Assembly (NCBI RefSeq): GCF_041381155.1
Contig: NC_091134.1
Location: 1,174,001 to 1,238,000 of the forward strand
DNA: 64,000 bases
Direction of reading: 5' to 3'
Source of the DNA: Argopecten irradians
Taxonomy: Eukaryota; Mollusca; Bivalvia; Pectinida; Pectinidae
The stretch's first letter is position 1. The number at the start of each line of letters is the position of its first letter. Positions 1-64,000 of this stretch are shown in pieces. The notes below the pieces were generated by a model. It did no database searches and had not been told where the DNA came from. It was given only the letters and a program-made list of their open reading frames with translations. The translations under genes and the position numbers were made by a program.

Positions 1-573
1 ATATTATTAAAATGGTAAATATGAAATTTATTTTGTGCACTATCTACATTAGATACTGCTTGTTATTAGATCTTTTACTAAAAATAATGTTACTTTTATA
101 TCAGAAGTGAAATTGATAAATTTTTTAAAGATTTTTTTTTTCTCAGAGTATCGTGCTTGAATGATGAGGTTAACTTATGTAATCATAAAGAAGTCAACAT
201 CTATTAATTTACCTACCAAAGAATTTCAAAATAGACAGCATTCTTTCTTTTGATTTGACTATTCATGCCTTTTACACACAAAATTGTAAATTTCTTCGTT
301 TTTGTCCATGGCTGTTGATATGACATCAAACAAAATGAACCATTTTTTCCCATCAAAACGTGTATACTGATCTAGTACAATGTACATGCATTACAGGTAT
401 GTCATATGTTGTAAACGAGTATTACCAAAATCTACTGCTGAAAATCTTTGCCATAGACAAGCATGAGGAAGAAGTGATTTGCCAAATTATCTTTTAGCCA
501 AATTCTAATTATTTCCTATACAAGTTTTTATGCTATTGAAATTTTCCATTTGTTTTGTCAAAATCCTTCATAG

Positions 574-671
574 ATAACCAAACTGATTACCCAGAATACT
601 GGGTATGTAACCAGTCAGAGAATGGGTATCTGTTCCGGGCTTACTCTGATGTTAAACCACGCTGTGTGTAA
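574..671 (+). CDS. Probable terminal coding exon of an unidentified gene
   Basis: After an acceptor (TTCATAG, AG at 572-573) there is a 98-base open stretch that, read from the third base of the exon, gives about 31 residues including YPEYWVCNQSENGYLFRAYS and ends in PRCV and TAA at 669-671. The composition (Tyr, Trp, Cys, Asn; no low complexity) is protein-like. The upstream exons lie off the left edge. I do not recognise the family. A second frame is also open to a later TAG, so the frame choice rests on composition alone. The exon could be spurious. Confidence 0.4.
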
Positions 672-2780
672 GGCATTGTTAGTGTAGAAATCATGATCAT
701 AATGTATTATCAGTGACTAGATCATCCGAATGTCATCTTGGGGGTGAGACGAGGCCGAGGTGAAATGACGAGCCAGTGTTGGCAGAAGTAGGAAAGCGGT
801 GCTTACGGTTGTGAAGGAGAAATGGTGGAATATATATTTGTTGTCTTGAAACCAAATGCCGTAAAAATGCAACTTTGTGATGGGTGGTAGGTTGTGTGTG
901 TAAGATTTGTGTGGATGTGTTAGTAGGCTGCATCAGTCGCTGTGTCACACATTACAGGAACATTGTCTTTGGGAAACTTTTTATATCCTTTAGCTTTAAG
1001 TGTGATCATTGCTGTTAAAATCGTGTATGTATGTCATAGTGAGAGAGATAGTGTGAATTCATCATTTAGCTTTGAGTGTAACTCTCTGTCCAGTGTCTTC
1101 TGCTAAATGTTCTCAAGAACATGTGCATTTGATGTCCCAAACTATGTGCTGACTTCACCATTTCTTGAGATTTTATGTGGAGCTAAAAGTCTTGATTTTG
1201 AAAACCTCTCGCATCTAATTAGTAATTAAGTAGTCCAAGTTTAATGAAATCGTGGTGCTGCTTGGATTCTGACAGGAAAGATAACTCTTACCAAACATTT
1301 TACCAAAGGTCATGTGTTATTTCCAATTCGTGCAATATTTTGTATATATGAACCAATTTTATACTGTACATGGTATCTTGTTTTTAATCAATACCTTTTG
1401 ATCTGTAATGTATATTTCTGTTTTGAAGTAACACTGATCATCACTTTTTTTGTATAGTTTATATTTAGTTTCCATGTCGAATGTTTACTTTTGAATTTAA
1501 AACCAATTAATCTATACAAAACAAGCATAACGTAGTATTTTTCTTTCAACAAGTTTTGGAATGATTTGATTGGTATTACAGGTTATATGATTTGAATTAA
1601 TTTTTACACAAATTTCCTGGTTGCTTTGAAAGCTGCAAGGAGCATGTAATTTTACACCTAGTGATCCAATATCAAAATGCAGTATTCCTTGACAAAAAAT
1701 GGCTAGTTTGATGGTGTTATTGCCGAAAATTTGACCAAGGCAATCATCTCCTTGAAATGAATGAGTGTATGGTATGTCAGCTCTGGAATGTGTGTATAAA
1801 TGAAATGTGTACATGTGAGAAAGTTTGATTTGTGAAAGTACAAATGAAATAAAGACAAGAACAGGAGTTGCCTAGGATTTGAAGAAGGCCAAATAAAAAT
1901 CGTGTGTGACAACTTATTCTAAGTATCACAGTATCTTAAATCATTTGTCTTAATGGCAGTGTTCATAAATACGTTAACATCATGTTAACAAATTATGGTT
2001 AGGGTTGTCTGCCCTTGTCCAAGCATTACCATGGTTACTATTGACTTGGTTGCCCCCCACCCAGAAGATGTTTTGTACAGAATACTTGACGGTAGATGAT
2101 TGTGTAAATGATATCGGCCTAGTGGGCCGAAATAAAAATGCCCAATATAATATTTGTTGTGTTGTTTATCTACAGATCCAATGACAAAACCAAACAAAAG
2201 GACCATAGATTATCAAGATTAATGTCCGGGTTTTGGTGACAAATTTGCTTTTACAATTTGATGTGTACACAGATTTTACAATTTGGTAATAATCCAACAG
2301 TACATTGTTCAATTTTGAGGATAAAAATTTAAGAGAAAAAACAAACAGTATTAAAACTTAAACAGGAGTTCAATTTTGAGGATAAAAATTTAAGAGAAAA
2401 AACAAACAATATTAAAACTTAAACAGGAGTTGAAAATGTTGTGGTCACCTTCATTTTGTCATACAAGGATTATGTTATGGTATACCTTCAGACCTGCTCC
2501 TAGATAATCAACAATAACACATGAAACCATGGAGACAACACTTTAGACCATTTTTCCTCTGTCCCTCAACTCCCTTGGGTGGTCCTTATAGGCAGGTATG
2601 ACTCAACAATGTATTTAGTGTCTGGAATAATGAAATAGTGTCCATAGTTTACCCTCGGAAGTGACAACTGTAACATAAATAACATTTATAGGGAATTTAG
2701 ACTCATTACAAATCTTAACAATCACTTTTTCAAGATCATCTGATTAACAATGTCACTTCAGACTGTATATGTCCCTGTAA
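672..2780. other. 3' flank or intergenic DNA, no gene seen
   Basis: AT-rich DNA without a convincing exon on either strand. If the exon ending at 671 is real, part of this is its 3' UTR; an AATAAA-like signal lies near 1849. The short minus-strand ORFs here have no splice context or protein-like composition. A 61-bp tandem duplication is listed separately. Confidence 0.5.
2310..2431. repeat. 61-bp tandem duplication, two copies
   Basis: The sequence at 2310-2370 is repeated at 2371-2431 with about one mismatch (unit begins CAATTTTGAGGATAAAAATT). No gene association is visible. Confidence 0.9.
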
Positions 2781-2783
2781 GCG

Positions 2784-3421
2784 CATCCTCGATACTCCAG
2801 GGGTTACTATTACTGTCGTTATGGGACAAGGAAATAATTCCAACCGTGTGGACAAAAAAACTAACTGTGTCAAATTTTCAAGGCGATCTGCCCCTTTATC
2901 AAGACATAAAACAAACACGATTACATAATAGGATACGAACAGTAATACGGGACAAAGTAAGTGGACAAATATTTAACTATACAGCACAATGGAGCGCAAT
3001 TTACCCTTCAACAAGTGGCAGCCGAAGGACAGATCTACCAAAATGTAGCCATGCTGTTTGGCAGAACGCTAAAATATGAGCGATGACTGGGAAGCGTGCC
3101 ATTTGTGACGTCAGATGTGTGGCAAAATATATATATAGTGCTCATTTGTATTGGATGCAAATTTAGTTGCCTATCTCCTCGGTGTGTATGCAAAGGAGCA
3201 AAGTCCTAAATTTAGTCGCCTTATGCCAGGCAGCATATGTGAAGACACCCCCTCCCCCCTGGACTTTTGCATAGGAAAAACAATCTCAATATTCATGAGT
3301 CTGCTAAGACTTCCTTTGAATATGATTCTTTAGATTTGACGTACATCAAAGGACTAAAATAACCTTTTCTGTTATGAGGTAGTCCAGGGGTGGAATATTA
3401 ACTCCTGGAGTATCGAGCATG
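2784..3421. mobile_element. MITE, CATCCTCGATACTCC family, 638-bp version
   Basis: Left end CATCCTCGATACTCCAGGGG and an inverted right end reading CTCCTGGAGTATCGAGCATG define terminal inverted repeats of about 20 bp. The same termini occur at 4628-4712 (85 bp) and 61221-61536 (316 bp), so this is a dispersed family with very different internal lengths. No transposase is encoded. A target-site duplication is not clear for this copy. Confidence 0.75.
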
Positions 3422-3953
3422 TAGTAAGTTATAATATCCATGTAAGTGTCCCATACATTTTTTTCGTCAATCAAAACCTGCTTATCGTAGAAGGCCACTA
3501 AATTTAGGATTTTATCTTTTATTTCTGCGTACCATAATTTCTTCTTCCTAACGTCTCCCTTGACACTACCTCACTTTTGACCTTCGGTTGAGTGCTCGCC
3601 CCTATGAGTCTGTTCCCTGGCCGAGACACGCCGAAGTCTACAAAAATGGTAGTTTCAGTTTCTGGTTAGCGCTCAGCATACCGGGAGTAGGAGAACTGGT
3701 TCGCCCGTTGTCAATATAATGACCGGTGGGGTGTGTTGCATTGGTGTCTTCGGCGGCATGCTTCTGTGATATAGCACTATAAAAAGGTCAAGAGCTCCAT
3801 TATACAAGAAGTACTGCAGTCTCCCAAAACACACACCCGCACTTCATACACGAGAAATTGTTACATTTCACAATGTATATATCTTAGTGTCCATAAACAG
3901 TGTCGTTTTGAGGATAAGTTTGAAGAAGACGTAAATAACTGGTACATCAGTAC

Positions 3954-4017
3954 ACAGGTTTTCGACGCGCAATTAAAAAAAAATACTTAGTAATTTTTTT
4001 GCGCGCCGTAAACCTGT
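3954..4017. repeat. Short hairpin element with 19-bp arms
   Basis: ACAGGTTTTCGACGCGCAA at the left and its near-complement TTGCGCGCCGTAAACCTGT at the right enclose an A/T-rich loop. This could be a very short MITE or an isolated palindrome. Confidence 0.6.
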
Positions 4018-4627
4018 GATCTGTATATGTCCATATATTGGTATATTGTAACAAATTGTGTCCCTGTGTTTCGGAGATTTAGTATAAATCTACTTTATTT
4101 GGTATGCGCAAATAATAGAGCACCTTTAGATGAGCGCGCCCAAAATAAATGTTGTAGAAACTGGATGTTTTGATAGATCTTCAAACCAAAAACGTATTTT
4201 TAAAAGGCGAAAATATTTAGACCCTATATACATGTGTATCTGATACGATGCATTCATTTCCCATTCTGGTCGAGTTCCACACCTTTTCCAACTCGTCGGA
4301 TCACCAAAAAATAAATAAAACTAAATCATATTCTTGCATTCCTTTGTCAAGGATTTGCAAATAATTGAAAATATCATTTGGCCAAAATTAGATTCATTGG
4401 ACTAAAATAGTATGAAAAGCGCTCGAATTTGATTTAAACTACGTTTTTTGATATTTAGGAAATAATTAGTCGAATCACGTGTGCAAAATTCTATTGCGTC
4501 TTCTAGTTTGAATTCTACAATAATTATCATCACTTGTAGATGAAAAGATTTAGATTACTAAAACAAAAGTATGTATGTACTATATCCGTATTGATGGATG
4601 GAATATCATACGTGTACTGCCATTGAC

Positions 4628-4712
4628 CATCCTCGATATTCCAGAGGTTACTATCACTGACATTATATCCACTACCATCAGTGATATAGTAACCCCTGGG
4701 ATATCGAGGATG
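4628..4712. mobile_element. MITE, CATCCTCGATACTCC family, 85-bp version
   Basis: Almost the whole element is a hairpin: CATCCTCGATATTCCAGAGG at the left and CCCCTGGGATATCGAGGATG at the right. It is the minimal member of the family also seen at 2784-3421 and 61221-61536. Confidence 0.8.
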
Positions 4713-4910
4713 ATGGATACTGACTTGTGGCGGACCTCTTACATTTCCCGAAGTATACATTCACTTGAAAACTTTAAAACAAAAACGGATGTCTACCATC
4801 AAACTAAATTTATGAAATTGAAAAGAACGGGGACTCTTGGGTCTCCGACAAAGATTTAAAATCATCGTGAACAGATCCAACCCGGGGGTTCAGTTGTCAA
4901 CACGAGGCTT

Positions 4911-5152
4911 TGTCCACATGGATCTGAGAATTAGTTACAGATTGTATAATCATGGACCCACCAGAGTGCCCTAAGACCATTTTAGACGTTTTAGAGGCAT
5001 TGAAAAAAAAAACCCGGTAAAAATCATAGTACCATGTAGAGTATGATTTTTACCGTTTTTTGATCTAGACCTCTAAAACGTCTTAAAATTGTCTTAGGGC
5101 ACTCTAGTCCATGGTTATATAATCTGTAACTAATTCTCAGATCCCTGTGACT
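4911..5152. mobile_element. Foldback MITE with arms of about 100 bp
   Basis: The two halves are inverted copies of each other: the left half contains GATCTGAGAATTAGTTACAG and AGTGCCCTAAGACCATTTTA, and the right half contains their complements ending CTCAGATCCCTGTGAC. The centre is around 5020. A solitary right half of the same family is at 8226-8357. Confidence 0.85.
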
Positions 5153-5936
5153 TTGTCGAGTACGGATTGACAGATAAGAATCTTATCACGAGGTTTGAGT
5201 CCTCCTGTCTCACCCCAAAGAGTGTGAGTGATTCTTTTTCTCTTACCCTATGTGAGCACGTGCAAAGATCTCGTGTAGCTTGTTAGGGCGAGATAGAACA
5301 ATCTCACATCAGTAAAATCTCGGATATCCCTGTCTGGGGTGAGAGAAGATTTATCTACAAAAAGAAGAAGATCCAAAGTAACATTGAAATCTAATGAGTG
5401 AAGGTAGCGTCGTCATATTTCATCAAATCGACCACATTCAAGTAAAAAATGTTTGTTATCTTCGGCCACACCACATATACATAACCGAGATGGTATATAC
5501 ATATATACATATATATATATTCATATAAATGGCTATTTAGAGCACTACGCCCCATTCTTAGTCGTGCATGATATAGGCCTAGTTGACCCTTACGAGTACC
5601 AGAACTGAAATAGGCTTAAGTTAGTGTTTGATTACTCAACATGATTGTTCATAGCAGTATTTTACAGACAAAAGTTATGATACTGCAGTTTACAACAAAG
5701 TCAAAGAAATGTGGCACAAACAGTATATACTTGTTTTAATAGTGTTAACATGCAGTACAATTCCAAACCACACTTGCTTAAAGAGGTACTTTGTTCTGTT
5801 TGTGTAACGTGTAAATATCGAGCTGTTCAAAATGAGAAGTCGTGCCCTCGGGCAATCGCAACTTCTTGAGAGTAACTCAAATCTTCGAGGTTGCGATATT
5901 GGCCCTACTTTCCCGTAGCGGGAAACCGTGTTTCCA

Positions 5937-6039
5937 GACTGGATTGCCTGTCGTAGTTTTTCTACTCTCCGCTAGGTTTCGCCCCGATGTGAGCGCAGCC
6001 TAGCGGAGAGAATTGTTACTAAGGCAGGCAATCCAGTCT
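5937..6039. repeat. Foldback element of about 103 bp
   Basis: AGACTGGATTGCCTG and CTCTCCGCTAGG at the left are answered by CCTAGCGGAGAG and CAGGCAATCCAGTCT at the right. There is no coding capacity; it is probably a small MITE. Confidence 0.75.
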
Positions 6040-6775
6040 AATTGTCTTCCATCGTGACCTTTGACACTAGACTATTTACTTCTGCTCGTTCCTCTTTCCG
6101 GCGGGACAAGATGGTTGTCTCTTATCATATTTTGTTGAATTTTGCATCGTAACAGCTTCAAAGCTCAAATTACATGATATTTCATGATTTAATTCTGTTA
6201 GAGACTTTAAGTTTTCATAACAGTAAGAAACCATACCCGAACTATGTTTTGGACTTCTTTCTTGGATTATTATGACGTCAGCATTGACAACAAGAACAAG
6301 TTGTGTTGGCGGGAGTTCTGGTTGGGAGCTCCCGGGGAAATCTTTATAAAAAACGTAAATATAGGTGAAATACCAAGAAAAAGTGGAAAACGTGAGTATA
6401 TTCATTTCTTTAAGTATGTAATGTACGGAGTCGAGCGTAAAAAGTTTTCAATTTGACTCTAATCATTGATTAAATTCGACCTGCCATATTGTGAAAACAG
6501 CTGGGCGGAAGTGACTTGAAGTGTTGAGATTCTAGCCTAATTTAGCTTTGTGTATCCCAGTTTGGATGCTAAAGTAGTGTTTTCAGCAATGTTTTAGTTT
6601 TGCATGTCTATATTAACGTTATCTTGGCCAACAATAAGCACTGCATTTCTTGAATTTACCGATACATTCTAGGACTAGAGATATGCAATGACGCTGTGGT
6701 GTCGACTTTGACTCTATTAAAATATTGACAACGATGATGTTATTGCAAATATAAGAGATAATCATAATAGTATTG

Positions 6776-6935
6776 ACCAGACATCTTAGCCACTTGGCCA
6801 CCGAGGGGTAACAGTATCTCTCTACAATTTGCAGACTCGGTGGCTGAGTGGTTAAGATGTCTGGACATATATTAACAAAGGCCCTCCACCTCTGGGTTGC
6901 GAGTTTAAATCCCATGTGGGTCAGAAAATTTTGGA
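6776..6935. mobile_element. tRNA-derived SINE heads in inverted arrangement
   Basis: The plus-strand head (about 6834 on) has an A-box-like GTGGCTGAGTGGTTAAGATG and a B-box-like GCGAGTTTAAATCCCATGTG near 6899. Just upstream, 6779-6812 carries the complement of the A-box half, so two SINE heads lie head to head and could fold into a hairpin. The head matches the full SINE at 49732-49950 and the inverted one at 31254-31450. The missing downstream tail and base changes argue against a functional tRNA gene. Confidence 0.75.
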
Positions 6936-7073
6936 AGGAGTCATCGAATGCCTTAATTCTATAAATCTGTTTTCAACTACTTACATATAATTGAAAAGTA
7001 AGACTAAATAAAGTATATTTTACCATTAAAATTAATTTGAAGTAATTCAATAACTATCTATTTCAGACCTAAA

Positions 7074-9678
7074 ATGGTTCTGAACCGTGGTCATACTGGT
7101 CACGGATATTACCAGCCTGACCAAGAGTCAGTGTCTGATGGGAAAATCAATGAGGGGAGCCGTAAATCCCATCTGCCCCCTCTCCAGGAGCAGAGAACAA
7201 GCCTGAGGTCTTACCCTACAGCTGAGTCAGGGAGGAGAATCATCTTCCCCACTCCACAGGACAACAGGAAACAGCACCCTCCTACTGAGGCAAAGAGCAC
7301 CACACATGGATTGCTGCCCAAGGTCCAGGGAACCAACAGGGGTACCAGCAAATGTGAGTAGAACCTGGGAAGGCATTCTGAGTACTAACACTGGACCTAA
7401 TTATCCGTCCATAGTATCAGTTTAGGCCAAATAAAAAAATATTCTTGTTTCTGGTAACACCCTTAAAAAATGAAGGGTCGGTAGGTAGGGATTTTTTTTT
7501 CTCTTCATCCCAGTTTCTTGCAGTGAAAAAACTGAAGTAGACTTCAGTCAACCTTATATAAACCCTGGATTTGATTTCCAGCAGATTATTGGTTTCTTAG
7601 ATTTACAGAATTTGTACAAAAATTCCTGATTTTGTGAAAAACCAAACAAAATATAGGTTGTAATTTGTTTGGTTGAGTACAAAACTAATAAAAAGTTTTT
7701 GAGTAGGCACTGATTTTAAAGGGTTGTTCGGGTTACCGGAAACACAAATATTTGTTTGTATGGCCTTATTCAGATTCGCAGATAAAGTGATATGTTACAT
7801 AAAAGTTATAGTTCTCTTTCCCAATAATAATGTTGTGTTTGAGATGTATATCCACAGTTGAATATGCTTGAATAGTATGGGAGAAATCCATATAGATGTA
7901 CAACGTCCCGAGAAGAGAAAATTTTTATAGCTGGCCAATGAGATTGCAGGAGGCAGCGCTCATGCATATTATATATATCGACCACACAGACACTTTGCAT
8001 TTTGATTAGATGATTTAGTAATGTTTCTCTCATAATGGGACTTAAATCGTCTTAATGACAGCACTTTGTATAGATTTGTAGGATGATTTTGAAAGGAAAA
8101 TTATGTTCTTTCCAACAGTAGTAACCATTTTTTATGAAGATGTGCTAGGAATGTGTTTTTATAGCCGCTGAAGTAGGCGGGTTAGAAATTTTTAGTCTAG
8201 GAGCTTGCCACCCTTCTTGTTTATAGTACCATGTAGAGTATGATATTTGCCGTTTCTTTTTTTTATCTGAATCTCTAAATCGTCTAAAAATGGTCTTAGG
8301 GCACTCTAGTGGGTCCATGATTATACATTCTATAACTAATTCTCAGATCCCTGTGAATGACAATGTTATATGTGGATTATTGAAATAATAAATCTATAAT
8401 GATTTTTGAGCTGAATGAATACTCTGGTGTTTCCAGTCAAGGGATATGTTCCTGGCCTCACTGTCAGAGATGCTGAGCGTCAGCCAATCAAGGAGGAGCT
8501 CTCCTACTTGGACAAGGCCATGGGAAAACCTGCTAACCTGTTCCCAGATGTCAAGGTGAAAATAAATCTTTTCTTATCTGCAAGATTTTAAGAACCTGTT
8601 TTATTTGTTTCATGAAATCGAGCAAGCACTTTTTTTTATTGTTTTTGCTTGCATGTTGATTGCTGATACTAATGTTTTTATGTTTTAGGATGGACAGGGA
8701 ATCGCTGCTCGTCATATGCAAAAGATCAAGATGAAGCCAATGAACCTGCTGACATTTGAAGTCTTGGAACACCAGTCTCAGCCAGAGAATCTGTACAATG
8801 ATGTAGGTTGATCCTCCACTTGGTTGATTGTTTTGTTTGATAAAATTCTGAAAAAATGATTTACTGAACTCAACACCTTTCAACTGTGCCTTTACAAATT
8901 CAGTGTCTGAGAGTGACTGTGAATTTTCCATAGACAATCGGTCTACAGAGAAAAGATTCTATGGCCCCAGCCATTTTTTCATAGCCCCATTTAATTATCA
9001 CATACATGTACCACGGTACTGTTAAATGAAAGGACTGTAATACTTCTTAGGTTTTGTTTAACTAATTCAACAGAAACCTATGGAAATTACTAAATTTACA
9101 GATTTTTCACAACAAATATTATTCTTTATCCTTGTCAAGCATTTCATCAAACATAATTCAAAATCAGAATTTGTCCATGGATGCAGAATAAAAAAAATTT
9201 TAATATGTCAAAATTGCATAGCCTATAGGGCCAAGGTGATAAGATTTTACATAGACCGACTAGATTTTCTATAGCCTTGGGCCATTGGGCCACCTTTCTC
9301 ATGAACACTGCAAATTTGAATAACAAAAATGAAATCTTTGGCCTTCGCACGCATGAATTTTTGATAAACCTTTGATGAAAGCTCTGATGACATTCTTAAA
9401 ACTAATCCTTATCTGAGTATATTTATGGTCTTTAGACACATTTCAGCAAACCTTTTCAATGAAATCATTTTATTTTTCAGTTAACCCGCCATGGCGGTCA
9501 GCCAAAGATGTCTCCTCGCCTGGTTGGTCAGCCTAAGATATCTCCTCGCTCTCACGACAGATTGCACACCCCACCAAAATGTGAGTCCCGAGCAGCTGGA
9601 CAGAAGCTTCCTTCCCTGGGTGGAGGACGGCCAGGCACAAGCAAGGGACGCCGAGGTGGCCCTAAACACGGCTTCTAA
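7074..9678 (+). CDS. Unrecognised basic Pro/Ser-rich protein, 4 coding exons, 236 aa
   Basis: Exons 7074-7353 (opening at acceptor 7067), 8437-8555, 8689-8802 and 9481-9678 join in frame (phases 1, 0, 0) to 711 nt ending in TAA. All introns are GT-AG. The start is the first ATG after the acceptor (MVLNRGHTGHGYYQPDQES). Exon 1 is Pro/Gln/Arg-rich and probably disordered. Exons 2-3 are the most globular part (KGYVPGLTVRDAERQPIKEE; MKPMNLLTFEVLEHQ). The last exon contains a doubled motif, GQPKMSPR then GQPKISPR, followed by a Gly/Arg/Lys-rich tail. The protein is strongly basic, with no signal peptide or membrane segment. A non-coding first exon may end at a GTGAGT donor near 6391. I do not know the family; a cytoskeletal or nucleic-acid-binding role would be a guess. 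Confidence 0.72.
8226..8357. mobile_element. Half-copy of the foldback MITE at 4911-5152
   Basis: This carries ACCATGTAGAGTATGAT, GGTCTTAGGGCACTCTAG and the terminal CTCAGATCCCTGTGA of the 4911-5152 element, without its left half. It lies in intron 1 of the 7.1-9.7 kb gene, 80 bp before the exon 2 acceptor. Confidence 0.8.
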
Positions 9679-10624
9679 ATCACATCACAGGCTGACTACA
9701 GAGGAGACAACTCAACTTATTTAATTGAAAAAAAATACTTATTTGGCTTTCACTTAAAAACCTGATACAATTTGAACAGAAATGAACACTTTTCCATGTA
9801 GATGTATACTATTTGCTTACTTGAAAAGTATTTTTAATATCAGAACAATTGTACAAAGTTATGTTAAAAATTGCTGTTTTTGCATGCAGGTGTAATTTAC
9901 TTAGTGCACCTTAAAATAATAGAATAGTTTAAATTTAAGTACTCTAAAAGATATTTAGTCTCCTTATGTAGGAAGTACCCCAGATTTATTACTTTCATTC
10001 TGGGTAGTGTGTGTGTTTGTGATTTTACCTTAATGGCTTTAATATCTGAACATGGCTTGTGAATTTGGGATTAATGATTTTGGTGCTCGTCTTTGCTTAC
10101 TCATGCTTACACTTGAGTTTTGCACTCTAGTCTACAAATGATATTTACATGCAGAGAGTTTGCAGGGTTTGTTCTTGGCTGCTTTTATCAGTCTTTTTTT
10201 TATAATTGCCTACACTTGTATGATTTGTGATGAAATGTATTTTCCACCACTTTTGTATCATGTGAATGTAATTACTTCTATTTCGCTGGAAGATATGAAA
10301 TGTTGTAATTAAGCTGGATAAGCATAGGGCCGCACAGAAATGTGCATTCATAAAACAAGATCAAAGAAATTCTGTAATTAATATATCAGTATATGACTAC
10401 AGTAAATAGCTCTGTATCAAACTCTGCTGTAACCAGAGCAGCACCAATCTGTGTGACTCTTAGCACTTTGATACCTTGTACAGCTCCATATTGGTATCCT
10501 CAGAGTTCTGCAGCACTGGTGCTATTGTAAACACAGCTGTTGTAAGCACAGCACCATATGAAACAGTGCTAATGCATCGAATGCTGATTCAAATTTGCTA
10601 GTCCAGAATGAATCCTTCTAAGTT
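9679..10624. other. 3' flank of the preceding gene, nothing else seen
   Basis: AT-rich sequence without exon-like stretches on either strand; it is probably 3' UTR and then intergenic DNA. Confidence 0.45.
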
Positions 10625-11365
10625 GTGCTACTGCAAACAGCACCATTTAATGTGCTTATACAAACAGCGCCGCACTCAATGTGCATAGCAAACAGCGCTG
10701 CACTTAATGTGCTACTGCAAACAGCGCCGCACTCAATGTCCATAGCATACAGCGCCACACTTAATGTCTACGCAAACAGCGCCGCACTTAATGTCTTAGC
10801 AAACAGCGCCGCACTTAAGTGCTACGCAAACAGCGCCATTAATGTGCTACAAACAGCGCCGCCTTAATGTGCTCAGCAAACAGCGCCGCACTTAATGTGC
10901 TCCAGCAAACAGGGCCGCACTTAATGTGCTACTGCAAACAGCGCCGTATTCAATGTGCATAGCAATCAGCGCCGCATTTAATGTGTTTATGCAAATAGTG
11001 CTGCTTTTAAATGTGCTTCTACAAACAGCACAGCACATTGTGTGCTATTGCAAACAGCATCACACTCAGTGTGCTTACACAAACAGCACAGCACTCAATA
11101 TGCTTATACAAACAGCTCCCACTTAATGCCTGCTGTGCAAACACTTAATGTACTTCTACAAAAACAGCACAACACTCAGTGTGATAACATTCAAACAGCA
11201 CAGCACTCAATATGCTTAGCAAACAGCTCCACATTTAATGTGCTTTTTGCAAACAGCACAGCACTAAGTGTGCTTACACAAACAACGCGCACTTAATGTG
11301 CTTATGCAAACAGTGCCGCATTTAATGTGCTTTTTGCAAACAGCACAGCACTCAGTGTGCATATT
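10625..11365. repeat. Minisatellite, unit about 25-30 bp, roughly 27 copies
   Basis: Degenerate units of the form GCAAACAGCGCCGCACTTAA plus TGTGCT with variable spacers. Copies in the centre (10640-10980) are GC-richer and more regular; those toward 11365 diverge. Translated ORFs are only periodic reflections of the unit, so this is not treated as coding. Confidence 0.9.
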
Positions 11366-12854
11366 CACCTTGTTTTGCATCATCTGTGCGTTAATATAAA
11401 AAAATTTAAGCATATGTAATGTAATTACAATGTCAAGAATCAATAAGACTTTCACAAAATTTTGTTAGTGCAATATTACTGATGTTTATTTTGTTTATCA
11501 GATATATATATTAAGTCTAGTCATTTTGATATTGTATGTTTTTTACTATTTTGATTATTGGTGCCAAATGTTTTAGCTCATAATTTATATATTTTTTAAA
11601 CTGAAGCAATTCCAATCCTTGCTTATTAATAATTATTGTCCATAAGTTTGAATGATTAACTTTGGCAATGAAGCCAGCTGATTAACATTGGATTTTACTG
11701 TCTGAAAAAGTTAAAACTTTGATAGCCTTAAGAAAAATGAAGTAATTTTGTTGGAAGCAGTATATGGTTCCAATGAGATCATGTCAGATTACAGGAGCAG
11801 AGAAATTGTGAAGCCTTCAAAGTAGATTTGTAGGTTGATGTTTTTTCTAGCAATAATAGGAAATTTGGGAATTAGTTACGTCTGTGGCAATACAATTTTC
11901 TACAATACATGTATTAACTTTTAAATTGAATTGTGCTTCTAAATATTGCACAGCAATTTGAACGTATATACATTTTTGTAATGTTTGAATATTTGTTAGG
12001 GGGTCTGTAATTGAATTGAATTTTAAAAAAAATATGCAGATAGTCAATTCAGGAGAAAATAATAATATAGTTAAGTGGTAATAGGGAGATTCAAAATTTA
12101 AAGGGAAAGAATGATTTTGTATTTATGTCATTGGGTGATTTAAAAAACACATGGTTATTGAGAGATTCAAAATTATGTAGCATAATTCAGAATGTAATGT
12201 CATTGTGCACAGCCTTTATTTACAGGCTATGGTAGGGATTCAAATTCACTTTTTAGGGAAAATTAAAAAAAAAATGTTTTTGTAGGTTGGGAGTTTTCTT
12301 TTTAGGGTTTTTTGGAGTTTATTTTGGGAGATTCAAAATGATTTAGGAGGGTTTATCTTTGCAAACTTCATATAATTGAAAGTTCTTTGGGGTTATTTAA
12401 ATGTCTTTATGAACTACAGAGCTTTCTTGTCTGATTATGGTGAGGATTCCTGAGTTTGTGTGGAATGGATGGGACACACATGTTTGGAACCAGAAACTCC
12501 TACGATCCTGGATCTCTGATGAATGTCGGATGTAGACTAACCAATCCTGATCTGACCAGACCATTGGTGCCTCTCCCCTCCAGTGATATCAGGATTTGTG
12601 GTAGAGGAAATCTTTTGAGGTGGGGTCGCTAGAAGGGTTGAGTTCGTAACCTGCCTAGTGACACCACTTTATTGATTTGAGTTCTCAAGAATGCCCGCCT
12701 GGTGGACCTGGAGGGATGGGGGTACTAGAGGCCTGGGAGGAGATGGATTGTGAGGAATACTGAAGGTAGGAGGAGGTACAGCCTTAGGAGTAGGGACAGA
12801 ACCTCTGTGTTGGACCATCAAAAGTGTGACAATGAGGGAGGAATCATAACCAGG
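11366..12854. other. Gene-free AT-rich stretch
   Basis: No exon, RNA gene or inverted-repeat element could be supported. There are several diffuse imperfect repeats of a GGGAGATTCAAAAT-like word between 12080 and 12350. Confidence 0.5.
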
Positions 12855-14040
12855 CAATGGGCTCTGTCAGTGGGATGGGTCTTTGGCTTGTAATGTGGGT
12901 TGGGTCTTTGGCTTGTAATGAGGGATGGGTCTTTGGCTTGTAATGAGGGGTGGGTCTTTGGCTTGTAATGAGGGGTGGGTCTTTGGCTTGTAATGAGGGA
13001 TGGATCTTTGGCTTATTATAAGGGATGGGTCTTTGGCTTATAATGAGGGATGGGTCTTTGGCTTGTAATGAGGGATGGATCTTTGGCTTGTAATGAGGGG
13101 TGGGTCTTTGGCTTGTAATGAGGGGTGGGTCTTTGGTTTATAATGAGGGGTGGGACTTTGGCTTGTAATGAGGGGTGGGTCTTTGGCTTATAATGAGGGA
13201 TGGGTCTTTGGTTTATAATGAGGGGTGGGTCTTTGGCTTGTAATGAGGGATGGGTCTTTGGCTTGTAATGAGGGGTGGGTCTTTGGCTTGATAATGAGGG
13301 GTGGGTCTTTGGCTTGTAATGAGGGATGGATCTTTGGCTTATTATAAGGGATGGGTCTTTGGCTTATAATGAGGGATGGGTCTTTGGCTTGTAATGAGGG
13401 ATGGATCTTTGGCTTGTAATGAGGGGTGGGTCTTTGGTTTATAATGAGGGGTGGGACTTTGGCTTGTAATGAGGGGTGGGTCTTTGGCTTATAATGAGGG
13501 ATGGGTCTTTGGTTTATAATGAGGGGTGGGTCTTTGGCTTGTAATGAGGGATGGGTCTTTGGCTTGTAATGAGGGGTGGGTCTTTGGCTGGTAATGAGGG
13601 ATGGGTCTTTGGTTTATAATGAGGGGTGGGTCTTTGGCTTGTAATGAGGGGTGGGTCTTTGGCTTGTAATGAGGGATGGGTCTTTGGCTTGTAATGAGGG
13701 GTGGGTCTTTGGCTTATAATGAGGGATGGGTCTTTGGCTTGTAATGAGGGATGGGTCTTTGGCTTATAATGAGGGTTGGGTCTTTGGCTTGTAATGAGGG
13801 ATGGGTCTTTGGCTTGTAATGAGGGGTGGGTCTTTAGCTTGTATTGCGGGTTGGGTCTTTGGCTTGTAATGAGGGATGGGTCTTTGGCTTATAATGAGGG
13901 ATGGGTCTTTAGCTTGTATTGTGGGTTGGGTCTTTGGCTTGTAATGAGGGATGGGTCTTTGGCTTATAATGAGGGATGGGTCTTTGGCTTATTATAAGGG
14001 TTGGGTCTTTGGCTGGTAATGAGGGATGGGTCTTTGGCAA
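12855..14040. repeat. 24-bp minisatellite, about 49 copies
   Basis: The unit is TGGGTCTTTGGCTTGTAATG plus AGGG (24 bp), with recurring variants (GGATC for GGGTC, TTATTATAA for TTGTAATGA). Variant order repeats at about 312-318 bp (13000-13130 against 13320-13440), so there is a higher-order period of about 13 units. 24 bp is eight codons, so ORFs such as that at 13776-13997 stay open without being genes. Confidence 0.95.
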
Positions 14041-15436
14041 TGTGGGGTTTACTTCTACAGAGTATGTATGATCTATAATATGTTTTGGCTTCACGAATTT
14101 ACACTTTTACAGTTGTTGGATGCTCTTGTAATTTTTCAATGATCTTTATAAAAATAACCTATATTTCCAAGATTATTAGTTCATCATCAAGGTTTTTTCT
14201 TTTGATAAATTTTATCTCTTGATTTTATTTAATATAATACTCAATTTTATGTGAGTGAAGTTCATGTTGTTTTACAAGCCAGATTCTAATTGTGTATAGA
14301 AATGTATTAAATATTTAGAATGAACTTTTGTTCTTTTACATAAAACTCTGAATCCTATATTTTATACTAATATACAATTGTTATTACAGCAGATATTAAT
14401 TGTAGTTTAGTTCCATAATGTTGTTAACAATAAAAGAGTTTGGTGGAAAACATTTGTGTTCTGATTTTTAGCTCACCTGTCAGTGAGTTAATTACATAAT
14501 GACCATGGTCAGTGCTCCAGTCGTCATTTAAAAACCTAAAAGCTGTCCAGCATCAGCTGTGAGCTTGTTTAAAACAATGTCTATATAACACCTGTAAATT
14601 GAAATGTTGTTGTGAATCAACTAAAGATCCTACAACTGCAAGGGGAGGAGTCACCATGGCAATCAATACCCAGAAACCACGGATAATCATGGGAAAGTGT
14701 TTGATGGTTCATTTCAGGACCAAAGCAATTAACATCAAGAGAGAAGAACAAAATGTCCAAGAGTGAAAGAGGAGCAGAGACAAAGCCAGTCTCTATAAAC
14801 AAAGCGTGGTTATTCCACAGGCATTTGAATCTTTATGTTAAAATATTTTTTCTCTATACATGTGTGTGTCATCTAGTGTCTAGTTGTTTTTAATGCAGCG
14901 GGCCAACAGAACCCATTTAGACATGAATTTTAGAATCAGTGTAGATATTTTTTTTTTTAATCTAGCTGAAATAACCACAAAGATGTCTGATACTAGGTAA
15001 ATATATATGAGCTTAGTTCACTAAACCTGCTTATATTATAAGGCTTTATTTTTTTGCCATTTGCACATTAGGCAAAAAAGTTATATAAACTTTAACTTGT
15101 CTTTATAATATTAGGTCTCATTGGCAGAAACATGATCATACAAGGCCTATCGTACCTTTTGGTTTGTAAATCTGTTTTTTAAAATAAGGTAATATACATT
15201 TCTCATATATTTTTCAATTCATTTCTATATTTTTAATAGCTATATCAATTGATTTATGCACCTGTTTTATTAAATGACATTGCTTTAAATTCCGCTTCAT
15301 AATGTTTAAAATGTTATGTTCCGTTTCTTTAAGAATGGTAAAATTGATAAAACCAGGTAGTTGTGTTAGCGGATATGACGTCATTGTCAAGGGAATTATG
15401 TAAACAAAAGGCCGGAAGGAAAAGTCCTTCGTCAAA
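14041..15436. other. Intergenic DNA; promoter and 5' UTR of the next gene at its end
   Basis: No exons seen. An AATAAA at 14429-14434 could end a transcript reading through from the left. The last 80 bases before 15437 should hold the 5' UTR of the ubiquitin-like/armadillo gene; no TATA box is evident and the start site cannot be placed. Confidence 0.4.
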
Positions 15437-18400
15437 ATGATTATTTACGTGGAAAGCAAAGCATTCCCAGTAAGTCCATTGCTACTAAAAGAATAAGCAT
15501 CAAGTGAAGTTGTGAGAATTCGACATGTCACTATTAGCTCGAAGTTTGAACTATTGTTATATCGAAAAGAATATCGCATTGTGAAGTGGCCAACTCGCCC
15601 CATATAATATCTTCTTGAATAATATATTTCGGGCACCTGCATCTGGGGACGAGTCGACATGTACAAGCATAACACGTCTTATATGACAAAAACGCACAAT
15701 ATCGTTTGTAAAAAATGAATATATACGCTTTTCACTTGTTTTTAATCACAATGGATAAATGAAACTGACTTTGAACTCTATAACACCTTCATAACATGTA
15801 ATACATCGCATGTAACATGTACAAAAAAAATAGCAAAAAAATGTTTACTACAAATTACCAGGTCCTACTAAAGGAATAAGGTAAAACAAGATTGTAGCTC
15901 TCAGTAATGGGACACCGATTGACAATTTCTGACATGCAGGAACAAAGTATCATTGTAACATGTGGGAGAGAGTTACATGTAACAGACAGCTAGGATCACT
16001 ATCCTACATACTTACTGGTCCACCAGGTCACCTCTATAAACTGAGCTAAAGAGACCCCCCCTCCCCCAACTAAGAAATTTAAGCTAAAGGCAATTCACTA
16101 TGCACAACTAAAACCAGTTACACTTTTAATTATTATATTATTGTCCGCCTATAGACACAACGATTAACTGACTACTCCTCGGCTCCTATATATATATATA
16201 CTTGCTACTATAATTGGAGGGATTTCATTGAAGCTTATTGGCCTCCTAATTCACATACCACGTGATACCCAATAACGTTTGTGCGGGATTATTGTTTCTA
16301 TTGATGGAATGATGTCAAAAGGCGATATCCCTCGATAACGTCATTTCAGGGGGAAGATTACAAAGATCAGTTACAGTCCATAACCTCTGGAGATCCAATC
16401 CTGCATAAACATTATTGGATAGCACATGGTACGTAAATTAGCCCCATTGGTGGCCAACATGACCACTACCGTTAGATATTAATTTCTGATGGTCCTTTTA
16501 AGTGCTTGATACTAATTAAGTGGCCCTCCTTCCACCACATTAGAATAAGTCATCACCAATATAGGAGGTCCTTTCAATATCTTTATTTGTCTTGGGCCAC
16601 AGAACTAGTGCCACGAATACCAACCCCTGTGGCATATTCAATATACAGTAAAAGCCTTGTTTGAATTATTCCATCTTTGCAAATTACAGAGTTAACTCCC
16701 TTGCAGGTAGGTATCAACTGTTACGTCATTATTTTGTGAGGGCAATTAACGTAGTTTTCTTCGAGACGTTACGCTCCCAAACACATGACGTCACATTCAA
16801 TACCTACCCGCAAGTACAGATAACTCTGTAATATGCAAATTCGGAATACATTATACTATTCCTTTTCAGTATAAAACATTTCTGACGGTTGTAAAGCCCT
16901 CGGACAAGATTGCCAGGATCCGTGCCCACCTACTACACATTCTGTATGATATTGGGCGAGAGGACCTCCAGTTCAAACTACGCTACAAGGGCCAGTACCT
17001 CCGTGACGCCTTCTTCATAGAAGACTATGACATCCCAGAGAATGCTGTCATCAAACTGTTACCTGTTGCTAAAAGAAATGATGTAAACTTATTTTGTATC
17101 TTAAATTATTTATTTCTTTGTTGAAAAAGGAGTACATTTTTAGTCAGTGCATGCTTAAACAGCACTGGTATCTGAGAGAATTATAGAAATCGCTGTCTGT
17201 GACTATTGTTAAAGATGCGCCGCCGCTGACAAATGGTATTTTTCCACTATCAAAAACAGGAGCAGACGATTTAGTATTTTTCTTCAGTTACAAAAGTTAC
17301 TTACTTTACACCATTACCACCATCGAAAAGTTTGAGCTTCTAATTTTACTTCAAGTTAAGAATATAAAAAATAATTAATTGCATCCCGAAAAAAATTCTG
17401 TGGCACTATATCCTATGTGGAATGAAGTATTGATTGCGCACGCACCAAAGGCAAAATAAATTATTTCATATTATTTTTTGTGTTAATTAGACATATATAT
17501 ACACGATTAAACACCAATTATTGTTCAAATGATGAATATCATTTATGTTCTGTCGGCGGTGGAGCATCTTTAAGTCAAAACAGATCTTTTTGGTAGATGA
17601 AAAAAATTTCATCTCTGAGCATAAAATTGGACAAGAGAGGAGAAAACTTTATCCCACAATATCAATTTCACAATTTATCATTGTTCAACTGTTTAGTACC
17701 TCAGTTTTGTACATTTTATATATTGTTTAGCCATTGTATGATAGATGTGAAATATTGTCAGAGGATCACTCTTACTTACTTATACCTTTTTCTTACTGCT
17801 TTTAACTCTTTCACCCCAATGTAACTTTATTAGACTCTACCATGCATTGATCTGGATGAGTCCATTATGGCCTACAGTGGTGAAAGGGTTAACCTTACAC
17901 AATGAAGAAAACTTTGTAAAGGTTTATATTTTCAGAAGTAAAATGCCACCTTTAAAGATGCTCCACCGCCGACAGAGAATAAATGATATTCATATTTGAA
18001 CAATAATTGGTGTTTAATCGTGTATTATATATATGTCTAATTAACACAAAAATTATATAAAATAATGTTTTGCCTTTGGTGCATGTGCAATCAATATTTC
18101 ATTACATATAGGATATAGTGAGTCGGAATTTTTTCGGGATGCAATTAGTTATTTTTTATGTTTTAAACTTGAAGTATAATTAGAAGCTCAAACTTTTCAA
18201 TGGTGGTAATGGTGTAAAGTAAGTAACTTTTGTAACTGAAGAAAAACACTAAATTGTCTGCTCCTGTTTTTGATAGTGAAAAAGTAGCATTTGCCGGCGG
18301 TGGAGCATCTTTAAGAAAGTCACATTGGCAAATAATCTGAAGTCAATTTCAATTGGTCCATTATGAAAAAAAACCTACTGGCAAAAAAAAGAAAAAATAA

Positions 18401-21400
18401 GCAACTAACATTATGAAAGTTCTTGGTCATCTGTTCAGTGAAATATTTATTTGTGATTTCTATATGTAAGAGTACTAATTTCATGGATAATTTTTTACCT
18501 TATGTTGTCATTATTGATTTTGTTTGTACCAAAGACGATGCTGGACATTCGTTCCATTGCCAGTACCATGACGATGAGCGTGGATACCATATCAACCTCA
18601 GGTCAACAAGATGTCAAAGTGGAACTCTTCAGGGAAATCAAAGAGTTCATTAGACGGGAAAAGATGGTCCGAGCATTTGATGTAGGTGGATAACACACTC
18701 GTATATATAGTTACTAAATATGACTCATAAGTTTGTCAGACGGGAAAAGATGGTCCGAGCATTTGATTTTGTTGGACAACTCATATTTAGCTACTAAATA
18801 TGACTCATAAGTTTGTTAGACGGGAAAAGATAGTTTTAACATTTGACGAAGGTGGATAACTTGTATGTATATACATGTATATATAGATTTTAGGTACATA
18901 TTGATATTAGAAAACTGCCATTTCATTGAATACATATTACATATATACATAATTTTATGCAAAGAAAAATAATTCTCGAATTTAGTATTAGTGTTCCAAG
19001 AAACCTTAACTTCATCACTTGAGTCTTGTTACATAAGCAGCCCCCAAGAGAGCCAAAATTATATAAATGTTGTAATTTGTAGTTTAGTTTGCTGAAGTAC
19101 AGGATGTGAGGTATGAAAGTGGTGTGTAAAGTGCAGGAACCTATATATATCATATGTTATAATTTGTTAGAGTAGCGATTAAACCCCTTTAATCTAAATT
19201 CAGTTTTTGTTGTGTATAAATACATAATTTTATGCAAAGAAAAATAATTCTCAAATTCTATTTCAGGGTATGATATATCTGATGTTCCTGACGACCTGTT
19301 TGTCAGTGTTTACCAATTATTGGTACGCCGTAGCCTGGACGGGGGTTTTCTTAGCTTTCACTGTGATTTTCCGTCCGTACTACAACAGACATGGAGGCTT
19401 CACAGGAAATTACACACAGTGGTAAGTTATATACTTTATAATATACTGTTTTAAAACATAAAAGAGATAACAAATATCAGTATATTTTAATGAAAACGAA
19501 AGCAGTTGTAAGTTATATATACTGTACAATGTACTGTTTACGAAACAAACAAAAAGGATTAAAACTTATCAATACCGGTATTATTGAATGAAATTGAAGC
19601 ATATCATATGTTATATCTAAAGAAAAACAAGAAAATGAAATGGAGATCAGAAAAAGAAGGAGATTCCTGTACTTGTACAATGATTGTTATGTTTTAGGCG
19701 ATTTCTGTACTTGTACAATGATTGTCATGTTTTAGGCGATTCCTGTACTTGTACAATGATTGTCATGTTCTAGGTGATTCCTGTACTTGTACAATGATTG
19801 TCATTTTTTAGGAGATTCCTGTACTTGAACAATGATTGTCATGTTTTAGGAGATTCCTGTACTTGTACAATGATTGTTATGTTTTAGGTGATTCCTGTAC
19901 TTGTACAATGATTGTCATGTTTTAGGCGATTCCTGTACTTGTACAATGATTGTCATGTTTTAGGAGATTCCTGTACTTGTACAATGATTGTCATGTTTTA
20001 GGAGATTCCTGTACTTGTACAATGATTGTTATGTTTTAGGAGATTCCTGTACTTGTACAATGATTGTTATGTTTTAGGAGATTCCTGTACTTGTACAATG
20101 ATTGTTATGTTTTAGGCGATTCCTGTACTTGTACAATGATTGTCATGTTTTAGGCGATTCCTGTACTTGTACAATGATTGTCATGTTTTAGGAGATTCCT
20201 GTACTTGTACAATGATTGTCATGTTTTAGGCGATTCCTGTACTTGTACAATGATTGTCATGTTTTAGGAGATTCCTGTACTTGTACAATGATTGTCATGT
20301 TTTAGGAGATTCCTGTACTTGTACAATGATTGTTATGTTTTAGGTGATTCCTGTACTTGTACAATGATTGTTATGTTTTAGGAGATTCCTGTACTTGTAC
20401 AATGATTGTCATGTTTTAGGTGATTCCTGTACTTGTACAATGATTGTCATGTTTTAGGAGATTCCTGTACTTGTACAATGATTGTCATGTTTTAGGTGAT
20501 TCCTGTACTTGTACAATGATTGTCATGTTTTAGGAGATTCCTGTACTTGTACAATGATTGTTATGTTTTAGGCGATTCCTGTACTTGTACAATGATTGTT
20601 ATGTTTTAGGTGATTCCTGTACTTGTACAATGATTGTTATGTTTTAGGCGATTCCTGTACTTGTACAATGATTGTTATGTTTTAGGCGATTCCTGTACTT
20701 GTACAATGATTGTCATGTTTTAGGAGATTCCTGTACTTGTACAATGATTGTCATGTTTTAGGAGATTCCTGTACTTGTACAATGATTGTTATGTTTTAGG
20801 CGATTCCTGTACTTGTACAATGATTGTTATGTTTTAGGAGATTCCTGTACTTGTACAATGATTGTATGTTTTAGGCGATTCCTGTACTTGTACAATGATT
20901 GTCATGTTTTAGGAGATTCCTGTACTTGTACAATGATTGTTATGTTTTAGGAGATTCCTGTACTTGTACAATGATTGTTATGTTTTAGGAGATTCCTGTA
21001 CTTGTACAATGATTGTCATGTTTTAGGTACTTGACAATGATTGTCATTCCTGTACTTGTACAATGATTGTTATGTATATTTTTTGTGGTTGGTGCTGTCG
21101 GTTAGGAGATGTGATTTCCTGTACGGTTGCGGTACAATGATTGTACATGTTGTACGCAGGGGTAGCAAAAGTTTGGAATTATACCCTTATTCTCATTATT
21201 GTTTGTAGGCTAAGCTTCATATTTATACAGGACCATGGCTGTAAAGACTTGGTATTTGTTGATGTGTGTTGTAATATTTTACAGGACCACGGCTGTAAAG
21301 ACTTGGTATTTGTTGATGTGTGTTGTGATATTTTACAGGACCACGGCTGTACAGACTGGGTATTTGTTGATGAGTGTTGTAATATTTATACAGGATCACG

Positions 21401-24400
21401 GCTGTAAAGACTGGGTATTTGTTGATGAATGTTGTAATATTTATACAAGACCACGGCTGTAAAGACTGGGTATTTGTTGATGTGTGTTGTAATATTTTAC
21501 AGGACCACGGCTGTAAAGACTGGGTATTTGTTGATGTGTGTTGTAATATTTTACAGGACCACGGCTGTAAAGACTGGGTATTTGTTGATGTGTGTTGTAA
21601 TATTTTACAGGACCACGGCTGTAAAGACTGGGTATTTGTTGATGTGTGTTGTAATATTTTACAGGGCCACGGCTGTAAAGACTGGGTATTTGTTGATGTT
21701 TGTTGTAATATTTTAAAGGGCCACGGCTGTAAAGACTGGGTATTTGTTGATGTGTGTTGTCATATTTTACAGGACCACGGCTGTAAAGACTGGGTATTTG
21801 TTGATGAGTGTTCCCACAAGAACGTGTTCACTGCGGTGTTTTATTCTGCTCATTCTGTCATCCTTCTGGCCTCAGCCATACTCATCGGTCTTCTCTTCGT
21901 CAACTTCAGGCTTGAGGTATGTATCAACAGACATTGCTAAAGTTAAAAATAATGGCCATTTTTGCCAGGTTCGGCACCTGTATAATTTTTCAGAGATTCA
22001 GAGATGACATTTCTACCGACTTCCGGTACTCAATAATTAGTCCAGACCGGATTTTAAAATAGGCGGTCCGAGTCAAATTTTGCTGGACATGTCCGTCGGA
22101 CCGGCAAATTTTGCGATGTCTATATCAATGTCTTATCATAAACTAGACCACAGTCAACCAATAGTCTTAAGAAAAACTTGTTATCAAAAGTTCTTATTAT
22201 AAAATTTCTTTATATTTACAGGTATTGAAAGAAAAAAAAATCACCCGTTATTTTGGATACTTGCTACAGATTTTATCCTCACACATATCAAGTTGAAAAA
22301 TATCAGAGGGCAGTACATAATATGTTTCAAAGCTTTGACATTGATCAGTGTTTAAAGTTGAAATATAATTTAATAATGTGCTAAAATGATTTTTTTTATA
22401 TATATACATATTGCATAAATTACAGAAAGGGGACTATATTGAGAAGTTTCTGGTACAGGAAAGAGACATTGAACTCGTGATGAAATCTGCTCGCAGTTCT
22501 AAGTAAGTGACCTAAACATACAAGTATTGTATGATAAAGGTGATAATGTCATATTCTCTGCAATTCAGATTTTGATGGTTTAAACATGAAATGATTAGAT
22601 AATGTGACCATTTTCTCCCTCAGGATTAAGGAGAAGAGAACAGCTGCACATGAGCTGGCATGTATGGCAGCATCAGGGGACGATAACAAATTCCGTATCG
22701 TAGCCGAGGGAGGGTAAGTATATATCACAACAGCTTTAAAATAGTGAAGGGAGTGTAAGTGTTTGTCTCAACAGCTTTAAAATAGCGAAGGGAGTGTAAG
22801 TGTTTTTCACAACAGCTTTAAAATAGTGGAGGGAGGGTAAGTGTTTGTCTCAACAGCTTTAAAATAGCGAAGGGAGTGTAAGTGTTTTTCACAACAGCTT
22901 TAAAATAGTGGAGGGAGGGTAAGTGTTTGTCTCAACAGGTTTAAAACAGTGAAGGGAGGGTAAGTGTTTGTCTCAACAGCTTTAAAATAGTGGAGGGAGG
23001 TTAAGTGTTTGTCTCAACAGCTTGAAAATAGTGAAGGGAGGGTAAGTGTTTGTCACAACAGTTTTGAAATAGTGGAGGGAGGTTAGGTGTTTGTCTCAAC
23101 AGCTTTAAAATAGTGGAGGGAGGGTTAGTGTTTGTCTCAACAGGTTTGCAATAATGAGTGAGGATAAGCGTCTACTGCAACAACATTGTTATACATGTAC
23201 CATGAAAATGAGGACAACAATTTTAGAAAGGGGATAAAAAATGTGGCACACTTAAACTTAACCAATAGGAATTTCAGAAAAGATGGCGTGACGTCACAGA
23301 AAGTTTACATCCGGGTCCTCAAAGGTACAAACACAGTATGGCGACTGATAAAAACAATAACAGATACGTACATCCCTGCTTCATAATCGATACACTTTGT
23401 CAAAAGTTTACGCTTTCATACTTGCAAATTCTGATTTTGAAATGGTTTCTTATTGTTTCACAGGTTACGGATGTTAACATTTTTATATTTTCATTTGTTT
23501 ATTGCTAAATTTTAGTGTCGAAGCCACCTAGGTCAACCAATTCTTAAGAAAAACTTGTTATCAAAAGTTCTTATTATATAATTTCTTTATATTTATTGAA
23601 AAAAATCACCATTATTAAATTTGGATACTTGCTACAGATTTTTCCTTCACACATATCAAGTTGAAAAATATCAGAGGGCAGTACATAATATGTTTCAAAG
23701 CTTTGACATTGATCAGTATTTAAAGTTGAAATATAATGTAATGATATGCTAAAATGAATTTATATATTGCATAAATTACAGAAAGGGGACTATATTGAGA
23801 AGTTTCTGGTACAGGAAAGAGACATTGAACTCGTGATGAAATCTGCTCGCAGTTCCAAGTAAGTGACCAAAACATACAAGTATTGTATGATAAAAGTGAT
23901 AATGTCATAATCTCTGCAATTTAGATTTTGGTTGTTTAAATATGAAATGATTAGATAATGTGACCATTTTTCCCCACAGGATTAAGGAGAAGAGAACAGC
24001 TGCACATGAGCTGGCATGTATGGCAGCATCAGGGGACGACAACAAATTCCGCATCGTAGCCGAGGGAGGGTAAGTATTTGTCACAACAGCTTTAAATAGT
24101 GAAGGGAGGGTAAGTGTTTGTTTCAACAGCTTTAAAATAGTGGAGGGAGGGTAAGTGTTTGTCACAACAGTTTTAAAATAATGGAGGGAGGGTAAGTGTT
24201 TGTCTCAACAGTTTTAAAATAATGGAGGGAGGGTAAGTGTTTGTCTCAACAGCTTTAAAATAGTGGAGGGAGGTTAAGTGTTTGTCTCAACAGCTTTAAA
24301 ATAGTGAAGGGAGGGTAAGTGTTTGTCTCAACAGCGTTAAAATAGTGGAGGGAGGTTAAGGGTTTGTCTCAACAGGTTTAAAACAGTGAAGGGAGGGTAA

Positions 24401-27400
24401 GTGTTTGTCTCAACAGCGTTAAAATAGTGGAAGGAGGTTAAGTGTTTGTCTCAACAGGTTTGCAATAATGAGTGAGGATAAGCGTCTAGTGCAACAATAT
24501 TGTTATACATGTACCATGAAAACGAGGACATGTACAACATTATAGAAAGGGGATAAAAAATGTGGCACACTTAAACTTAACCAATTTCAACTCTATTAGT
24601 CTACTAGCTTTGAACTTTTTTTGCAAAGGGCTTTAGGGGTAAAATTACTTCAGTTGTATGTAGGAGGAAGGGGGTGGGGAGGAGGAGGAAGGAGGTGGGG
24701 AGGAGAAGGAAGGGAGTGGGGAGGAGGAGGAAGGGGGTGGGGAGGAGTGGTAAACTTATTGAAAGATCAACTGATATTTTACTGTTTGGATTTGACCTTA
24801 GATATTTGTTTTCAGGTTGGATGTGTTGATGGCCATGGCCCACTGTGATGATGACGTGACTCAGGAACACGCTGTGGAGGCCATCGCCGAACTCCTCACC
24901 ATACAGTCCATTCAGGTACACATGCACTTACGGTATATACAGTAAAACATGTTTATAATGAACACACAATGTACTACTTTTCATTGACTTACTTTAGTAA
25001 ATATGTCTGTATATTAAATCTATTTATTTCTCTCTAATCATGTGGCTACTGGATTGGATTTACAGGATAACTTCGTGGACATGAACGGTGTCCAGACCTT
25101 GACCTCTCTGCTCCACTCGGAGAATTCTCGTATCATGCAGGAAGCTGCTGATAGTCTCTATACCATCGTCTCTGAGTCAGAGGAAAACAAAAGTGCTGTT
25201 GTCGCTGATCATGGGTAATTATATCAATAAATAGACAATGTAATCATTGTAAAATCATATACCGTATTCGACCCAATAAGCGCCCATGTGCCTATAAGCG
25301 CCCCTCCCCCTTTTTGAGGCCTCAATTTCAATTGCCCATGCATAAATAAGGACCAAAATTACATAAAACGGTATAGATTTGCAAGAATTTCGACTTATTA
25401 GCACCTTTTCATTTTTACCAATTTTTAAGCACCCATGGCACTTATTGGGTCGAATACAGTATATGTTCTCTCTAACACCAAGTTTACAAACTTTTTAGGA
25501 TATTTAATACAATTACCAGGCATTGTCCAATATTTAAAATGTCCTTAAAATCATGTTAACACTTATTATCAATTGAACTGTTATTGGTTTTCTTTACAGT
25601 TTTTAAGATGTATTTTTTAAACATATTTGTTTTCTTTCATTTTCCACCATATGACCTTGATCTTAATAGATTGGATGACCTTGCCCACGCAGCCTACCAG
25701 GGTACTATCTATTGCCAGAGGACAGTAGCCAGTATCTACTTAGAGCTAGCCTTCACCCCTGAGATACGAGCTCAGATGGCTGCTAGGAATATTCCAGGTA
25801 GGGGGGAGATCAGCTTCATCATCTCAATATGACAGACATTGTGATTAAATGCTCTTGATTTCGTTCATGAAAAGTGAAAATGATTTTACGTGATAAAGCA
25901 CCTGTGCATGAGGTTAAAAAATGTACATGCAAAATTTTCAATACAAATATTGATATACAGCTGTAGATTTCCCTGTATAATTGTTATTTTGATTACTAAC
26001 ATGATGATGTTTACTGCACTTTGATTGAATTTGGTGTAGCAATGGAAATTGTTTTTATGTTACCAGCCCAGGCCTTGGTTCACCTGTGTGGAAGTACAGA
26101 CCCAGACACTCAACGCTACGCATTACAGACTTTCGAACTGCTTGCTATAGAGAGCTCAGAGATGATATGTGCCCAGGTAATATATCACAACTACTTATAT
26201 CTGATATCCTTAATATTTGTAAACGTAATGATAATTATACCAATGAGTACAGACTTTATAAATACTGTAATTTGTTTTTCTGTTTTCAGGAAGAGTTGAT
26301 GGAAGTGTTGCTAGAACTCCCCAACAAAACTCTGGATGAGAAACTGTACCTGCTGGCGGGCAAGATCCTCCTTTATTACGCTGAGAACAGGATGGTAGGT
26401 GTAACAATGTTATTTCTATTTACCAATGTAACAAGCATTGGCTGTTTATGAGGTCTGAGACAAGGATAAGTTTTTAGGTGGATTTCTGAGTCTGCTTCCA
26501 TAAACAATGCATGCATTCTTCTGTAACCCTGAGGAATCCTTTGTTTCACTATAATGTTTAGGACTGATGTCGGACCTACCACATGTAGAGAGCTAGCCCA
26601 GTGTAATATGATTTTTCCTTTATTTGCTATTTTTTAGACCTGTGAGATGCTGGTGAACCACCCTAGTATCAGAGATACCCTCGGAATGTTCGCTCGCTCC
26701 CACGACACCATTCTACAGAAGGTCGTCACCAAGGTCATCTTTTGTATGCTCGACACCAAGGAAATGAAGTGAGGATTTGTACTTTATCAAGTTTTCATTT
26801 ATTAACCCAAAATCCGATTGATATTTATGTCCTACAACCAAGTATTATGACTGATGATAAAATACTTCTTTCTAAAATGGAATAAAGGAAAGTTTTCACG
26901 TGTGATTGGTACCATATTGCAAATCATTTGATATTCTGTTGTAGGAGACAGCTCCTGGGTCTTTAGATTGACTTCTGTTGATGAAATGATAAACAATAGG
27001 ACTGCAAACAAAATGTATAATAATAGCTATTAGACAAATATTGAACAATAAATAATACAAATTATTGACTCCTTTTCTAAACAGACTGAAGGCTAAGGAT
27101 CAGCAGCTACACAGAGTGCTGGAATACATCCGTGACAATTCATTGGACCGTGAGGCCTGGGATATGGCTGATCAAGGTAAAAATCCAAAACCTTTCGCAT
27201 TTCACATTGAGTTATCTCCTGTTGGAGATACATATTGATGGTTATGTGTGTATGTAATGGTATTGTTTGTACATACAGAAATATTATCACCATTGATATT
27301 CAAGAACAGCTATCCCTTCACTATTTTCCATCATATATCAAGATCCTAACTTGATTTCGTCTTTTCTACTTCTAGACTAGATCCTCCATCCATCTGATTT

Positions 27401-27863
27401 CTAGCTCTTCCATTGTTGGAAGCTTCCATATACATGTAGTTTAGAATGTAACCATTTGTTTAATTACTCCTTTGTTTGTTATCTCAGGTCATTTATTTTT
27501 GTAACACTGTTTTGGTGTTTAGCATAGACTGTTTTTGTTCTAATTATTATGATATACTGTAGTTTTAAGTTTCTAATGTTGTACCCATCTGTAATAGGTA
27601 TACAAGCCATGGACTCGGATGTTTAGCACAGACTGTTTCTGTTCTAACTATTATGGTATAGTTTTAAGTCTCTAATGTTGTACCCATCTGTAATAGGTAT
27701 ACAAGCCATGGACTCGGATGAAGACAACCTCTCTACTCTACCAATGTTGAGTACACTGGAGAAGCTGAACAAAATGGGCGGGGAGAAACAGAGATTTGGA
27801 TCAAAGACGTCACTGGGATCGGACGAAAAACCAGGGGCAAGCAACTCCAGCAACTCGGATTAG
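15437..27863 (+). CDS. Ubiquitin-like + membrane segments + armadillo-like repeat protein
   Basis: Exons: 15437-15469, 16870-17082, 18535-18681, 19267-19421, (21394 or 21773)-21916, 22426-22502, 22624-22713 (or duplicates 23782-23858, 23980-24069), 24816-24915, 25066-25214, 25670-25797, 26067-26176, 26290-26394, 26638-26768, 27085-27176, 27697-27863. Residues 1-82 (MIIYVESKAFP joined to YKTFLTVVKPSDKIARIRAH, ending NAVIKLLPVAKR) look like a ubiquitin-like beta-grasp. A helical linker (ELFREIKEFIRREKMVRAFD) precedes hydrophobic segments (IYLMFLTTCLSVFTNYWYA; VAWTGVFLAFTVIF; later SVILLASAILIGLLFVNF). The rest is alpha-helical with armadillo/HEAT-like pairs (EGGLDVLMAMAHCDDDVTQE; NGVQTLTSLLHSENSRIMQE; AQALVHLCGSTDPDTQRYAL). 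The tail is Ser-rich and ends SNSSNSD. All phases close except between 19421 and 21773: the frame requires the exon to start at 21394, inside a 54-bp array (total 739 aa), or an unseen small exon. I do not know the family; a scaffold role at a membrane is inference. Confidence 0.8.
16667..16848. mobile_element. MITE, TTACAGAGTTA family, copy 1
   Basis: Near-perfect inverted arms: CAGAGTTAACTCCCTTGCAG at the left and TACAGATAACTCTGTAATAT at the right. The same family is at 50334-50522 and 51774-51954. It ends about 20 bp before exon 2 of the host gene, so it supplies sequence close to that exon's branch-point region. Confidence 0.85.
17213..17569 (+). mobile_element. TTAA-flanked MITE, 357 bp, copy 1
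   Basis: TTAA at 17209-17212 and 17570-17573 flanks inverted termini AGATGCGCCGCCGCTGAC and GTCGGCGGTGGAGCATCT. TTAA target duplications are typical of piggyBac-like transposons, so this is probably a non-autonomous derivative. Related full copies: 17956-18310 (opposite orientation) and 32626-32983. Confidence 0.88.
17956..18310 (-). mobile_element. TTAA-flanked MITE, copy 2, inverted
   Basis: TTAA at 17952-17955 and 18311-18314 flanks the same element in the opposite orientation (AGATGCTCCACCGCCGACAG at the left). With copy 1 it forms an inverted pair inside one intron. Confidence 0.9.
18651..18860 (+). repeat. Tandem triplication spanning the exon 3 donor (about 85 bp)
   Basis: The end of exon 3 (AGACGGGAAAAGATGGTCCG, then AGCATTTGAT and donor GTAGGT at 18682) with the following intron start is repeated twice downstream (from about 18736 and 18820). 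Copies 2 and 3 have decayed donors. Confidence 0.9.
19655..21060 (+). repeat. 39-bp minisatellite with acceptor-like TTTTAG, about 36 copies
   Basis: The unit is GATTCCTGTACTTGTACAAT then GATTGTYATGTTTTAGGNN. Copies are highly uniform and differ mainly at two positions (C/T, and A/C/T after TTTTAGG). Each unit ends in a weak acceptor motif. It lies between the exon ending at 19421 and the 54-bp array. The 3' edge (21010-21140) is degenerate. Confidence 0.93.
21231..21830 (+). repeat. 54-bp array of acceptor plus exon start, about 10-11 copies
   Basis: The unit is GACCACGGCTGTAAAGACTG, GGTATTTGTTGATGTGTGTT, GTAATATTTTACAG. The boundary TTTTACAG/GACCACGG is an acceptor and the first 40 bases match the start of the exon that runs to 21916. 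54 nt is 18 codons and two frames are stop-free: DHGCKDWVFVDVCCNILQ and TTAVKTGYLLMCVVIFYR. Units at 21339 and 21394 are 55 nt, so the two frames are exchanged there. Confidence 0.93.
22704..23160 (+). repeat. 41-bp donor-containing array, copy 1, about 11 units
   Basis: Begins with the end of exon 22624-22713 (GAGGGAGG) and its donor GTAAGT. The unit is GTAAGTGTTTGTCTCAACAG, CTTTAAAATAGTGGAGGGAG, G. Every unit therefore has a strong donor and, 20 nt later, an acceptor-like CAACAG. Confidence 0.93.
24060..24480 (+). repeat. 41-bp donor-containing array, copy 2, about 10 units
   Basis: The same unit as 22704-23160, attached to the duplicated exon 23980-24069. Unit number and variant order differ from copy 1, so the two arrays have changed since the duplication. 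Confidence 0.92.
24655..24755 (+). repeat. G-rich polypurine repeat, potential quadruplex
   Basis: About four copies of a 24-bp purine unit (AGGAGGAAGGGGGTGGGG). It lies about 60 bp before the acceptor of the exon at 24816 and leaves almost no pyrimidine tract in that interval. The G-runs are on the transcribed RNA. Confidence 0.85.
25259..25462. mobile_element. MITE with TA target site, 204 bp
   Basis: Termini CCGTATTCGACCCAATAAG and CTTATTGGGTCGAATACAG are inverted and flanked by TA on both sides, as in Tc1/mariner-type elements. It is in the intron after exon 25066-25214. Confidence 0.82.
27519..27720 (+). repeat. Tandem duplication of the last-exon acceptor, about 100 bp
   Basis: The last 75-80 bases of the final intron and the first 24 bases of the final exon occur twice (acceptors TAATAG/GTATACAAGCC at 27597 and 27696). 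The second is the one contiguous with the long C-terminal exon. Confidence 0.92.
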
Positions 27864-28949
27864 AAATGTGAAACAGGGAATTCAATGAACAATATCCCAT
27901 AAGAAACATATACAAACTGTCAAGAATTTGTCAGGTCAAAAATTTCCATGAGTTCACTAAAGAATATAAGTGACTGTTAAGAAATTTGAATTTGCTTTTG
28001 AGAAAAGATAAATTGTATTATTTCATGAAACTGTTTCCTGCTGCTGCTGTGGCTTTGACTAAAACTATTAAAGGTGTGTATTTACTATTTTCTACACCAT
28101 GTGCCACTCGAAAATACGTGGGGTGAAATTGTATTATCGAAAGTATTGGTAGGTCATTCTGACTTATATTCCAACCTTTATCAAAGAAAAGTTTGGAAAG
28201 GCTCAATAACACATCCAATTAAAAAAAAAGAATTATAATAATTATCTGATTGATTTTCATAACATATTAATTTCTCTTTTCTTAATTATTATAGCATTTT
28301 AAATGACAATTACAAACTTGCATTTTGTTGATAAAAAAAGAAGTTCAAATCACACAATATTTTAGTTATGTAGACATTGTAATTTGTAATTAGCCTACAT
28401 TAAAACCTTATAATTTATGACTCAGTATGGCATTTTTATGGTAAACTGTTTTGAGTTTTTACAAGAGTTAAACCACTTAGAGAGTAAACCACGGCTGTGA
28501 ATAAGTTACCTTGTAGGACATTTTGTGTTTTAAGATTTTGTATATTTTATGGATATATTTTGGCATCAATTAAGCCACAACTTTTTATAGAGTTTGACTA
28601 TTTAGGTTTTACTTATCCGTCCATATGATTATATACCTTTTACATAGAATTTCCTGTTTGTGATATATATCTTTCGTCCGTTTCATATATGTATAGCAAT
28701 AACATTTTGTAATGAAGACACATTCTATGACTATCATATTCAAATTAATATTCAAGTGTGGTTAGGAAAATTCAATGATTTCATTTGTAATTCTAGTGTA
28801 TGGTATTTCTTGTTACACATACTTTAACAAAGCAGGCATTTGTTAATGTTACAATCATTGTAACTAGAAAATGGGTCCAGTTTCATCAACATTCATTAAA
28901 TTAAAATTCTGCAAAGAAAAGAAATACAAAATTAAAGAAAAAATCTTAA
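27864..28949. other. 3' UTR and flank of the ubiquitin-like/armadillo gene
   Basis: AT-rich sequence after the TAG at 27861-27863, with no further exon. The polyadenylation site cannot be fixed; the first AATAAA-like signals lie downstream, in or beyond the MITE at 28950. Confidence 0.5.
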
Positions 28950-29279
28950 AGTGAACAGTCGGGCAAGGATGGCTAAAGTCGGTAAAAATGGTGTGAATGT
29001 ATAATTTCTTATGAAATGGAAAAATAAAATCTCTCGTCAAAATCTGTCTGCGTACGAAGAAATTAATTTAAAGTATGGAAATTCTAAAACGTCCTCCCGG
29101 CTCACTATGTCCGTGGTTACATTTCCACGCAGCCTCGCTTTCAATGCTTTCAACTTTTCTTTACTTTAATGGTCAGAACTGGGAAACTAAGCAGAACTTG
29201 GCCGTCGTATTAATATGCGAGAACTTTTGGAAGGCTAATGAACGCATTTAGACTGGTTTTCTTTGCCCGACTATTCACT
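28950..29279. mobile_element. TTAA-flanked MITE, second family, 330 bp
   Basis: TTAA at 28946-28949 and 29280-29283 encloses inverted termini AGTGAACAGTCGGGCAA and TTGCCCGACTATTCACT. Its termini differ from those of the 357-bp family. It is probably another piggyBac-like non-autonomous element. Confidence 0.85.
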
Positions 29280-29769
29280 TTAAGTGAAGGAGCTTTCCTT
29301 AAAGCCTGTATTAATGATTTCCTATGGAGAATTTTAAGTTAAATAACGGATTCCTTAACTTTAAGGAATGAAGCTGGACCCTGACTGATCTAAAGTTCAT
29401 TCTTATCAACAAACTTTAGCCAAGGACTAGAAATACTAAAAACTTCAATGTTTTGTTAAATTTCATATGTTTTCTCCATTAAAATCAAACATTTGTTGAA
29501 GCATTCCATTGACTGGACTTGCATTCACAGTAGGATCTTGTAGCGATTATTATCTGTTGAAGTAACTGATACTTTGATGTAAGAACTAACGTATGAAGTA
29601 TATTTTTATGACTGTTTGTGGTCTGGATCACAATGATTTATACTGTTAATATATTTTATTGTAGAGGCTGGATTTCCTCACTTATTAAAGACTCTATTAT
29701 AACACAAGTTCTGTGTTGTGATTATTAGGAAATAGCAGACTAAATTATCTCCCCTTAGATTATGTTCAC

Positions 29770-30175
29770 CTTATAAGCAGTGTTCTCCCAGTTTTTCCAG
29801 TTGGTCCTAAGGACCGACTGGCCCTTAAAGTTACTGGTCCTGACTGAAAGTTATTGGTCCTTACAAAGTTACAATTCATCCTTGTAGTTTATATGATTAC
29901 TAGCAAAGTAATAGTTTTACTAACAAAATATATCTGCATATCCGGATTAGTAACGTAGGCTCTCAACAAAGTTGACTGAAAACCAGAATATTACGATATT
30001 TGTTTTGTACAGTTTTCTACAATTCTACTGCCATTTTGGTTTTGTATAAATTCTGTATCTGGACCAAAAGCTGCCAGTCAAAAGACCAGCTACACAGTAA
30101 AAATTGTGTGCCCTACTATAAAATTGCCCGTCACGGGCAGACGGACAGGTGTTAATTTCGAACGCTGCTTATAAG
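29770..30175. mobile_element. MITE-like element with CTTATAAGCAG termini, 406 bp
   Basis: Left terminus CTTATAAGCAGTGTTC and right terminus GAACGCTGCTTATAAG are inverted with one mismatch. TCAC is found directly outside both ends and may be a 4-bp target duplication. The interior contains several GGTCC/GGACC palindromes. The element at 48493-48889 has related architecture. Confidence 0.7.
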
Positions 30176-30465
30176 TCACATTTTGTTGAAGAACACTTAC
30201 ACCTGCTTTCTTCGCAATATGAATTCTACAAAAGTGGATACAAGGATGTGCAAATTACAAGGGTCCTGTATATAGGTCACCATTGCTCACCTGCTGATGT
30301 GTTAGAGAACAATTACCTTTTGGTTATATAGTCCTCTTTATAGAACTTAAGCTGACTTGACACTTTCTATTTACTTGAGTCATGATCATTGAAAAAATAT
30401 TTGAGTCCTTCATTGAAACATGTCTAAGGTAAAGTATCTCTTCTCTGAACTCTTAATTGGGCTCC

Positions 30466-30612
30466 TAGGTATTAAACTCGTCTTTCAATATATAATCAAG
30501 GTGAGTAACTCGATTGGTCTGATAAAACGACTGAATTTCGAGGAAAACGTGTTTGTGAAATAACTTTTCAAACTATATATTGACATATATTGTCAGACGA
30601 GTTTAATACCTA
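30466..30612. mobile_element. Short MITE with TA target site, 147 bp
   Basis: AGGTATTAAACTCGTCT at the left and AGACGAGTTTAATACCT at the right are inverted, each flanked by TA. There is no coding capacity. Confidence 0.8.
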
Positions 30613-31253
30613 TAATTGGGCTATGAAGAATAAGTTTCTTAATGATTTAAGCAAATTTTACCACAGACATGAGATCAGTCATTGGTAAAAATTTACAAGC
30701 ATTTCGTATGATTTTTATGCGACACATCAAGGGTCTGTTCTATGCTATCCCAGCATACCTATGGTTATTTTCATCTCGGGGAATAATGATCACGGAGAAT
30801 ACAATTGTTTCACAACTTCAGCCAATTTGACCCAATATTGTATGATGTTCAAACTTATTTCTTTATTCTAGCATGCATTTACTCCATATCCGATCCATGT
30901 GCCCTTTACAGAAACATTAAGACCAACACCAGTTGATGTAAATAAGCCCTTTATAGGCCCGATATAAAGTCGTTTTGCTTAGTGACTTAATAGTAAGCAA
31001 TACAAACACATTAATTAACATGTGATATTTTTAATAATCTCCGAAATCAAACAATAACCATGACATTTCATACTAAGTATTACTTTAGTTTATATACGCA
31101 CACACACTATAATATACCAATATCTACATGTATCAAACATCACTTCAATATGTGATATGTTGGACTATGTGTTACGCTTGTAGTCAATCCACTGTGTACA
31201 GAGCCTTGATACTCTAGGATAGACATACAAAATAACAGCCAGGGTTCTATTAG

Positions 31254-31450
31254 TTAAACGTCCTATTAACAGCCAGGATCATGTAAGGACGTACCAGGTT
31301 TGTTGGTGGAGGAAATCCAGAGTATCCAGGAGAAAAACCACTGACCATCAGTCAGTACCTGGCAACTGCCCCACATGGCATTTAAACTGTGGCCACCCAG
31401 AGGTAGAGGGCTTGGTTAATATGTCCAGACATTTTAACCGATCGGTCACT
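31254..31450 (-). mobile_element. tRNA-derived SINE, minus strand
   Basis: The complement of the SINE at 49732-49950: the tail (complement of GGCTGTTAATAGGACGTTTA) is at 31254-31275, the B-box half near 31375-31400 and the A-box half near 31425-31450. The head is diverged, so this looks older than the 49.7-kb copy. Confidence 0.8.
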
Positions 31451-32625
31451 GCTGTATGTGATTTGATAGATAATTCACAAACTTTCTTTGGTGATGAAAT
31501 ATTAATTTAAAATGCAATGTTTTGAAAATGGAAACCACAGCAGTTTAATTAGTAAAGCGGTGATGCTGTTAGTAATTCATCAATTAATAAGGAATGAAAA
31601 ACTTCTACGGAAGCAACTCGTCTAGAAACCATAACCAAATATCGAGTCTTAGTACTACTGATGCATCAAACTTCTACAAACACCACCAGTCTATAAAAGC
31701 ATCTCTATATAGAGAAAAATGTTTTCAGCTAAAGTTTCGTGATGAGAAATAAAATTTGTCCTAATATGGACCACCATGATAACCAGCCACAATTTAAAAC
31801 ACAATAAAAACATTCACAAGTGTAAGGGAACTAACTGTGTATGTATAGTTCTTCAAATTCAAAAAGGTGACGTTAGTGTTGGTGATAATAAAATAACCCT
31901 GGAATGTGTCATGTTTAAAAACTATATTAATCAGTGTTCAATATAATGAGTTGGATAATAAGGAAATGTTTGTTAAAACAAGACCAGCCATGATAAAAAA
32001 ATCTGTGTTCAGTCAAATAATAAATAGCCATAATAAAATAAATGTTTATTTACCTTAGTAAAAAGAGAACAGCCATGATAAACCATCCATTTCTAATTAT
32101 TTTGCTTGGATGTTCCTGCTGACAGTAGCTTCATACTGTCAAAGATATTCTGGATTTTTTTTCTTAGAGTCATCTCCTCTGTTAGAAGAAATCTCATCTA
32201 CATTTGTCATTAGAAAGGAAGAATCAATAACTTTGCTTAGCTAAACTTCTTTTTAATGAAGACTGTTACACCAACTGGTGATGCCAATCTTACAAGCTAC
32301 GCAGGAACTGTGCACCACCTCTTCCTAGGGGCAGACAACTCTGATGTTAATGACAGAATATGTGTAATACAGGATCGGACAAAAAACATAATACCAGGTA
32401 TACTGTGTTCTCCATAATCATCACTCCAGATAATTTTAACATGTGTATTACAACTTTATTATTCTGATAATGGAATGTAAAATCTAAAACAAATAATAAT
32501 AATCTTATCTATGATTTATCTCCCTTGATTAAAATATTATGACAAGTCGTTTACATTTGCCATGATATGAAGTTTTTTTTCTCCTTTTAATTAAAAATTG
32601 AATGTAAATTAAATAAATTGATTAA
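31451..32625. other. Gene-free AT-rich stretch
   Basis: No supportable exon on either strand and no structured repeat. Confidence 0.5.
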
Positions 32626-32983
32626 AGATGCTCCACCGCTGACAAATGGTATTTTTTCACTATCAAAAACATGAGCAAACGATTTAGTATTTTTCTTCAG
32701 TTACAAAAGTTACTTACTTTACACCATTACCACCATTGAAAAGTTTGAGCTTCTAATTTTACTTTATGTTGAAAATATAAAGAAATAATTAATTGCATCC
32801 CGAAAAAATTCCATGTCACTATACCCTATATGGAATGAAGTGACTGATTGCGCATGCACCAAAGGCAAAATGAATTATTTTATTATAGTTTTTGTGTTAA
32901 TTAGACATACATATATACAATTGAACACCAATTATTGTTCAAATGATGAATGTCATTTATGCTCTGTCGGCGGTGGAGCATCT
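32626..32983 (+). mobile_element. TTAA-flanked MITE, copy 3, 358 bp
   Basis: TTAA at 32622-32625 and 32984-32987; same orientation and sequence as 17213-17569. It is a full-length copy in intergenic DNA. Confidence 0.9.
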
Positions 32984-34090
32984 TTAAAGATATGGATGTG
33001 TTTAATTTCAAAATATGATTGTTTGCTAAATATTTGACATCAATATAAATTCCAAATATTCATGATTGAAATATTTTATCATTGTTATGTTGTTGCTTTT
33101 GTATTTGCTGTAAGGTGAGAAAATCGCCTTAAATTTACTCAGCATGACAAGGGTTAAACAGGCACACATATTACTGTACATGAGAATGTTGGGAGCCCTG
33201 TTTTATCCTTGTGGCTGTATAAGGTAGACAACTACACACAATGGATACTGGATACAAATCTACAAGTACATAATTGTGTTGTAAATATACCTAATTCTCA
33301 CAGAATATTGAAAAGTTATTAAATACAGAGTTATTTACTCTTGTTAGCAGTTTTCAATACTGAATTTACACCATTAGGCTTCTACCATTTCTTACGATTG
33401 TGTAAGAAAATTCAAAAGATATTTTATGGCTTTGCTTCTATTACAATGATTCCAAAAAATCTAAACTAACTACCCGGTATTCTAACTTTTCGACTGATTA
33501 AACATGAATTGTCTTTAAAAGATAGGGAATGAGGATATTCTGGAGTAGTACATTTAATTGTCATTTCAAATATAACCATGATCACTTCTAATTAGCCCAG
33601 GAAATTCCTTATATAAAGTCCTATAGCTACCAGATATAATTCATACCACAATGTACATGTACCGCCAAACCAAGGGCATAGAGTTTGGAAATCAATATAA
33701 TCTAAAAACACTTATACTGCATCACAAATACCTTCTCAACATCTACACTTGTAACAATTCATAAATATCACATATTCAGGCCATTTATAACAAACGATAT
33801 ACAGTAATAAAATTATATGTACATTCTAAAAAACAAGTACGTACTACTTTATAACATAAAATGTCCATGGTGTAGAAACCTTCGCTGTTTTCATGGGTGA
33901 GTGAAACCACAAATATAACACAACAAAAGCTGTTTTATAGATTATTGGAATCACTGTTTAACGGCCAAATATTTGTAATGACGAAAGTAAGTACCCACGA
34001 TTATTTAATGTTATACAGTATATAAAAGTATCATCTATTGGACCCTTCAAAAATTATGACAGAACTTAAAAAAATGCCCAAAATTATTAA
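32984..34090. other. Gene-free AT-rich stretch
   Basis: No exon-like stretch, RNA gene or inverted repeat stood out. Confidence 0.5.
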
Positions 34091-34494
34091 AGGCCCACTA
34101 CCTTTCCGAAACGGCTTTTAATTTTTAAAATGGGAATGTAAAACAAGATCTATAATTTTGTAGAGTCGCAAAAGTTATAAACTTACAGTTAAGACTACAT
34201 TTATCATCACCTTCTGAACGATTTGATTAAAATAAATAAAATGTTTATTTTCATAATGCGGGTCGTATTATGTTTCCCACTGTCGTCCTAAATACCGCGC
34301 AGTAGTTGACCATCACTGCGCCAGACGGCAAAACAGCGAATTGTCTCTCCACTGTTTTCATATATATAATATGCAGAAAATCATGCATATGTTTGGTGTC
34401 GAAACCTTATTTTACGTCATCGGTATGCATTTTCTGATGATATTAATGTTTTTTAAGAAACCTTTATATTTTGCTCCGGAAAGGTAATGGGCCT
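34091..34494. mobile_element. TTAA-flanked MITE, third family, 404 bp
   Basis: TTAA at 34087-34090 and 34495-34498 flanks inverted termini AGGCCCACTACCTTTCCG and CGGAAAGGTAATGGGCCT. It is a third terminal-repeat type with the same TTAA preference. Confidence 0.85.
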
Positions 34495-34759
34495 TTAACA
34501 AAAAAAAATTATCCTCATACCATTTATCATATTTTTGTATCATTAAAGTTTAAAAGCTATAGGTCTATTTGTGCAACAGATTTTATTTCAATATTTGGAG
34601 ATTCTGGAAAATGATCGTTTTTTTGTGGACGTGGGTTACGCTACATGGGCTTAAATATTGCATGTTATAGGACAGGGTTTACTTTACAATCTGAAACCTG
34701 TCTGTGATCGGGGTTAAAAGGGACTGAATTGTCAATGCGAATTCATATATGTACATGAT

Positions 34760-34765
34760 TTTATT
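34760..34765 (-). terminator. Candidate polyadenylation signal for ICMT
   Basis: TTTATT on the plus strand reads AATAAA on the minus strand, about 225 bases beyond the ICMT stop codon. Position and sequence fit a poly(A) signal; other TTTATT words nearby could serve instead. Confidence 0.4.
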
Positions 34766-34989
34766 TACTGAAAAGATTTATTTGTAGATATTATGGTGAA
34801 ATATAAATAAACTCTATTTGTTTTTAATTAAATGAATACAAGGATGCCCTAACTAGGTTTGTAAATTTTATGTTGACCGCATACTGTGGACACAATACAC
34901 TATTGTTTGTTACATTTCTATAAATACTAATGGAATTCGACTGATAAAGGCATAAATTTGGTATTTAGTGCATAGTTATCACATACAGT

Positions 34990-37900
34990 CTACATTTCTC
35001 CTCGGTACCCGGAAATAAACGGCAAGCCAGTGCCAACTCTCTTCTGGTAGTCCAAATAATGTTCTCCAAAAAAGTTGAGCAAATAAATTTCTTCTTCGTA
35101 AATCCTTTCCTTAAAGAATTTCCATGACACAATAGTATATCCTATCAGACAGACTGGATTGAATAGGATCAGCTGTAAAAAAAGAAAATGATATTGGTAT
35201 TATTGTGTTAATAATTACTGTTGACAGAAAGTCAATTGGAAAGTTAAGCTACAATTACGCTTAGGTGTGACAAATAGCGCTCATCGGCTGCACAAATGAT
35301 AAGCCGCCATATTGTTTATATTTCTATACCAACAAGAGCACTAGCGCCACCTAGTGACGCCAAGAGCAATAACTCCCTGATGCAGATGTGAACATAATAA
35401 TGTAAGGAAGTACTGACCTGTACTATATTTGACAAATTAACCTGTGAACCTACAATATATGATATATATAGCCACGTACCTATGACAGTGTACCTATGTA
35501 CCAATAGTTTACCTACATGTATGACATACCTGTGTGCCGATGCTCCAATAGAACCAGCCTACGTAGGATGGATGACGACAATAAGAGTAGATGCCAGATG
35601 TAACTAACGTGTGGCCATCTTGTTTGATGTACTGGACGTAATGGTTAAAGTTTGTCTTGGCTGTAAACATACTGGCCTTACGAATTATCTCCCCTAGTAC
35701 CACTATCAGCAAGCCCACAAAACTGATCATATGGAACTGCTTCAGACCTAAAATCAGGTAAAGTATATAGTTCAATATTTTGAAATTGATTGGAATGAAA
35801 ATAATAACGTTCATAAGCAAAATAAAAAACAAAAAATAAAAACCATTTGCATTAGGTATTATCTTTAGTATCTTATTTTTATAAATATATTTAACTTAGT
35901 ATTTTTCTTATAAAAAAAAAACACCAAAAACTACCAAATCTTATTTAATCATCGTACATGAATGTACATATATTATTGACATCTTTGAAACTATTTCTGC
36001 CTTTAGAGTAAATACAAAGTGATACATAAACTTACCTGGTGCTATGTACCATTCAATACTAAACTCTAACCAGCTCGCCATAGCAGCCAGTTTATATTCT
36101 CGACTGTGATCAAGTAGGAATGAATCTAAAGTCAGTGATCGTGGATTGGTTACAGCTGTAGTGTAATATTCCGAAAAATGGAAAAAGCTCAGTGCAATTA
36201 TGTACCAGCCAAAATAGGTCCATGTTGTTCCAGACCAACTTATAAGTAATCCAAGTCCAAATACTGTTCCCAATAATGCTGCTCGTACTGCCACCTAAAG
36301 AAAACAAATCCATCTATTTAACATTTTGAAATAATCTTTTTTTTTAACTTAAAGGGACAATTCAGTCTAAGAGAACATTTAAATTTGTACATATATCGGA
36401 AAAACCAGTTTTTATAGAAATTAGATCAGTCGGTTTTACTGTGATATGTCTGAAAAGCCTGTGGCTGTGACATGTGTGTAGATGTTCAACCTCGCTCACT
36501 GTCAACCATTACACATTGTGGTCGAACTTCTTGTATGCCAAACCCTGTCCCTTGCTCGTAGAGTAATGCAACCTTTTTCTAGAACTGCTCAAATCGCTCA
36601 AACAATAGTGTGTTTACCTTATTAGGTGAATTGTCTTGCCTAAAAATCATTTTATCATCTTCTCAGTGGTTATGTAGTTTATTTGTTTAACGTGCGTGAC
36701 TTTGGCTCGGGTATGGGTACAGCGTCCACATTGTACCTGCTTAATCGTATTGATCAACGATTTGATATTTCAACGATATTAATTAAAATACTAAACAATG
36801 ACATGGAATTTGTCAATATTTTATGTTATATGTTTCATAAGAAATGTAGAACAATACATTTATGCCATATTTTGCTTCTTGGTTATGTAGAAGAATTAGC
36901 CTGAGCGAATTGTCCCTTTGGTACATACTAACTTTACTTTATATACAAAACATGACAATTTCTGAAATATAAAATTTTAAAATTAATTATTTAATAAAAT
37001 TCAATTTAGATTTTTGGCTTGTTTTGGTTTATCACTGTCCAGTACTATTTAAAAGCAATTATATACTTAGATTCCATATGAAAATCAAACATACGCATCA
37101 ATGTATATCGTACGACGCTCTATTTTCACGCTGATCAATAATTGCACACTTTGATTTCCAGGTGACGTCATTTGCACATAAAGCCATGACGTCACATACC
37201 TGGCTATTTTTTTTATAGTGTGGTTGCTATTTATTCCTTCTCATTGCAAAATTATGATGAGAATTCGAAACGATCTACTAATCTATATTAAGCCCACTTA
37301 AAATGTTTATATTTGGAGATAATTTTGTAATGCTATTTCGTAATGGAATGGTTTTCAGTCTTAAACTATTTACAAGACGTTACGGGCATCTTTATAACTG
37401 CAGAAATATCATCGGGAATGCTTGGGGTCACATAAGTGTTAAATGGACGATTGTATCGATTATAACAATTTTTATGGACACCACAATGTACGATGTTTCT
37501 TAATTTTAATGAAATAATTCTTGTCATTTTATATTTCATTGAAATAACTCAAAATTAATATTTTTCAACATATATCATTAAATTGCCCTATTAAGGTAGT
37601 AAAACGATTAAAAACCAATGTTAATACATTTTCCACATCCCCATTTAATTTCCTTTCTTTCTTGTACTAGAATTAATCTATTTATTTTCATGGTTAATAA
37701 CGACAGAATAAAGCAAAATATCTTTATTAATATTTATACGACATAAATTATTTGTTAATCATCGTAGAATGTTGTTTGGCGAGGTGGGTGAAACATGATG
37801 ACGTCGGCAACCGGAAGGTATTTATTATACATTGTTTACGTCTTAAGCTAGATATATGAATATAGGACAAGGAGAGAGCTTAAAACCCCTTAAATTTATA

Positions 37901-38500
37901 ATCAGCAGTAGATTAATGTATGTGCATTATGATTAGTTTGACTTTCTTTTATTTCTATTAATACCTACTTTTTAAGTGGGCGAAAAACGATATCTCTATG
38001 ATAAGCCTAGTCAAACCATGTTTACTTGAAGTTGCCTTACACTCGATAAACCTATAATGTTACCCACAGCTTGCCCTGTGGAGCCCACTAACGTGTTACT
38101 GGTATACGTACTTTGGCCAATATTGTATTTTAGACTTAAAAAAAAACATTTGTTTTATAACATCAGTTACAGTACTGTTTTTGTTATTATGTTTGAATGA
38201 TTTTTACCAATAAAGCAACAACAAGAATCTCTGTTCAAATAAACAGTTCGGCAGTATCTTAACAACGTGTCAGATCTCTGTAACAACCTTGTAAATGTCT
38301 TTCTCATTCCTCTGGACATTGTATATGACAAACAGGACTCCATTGTAACAGGCGATGTAAGCCAGGAGTAATACGATCCAAAAGTCGTCCCATATATTCT
38401 GGAAGCTTCTGCCAAAAACACCGATACATGGCAGCAGGGAAACACACGCAGCCAAACAAAAAGTCTGGAGACTCACTCTGCCTTTTCTAATCGCCGCCAT
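34990..38500 (-). CDS. ICMT: Protein-S-isoprenylcysteine O-methyltransferase, 4 exons, 290 aa
   Basis: Methylates the C-terminal prenylcysteine of CAAX proteins (Ras, Rho, lamins) with S-adenosylmethionine, as a multipass ER membrane enzyme. Exons in reading order: 38500-38288, 36294-36036, 35747-35530, 35172-34990. All introns are GT-AG and phases 0, 1, 0 close to 873 nt with TAG. The start MAAIRKGRVSLQTFCLAACV is followed by hydrophobic segments. The middle matches the family (GWYIIALSFFHFSEYYTTAV; NPRSLTLDSFLLDHSREY). The catalytic region has GHTLVTSGIYSYCRHPSYVG then WFYWSIGTQ, and the C-terminus has the EEEI...FFGEHYLDYQKR...TGLPFI block. Length is close to human ICMT (284 aa). No disrupted motif was seen. 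It shares a 232-bp head-to-head promoter interval with EXOC8. Confidence 0.97.
36350..36920. mobile_element. MITE-like element with AAAGGGACAATTC termini, about 570 bp
   Basis: TTAAAGGGACAATTCAGTC at the left and GAGCGAATTGTCCCTTTGG at the right form inverted termini. It lies in ICMT intron 1, just upstream (in transcript sense) of exon 2. An outer target duplication is not clear. Confidence 0.75.
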
Positions 38501-38732
38501 TGCCAGGCGGATCTAAAATTCGATACGAAATTAAAAAAAAACTCCGCAACAAAACTTAAAATGGTACAGCGATATTTTAGTAATTAACGGATAAATTATT
38601 TCATGTATGTTTAATATTATTATAAAACTTTATATATCAATATTATGTATAATTAGATAATCAACAGATAGAAAATAAAATGTCCGGAAATTAATGACGA
38701 TAATTCGGTTTTTAATTTAGTCACTCACGGAA
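38501..38732. promoter_or_regulatory. Divergent ICMT/EXOC8 promoter interval
   Basis: Only 232 bp separate the two ATG codons, so both core promoters and 5' UTRs must fit here unless further non-coding exons exist. No TATA box in a convincing position is seen. A shared bidirectional promoter is inference from spacing. Confidence 0.6.
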
Positions 38733-41700
38733 ATGGCCGACCATGGAGGATTGGCAAGAGTGCTCTCAAAGCAGGATTTTAATCCTGAAAATTGTGAGAA
38801 ATATTTATTTTTATTCTTTGTAATTTTGTATGTGAATACTTTGAAATATTCCCTTTTGTTTATTACTATCCAGTATGGATAAGACTTCTCATTAGCTGCA
38901 GGTTGTTAATGTAAACAAGAGTTCAAGGTGGGCGGGGACCATTTTGCAGCTGTTTTGCATGTCATTTGTAAAAGCTGGCAATGCAATAGACATAACGTGT
39001 ACCATGTCAATTCCAACTGCCATTGGTGATTGAGCTGAGATTTGTAACCATTATCAATAGGTGAATCATCCAAAAAGCAACTTTACATTACCAATACAGG
39101 CAAATAAGGCCAGTTATTTTTTATTATATTTTTTGTAAGTAGATATATGTATTATTTGTTTTCTATTTACAGTTGTCAGCAAATTGGCAGAGGGACCTGG
39201 AGGGGAAAGTGATTTATTGGTTATGAAACAGAAAGTCCAGATTTTGTCAGACGAAACAGCACATTCCCTGAAGAAAAATGTCTACAAGAACTATTTTCAG
39301 TTTATTGAGACGGCTAAAGAAATATCCAGTATCCTTTAACTGAAGCAGATGCACTTATACATATTCTGAGAAGTGCTATTTCCAATGTAATAAATTTCAA
39401 TACAAAATAACTTAAAGATTATAGTTATTGTTCTTTTCAAATACTGTAAGATATAGTTTTTATACAAAAGTTATATTAGTGTAGCTGGTTTTAGTTGTAA
39501 TGTGATACAGTTGCCTTCTAGCTTCATAGTAGGGGAATTTACCTGTATTTAGCTCATGATAGATCTGTACAGAGCAGCAGATCAGTAAGTCCGAGGTCAC
39601 GGATTCGAGCCCAGGTGGCATACTGTATTAAGCATGATTTATTTAAGTAGACGTCCTTAACCCTTCTCTCAGTCTTGGAGGGTGAGATGTATCAACTTAG
39701 CCACACTCTCACTGAACAAAAGAGTCTCATGTCGTCCATGATGGAAATGTCACTGGTCAGTGACAAAGGTTAGTCTCGGTAAAATTGATCATACCAGTCA
39801 CACTTTTTTAAAGAATAAAACAGACATGTTTTTCACAAGACTTATGTTTTCTTCTTCAAGGTTTTTTTACCCACTTTTGATATTAATGCAGTAGGCTCCA
39901 ATGATCTCCCAGCTACAAGTATTTGTGTCAGCTAGTAGCTACAATATACCTGGTACTAGAAACGCATTTTAAGTTCTGATGAAGGAAAGTATTTTTTACA
40001 ATACATCAAGGACGTAAACCATCTCCTTGCAATAGTCCCAAGGGTAATGAGTAATTGATAGTGGTATGTACACGTGTTGCCGAGGATGTCTGCCAGTTAT
40101 TTATTGATTATTTGTTGCATTGTTGGACGTGCATTATATCTCAGAGCAGGAGCCTTATAAATGCACATTGTTCTCGAAATTAAGGTTCTAGGAAGTAGTT
40201 AGCAGTACTTAATGTCTAACAGACATATTTCTATTTAATCTTGAAGTAAAATTAAAAGCTCAAAATTTTCAATGGTAGTAATGGTGTATGTAAGTAACTT
40301 TTGTAACTAAAAAAAAAACAATTTGTCTGCTCCTGATTTTGATGGAAGAAAATGTACCATTTGTCAGCAGTTAAGCATTTTTAATCATAAGTAAAGGGGA
40401 GATAATGCTAGTTCTGATCTGTTGAATTTAGTATAAATTAATGAATGTTTAGATAAAGTGAGTTGATATAATATCCTGTGCAATTAATAAATATATAAAA
40501 TATCCTGCCGAAACGTTAACACAATACATGTACATTTATATAAATAATGGTACTAACAGCTTCATGAAGAGAGCTATAAAGCTTTGTTAGTCAAGGGGAG
40601 ATAATGCTCTATAGTAATTATATATTTACAGCAATAGTTGAAGAACCAAGAGAACAACAAGAGCAAGAAAACCCAGAAGAAGAAACAAGGAAAAATCTGG
40701 CTTTTCTCCTTGAGAAAGTCGAAGGCTGTTCGGTAAGTTAACAGAAGCATGCTGCTGCATCCTGTCTACTCAATGTATTCAGATAAAGTATATTTGACAT
40801 AGAAAATTGACTGTGGTGCATGCCTTTCCATGAAACATAACATTGTGTCCTGATAGGCACCATTGTCATTCACACATATGTACATGTATGTAGTTAGGCG
40901 GCATTAGACTTGTAAAGTTATTGGATCAGATTCCCTGCCAGACTACATGGTCACACATTTTTCCAATTTATTCGATTATCCTCCCAAACTTCCAACCAAG
41001 CCAATAGGTACATATAAAAACAGAAATATTAAAACTTTAAGATCTGATGTCAGAAGAACAAAAACATAATCATCCAGTTTATCTGAGATTTTCTTCGTTA
41101 TGTCTTCTTACCTCTTTAATTGTACAGAACTGTGTAATCTGGAGTCAACATTTTCCATACAGGTACATTTCAGTATCAAAAAAGTCTGGAATGGATTATA
41201 AATTTTAGATCTCCCAAAGTTGTCTGTGTCATGATTTTACAATGGATTCTTTTCAACTTTATATCTTACACTTTATGGTTATTGTATAATTATGTGATAA
41301 TAGATGTATTGGATATTACACAGGGGCCTGGCACTAAGATTTTAACCAACACTATATATATATATAATACTATAATATATATATATATATATATAATATA
41401 TATGTGTACTGTTGGTTAAAATTTTTGTGCCAGGTTCCTGTGGGATATTAAATATGTGACTGAATTAAGCTATGTGATATAGGGATATGATGTACTGTTT
41501 TCTATATATAACAGAGTGTAACAGAGGTCCCTGTGGGATATTAGATATGTGATATAGGGATATGATGTACTGTTTTCTATATAACAGAGTGTAACAGAGG
41601 TCCCTGTGGGATATTAGATATGTGATATGATATGATGTACTGTTTTCTATAACAGAGTGTAACAGAGGTCCCTGTGGATATTAGATATGTGATATTATGA

Positions 41701-44700
41701 TGTACTGTTTTCTATATAACAGAGTGTAACAGAGGTCCCTGTGGGATATTAGATATGTGATATAGGGATATGATGTACTGTTTTCTATATAACAGAGTGT
41801 AACAGAGGTCCCTGTGGGATATTAGATATGTGATATAGGTGATATGATGTACTGTTTTCTATATATAACAGAGTGTAACAGAGGTCCCTGTGGGATATTA
41901 GATATGTGATATAGGGATATGATGTACTGTTTTCTATATATAACAGAGTGTAACAGAGGTCCCTGTGGGATATTAGATATGTGATATAGGGATATGATGT
42001 ACTGTTTTCTATATAACAGAGTGTAACAGAGGTCCCTGTGGGATATTAGATATGTGATATAGGGATATGATGTACTGTTTTCTATATAACAGAGTGTAAC
42101 AGAGGTCCCTGTGGGATATTAGATATGTGATATAGGGATATGATGTACTGTTTTCTATATAACAGAGTGTAACAGAGGTCCCTGTGGGATATTAGATATG
42201 TGATATAGTGATATGATGTACTGTTTTCTATATAACAGAGTGTAACAGAGGTCCCTGTGGGATATTAGATATGTGATATAGGGATATGATGTACTGTTTT
42301 CTATATAACAGAGTGTAACAGAGGTCCCTGTGGGATATTAGATATGTGATATAGGGATATGATGTACTGTTTTCTATATAACAGAGTGTAACAGAGGTCC
42401 CTGTGGGATATTAGATATGTGATATAGGGATATGATGTACTGTTTTCTATATAACAGAGTGTAACAGAGGTCCCTGTGGGATATTAGATATGTGATATAG
42501 GGATATGATGTACTGTTTTCTATATAACAGAGTGTAACAGAGGTCCCTGTGGGATATTAGATATGTGATATAGGGATATGATGTACTGTTTTCTATATAT
42601 AACAGAGTGTAACAGAGGTCCCTGTGGGATATTAGATATGTGATATAGTGATATGATGTACTGTTTTCTATATATAACAGAGTGTAACAGAGGTCCCTGT
42701 GGGATATTAGATATGTGATATAGGGATATGATGTACTGTTTTCTATATATAACAGAGTGTAACAGAGGTCCCTGTGGGATATTAGATATGTGATATATGG
42801 GATATGATGATGTACTGTTTTCTATATAACAGAGTGTAACAGAGGTCCCTGTGGGATATTAGATATGTGATATAGTGATATGATGTACTGTTTTTCTATA
42901 TAACAGAGTGTAACAGAGGTCCCTGTGGGATATTAGATATGTGATATATGATGTACTTTCTATATAACAGTCCCTGTGATATGATGTAATAGGGATATGA
43001 TGTACTGTTTTCTATATAACAGAGTGTAACAGAGGTCCCTGTGGGATATTAGATATGTGATATAGGGATATGATGTACTGTTTTCTATATAACAGAGTGT
43101 AACAGAGGTCCCTGTGGGATATTAGATATGTGATATAGGGATATGATGTACTGTTTTCTATATAAACAGAGTGTAACAGAGGTCCCTGTGGGATATTAGA
43201 TATGTGATATAGGGATATGATGTACTGTTTTCTATATATAACAGAGTGTAACAGAGGTCCCTGTGGGATATTAGATATGTGATATAGGATATGATGTACT
43301 GTTTTCTATATATAACAGAGTGTAACAGAGGTCCCTGTGGGATATTAGATATGTGATATAGGGATATGATGTACTGTTTTCTATATATAACAGAGTGTAA
43401 CAGAGGTCCCTGTGGGATATTAGATATGTGAATATAGGGATATGATGTACTGTTTTCTATATATAACAGAGTGTAACAGAGGTCCCTGTGGGATATTAGG
43501 ATATGATAGGGATATGATGTACTGTTTTCTATATATACAGATAACAGAGTAGATATATGAGGTCCCTGTGGGATATTAGATATGTGATATAGTGATATGA
43601 TGTACTGTTTTCTATATAGTGTAACAACAGAGTACTGTAACGAGTGTAACAGAGGTCCCTGTGGGATATTAGATATGTGATATAGTGATATGATGTACTG
43701 TTTTCTATATATAACAGAGTGTAACAGAGGTCCCTGTGGGATATTAGATATGTGATATAGGGATATGATGTACTGTTTTCTATATAACAGAGTGTAACAG
43801 AGGTCCCTGTGGGATATTAGATATGTGATATAGGGATATGATGTACTGTTTTCTATATATAACAGAGTGTAACAGAGGTCCCTGTGGGATATTAGATATG
43901 TGATATAGGTGATATGATGTACTGTTTTCTATATAACAGAGTGTAACAGAGGTCCCTGTGGGATATTAGATATGTGATATATAGTGATATGATGTACTGT
44001 TTTCTATATATAACAGAGTGTAACAGAGGTCCCTGTGGGATATTAGATATGTGATATAGGATATGATGTACTTTTTTCTATATAACAGAGTGTAACAGAG
44101 GTCCCTGTGGGATATTAGATATGTGATATAGGGATATGATGTACTGTTTTCTATATATAACAGAGTGTAACAGAGGTCCCTGTGGGATATTAGATATGTG
44201 ATATAGGGATATGATGTACTGTTTTCTATATACAGATAACATGTTATGAGTTTCTATATAACAGAGTGTAACAGAGGTCCCTGTGGGATATTAGATATGT
44301 GATATAGGGATATGATGTACTGTTTTCTATATATAACAGAGTGTAACAGAGGTCCCTGTGGGATATTAGATATGTGATATAGGGATATGATGTACTGTTT
44401 TCTATATATAACAGAGTGTAACAGAGGTCCCTGTGGGATATTAGATATGTGATATAGTGATATGATGTACTGTTTTCTATATAACAGAGTGTAACAGAGG
44501 TCCCTGTGGGATATTAGATATGTGATATAGTGATATGATGTACTGTTTTCTATATAAAGAGTGTAACAGAGGTCCCTGTGGGATATTAGATATGTGATAT
44601 AGGGATATGATGTACTGTTTTCTATATAACAGAGTGTAACAGAGGTCCCTGTGGGATATTAGATATGTGATATAGGGATATGATGTACTGTTTTCTATAT

Positions 44701-47700
44701 ATAACAGAGTGTAACAGAGGTCCCTGTGGGATATTAGATATGTGATATAGGGATATGATGTACTGTTTTCTATATAACAGAGTGTAACAGAGGTCCCTGT
44801 GGGATATTAGATATGTGATATAGGGATATGATGTACTGTTTTCTATATATAACAGAGTGTAACAGAGGTCCCTGTGGGATATTAGATATGTGATATAGTG
44901 ATATGATGTACTGTTTTCTATATAACAGAGTGTAACAGAGGTCCCTGTGGGATATTAGATATGTGATATAGGGATATGATGTACTGTTTTCTATATAACA
45001 GAGTGTAACAGAGGTCCCTGTGGGATATTAGATATGTGATATAGTGATATGATGTACTGTTTTCTATATAACAGAGTGTAACAGAGGTCCCTGTGGGATA
45101 TTAGATATGTGATATAGGGATATGATGTACTGTTTTCTATATATAACAGAGTGTAACAGAGGTCCCTGTGGGATATTAGATATGTGATATAGGGATATGA
45201 TGTACTGTTTTCTATATAACAGAGTGTAACAGAGGTTCCTGTGGGATATTAGATATGTGTGATATAGTGATATGATGTACTGTTTTCTATATATAACAGA
45301 GTGTAACAGAGGTCCCTGTGGGATATTAGATATGTGATATAGGTGATATGATGTACTGTTTTCTATATAACAGAGTGTAACAGAGGTCCCTGTGGGATAT
45401 TAGATATGTGATATAGTGATATGATGTACTGTTTTCTATATAACAGAGTGTAACAGAGGTTGGGGTCCCTGTGGGATATTAGATAGGTCCTGTGATATTA
45501 GATATGTGATATAGGATATGATGTACTGTTTTCTATATAACAGAGTGTAACAGAGGTCCCTGTGGGATATTAGATATGTGATATAGGGATATGATGTACT
45601 GTTTTCTATATAACAGAGTGTAACAGAGGTCCCTGTGGGATATTAGATATGTGATATAGGGATATGATGTACTGTTTTCTATATAACAGAGTGTAACAGA
45701 GGTCCTGGGTATTAGTGTGATAAGGATATGTACTGTTTTCTTATAACATGTAACGAGGTCCTGTGGATATTAGATATGGATATAGGATGATGTACTGTTT
45801 TCTATATAACAGAGTGTAACAGAGGTCCCTGTGGGATATTAGATATGTGATATAGTGATATGATGTACTGTTTTCTATATAACAGAGTGTAACAGAGGTC
45901 CCTGTGGGATATTAGATATGTGATATAGTGATATGATGTACTGTTTTCTATATAACAGAGTGTAACAGAGGTCCCTGTGGGATATTAGATATGTGATATA
46001 GGATATGATGTACTGTTTTCTATATATAAACAGAGTGTAACAGAGGTCCCTGTGGGATATTAGATATGTGATATAGTGATATGATGTACTGTTTTCTATA
46101 TAACAGAGTGTAACAGAGGTCCCTGTGGGATATTAGATATGTGATATAGGGATATGATGTACTGTTTTCTATATAACAGAGTGTAACAGAGGTCCCTGTG
46201 GGATATTAGATATGTGATATAGGGATATGATGTACTGTTTTTATATATAACAGAGTGTAACAGAGGTCCCTGTGGGATATTAGATATGTGATATAGTGAT
46301 ATGATGTACTGTTTTCTATATGTAACAGAGGTCCCTGTGGGATATTAGATATGTGATATAGGGATATGATGTACTGTTTTCTATATATAACAGAGTGTAA
46401 CAGAGGTCCCTGTGGGATATTAGATATGTGATATAGGGATATGATGTACTGTTTTCTATATAACAGAGTGTAACAGAGGTCCCTGTGGGATATTAGATAT
46501 GTGATATAGGGATATGATGTACTGTTTTTCTATATAACAGAGTGTAACAGAGGTCCCTGTGGGATATTAGATATGTGATATAGGGATATGATGTACTGTT
46601 TTCTATATATAACAGAGTGTAACAGAGGCCCTGTGGGATATTAGATATGTGATATAGGGATATGATGTACTGTTTTCTATATAACAGAGTGTAACAGAGG
46701 CCAGAATTGATGTACTTTACAATGAAGAGGTCCCTGTGGGATATTAGATATGTGATATAGGGATATGATGTACTGTTTTCTATATAACAGAGTGTAACAG
46801 AGGTCCCTGTGGGATATTAGATATGTGATATAGGGATATGATGTACTGTTTTCTATATAACAGAGTGTAACAGAGGTCCCTGTGGGATATTAGATATGTG
46901 ATATAGGGATATGATGTACTGTTTTCTATATAACAGAGTGTAACAGAGGTCCCTGGACGACACCTTGTACACAACAGTGACCTGGCGGAACTCGACGCAG
47001 AGTCTTTCATGCAAATCCAGCGAGTCCACTCCTTCCTTCTTAACGACAGCTTAATGATAGCAACATGGCTCCCTAATAGGTAAGAACAGGGACTAATAAT
47101 CAGAATTTGCAGATTCATACCAGTTGTATCAATACCAAATTGCTGTATCTCAAATGGAACGCGCCGTACCAGCAGATCTGTACCGGTACAAGTAGTTTGT
47201 TTGCAGAAACGTACCACTTGGATCCAAGATGGTGGACTCGAGATTTTTCGTTTGTGATCGAAATTGTTTCTTTGTTGAAAACAAGACAGGGGATATTTAT
47301 ATTCGATAAAATTACATGAATTGTTTATTTTAATGTATGCTGAAGCTATTTAGGTATTACTTTTATATCAATTTTATTGTTAACAACGAAAATACTTGGC
47401 TTTTATATTTGAATCCCCAAATGGACCATGCAGTAACACTCCTGGACACTCCTGGAACTTTGCTATAAGTTGTTTCAACTTTACCAATTCAGTTATGTGT
47501 CAGTACAATTATGAATTAGCACACATGCCTTAAATTCAAGATAATCACTGAGAGTAATGGCTTCTTTACACTAAAATACATTCTTTTAAAAAAAGATGTA
47601 CTGTATATGATCTTGTACAGGCTCTTTCTCCTCCAACACTATACTTGTTGCTTCAAAAGTAGGTTGCTGTGATCCAACATTTTAATTTTGACCTATATCA

Positions 47701-50700
47701 ATAAAAAACGGATCACAGTGAATTTTTTAGACAAATAATGTTCTGAATGTATTGTAGGCGAGGGCCAGTAAGGTACAGATTCCAGGGCCTCTATGAGCTG
47801 GACAGTCTAGCTGTGGTCAATGTTCGGGATGCTGGACCAGTCAAGAATGCTTTCAAAATCCTCATGTTCCCAGACTCCAAGATGTACCAAGCAGACAGTG
47901 CTAAAGCTAAGGTAAAAAATATCAGTTTTATTTTCAGGTGCCTCATAACCACAAAGTAAAATATTGTATAAAACTATTTTTCTGCATCCCTTTATATGAA
48001 AAATAATGCAAAAAATATTGACAAATTCTGCTGTATTGTGAACAATTTGAATTCATATCATTGAACTATCAGGTACAATGTTTATGCTATACCCATATGA
48101 TAGTCAAGCCAGATTCTAGTTAAGTACCAAGTACTCACCTGGCCCTAATAGAAAAAAAATATGACTTTGGCTTGATCCAGTCATACAAACCAGTTTGTCT
48201 ATTTTCAAATATTACTGTGGTTTGATATATTTGTCTATTTTCAAATATTACTGTGGTTTGATATATTTATAACTTCAAATATTTTTCCTTTTACAGAGAC
48301 AGTGGCTGGACATTTTAGAAGAAACAAAAAAGAGGAAGGCTAGTAGGGACAAACAGAAGAAAGAGGCCGCGATCTTCTTAGCCGAGCAACAGGCCGTTAC
48401 CTTGGCAACACCAACAGAGGATAGTAATCGTGAGTATAATGGTCAGATAGTCTTTTATAATTCTGTCATAGAATAGGAAAAAAATATTGTCTATATAAGC
48501 AGTCTGTGACGTTAATTTTTTTCGCTGCAAGTCATTTGGACTAGTAAACCACAAAAATTTACAAGTCAGACTATTTAATTACTAGTCAAAGTTAAATCTA
48601 AATTAATCTATAGCCGTTTTCCTTCAGCACTTTAAAGTCAGCAATCAGTTTACATTTTTATTTACCAAAATTACAGTCGGATGCATCCGGACTAAAATAA
48701 TTGCATGAAGAATGCACTCAAAATGTGTTCAAAATGCAATTGACCACCGCTCTTGTAAATGTAGTATTTAACGATTTTAATAGGGAGCTACTAGTCCAAT
48801 CGGATAAGTTCATTACAGTTGGCATTAGACTGGCTGTAAAATTTCTAGTCGTGGGCATCGGACTAGTGCTTAAATTCGCAGACTGTATAAGGGGTGTGAG
48901 TACCTAGTGATAAGGTGCATGACATCAATAACCTTTCACCTCTGAATGATGGATTTAGTTACTGTACATAACTAGGTCGATTAATCAAAACACCACTAAT
49001 AACTAGGTCAACTGTACATAACTAAGTCAGCTGTTTGTGTACTCCTACCTTCCTTTACCACCAATGTATGACCCATAGTCTACATAAAACACAATCTCTC
49101 CAGTATTCACAAAATCTTATCTATTTTCACAGCCTTTGGAGAAGAGGATGACAGTGAGGCTCTTGCTGCCATAGAAACAGATTTTCTTAACTCTGATTGG
49201 CTACAAGAACTTCCTGAAGATCTAGACATGTGCATTGCACAAAGAGACTTTGAAGGAGCTGTTGATTTAGTTGAAAGAGGTATGTATATTCACAAAAAGT
49301 TTGATAATTTATATCATTATAATATTATAATATTTAAAGTTTAATGTGTTTCAAGTTTTAGTGATGTGTATTATGAACAGTATTACAACTGCATATCATT
49401 TGTACTGCATATCATTTGTACTTTACAGTTAATGAATATTTAAAAGACTGTCCAAAAGTTCCTGCCGTGAAAGAATTCAGGTTAGTCATTCAAGCTGTAT
49501 TGGTGTTAAGATGTACATGTATTATGTATTATTAATTGTAACTATTTTGATTGATTGGGATGTTGTCACGGAATTACAGCTATCTTCTCTCAGTTATCAT
49601 CTTTGTGGGGAAAAAGAGAAAAGATGAAAATGTAAAATTAAGAAAAAAATGCTCAATAATCTGCATGTAAAATTTAGATACAATGTAATATCTTATTATA
49701 GAAAGCTAACTGCTTACCTTTGTCTGATATTGGGGCCGCGGTGGCTGAGTGGTTAAGATGTCTCGACATACTATATACCACAAGTACTCAACCTCTGGGT
49801 TGCGAGTTCGAATCCCAGGTGGGGCAGTTGCCAGGTACTGACCACTGGTCAATGGTTTTTCTCTGGGTAGTCCAGCTTTCCTTCACCAACAAACCTAGCA
49901 CTTCCTTACATGACTCTGGCTGTTAATAGGACATTAAACAAATATAACCAATAAACCTGATATTGTAAAATGATAATTATCTCCCCTTCTTATCATACTA
50001 TAGTAACTAGCTTCTTTGACATAATTTCAGAGCAAGGATAGATCATCGTGTAAAACAGTTGACTGAGGGACTAATGGGAGAGTTACAGGTATCCCCAGAG
50101 AGATCTCTACGTGGCGGGCCTCGGGCAGCAAGACGAGCAGTGATGCAGCTTATCAGACTCGGCAAGTCTGCACAGGTATAGCGTAGTACAGATGTACTTG
50201 ATAGAAGTTCAATAAGGGGTCAATTTTGATCCAGGTTCCACTTGATATAGTGCTCATTTAGTAATGATTAACTATAAAAAAAAATGTCCATTTAAAAATT
50301 TATTATGCCTTAGTCAGGAGCTGAGGGATTACCTATTCTATCTTTGCATATTACAGAGTTAGCTCCCTTGCGAGTCGGTATCGATTGTTGTGTCATTATT
50401 TTGTGAGCGCAATTCATTTCGTTTTCTCAGAAACGTATGACGTTACGCTCGCAAACACATGATGTCACAATCAATACCTACCCGCAAGTGCAGATAACTC
50501 TGTAATATGCAATTTTGGAATATGTCTTATATACACACTTAGCTTATGATGACCCTTATCCTGATGAAATTTGAGGTGGAGGGTAACTATAGTATCACCC
50601 ATGGCTGTCACATGCTATCTTGTATTGCCATATTCATCCCATCCAGAATTGTGAAAGGCATTAAACATCTCAGCAGATACTCAGAGATAGAGAGAATGCA

Positions 50701-53700
50701 GGAGGATAAGATGTAAAATACAACGGAAATACAATACACTGCTTAGAGACATTTTATACCATTCCTGTTTGGTTTTTACAGGCCTGTGACTTGTTCCTGA
50801 AGAACAGAAGTTCCATCATTAAATATAATATTCGTCAGCTGAAGTTTGAAGGGGCAACAACTCTGTATATCCGTCGACTGTGTGATGTGTTCATTCCTTG
50901 TCTGTCAGAGACTGGCAAGGAGTTTATGAAGGCTTTTCAGGAACATTACGGCTGTATGTCAGGTGAGACTCAAAAACCAGAACAGGAACAAGTGCAATAC
51001 TTCCGTAACAATATTGAGAACAAAATAACTTCATCTTTCTGCTATTATTAATCAGGATATGCAATTTATCTTGTTCTCTTTGATGAGATTTTATAATACA
51101 GTGGAACTCGGTTAATACGAAGTCGAAGGGACCGAGATAAAACTTCGAGTTACCCGAGCTTTTGAATTAAGCAAGTTCTCGTGTCTACTGACGATCTCTC
51201 TACTTGGTACTATATAGACTAGTTCCATGTCGTAAAACAATGTGAACAAGAGAGATGTTAAAATCGCCGATGGTAGTTGCAAAATTATGACAATAAAACC
51301 GTTCTACGGCAGATTTATGAAAAAGAAATCGGCATTTTCGGCAATCTCATTGTCCAAAAAATCTCATTTCAAGTTATAAGAAGCTTTTATGTATGTTTTT
51401 TGTCATTCGGACCTAAAATGTACTTCGTATTATCCGAGTTCTTTGAGTTTTCCAAATTTGAATTATCCGAGTTCTTTAAACAAAGGTAAAGAGGGAATTC
51501 GGCCGGGACCAGCAAAGAACTTGGTATTAAGCCGGGTTTTCGAATTATCCAAATTTGTATCAACCAAGTTCCACTGTAGTAAATTTATAGAAAAAAAAAA
51601 TGAAAATAATAAAGTGAAAAAATGGTAAAGAATTGACTATTTCTTTAGGTTTACCATTCAAGATATATTAACAGTAGGTATTATTCACATGCCACTACTT
51701 CATGTGTTTCTCCTCCACATCGATGGCCTGATAACAACAAAAAATATCATCCTTAACATGACATATATCAGAATATTCGGTCCGTGTATATTACAGAGTT
51801 AGCTCCCTTGCGGGTAGGTATCATTTGTTACGTCATTATTTTATTAGCGCAATTCACGTCATTTTCTCCGAAAAGTATGACGTTACGCTCGAAAACACAT
51901 GACGTATACCTACCCGCAAGGGCAGATAACTCTGTAATATGCAAATACGGAATAACTGCCTATACACTGTATCTTTTCGGAAAACATTTAGAAAAGTTAT
52001 GTTTACCTGGACTGATGACACAGTTTTCATTATCTTTGTTACAGCCTTTGTTGTCTGGGCCAAGAAAGAACTTCAGATGTTTGTATCTTTTCAGAACAAC
52101 AGATCTAAAATGTTAAGTTTACCTGGACTGATGACACAGTTTTCATTATCTTTGTTACAGCCTTTGTTGTCTGGGCCAAGAAAGAACTTCAGATGTTTGT
52201 ATCTTTTCAGAACAACAGATCTAAAATGTTAAGTGTACCTGGACTGATGACACAGTTTTCATTATCTTTGTTACAGCCTTTGTTGTCTGGGCCAAGAAAG
52301 AACTTCAGATGTTTGTATCTTTTCTGAACAACAGATCTAAAATGTTAAGTTTACCTGGACTGATGACACAGTTTTCATTATCTTTGTTACAGCCTTTGTT
52401 GTCTGGGCCAAGAAAGAACTTCAGATGTTTGTATCTTTTCAGAACAACAGATCTAAAATATTATGTTTACCTGGACTGATGACAGAGTTTTCATTATCTT
52501 TGTTACAGCCTTTGTTGTCTGGGCCAAGAAAGAACATCAGATGTTTGTATCTTTTCTGAACAACAGATCTAAAATGTTAAGTTTACCTGGGCTGATGACA
52601 CAGTTTTCATTATCTTTGTTACAGCCTTTGTTGTCTGGGCCAAGAAAGAACTTCAGATGTTTGTATCTTTTCAGAACAACAGATTTAAAATGTTAAGTTT
52701 ACCTGGGCTGATGACAGAGTTTTCATTTTGTTTGTTACAGCCTTTGTTGTCTGGGCCAAGAAAGAACTTCAGATGTTTGTATCTTTTCAGAACAACAGAT
52801 TTAAAATATTATGTTTACCTGGGCTGATGACAGAGTTTTCATTATCTTTGTTACAGCCTTTGTTGTCTGGGCCAAGAAAGAACTTCAGATGTTTGTATCT
52901 TTTCTGAAAAACAGATTTAAAATGTTAAGTTTACCTGGGCTGATGACAGAGTTTTCATTTTGTTTGTTACAGCCTTTGTTGTCTGGGCAAAGAAAGAATT
53001 TCAGATGTTTGTATCTTTTCAGAACAACAGATTTGAAATATTATGTTTACCTGGGCTGATGACAGAGTTTTCATTTTGTTTGTTACAGCCTTTGTTGTCT
53101 GGGCCAAGAAAGAACTTCAGATGTTTGTGTCAACTGTAAATAGACAGGTGTTTGGTGGAAAGTCATCATTGTCCGTCATCGCAGAATGTCTTCACAACGC
53201 ACGAATCCAGTGTGAGGAGGTAGGTAACAGTACTTACATAGCCTACTGTATAACTGTAGCATTTCAGCATTTCAGCTGTATCAAGCTAATTTTTGATGTA
53301 AATCTTTACTACGTTTGTGGTAATTTGAGCATTAATGTGTGAAATGATAAACTTTCATCACTTTATTTTCAAATTTAATGGTAATTGCAGCACTTTTATT
53401 TTTCACTCTAAGATATTGAAAAATAACAAATGGGACAAAAAAGTAAGCACAGGGACCCTCCATTTTTTCTTACTGATTTAGAAAGAACAATCCTATTCCT
53501 ATTGATATCCAAAATATTGTCAAAAGTTCAATACCAGAACTTTGTCTGTAAAAGGTTAAAATTGACAGAAAATTGTTCATTTTGTACCTCAAAATTAAGG
53601 GGTAGAGGAGGCATTTGTTGTTATTCTGAGAAAAATCTGAGTCTAATTAATCATTACTGGTGTATTTTTAAAGAAGACTTCTGGAAAATAAATACTACAA

Positions 53701-56700
53701 ACATCCATACATATCAAACACCCCATTAGGAAATTATGGCTTTAAATCTCTCATGTATATGGTCAAAACTGCAAAATTCCCATAAAATCCAATATTTTGT
53801 CAACTAGGTATCCTTGAGTGACAATAGCTCAAAAATGAGCACATGGAAATATGTTTTTTCTTCAATTTTCTTTTATGGCATGAACTCCTATTTCTGAAAA
53901 CCTATATGAGAAAAAAAGTTTAATACAAAAAAAAAATGATAGTCTTTTGTCCATTGTCGTGCGTCTGTAAACATTTCTTGGTGAACACGATAACTTGAGT
54001 AAATATAAACCGAACTTAATGAAACTTTGTATGTAGACTAACATTAGAAAGATCTCTGATGAGTTAAAAATCAGCTTGATTCGGCGGTAATTAACAGAGT
54101 TATTGCCCTTTGCACTAATAATTATTATTAGACCTTGTGAACGCGATAACTTGAGTAAATATAAACCAAATCTTTGTATGTAGACTAACATTGGAAAGAT
54201 CTCAACAAGTTTGAAAATGAACTTGATTTGACGCTAATCTACGGAGTAATCGCCCTTTGCACTAATAATTATTATTTGACCTTGTGAACGCAATAACTTA
54301 AATATGAACCGAGCTTGAGCAAAAATGAACAAAAGAATCTGTTGGCTAGTTAATGACATAAAAAATTGTATGGAATATCAGAAAAAAATTGTATCGAATA
54401 TCAGGTGACCGTTAACGCCCATGGGCCTCTTGTTACATTTAATGGTAACTTGTCAGAGGAATACATCCTTAACAGCAGAGTTATAACTATTTTGGGAAAT
54501 AGTCTTAGTAGAAAATTGAGGAATGTTTTGTATTCTTATCAGTTCCCTTCAGATTTGATATTATTAATTCTTTGATAAAAAACATACATGTTGAAGGTAT
54601 AAGCTACACATGAGGGCATCTCTGTGTGTGCCAAGTCAATATGTAATAAAACTGGAAGCGATCGAGTCTTTTTTAACCAGTATCATTGTATTTAACACCT
54701 TGTAACAGGCACAACTTAACAGATTCTCTTACTTTAGAAAATTACTTTGGATAATGATTGCAGTATGTCATTGTCAACTGATTGATGTATATTCTGTTTC
54801 AGTTAAGCCAGATTGGTTTGGAGGTGAACTTCATATTTGATTTCTTGATTGCTTCAGACCTAGAAAGAGTGATCAGAGAAAATAAGGATCAGATCATTGA
54901 TGGAGTCAAATACAGGGCTCAGGTATAATAATAAATACAGGGCTCAGGTATAATGATAAATACAGAGCTCAGGTATAGTGACAAATACAGGGCTCAGGTA
55001 TAATGACAAATACAGGGCTCAGGTATAATGACAAATACAGGACTCAGGTATAATGACAAATACAGGGCTCAGGTATAATGACAAATACAGGGCTCAGGTA
55101 TAATGACAAATACAGGGCTCAGGTATAATGACAAATACAGGACTCAGGTATAATGACAAATACAGGGCTCAGGTATAATGACAAATACAGGACTCAGGTA
55201 TAATGACAAATACAGGACTCAGGTATAATGACAAATACAGGGCTCAGGTATACAAATACAGGGCTCAGGTATAATGACAAATACAGGGCTCAGGTATACA
55301 AATACAGGGCTCAGGTATAATGACAAATACAGGGCTCAGGTATAATGACAAATACAGGGCTCAGGTATAATGACAATTACAGGGCTCAGGTATAATGACA
55401 AATACAGGGCTCAGGTATAATGACAAATACAGGGCTCAGGTATAATGACAATTACAGGGCTCAGGTATAATGACAAATACAGGGCTCAGGTATAATGACA
55501 AATACAGGGCTCAGGTATAATGACAAATACAGGACTCAGGTATAATGACAAATACAGGACTCAGGTATAATGACAAATACAGGGCTCAGGTATACAAATA
55601 CAGGGCTCAGGTATAATGACAAATACAGGGCTCAGGTATAATGACAAATACAGGGCTCAGGTATAATGACAAATACAGGGCTCAGGTATAATGACAAATA
55701 CAGGGCTCAGGTATGCAAATCCTGGGCTCAGGTATACAAATACAGGGCTCAGGTATAATGACAAATACAGGGCTCAGGTATAATGACAAATACAGGGATC
55801 AGGTGCAATGACAAATACAGGGCTCAGGTATAATGACAAATACAGGGCTCAGGTATAATGACAAATACAGGGCTCAGGTATAATGACAAATACAGGGCTC
55901 AGGTATAATGACAAATACAGGGCTCAGGTATAATGACAAATACAGGGCTCAGGTATAATGACAAATACAGGGATCAGGTATAATGACAAATACAGGGCTC
56001 AGGTATAATAATAAATACAGGGCTCAGGTATAATGATAAATACAGAGCTCAGGTATAGTGACAAATACAGGGCTCAGGTATAATGACAAATACAGGGCTC
56101 AGGTATAATGACAAATACAGGGATCAGGTATAATGACAAATACAGGGCTCAGGTATAATGACAAATACAGGACTCAGGTATAATGACAAATACAGGGCTC
56201 AGGTATACAAATACAGGGCTCAGGTATAATGACAAATACAGGGCTCAGGTATAATGACAAATACAGGGCTCAGGTATAATGACAAATACAGGGCTCAGGT
56301 ATAATGACAAATACAGGGCTCAGGTATAATGACAAATACAGGGCTCAGGTATAATGACAAATACAGGGCTCAGGTATGCAAATCCTGGGCTCAGGTATAC
56401 AAATACAGGGCTCAGGTATAATGACAAATACAGGGATCAGGTATAATGACAAATACAGGGATCAGGTGCAATGACAAATACAGGGCTCAGGTATAATGAC
56501 AAATACAGGGCTCGGGTATAATGACAAATACAGGGCTCAGGTATAATGATAAATACAGGGCTCAGGTATAATGACAATTACAGGGCTAAGGTATAATGAC
56601 AAATACAGGACTCAGGTATAATGACAAATACAGGGCTCAGGTATAATGACAAATACAGGGCTCAGGTATAATGACAAATACATTGCTCAGGTATACAAAT

Positions 56701-58444
56701 ACAGGGCTCAGGTATAATGACAAATACAGGGCTCAGGTATAATGACAAATACAGGGCTCAGGTATAATGACAAATTCAGGGCTTAGGTGTAATGATAAAT
56801 ACAGGGCTCAGGTTTAATGACAATTACAGGGCTCAGGTATAATGACAAATACAGGGCTCAGGTATAATGACAAATACAGGGCTCAGGTATAGCTACCAAT
56901 ACAGGACTCGGGTGTAACGATAAATACAGGGCTCAGGTGTAATGACAGTAGGCATATCTGCTGATGAAAAGGTTGTTTTTTTTTAAATATAATCTTAGTT
57001 TTAAATAAACTAAATCTAACAAATGGTCTGGGTTTGCTGTGGCCAAGCGGTTAAAGTGTTGGTGCATATTACCACTGTCTCTCTTTTCTGCGTTGTAGGT
57101 TCAAAACCAGTGACATTCCCTTAATAAAGGATGGGACATGAAATAAATCCATACCCATGAAACTATTGATATGTCTTTTTCATCATTATTTTTGAAAATA
57201 GATTTGTTGACAAGACTTCAACATAAAGTACATTGTATGTACTGGTAATAAAATTAAAAGAAAATATGTGTATGTTTAAATTTCAATCAACTTTGTCTGC
57301 ATTCTTTTTTAATTAAATTTTACCCAAGCCTGAAAAAACAAACTGAATCATGCATTAATTTTGATGATAGATTGGTTGATGGCCCATCAAATGGATCAAT
57401 ATTATTTTATCATTATGTACATATCTTTTTTCTCTAGTACTTAACTATCAGACATCGATCAAAACTTTATATCAGTGATAATGTATGTATTTTTAGGATG
57501 ACAAATGGCGTCCAATGAATCACCTCAGTCATACTGACTGCCTCAAGTTTGTTGAGGAAATGTCGACTGGTGGCCTTGATCTGAAAAGCTACATCTATGG
57601 TAAGGCCACTTTAAGTTTTAATGTCCATTTTACTTTATTATTAATGAAATGAAATATCTATATCTTCAAGAGCCTTCCTTTAAAAACTAACATTTGAAGT
57701 TTCAACAAACAATTCCCTGAGAAATCAAAAGTCTATCATAGGAAGAGAGAACACTTCACATAAAAATTTGAAGGTAAATTTATGTTTGTTTGTAAGTATG
57801 TACACATGACTTTTGTTAACATTTTAAATCAACTGTGGTCTAATTGGTCCTGATATCAATGTTATGATTTAACTTATATTTTAGATGCCTGTTTCATTAA
57901 TCTGACAATGAACACTGCCAACTTTTCCAAAAGCTGTCTGTCCTTCGCCAATGCTGTTTTGTTAGTCCACACGCCAGAGATTGATTATCTCATCTCCGAA
58001 GCTATTTCTGAAATATTCCGTGCAGAAGTCACACACATCGAGGACTCGATCAAAAATAAAGACTTCTACAGGGAGGTAAGATAACATAGGATAATATAAA
58101 AGATAGGGTGAGAAATCATACTGTAAAATTATACTAAAAAACAATGAAATACCGGGTAATATGTCATAAAGATGAATGGTACTAGAGGACACAAGTTTGC
58201 AAAAATTTCTGTTTTTGTTTTAGAATAAATTTTAAAAGAAAATTTACAGGTATTATAGTATATGTTTATTATCTTTCAGCACAAATTTATCCTGAAGAAC
58301 GCTGCATTTGTACTGGAAGTGTTAATGGGAAAGATTGAATCTGCTTATAAGGACAAAGGTGTTGTGTTCCCGAAACAGTTACTGGACATTAACGGAGAGT
58401 ACAGACGACTTAAGTCCGTGGTCAAATCTTTGGGGGCAAGCTGA
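38733..58444 (+). CDS. EXOC8: Exocyst complex component 8 (Exo84), 16 exons, 692 aa
   Basis: Subunit of the exocyst, which tethers secretory vesicles to the plasma membrane. Exons: 38733-38793, 39173-39328, 39673-39768, 40632-40732, 46937-47079, 47758-47911, 48297-48429, 49133-49279, 49429-49480, 50031-50175, 50782-50962, 53089-53219, 54803-54922, 57497-57599, 57885-58075, 58280-58444. They sum to 2,079 nt with every phase closing, ending TGA. Residues 20-110 are the N-terminal coiled-coil region (KKNVYKNYFQFIETAKEIS; LEGEMYQLSHTLTEQKS). About 138-260 form the PH domain that in other species binds Ral and phosphoinositides (YRFQGLYELDSLAVVNVRDA). About 318-520 are the Exo84 helical C-terminal domain (SDWLQELPEDLDMCIAQRDF; SPERSLRGGPRAARRAV; LKFEGATTLYIRRLCDVF; AFVVWAKKELQMFV). 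Length is near human (725 aa), which as far as I know is encoded without introns. Introns 4, 11 and 13 hold arrays of duplicated splice junctions. Confidence 0.97.
39580..39640 (+). mobile_element. SINE fragment around the B-box
   Basis: CGGATTCGAGCCCAGGTGGC resembles the B-box and following part of the tRNA-derived SINEs here; no A-box half is recognisable. It is in EXOC8 intron 2. Confidence 0.5.
40241..40380. mobile_element. Fragment of the 357-bp TTAA MITE
   Basis: About 140 bp matching one end of the family (AATGGTAGTAATGGTGTA, TTTGTCTGCTCCTG) and ending at TTAA (40381-40384). It is diverged and lacks the other half. In EXOC8 intron 3. Confidence 0.8.
41321..41440. repeat. Hairpin with AT-microsatellite loop at the edge of the 73-bp array
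   Basis: CCTGGCACTAAGATTTTAAC at the left and GTTAAAATTTTTGTGCCAGG at the right enclose about 60 bp of (TA)n. The complementarity weakly continues outward (GGATATTACACAGG against CCTGTGGGATATTA), into the first unit of the array at 41437. Confidence 0.85.
41437..46954 (+). repeat. 73-75-bp acceptor-containing array, about 75 copies
   Basis: The unit is AGAGTGTAACAGAGGTCCCT, GTGGGATATTAGATATGTGA, TATAGGGATATGATGTACTG, TTTTCTATATAAC, with a TA-dinucleotide length variant. TTTTCTATATAACAG is the acceptor of exon 5 and AGTGTAACAGAGGTCCCTG is the first 19 bases of that exon, so every unit is an intron end plus exon start. The last unit (46937) continues into the real exon. It fills nearly all of EXOC8 intron 4 (6.2 kb). 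A few ragged units (43540-43640, 45700-45790, 46690-46740) may be assembly noise. Confidence 0.97.
48194..48265 (+). repeat. 36-bp tandem duplication just before an acceptor
   Basis: TTTGTCTATTTTCAAATATT plus ACTGTGGTTTGATATA occurs at 48194-48229 and 48230-48265, 31 bp before the exon at 48297. It lies inside the region where the branch point is expected. Confidence 0.93.
48493..48889. mobile_element. MITE-like element with TATAAGCAGTCTG termini
   Basis: TATAAGCAGTCTG at the left and CAGACTGTATA at the right are imperfect inverted repeats. Internal GGACTAGT words recur in both orientations. Architecture resembles 29770-30175. In an EXOC8 intron. Confidence 0.5.
49391..49422 (+). repeat. 16-bp tandem duplication next to an acceptor
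   Basis: GCATATCATTTGTACT is repeated directly at 49391-49406 and 49407-49422, six bases before the exon at 49429. Confidence 0.9.
49732..49950 (+). mobile_element. tRNA-derived SINE, best-preserved copy
   Basis: GGTGGCTGAGTGGTTAAGAT (A-box region) at 49741, GCGAGTTCGAATCCCAGGTG (B-box region) near 49802, then a body of about 130 bp ending in GTTAATAGGACATTAAAC. The head resembles a Leu- or Ser-type tRNA with a long variable arm. It lies in the EXOC8 intron before exon 50031-50175. Confidence 0.88.
50334..50522. mobile_element. MITE, TTACAGAGTTA family, copy 2
   Basis: Inverted arms CATATTACAGAGTTAGCTCC and CAGATAACTCTGTAATATGC, with GATACC/GGTATC inner parts. In the EXOC8 intron before exon 50782-50962. 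Confidence 0.87.
51099..51576. mobile_element. Pogo/Tigger-like MITE, 478 bp
   Basis: Termini CAGTGGAACTCGGTTAATAC and CAACCAAGTTCCACTG are inverted and flanked by TA at 51097-51098 and 51577-51578. The CAGTGGAAC start and TA target match non-autonomous Tigger (pogo) elements. No transposase frame is present. Confidence 0.8.
51774..51954. mobile_element. MITE, TTACAGAGTTA family, copy 3
   Basis: Arms TATTACAGAGTTAGCTCCCT and GGCAGATAACTCTGTAATAT. It stops about 14 bp before the start of the 116-bp splice-junction array. Confidence 0.87.
51968..53110 (+). repeat. 116-bp acceptor-containing array, about 10 copies
   Basis: Each unit has an intron end (TTTACCTGG...ATCTTTGTTACAG) and then the first 40 bases of EXOC8 exon 12 (CCTTTGTTGTCTGGGCCAAG, AAAGAACTTCAGATGTTTGT), followed by ATCTTTTCAGAACAACAGAT and a short linker. 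Only the last copy (acceptor at 53088) runs on into the real exon. A degenerate partial unit begins at about 51968. Two sub-types alternate in the 3' half (ATCTTTG/TTTTGTTTG; GACACAG/GACAGAG). Confidence 0.96.
53940..54440. mobile_element. Dispersed element with internal tandem units of about 145 bp
   Basis: GTGAACRCGATAACTTGAGT, TATGTAGACTAACATTRGAA and GCCCTTTGCACTAATAATTA recur in order at about 53980, 54137 and 54283. The right end GTTAACGCCCATGGGCCTCT resembles the end of a common bivalve repeat as I remember it. Class is uncertain; no coding capacity. Confidence 0.55.
54907..56945 (+). repeat. 25-bp donor-containing array, about 80 copies
   Basis: The unit is GACAAATACAGGGCTCAGGT plus ATAAT. 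AAATACAGGGCTCAG is the last 15 bases of EXOC8 exon 13 and GTATAA is its donor (54923), so each unit is an exon end plus donor. Variants (GACTCAG, GTATACAAATAC, GTATGCAAATCC) recur in the same order 1,080 bp and 662 bp apart, showing block duplications within the array. Confidence 0.97.
57027..57115 (+). mobile_element. tRNA-like SINE head, second type
   Basis: GCTGTGGCCAAGCGGTTAAA (A-box-like) and GTAGGTTCAAAACCAGTGAC (B-box-like) about 50 bp apart. The sequence differs from the other SINEs. There is no good acceptor stem, so a functional tRNA is unlikely. Confidence 0.55.
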
Positions 58445-60379
58445 AAGACACAAGGGTCATTAGGATCCTACTAGCTAAACAGTGAAGCCTGCCTTAGTAA
58501 CCACTTTATATATTACCCAGTGATATGTGGCCACTGAATATCTCTCCATGGTAACACGTGGCCACTGAATATCTCTCCATGGTAACACTCCTCTTACCTG
58601 GGCAATTCTAACTATAGCTGTAATGACGGAGCTCTGGACGTCCGACAGAAGGTTTTTGACTCATTGTTTTCGTTAGAAGGCAGGGTATGATTATTCATTC
58701 TAATATCCATCCTGTTTTAAGAGACCACCTGTCGTATCTGATCTAAGTTTATGGTTCCAGGTTTGTATACGACAAGATTTGACATTACTTTAGATACACA
58801 TATACTACAGGAGAATGAGCACACATTCTTAGGAAACAACTAAAATAATTGTTCTTGCCAGTGGATATAGAAAAGAAAAGAAAAAGAATCATGTATCATA
58901 ACTGATGAAATTACAGTGTCCAAGTCATTATGCTAAATAATAATGTATTATTGTCCTGAATATTTTTCTGTATTTTCAATAACATTCCACAGAAACATGA
59001 TTTAATTCAGCTTTATAGGTGATATTTAATCAAGATCATGTGCTTTCATTTTAATTTTTAAAGTGTTTAAAGCGTTAAATTTGTACTAGCTGACCGGCTG
59101 GGGTCTATGCACATATAATATGTTGAGTATTTTCTCTGGAAACTTTTTCTGTGGGCAGGTTGAAGTTTTTGACGAACACCTGCCCACAGCAGCTTGTATA
59201 CCTTAGATTGAAATTATACTTCTGTTGATGTGAATCATGATCTGTTTGCTGTGAAGCCATTTTTGAAAACCCTCATCTATATACATGTCAAATTTGTTCT
59301 ATGAGAAAAATCAGTGATGTTGGCTATTTATTGACATAAAAATATGTTTAAAATTTTTTTGTATTTCTATATCCAATCATTTCCATTGTAATTATTCTGT
59401 TTTTGTCGGATAGATGTGCAACCAAGACTGACAAATAAGAAATGTCCATTTACTATTAAATTGTTTAAAATTTCAGTTAATTTCTGGAAAGGTATATTTG
59501 CTTTTCGCACTGAATGAAGCATGAATTCAACCTGTACAACCTGTGGATAATATTGTTTCTGTTGGTTTTTCACTGTTCTCCATATATAAATCCTTAATAA
59601 TAAAGCACCTCGAGTTTTTGCGTTAGATTAGATCATCTGAAATACAGTTGCTAGTGATCTGTTGACTTTGTTAATCAGTTCTATTTTTTTATGTCTTCAT
59701 AAATTATTATTATTATTACTATTATACAAGCTTACAATAATTAAGTCTATCAGTGTTTGGTGTCAGTTTGTTCGTATGCTGGCCCTGACATAGCCTCAGT
59801 GGGCAGGTGGCTTATCAACAGGTTACCATGGTAACTGAAAAACTTCAAATATTTGCTGAAGGCCTATATGCTACAAAGTTTTAGTTAGATATATACGAAA
59901 AATATTTTGATATTTCAGAATTATGATGAAGTGTTTGTAAGAAGTGATCCTAGCAATGTAAGAGGGACCCAAACTTTCACTTCTGTGTTTATTAACCAAG
60001 GGTAAAGGATTTAAATCAAATCAAGATCTGTTTTTATCTGAATGTGTTGCTTGTCAAGCTTTGAATGATTTTATGGTGTGGATGAGAGGCCTAGTTTGGA
60101 TTGTGCAATAATATTTTCTTGTTCCAAGTTTGTTGTACAGTCCATTACTGTACATTATAACCATTTTCCTACAACACACATCTGTATCATTTCAGACATA
60201 CAACGTCAATTGTTTTGAAACTGATAATTTCTGGTATTTCATTTATTTCCTTGAAAGTATTCATCAGAAAGCATGGTTTTATTTCTGGTGATTTCCAAAA
60301 GGTATTAGGTTAAATTACACCGTGTTGTCCTGATGTGTGTTGTAGGATTGAAATGTCAAATGTTTTTAATGTACATACC
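58445..60379 (+). other. EXOC8 3' UTR and flank
   Basis: No coding exon follows the TGA at 58442-58444. AATAAA at 59599-59604 is a plausible polyadenylation signal. GTGGCCACTGAATATCTCTC (31-bp unit) is tandemly duplicated at 58527-58588. Confidence 0.55.
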
Positions 60380-60860
60380 ATCTCAGATTTCATCAATCAA
60401 GAGATACAATGTATTTCTGTATGAAATGATACAATGTGTTTATGTGTCGATGGATACAATGTAGAGATGCATTGTATTTCTGTACTAGCTAGAGTACAAT
60501 GTATTTCTATATCAATTGATACAATGTATTTCTGTACCAGCTAGAGTACAATGTATTTCTATATCAATTGATACAATGTATTTCTGTACTAGCTAGAGTA
60601 CAATGTATTTCTATATCAATTGATACAATGTATTTCTGTACTAGCTAGAGTACAATGTATTTCTATATCAATTGATACAATGTATTTCTGTACCAGCTAG
60701 AGTACAATGTATTTCTATATCAATTGATACAATGTATTTCTGTACCAGCTAGAGTACAATGTATTTCTATATCAATTGATACAATGTATTTCTGTATCTA
60801 AAGATACATTGTATTTCTGTATCGAGATACAATGCATTTCTTTTTAAAGAGGTACAATGT
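60380..60860. repeat. 52-bp minisatellite around TACAATGTATTTCTGTA
   Basis: A unit of about 52 bp made of two half-units, TACAATGTATTTCTGTACCA / GCTAGAG and TACAATGTATTTCTATATCA / ATTGA, repeats regularly from about 60485 to 60790. Degenerate half-units flank it. Confidence 0.92.
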
Positions 60861-60865
60861 ATTTA

Positions 60866-61118
60866 TGTATCGAGTGATACAATGTATGTCTGTATCAGTA
60901 TTGTACCAAATGATACAATGTATGTCTGTATCAGTATTGTACCAAATGATACAATGTATGTCTGTATCAGTATTGTACCAAATGATACAATGTATGTCTG
61001 TATCAGTATTGTATATATACCAAATGATACAATGTATGTCTGTATCAGTATTGTACCAAATGATACAATGTATGTCTGTATCAGTATTGTACCAAATGAT
61101 ACAATGTATGTCTGTACT
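60866..61118. repeat. 36-bp minisatellite, related half-unit, about 7 copies
   Basis: The unit is TGATACAATGTATGTCTGTA plus TCAGTATTGTACCAAA. It shares the ATACAATGTAT core with the adjacent 52-bp array, so both probably grew from the same word. 36 nt is 12 codons, which explains long open frames on both strands; these are not genes. Confidence 0.93.
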
Positions 61119-61220
61119 TGTTATTTGCTTTGTGCTATACATCACAATAAATTATGTAAAATCAAATTTGTTGATTTCTTTATCTAAGCAGTGCTTAACA
61201 ATATGAAAATATGAATAAAA

Positions 61221-61536
61221 CCATCCTCAATACTCCAGGGGTTCCGTTCACATTGGATCTCTACACCCCTGGACTATCTCAAGTAAAACTGAGGGCAACA
61301 GAACAGAACAGGTAATTAAGTCCTTTGATGTACATCAAAAGAGCCGTATAACGGTAAACTGTGGTTGACTTTGTGGCTTTGATGTTAGGCTTCGCTCTCT
61401 CTGTAGTCTTCAAAGGAAATCTTTGCTGGCCTGTGATTGGTCAAATTCTTTTCACTGAGCTGCCTAATTTTGCAATTAGATAGTCCAGGGGTTTAGATAT
61501 CGTAAGTGATTGGAACCCCTGGAGTATCAAGGATGG
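61221..61536. mobile_element. MITE, CATCCTCGATACTCC family, 316-bp version
   Basis: CCATCCTCAATACTCCAGGG at the left and CCCTGGAGTATCAAGGATGG at the right are inverted. Flanks GAATAAAAC and GGATAAAAC suggest an 8-9-bp imperfect target duplication, which would fit a hAT-like origin. Confidence 0.85.
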
Positions 61537-62965
61537 GATAAAACATGTAGGCTTGACTTTATATAAAATAACTATATTTTGATGTGAATGTATGAGGGTT
61601 TATTTGAAAATTTCATTTTTCATAGTTCAGGAATAATACATTCCCCCCATTTGAATTTGTCCGAAATGTTCAGCTAATAGTATATTATATAAAAGTATTC
61701 TACAGAAACACAATATATCCTTAATATTTTGTCTGGTGTTTTATTATAAGATATAAAAAGCACAGAATAGTTATGACTAAAAACAAACAACAACAAAAAA
61801 AGAAATTTACATAGGAAGTATAAAAATTACATGATGTTTGTCTGAACCTTTGATTTATTTATAACTTACACATTGAAAGTGTTTTCAATAGATCTATAAT
61901 GTAAGGATTTCAGGCAAGACATTTTGAGATTCACATTTACATCTTCACTTTGTGACTGATTTGTATAGTGTTCTCTCAAGGTATATGGTTATTTAAAGGA
62001 TTTCATTATCAAACCAGAGATTCCTGAATGATCTTGAGGATCTGATGCCCACCAATAGTGGATCTTGATCGGGAAAAATGAAAGATGGTCTTTTTACAGG
62101 CAAAACATGAGTTGTATAGGACAGTTAAAACATGTGTAGACATAAATGTAATATATAAAATCAATTAACTCCAATCTTTTACATCAGTGTACTGTTATCC
62201 CTAGATTTAATTACATGAAACAAACGATACAGCAACAAAAAGACAATATTTTAAGACAACAATCAAGGAATTGACATGTATAAACAGTTTCACTTACTAT
62301 AGATACAATAACAGCATCAGAGGTTACAGTGATGTAAAATGTTTGGTTTTATTTGTATTGCTTTACATATCCTCACTAAACAAGTCATCAGGGCATTTAT
62401 GATATCTTCTCTGTGTACATTGTTTTGTGTGTGGCGAGTGTTCATGTTTTGGGAGACTGCAGTATGGTTGTGTTGCGTTATGTTGTGTTCATGTTTTGGG
62501 AGACTGTGGTATGGTAGTGTTGCATCATGTTATGATAACAGGATTCCTGGCTACTAAGCTGAAAATAAGCAGTAATAAGTCAGGCAAAATTCAAAATTAT
62601 GCCTGACTGGATTGTGTTGACATAGAATCTGTGAATTTAAAATATATACGAATTTAAAAATAACATGTAGTAGTAAACAAAGTAAATTCACTAAAATAAA
62701 ATCATTAAAAAAACTTGAAGTGCTGTCAATGATAGATACATGTACACTGCTTATTGCTACAGTGTACAACTAATTACTAGTAAGTACGTGGGTGACCACT
62801 AATGCTGCCAATCAAAATATCCTTATATATAAACTTCTTACGGATAAACATATAACTGTTCAACAGCTTACAAGGAATGTGACTGTACTATACACACATA
62901 TACACACATAGAAATTGCACTTTAAGTGAAGAAGGCACCACAGAGTTCTAGTTTGTTAAGACAGA
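61537..62965. other. Intergenic DNA and 3' UTR of the minus-strand gene
   Basis: No further exon recognised. A short tandem word, TCATGTTTTGGGAGACTG, occurs twice near 62441 and 62489. The 3' UTR of the next gene must end here on the minus strand. Confidence 0.45.
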
Positions 62966-64000
62966 TCAAGTGTTGGCTGATTTTTGTCGTTTGGCTGAGG
63001 AGTCCTCGCCGATGATGAGATTACTATTCTGACGAGAAGTGTGGTATAAACGTAGTAAATCCATCGCCTCTGATGTCTGCATTCTCTCGTCTAGGTGGCG
63101 CTGACAGGCTTCTTGTACTGCCTCCGCAAAACTTTCTGTGTCATGGAGCAGACTGGCTAAAGCTGGGACGCTCAGGTCGACTACTCCCTGGTAAAAACAA
63201 TACATTTAAAGACTAATGGAAAACTCAACTCCAGCCCTATATTTAGCTGATTGAAAAATTTGACTCCTATCAGAATTATTTCATTTTCCATACAGCAAAA
63301 AATACTTCTTTGCCTCATATTTTGAAAAGATTGATATATTACTTTAGAGTGCTTTTTGAGTCTGCTGGGAAAAACATCAAGTAAATCAAATAGTTTGCAT
63401 GGTTTGATATTATAAGGAAAATCTATCCTCACTTGTAAATCGTCATTGGAGAAGGCGATCAGGCGAGTTATGTCCCTTTGAAGACCAGTGATCATCTCTC
63501 TTGTCCGTTCTGATATTTGTTGTCCGTCGCCAGTAGACATGAAATCTGGTTCATCCTGTCCAGAAGGACTCTCTGTAATCAAAATCATAAACACCTATAG
63601 CTGACAAAACCGAAACTGGACCTTACCTTAAATAATTCACAGCAAAATATACTTTCTATTTGTATTGGGTTTAGTTTATAATTCCCTTAGCATAGATGGA
63701 TTATAAATTCTACAAATAATATTGTTATGCAAAGTTTTGATTTTAATGAGAAAGAAACATCAATGTTGTGCAAAGATTTGATTTTTATGAGAAAGAAAAA
63801 TCTATTTACTTTTGCTTAATACACCATGTTGCAGATCTTCAAATTGAGTAATGATTTTTATACTCATCAATGCATCATCAAAATCATAACTGACAAAAGA
63901 ACTAGGATCTGTATGTACATATGTAACTGCTAACAGAGTTAAGTACCCAGTTCTTGTATTAAAATCCTCATCAATAATTTGGTATTCATTTTGGTACAAT
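62966..64000 (-). CDS. C-terminal exons of an unidentified gene, 5' end off the window
   Basis: Exons in reading order: 64000-63810 (partial), 63572-63433 and 63187-62966, with GT-AG junctions and phases 1 and 0 that close; the stop is TGA. The first reads TGYLTLLAVTYVHTDPSSFV...DDALMSIKIITQFEDLQHG, the second SERTREMITGLQRDITRLIA, the last VPALASLLHDTESFAEAVQE...CQRHLDERMQTSEAM and a basic tail SAKRQKSANT. It is acidic to neutral and helical, with no membrane segment and no motif I can name; the KRQK near the end could be a nuclear signal. Family unknown to me. Confidence 0.7.

Follow-up and report, generated by a model that had tools for sequence, protein, structure and literature searches.

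Minisatellites across splice junctions in two neighbouring Argopecten irradians genes resemble the mirages of lancelets

Tandem repeats that span exon-intron boundaries have been described in lancelets, where they are called mirages. As set out in the parts of two reports on which we draw, mirages were defined in lancelet globin genes, with Adh3 and other loci cited alongside (PMC3087553), and PGBD5 and TnC were added to the mirage genes (PMC3902484). In those same portions, mirages occupy 5' and 3' boundaries without effect on regular splicing, their units measure 10-160 bp and are unrelated between genes, and their traits include edge copies that lie outside homogenisation, length polymorphism and somatic instability. 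Related structures appear in two other sources, again as far as the portions cited here describe them: variable internal tandem repeats at exon-intron boundaries in human segmental duplications, with 27 intron modifications after inspection (PMC2812944), and intron gain in potato RdRp through tandem duplication of an AG/GT proto-splice site (PMC4974935). Among the open-licence papers that our searches listed, none concerns mirages under that name outside lancelets; a 'mirage' in PMC9071541 was rejected, the word being a transposon name there.

We analysed a stretch of 64,000 nucleotides (hereafter the window) within contig C1 of the 846-Mb genome of the scallop Argopecten irradians. Two genes on its forward strand carry the arrays described below.

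16840-27860, + strand: gene 1, encoding an uncharacterized armadillo-repeat protein (homologous-protein search; spliced alignment with P0122)
38733-58441, + strand: gene 2, EXOC8 (exocyst complex component 8), with 16 coding exons (Pfam, ortholog, spliced alignment)

The coordinates of gene 1 cover its coding part only, with the first codons unplaced; the homologous-protein search showed that its relatives have a ubiquitin-like N-terminus. EXOC8 was recognized by the Pfam domains PF25345 and PF16528 (PH_EXO84, Exo84_C) and by its Pecten maximus ortholog, P0001. Exon edges were placed with a purpose-written spliced aligner, with P0122 as the query for gene 1 and P0001 for EXOC8. Alignment of these orthologous proteins set the donors after 18681, 22713 and 54922 and the acceptors at 21773, 27697, 46937 and 53089 to the exact base; 24069 is the same donor as 22713, in a duplicated exon. 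Tandem Repeats Finder (TRF) was run on the window, and the features at these junctions are as follows.

18650-18856, + strand: 80-bp x 2.5 donor array, exon 18535-18681 (TRF, spliced alignment)
19658-21075, + strand: 38-bp x 36 acceptor array, its genuine copy broken in the assembly (TRF, exon comparison)
21073-21102, + strand: exon remnant, coding CIFFVVGAVG (comparison with P0122)
21219-21812, + strand: 54-bp x 10.9 acceptor array, exon 21773-21916 (TRF, spliced alignment)
22232-24057, + strand: tandem duplication with an offset of ~1.36 kb, including exons 22426-22502 and 22624-22713 (sequence comparison)
22707-23168, + strand: 41-bp x 11.3 donor array, exon 22624-22713 (TRF, spliced alignment)
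24062-24482, + strand: 41-bp x 10.3 donor array, a copy of the array at 22707-23168, on duplicated exon 23980-24069 (TRF)
27516-27720, + strand: ~99-bp x 2 acceptor array, exon 27697-27860 (TRF, spliced alignment)
41471-46955, + strand: 73-bp acceptor array, reported by TRF in two rows (71.8 and 3.2 copies), exon 46937-47079 (TRF, spliced alignment)
51968-53128, + strand: 116-bp x 10 acceptor array, exon 53089-53219 (TRF, spliced alignment)
54907-56947, + strand: 25-bp x 83 donor array, exon 54803-54922 (TRF, spliced alignment)

An earlier reading made from the letters of the window alone (the sequence-only reading) had proposed eight junction-straddling arrays. TRF returned an array at every place that it named, all eight sit on real exon edges, and they reach 7-40 nt into the exon. 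Nevertheless, the arrays at 22713 and 24069 go back to one event, so that there are seven founding events and eight independent ones can be ruled out. The units do differ between arrays, which on the window alone excludes one spreading element, but the claim that they are all unrelated fails for the same pair: because the arrays at 22707-23168 and 24062-24482 have an identical 41-bp unit and lie in the ~1.36-kb tandem duplication, they are neither independent nor unrelated. The exon copies made by this duplication lie at 23782-23858 (1 difference) and 23980-24069 (2 differences). The duplicated exons measure 77 and 90 nt; a transcript with both pairs would be 167 nt longer and out of frame, so splicing presumably skips one of them.

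The scallop arrays share with lancelet mirages, as the cited parts of those reports describe Adh3, BflGb6/BflGb9, TnC and PGBD5, the defining arrangement of tandem units across an exon-intron boundary, at donors or at acceptors; in the scallop both boundary types occur, at donors 18681, 22713 and 54922 and at acceptors 21773, 27697, 46937 and 53089. Scallop units differ from array to array, as lancelet units do from gene to gene, and in the scallop arrays and the described BflGb6 array alike AG or GT is kept in many, although not all, copies. At 53089 and 22713 the units at the edge diverge more than those inside the array; at 21773, 24069 and 54922 indels spoil the register. Copy number is higher in the scallop, at up to about 75-83, whereas the BflGb6 haplotypes of the cited portion have 6 and 3. 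Unlike the lancelet cases, several arrays occur in each of two neighbouring genes, and their frequency is here set against a null. Ordinary intronic minisatellites have similar unit sizes, copy numbers and edge-unit divergence (the last judged on the two in-register arrays), but the scallop unit takes in the splice junction and the adjoining exon bases. The human repeats of PMC2812944 are likewise minisatellites at exon-intron boundaries and, in the part cited, they differ in copy number between paralogs and come with alternative splicing and novel introns, whereas the scallop arrays lie in existing introns and keep the normal join where it is visible. The potato RdRp case, as given in the cited part of PMC4974935, is alike in its extra splice sites; in the scallop it is an existing intron that grows at its edge, with no new intron shown. 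The scallop arrays are thus mirages in a new phylum. The sequence-only reading was mistaken in knowing of no named system like this; what is new is the mollusc case and the frequency, by which a little-known lancelet phenomenon is extended.

Which copy is used can be seen best in gene 1. P0122 is a protein of 644 aa that agrees with the window exons at 429 of its C-terminal 430 residues; it comes from a 2240-base contig and is therefore transcript-like. In the gene 1 alignment it makes normal joins at 18681, at one of 22713 and 24069, and at 27697, and it uses the acceptor at 21773, whose upstream partner exon is missing from the assembly. The annotated A. irradians protein P0121 (756 aa) is different. 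In-frame, the 54-bp array is mostly open, and P0121 contains six extra 18-aa copies from it, placed before the genuine one, and has no normal join at 21773. Since neither the transcript-like P0122 nor the Pecten ortholog P0123 contains the extra 18-aa copies, the P0121 annotation is likely to be wrong. For EXOC8, the gene whose arrays contain the most decoys, no A. irradians protein was present among the matches listed (120 of 637), and the joins are read from the continuity of the protein with its Pecten ortholog.

The lost exon lies beside a further array of the same kind. The 38-bp unit consists of an intron tail ending in TTTTAG followed by GAGATTCCTGTACT, the head of the WRFLYC-coding exon; because it joins an intron tail to that exon's first 14 bases, this array too is a junction array. 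The exon itself, which encodes the P0122 segment WRFLYCIFFVVGAVGILGASLYFSVISWMSVA, is broken, CIFFVVGAVG being its sole remainder in the assembly. The residues that come next in P0122, ILGASLYFSVISWMSVA, are absent from the window, and a genome search for an intact copy of the WRFLYCIFFVVGAVGILGASLYFSVISWMSVA exon found none (11/11 candidates scored). The broken exon, between two arrays (21030-21219), represents either a deletion allele or a mis-assembly. Two small pseudo-exons that the aligner placed inside the 38-bp and 54-bp arrays were discarded, as the exon that they represent is not intact in the assembly.

Decoy strength was scored with a weight matrix built on dynein splice sites, 169 donors and 170 acceptors. 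At 54922 all 82 decoys keep GT, and 64 equal or outscore the genuine site. AG is kept by 68 of the 91 copies at 46937 (41 at least as strong), by all 9 decoys at 53089 (2 at least as strong) and by 9 of the 10 copies at 21773, none of which reaches the genuine strength. GT is present in 9 of 14 copies at 22713, 4 of them at least as strong, and in 6 of 13 at 24069, all 6 at least as strong. The single further copy at 27697 has AG and equals or exceeds the genuine site (1/1), and neither of the 2 further copies at 18681 has GT at the junction position. That the genuine site is always the one at the exon edge, as the sequence-only reading held, follows from geometry and is a trait of any tandem duplication across a junction.

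To obtain an expectation, each array was reduced to one unit, which could fall with equal chance anywhere in the collapsed intron or across either of its edges. Among the TRF rows of the window, 9/18 straddle a junction, against 3.0 expected over 30 intron segments, so it is not the case that arrays within genes always lie at junctions. One of the nine is a 28-bp row at the analyst-set edge of the broken exon; two arrays (38/28 bp; 73 bp) came out of TRF as a pair of rows each, and all four were counted. The exon copy 23782-23858 was not separated as an exon in this count. With the duplicate dropped, 8/17 straddle versus 2.8 expected (P 0.002), in a window that was chosen for the trait. Junction 20-mers recur within 600 bp at 7/57 window junctions, compared with 9/56 at positions 60 bp into the intron.

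As a control, A. irradians dynein heavy-chain loci were found by PF12774, and 5 of ~18 (270 kb) were taken regardless of their repeats. Exons were derived from paralog comparison and their edges from splice matrices and phase; 21 exon blocks inside arrays were removed before the final counts. In this sample 5/52 arrays straddle a junction versus 5.8 expected under uniform seeding (168 introns). The corresponding values are 5/40 versus 4.5 for phase-consistent introns (n=153) and 3/35 versus 4.9 for arrays with a TRF score of at least 100. A mild excess emerges when arrays straddling a junction or lying within 20 bp of one are counted (16/52 versus 10.1, P 0.024). A first count of 7/46 versus 5.4 (P 0.25) is superseded, two of the seven being false exons inside D1 41199-42830. 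Counted independently of TRF, junction 20-mers recur within 600 bp at 3/339 dynein junctions, as opposed to 21/326 intronic positions 60 bp from the edge (P 9e-5); the first figure is an undercount, because a decoy was picked at D4 22463 while the true acceptor is at ~22499, and inspection by eye gives five junction arrays. Junction sequence is otherwise spared relative to flanking intron. Introns shorter than 250 bp (15/155) are too few to test mirage avoidance of short introns.

Viewing of 17 cases by eye left five true dynein junction arrays; D1 59328, a candidate acceptor, was rejected as not the junction.

D1 21421: donor array, 54-bp x 5.6
D1 57163: donor array
D3 32199: donor array
D1 56981: acceptor array
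D4 ~22499: acceptor array, 43-bp x 12.9

Three of these are in D1, three have 2 copies only, and for two the exon is supported by a single paralog; no live decoy remains at D1 57163 or D1 56981. Together the five affect three of the five dynein genes, spread over two contigs other than C1, at about the rate of blind seeding: 5 straddling arrays in 168 dynein introns, versus 7 founding events in 28 window introns. The share of duplicated junctions is higher in the window (7/57) than in the dynein genes (3/339; P 8e-5), the window being an upper-tail case chosen for this trait, and that choice may explain its excess. The claim that arrays overlap junctions beyond chance therefore stands for the window and fails in the independent sample. 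Separately, D4 24184-29990 (L029:4184-9990, contig C13) holds, between dynein exons, a 32-bp x 182 array of 5.8 kb with 98% matches.

We consider it probable (about 0.75) that these mirage minisatellites arise, in array-rich introns, by the ordinary local duplication that also yields the genome's other intronic minisatellites, and persist since splicing would still pick the exon-adjacent copy. We start from what is seen directly, namely the units, the junctions, the decoys with intact GT or AG and a transcript-like gene 1 protein with normal joins. The founding duplication would be a slip between short direct repeats. The founding ends of the 73-bp array carry, by eye, a direct repeat formed by intronic AGGTTCCTG and exonic AGGTCCCTG; the ends of the 116-bp array share TGT and those of the 99-bp array TG, repeats of 2-3 bp that could be chance. 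By eye, short direct repeats thus mark 3/7 window arrays, the other four being without clear ends, and they would fit slippage or a microhomology-type duplication. Growth in copy number would keep the outermost copy joined to the exon, so that additional copies would become intronic decoys. Pairing of splice sites across the exon would then favour the exon-proximal copy. In human, the part of PMC9225289 cited here reports that among alternative sites in long introns the closest across the exon is preferred, and in short introns the closest across the intron; on this basis the exon-proximal genuine copy would win in long introns. Duplications in which the exon-proximal choice fails would be purged. 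Of the two options put forward by the sequence-only reading, retention of arrays only where duplicated sites are tolerated is the one that fits. No step needs a junction-targeted mechanism.

The other option was a junction-directed process. Such seeding of arrays on splice sites could be linked, for example, to R-loops, stalled spliceosomes or a nucleosome edge. The 8/17 arrays of the window and the weak excess of dynein arrays that straddle a junction or come within 20 bp of it (16/52) speak for it. However, the dynein genes lend it no support: arrays straddle junctions there at the uniform rate, junction sequence is duplicated less often than flanking intron, and in the window itself junctions (7/57) recur no more than intron positions (9/56). 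The comparison with a permutation-like null in the 168-intron sample thus goes against directed seeding, which we regard as unlikely. It is less likely still that the decoys are functional and that the arrays tune or diversify the splicing of both genes. In favour of this, many intact decoys match or exceed the genuine site in the dynein matrix (64/82 at 54922, 41/68 at 46937), P0121 contains the 18-aa copies, and the human boundary repeats in segmental duplications are reported, in the cited part of PMC2812944, with alternative splicing. Those 18-aa copies are, however, absent from P0122 and from Pecten P0123, most unit lengths (25, 38, 41, 73, 80, 116) are not multiples of three, and GT is lost in both further copies at 18681.

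Mis-assembly, of the arrays or of their placement at junctions, is the most improbable of these readings. The broken exon between the 38-bp and 54-bp arrays, not found intact and yet present in P0122, is what such an error could leave. Against this, three of the five dynein genes, on two further contigs, have junction arrays with other units, including 2-copy ones; array units carry exon bases in register, and the remaining exons of both genes are intact. Ordinary duplication with retention remains our preferred reading. A wider idea, about as doubtful as directed seeding, is that junction minisatellites are a recurring, lineage-independent mode of intron growth, in which lengthening shifts recognition to the exon and disarms the decoys, some neighbourhoods being true hot spots. 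If so, introns that disarm their own decoys by growing would let arrays of tens of near-identical splice sites accumulate.

The EXOC8 intron in which 64 of 82 decoy donors match or outscore the genuine one offers a natural test of how the splicing machinery ranks near-identical sites by position. Junction arrays can also mislead annotation, as in P0121, and assembly, as in the broken exon between two arrays. On the minus strand, 35509-36294 contains ORFs that resemble an isoprenylcysteine carboxyl methyltransferase gene. A genome search with window positions 18000-18600 indicated that 18000-18315 forms the start of an interspersed repeat; among the 40 of 4885 candidates that were scored, nearly all are ~90% identical over the first 315 bases.
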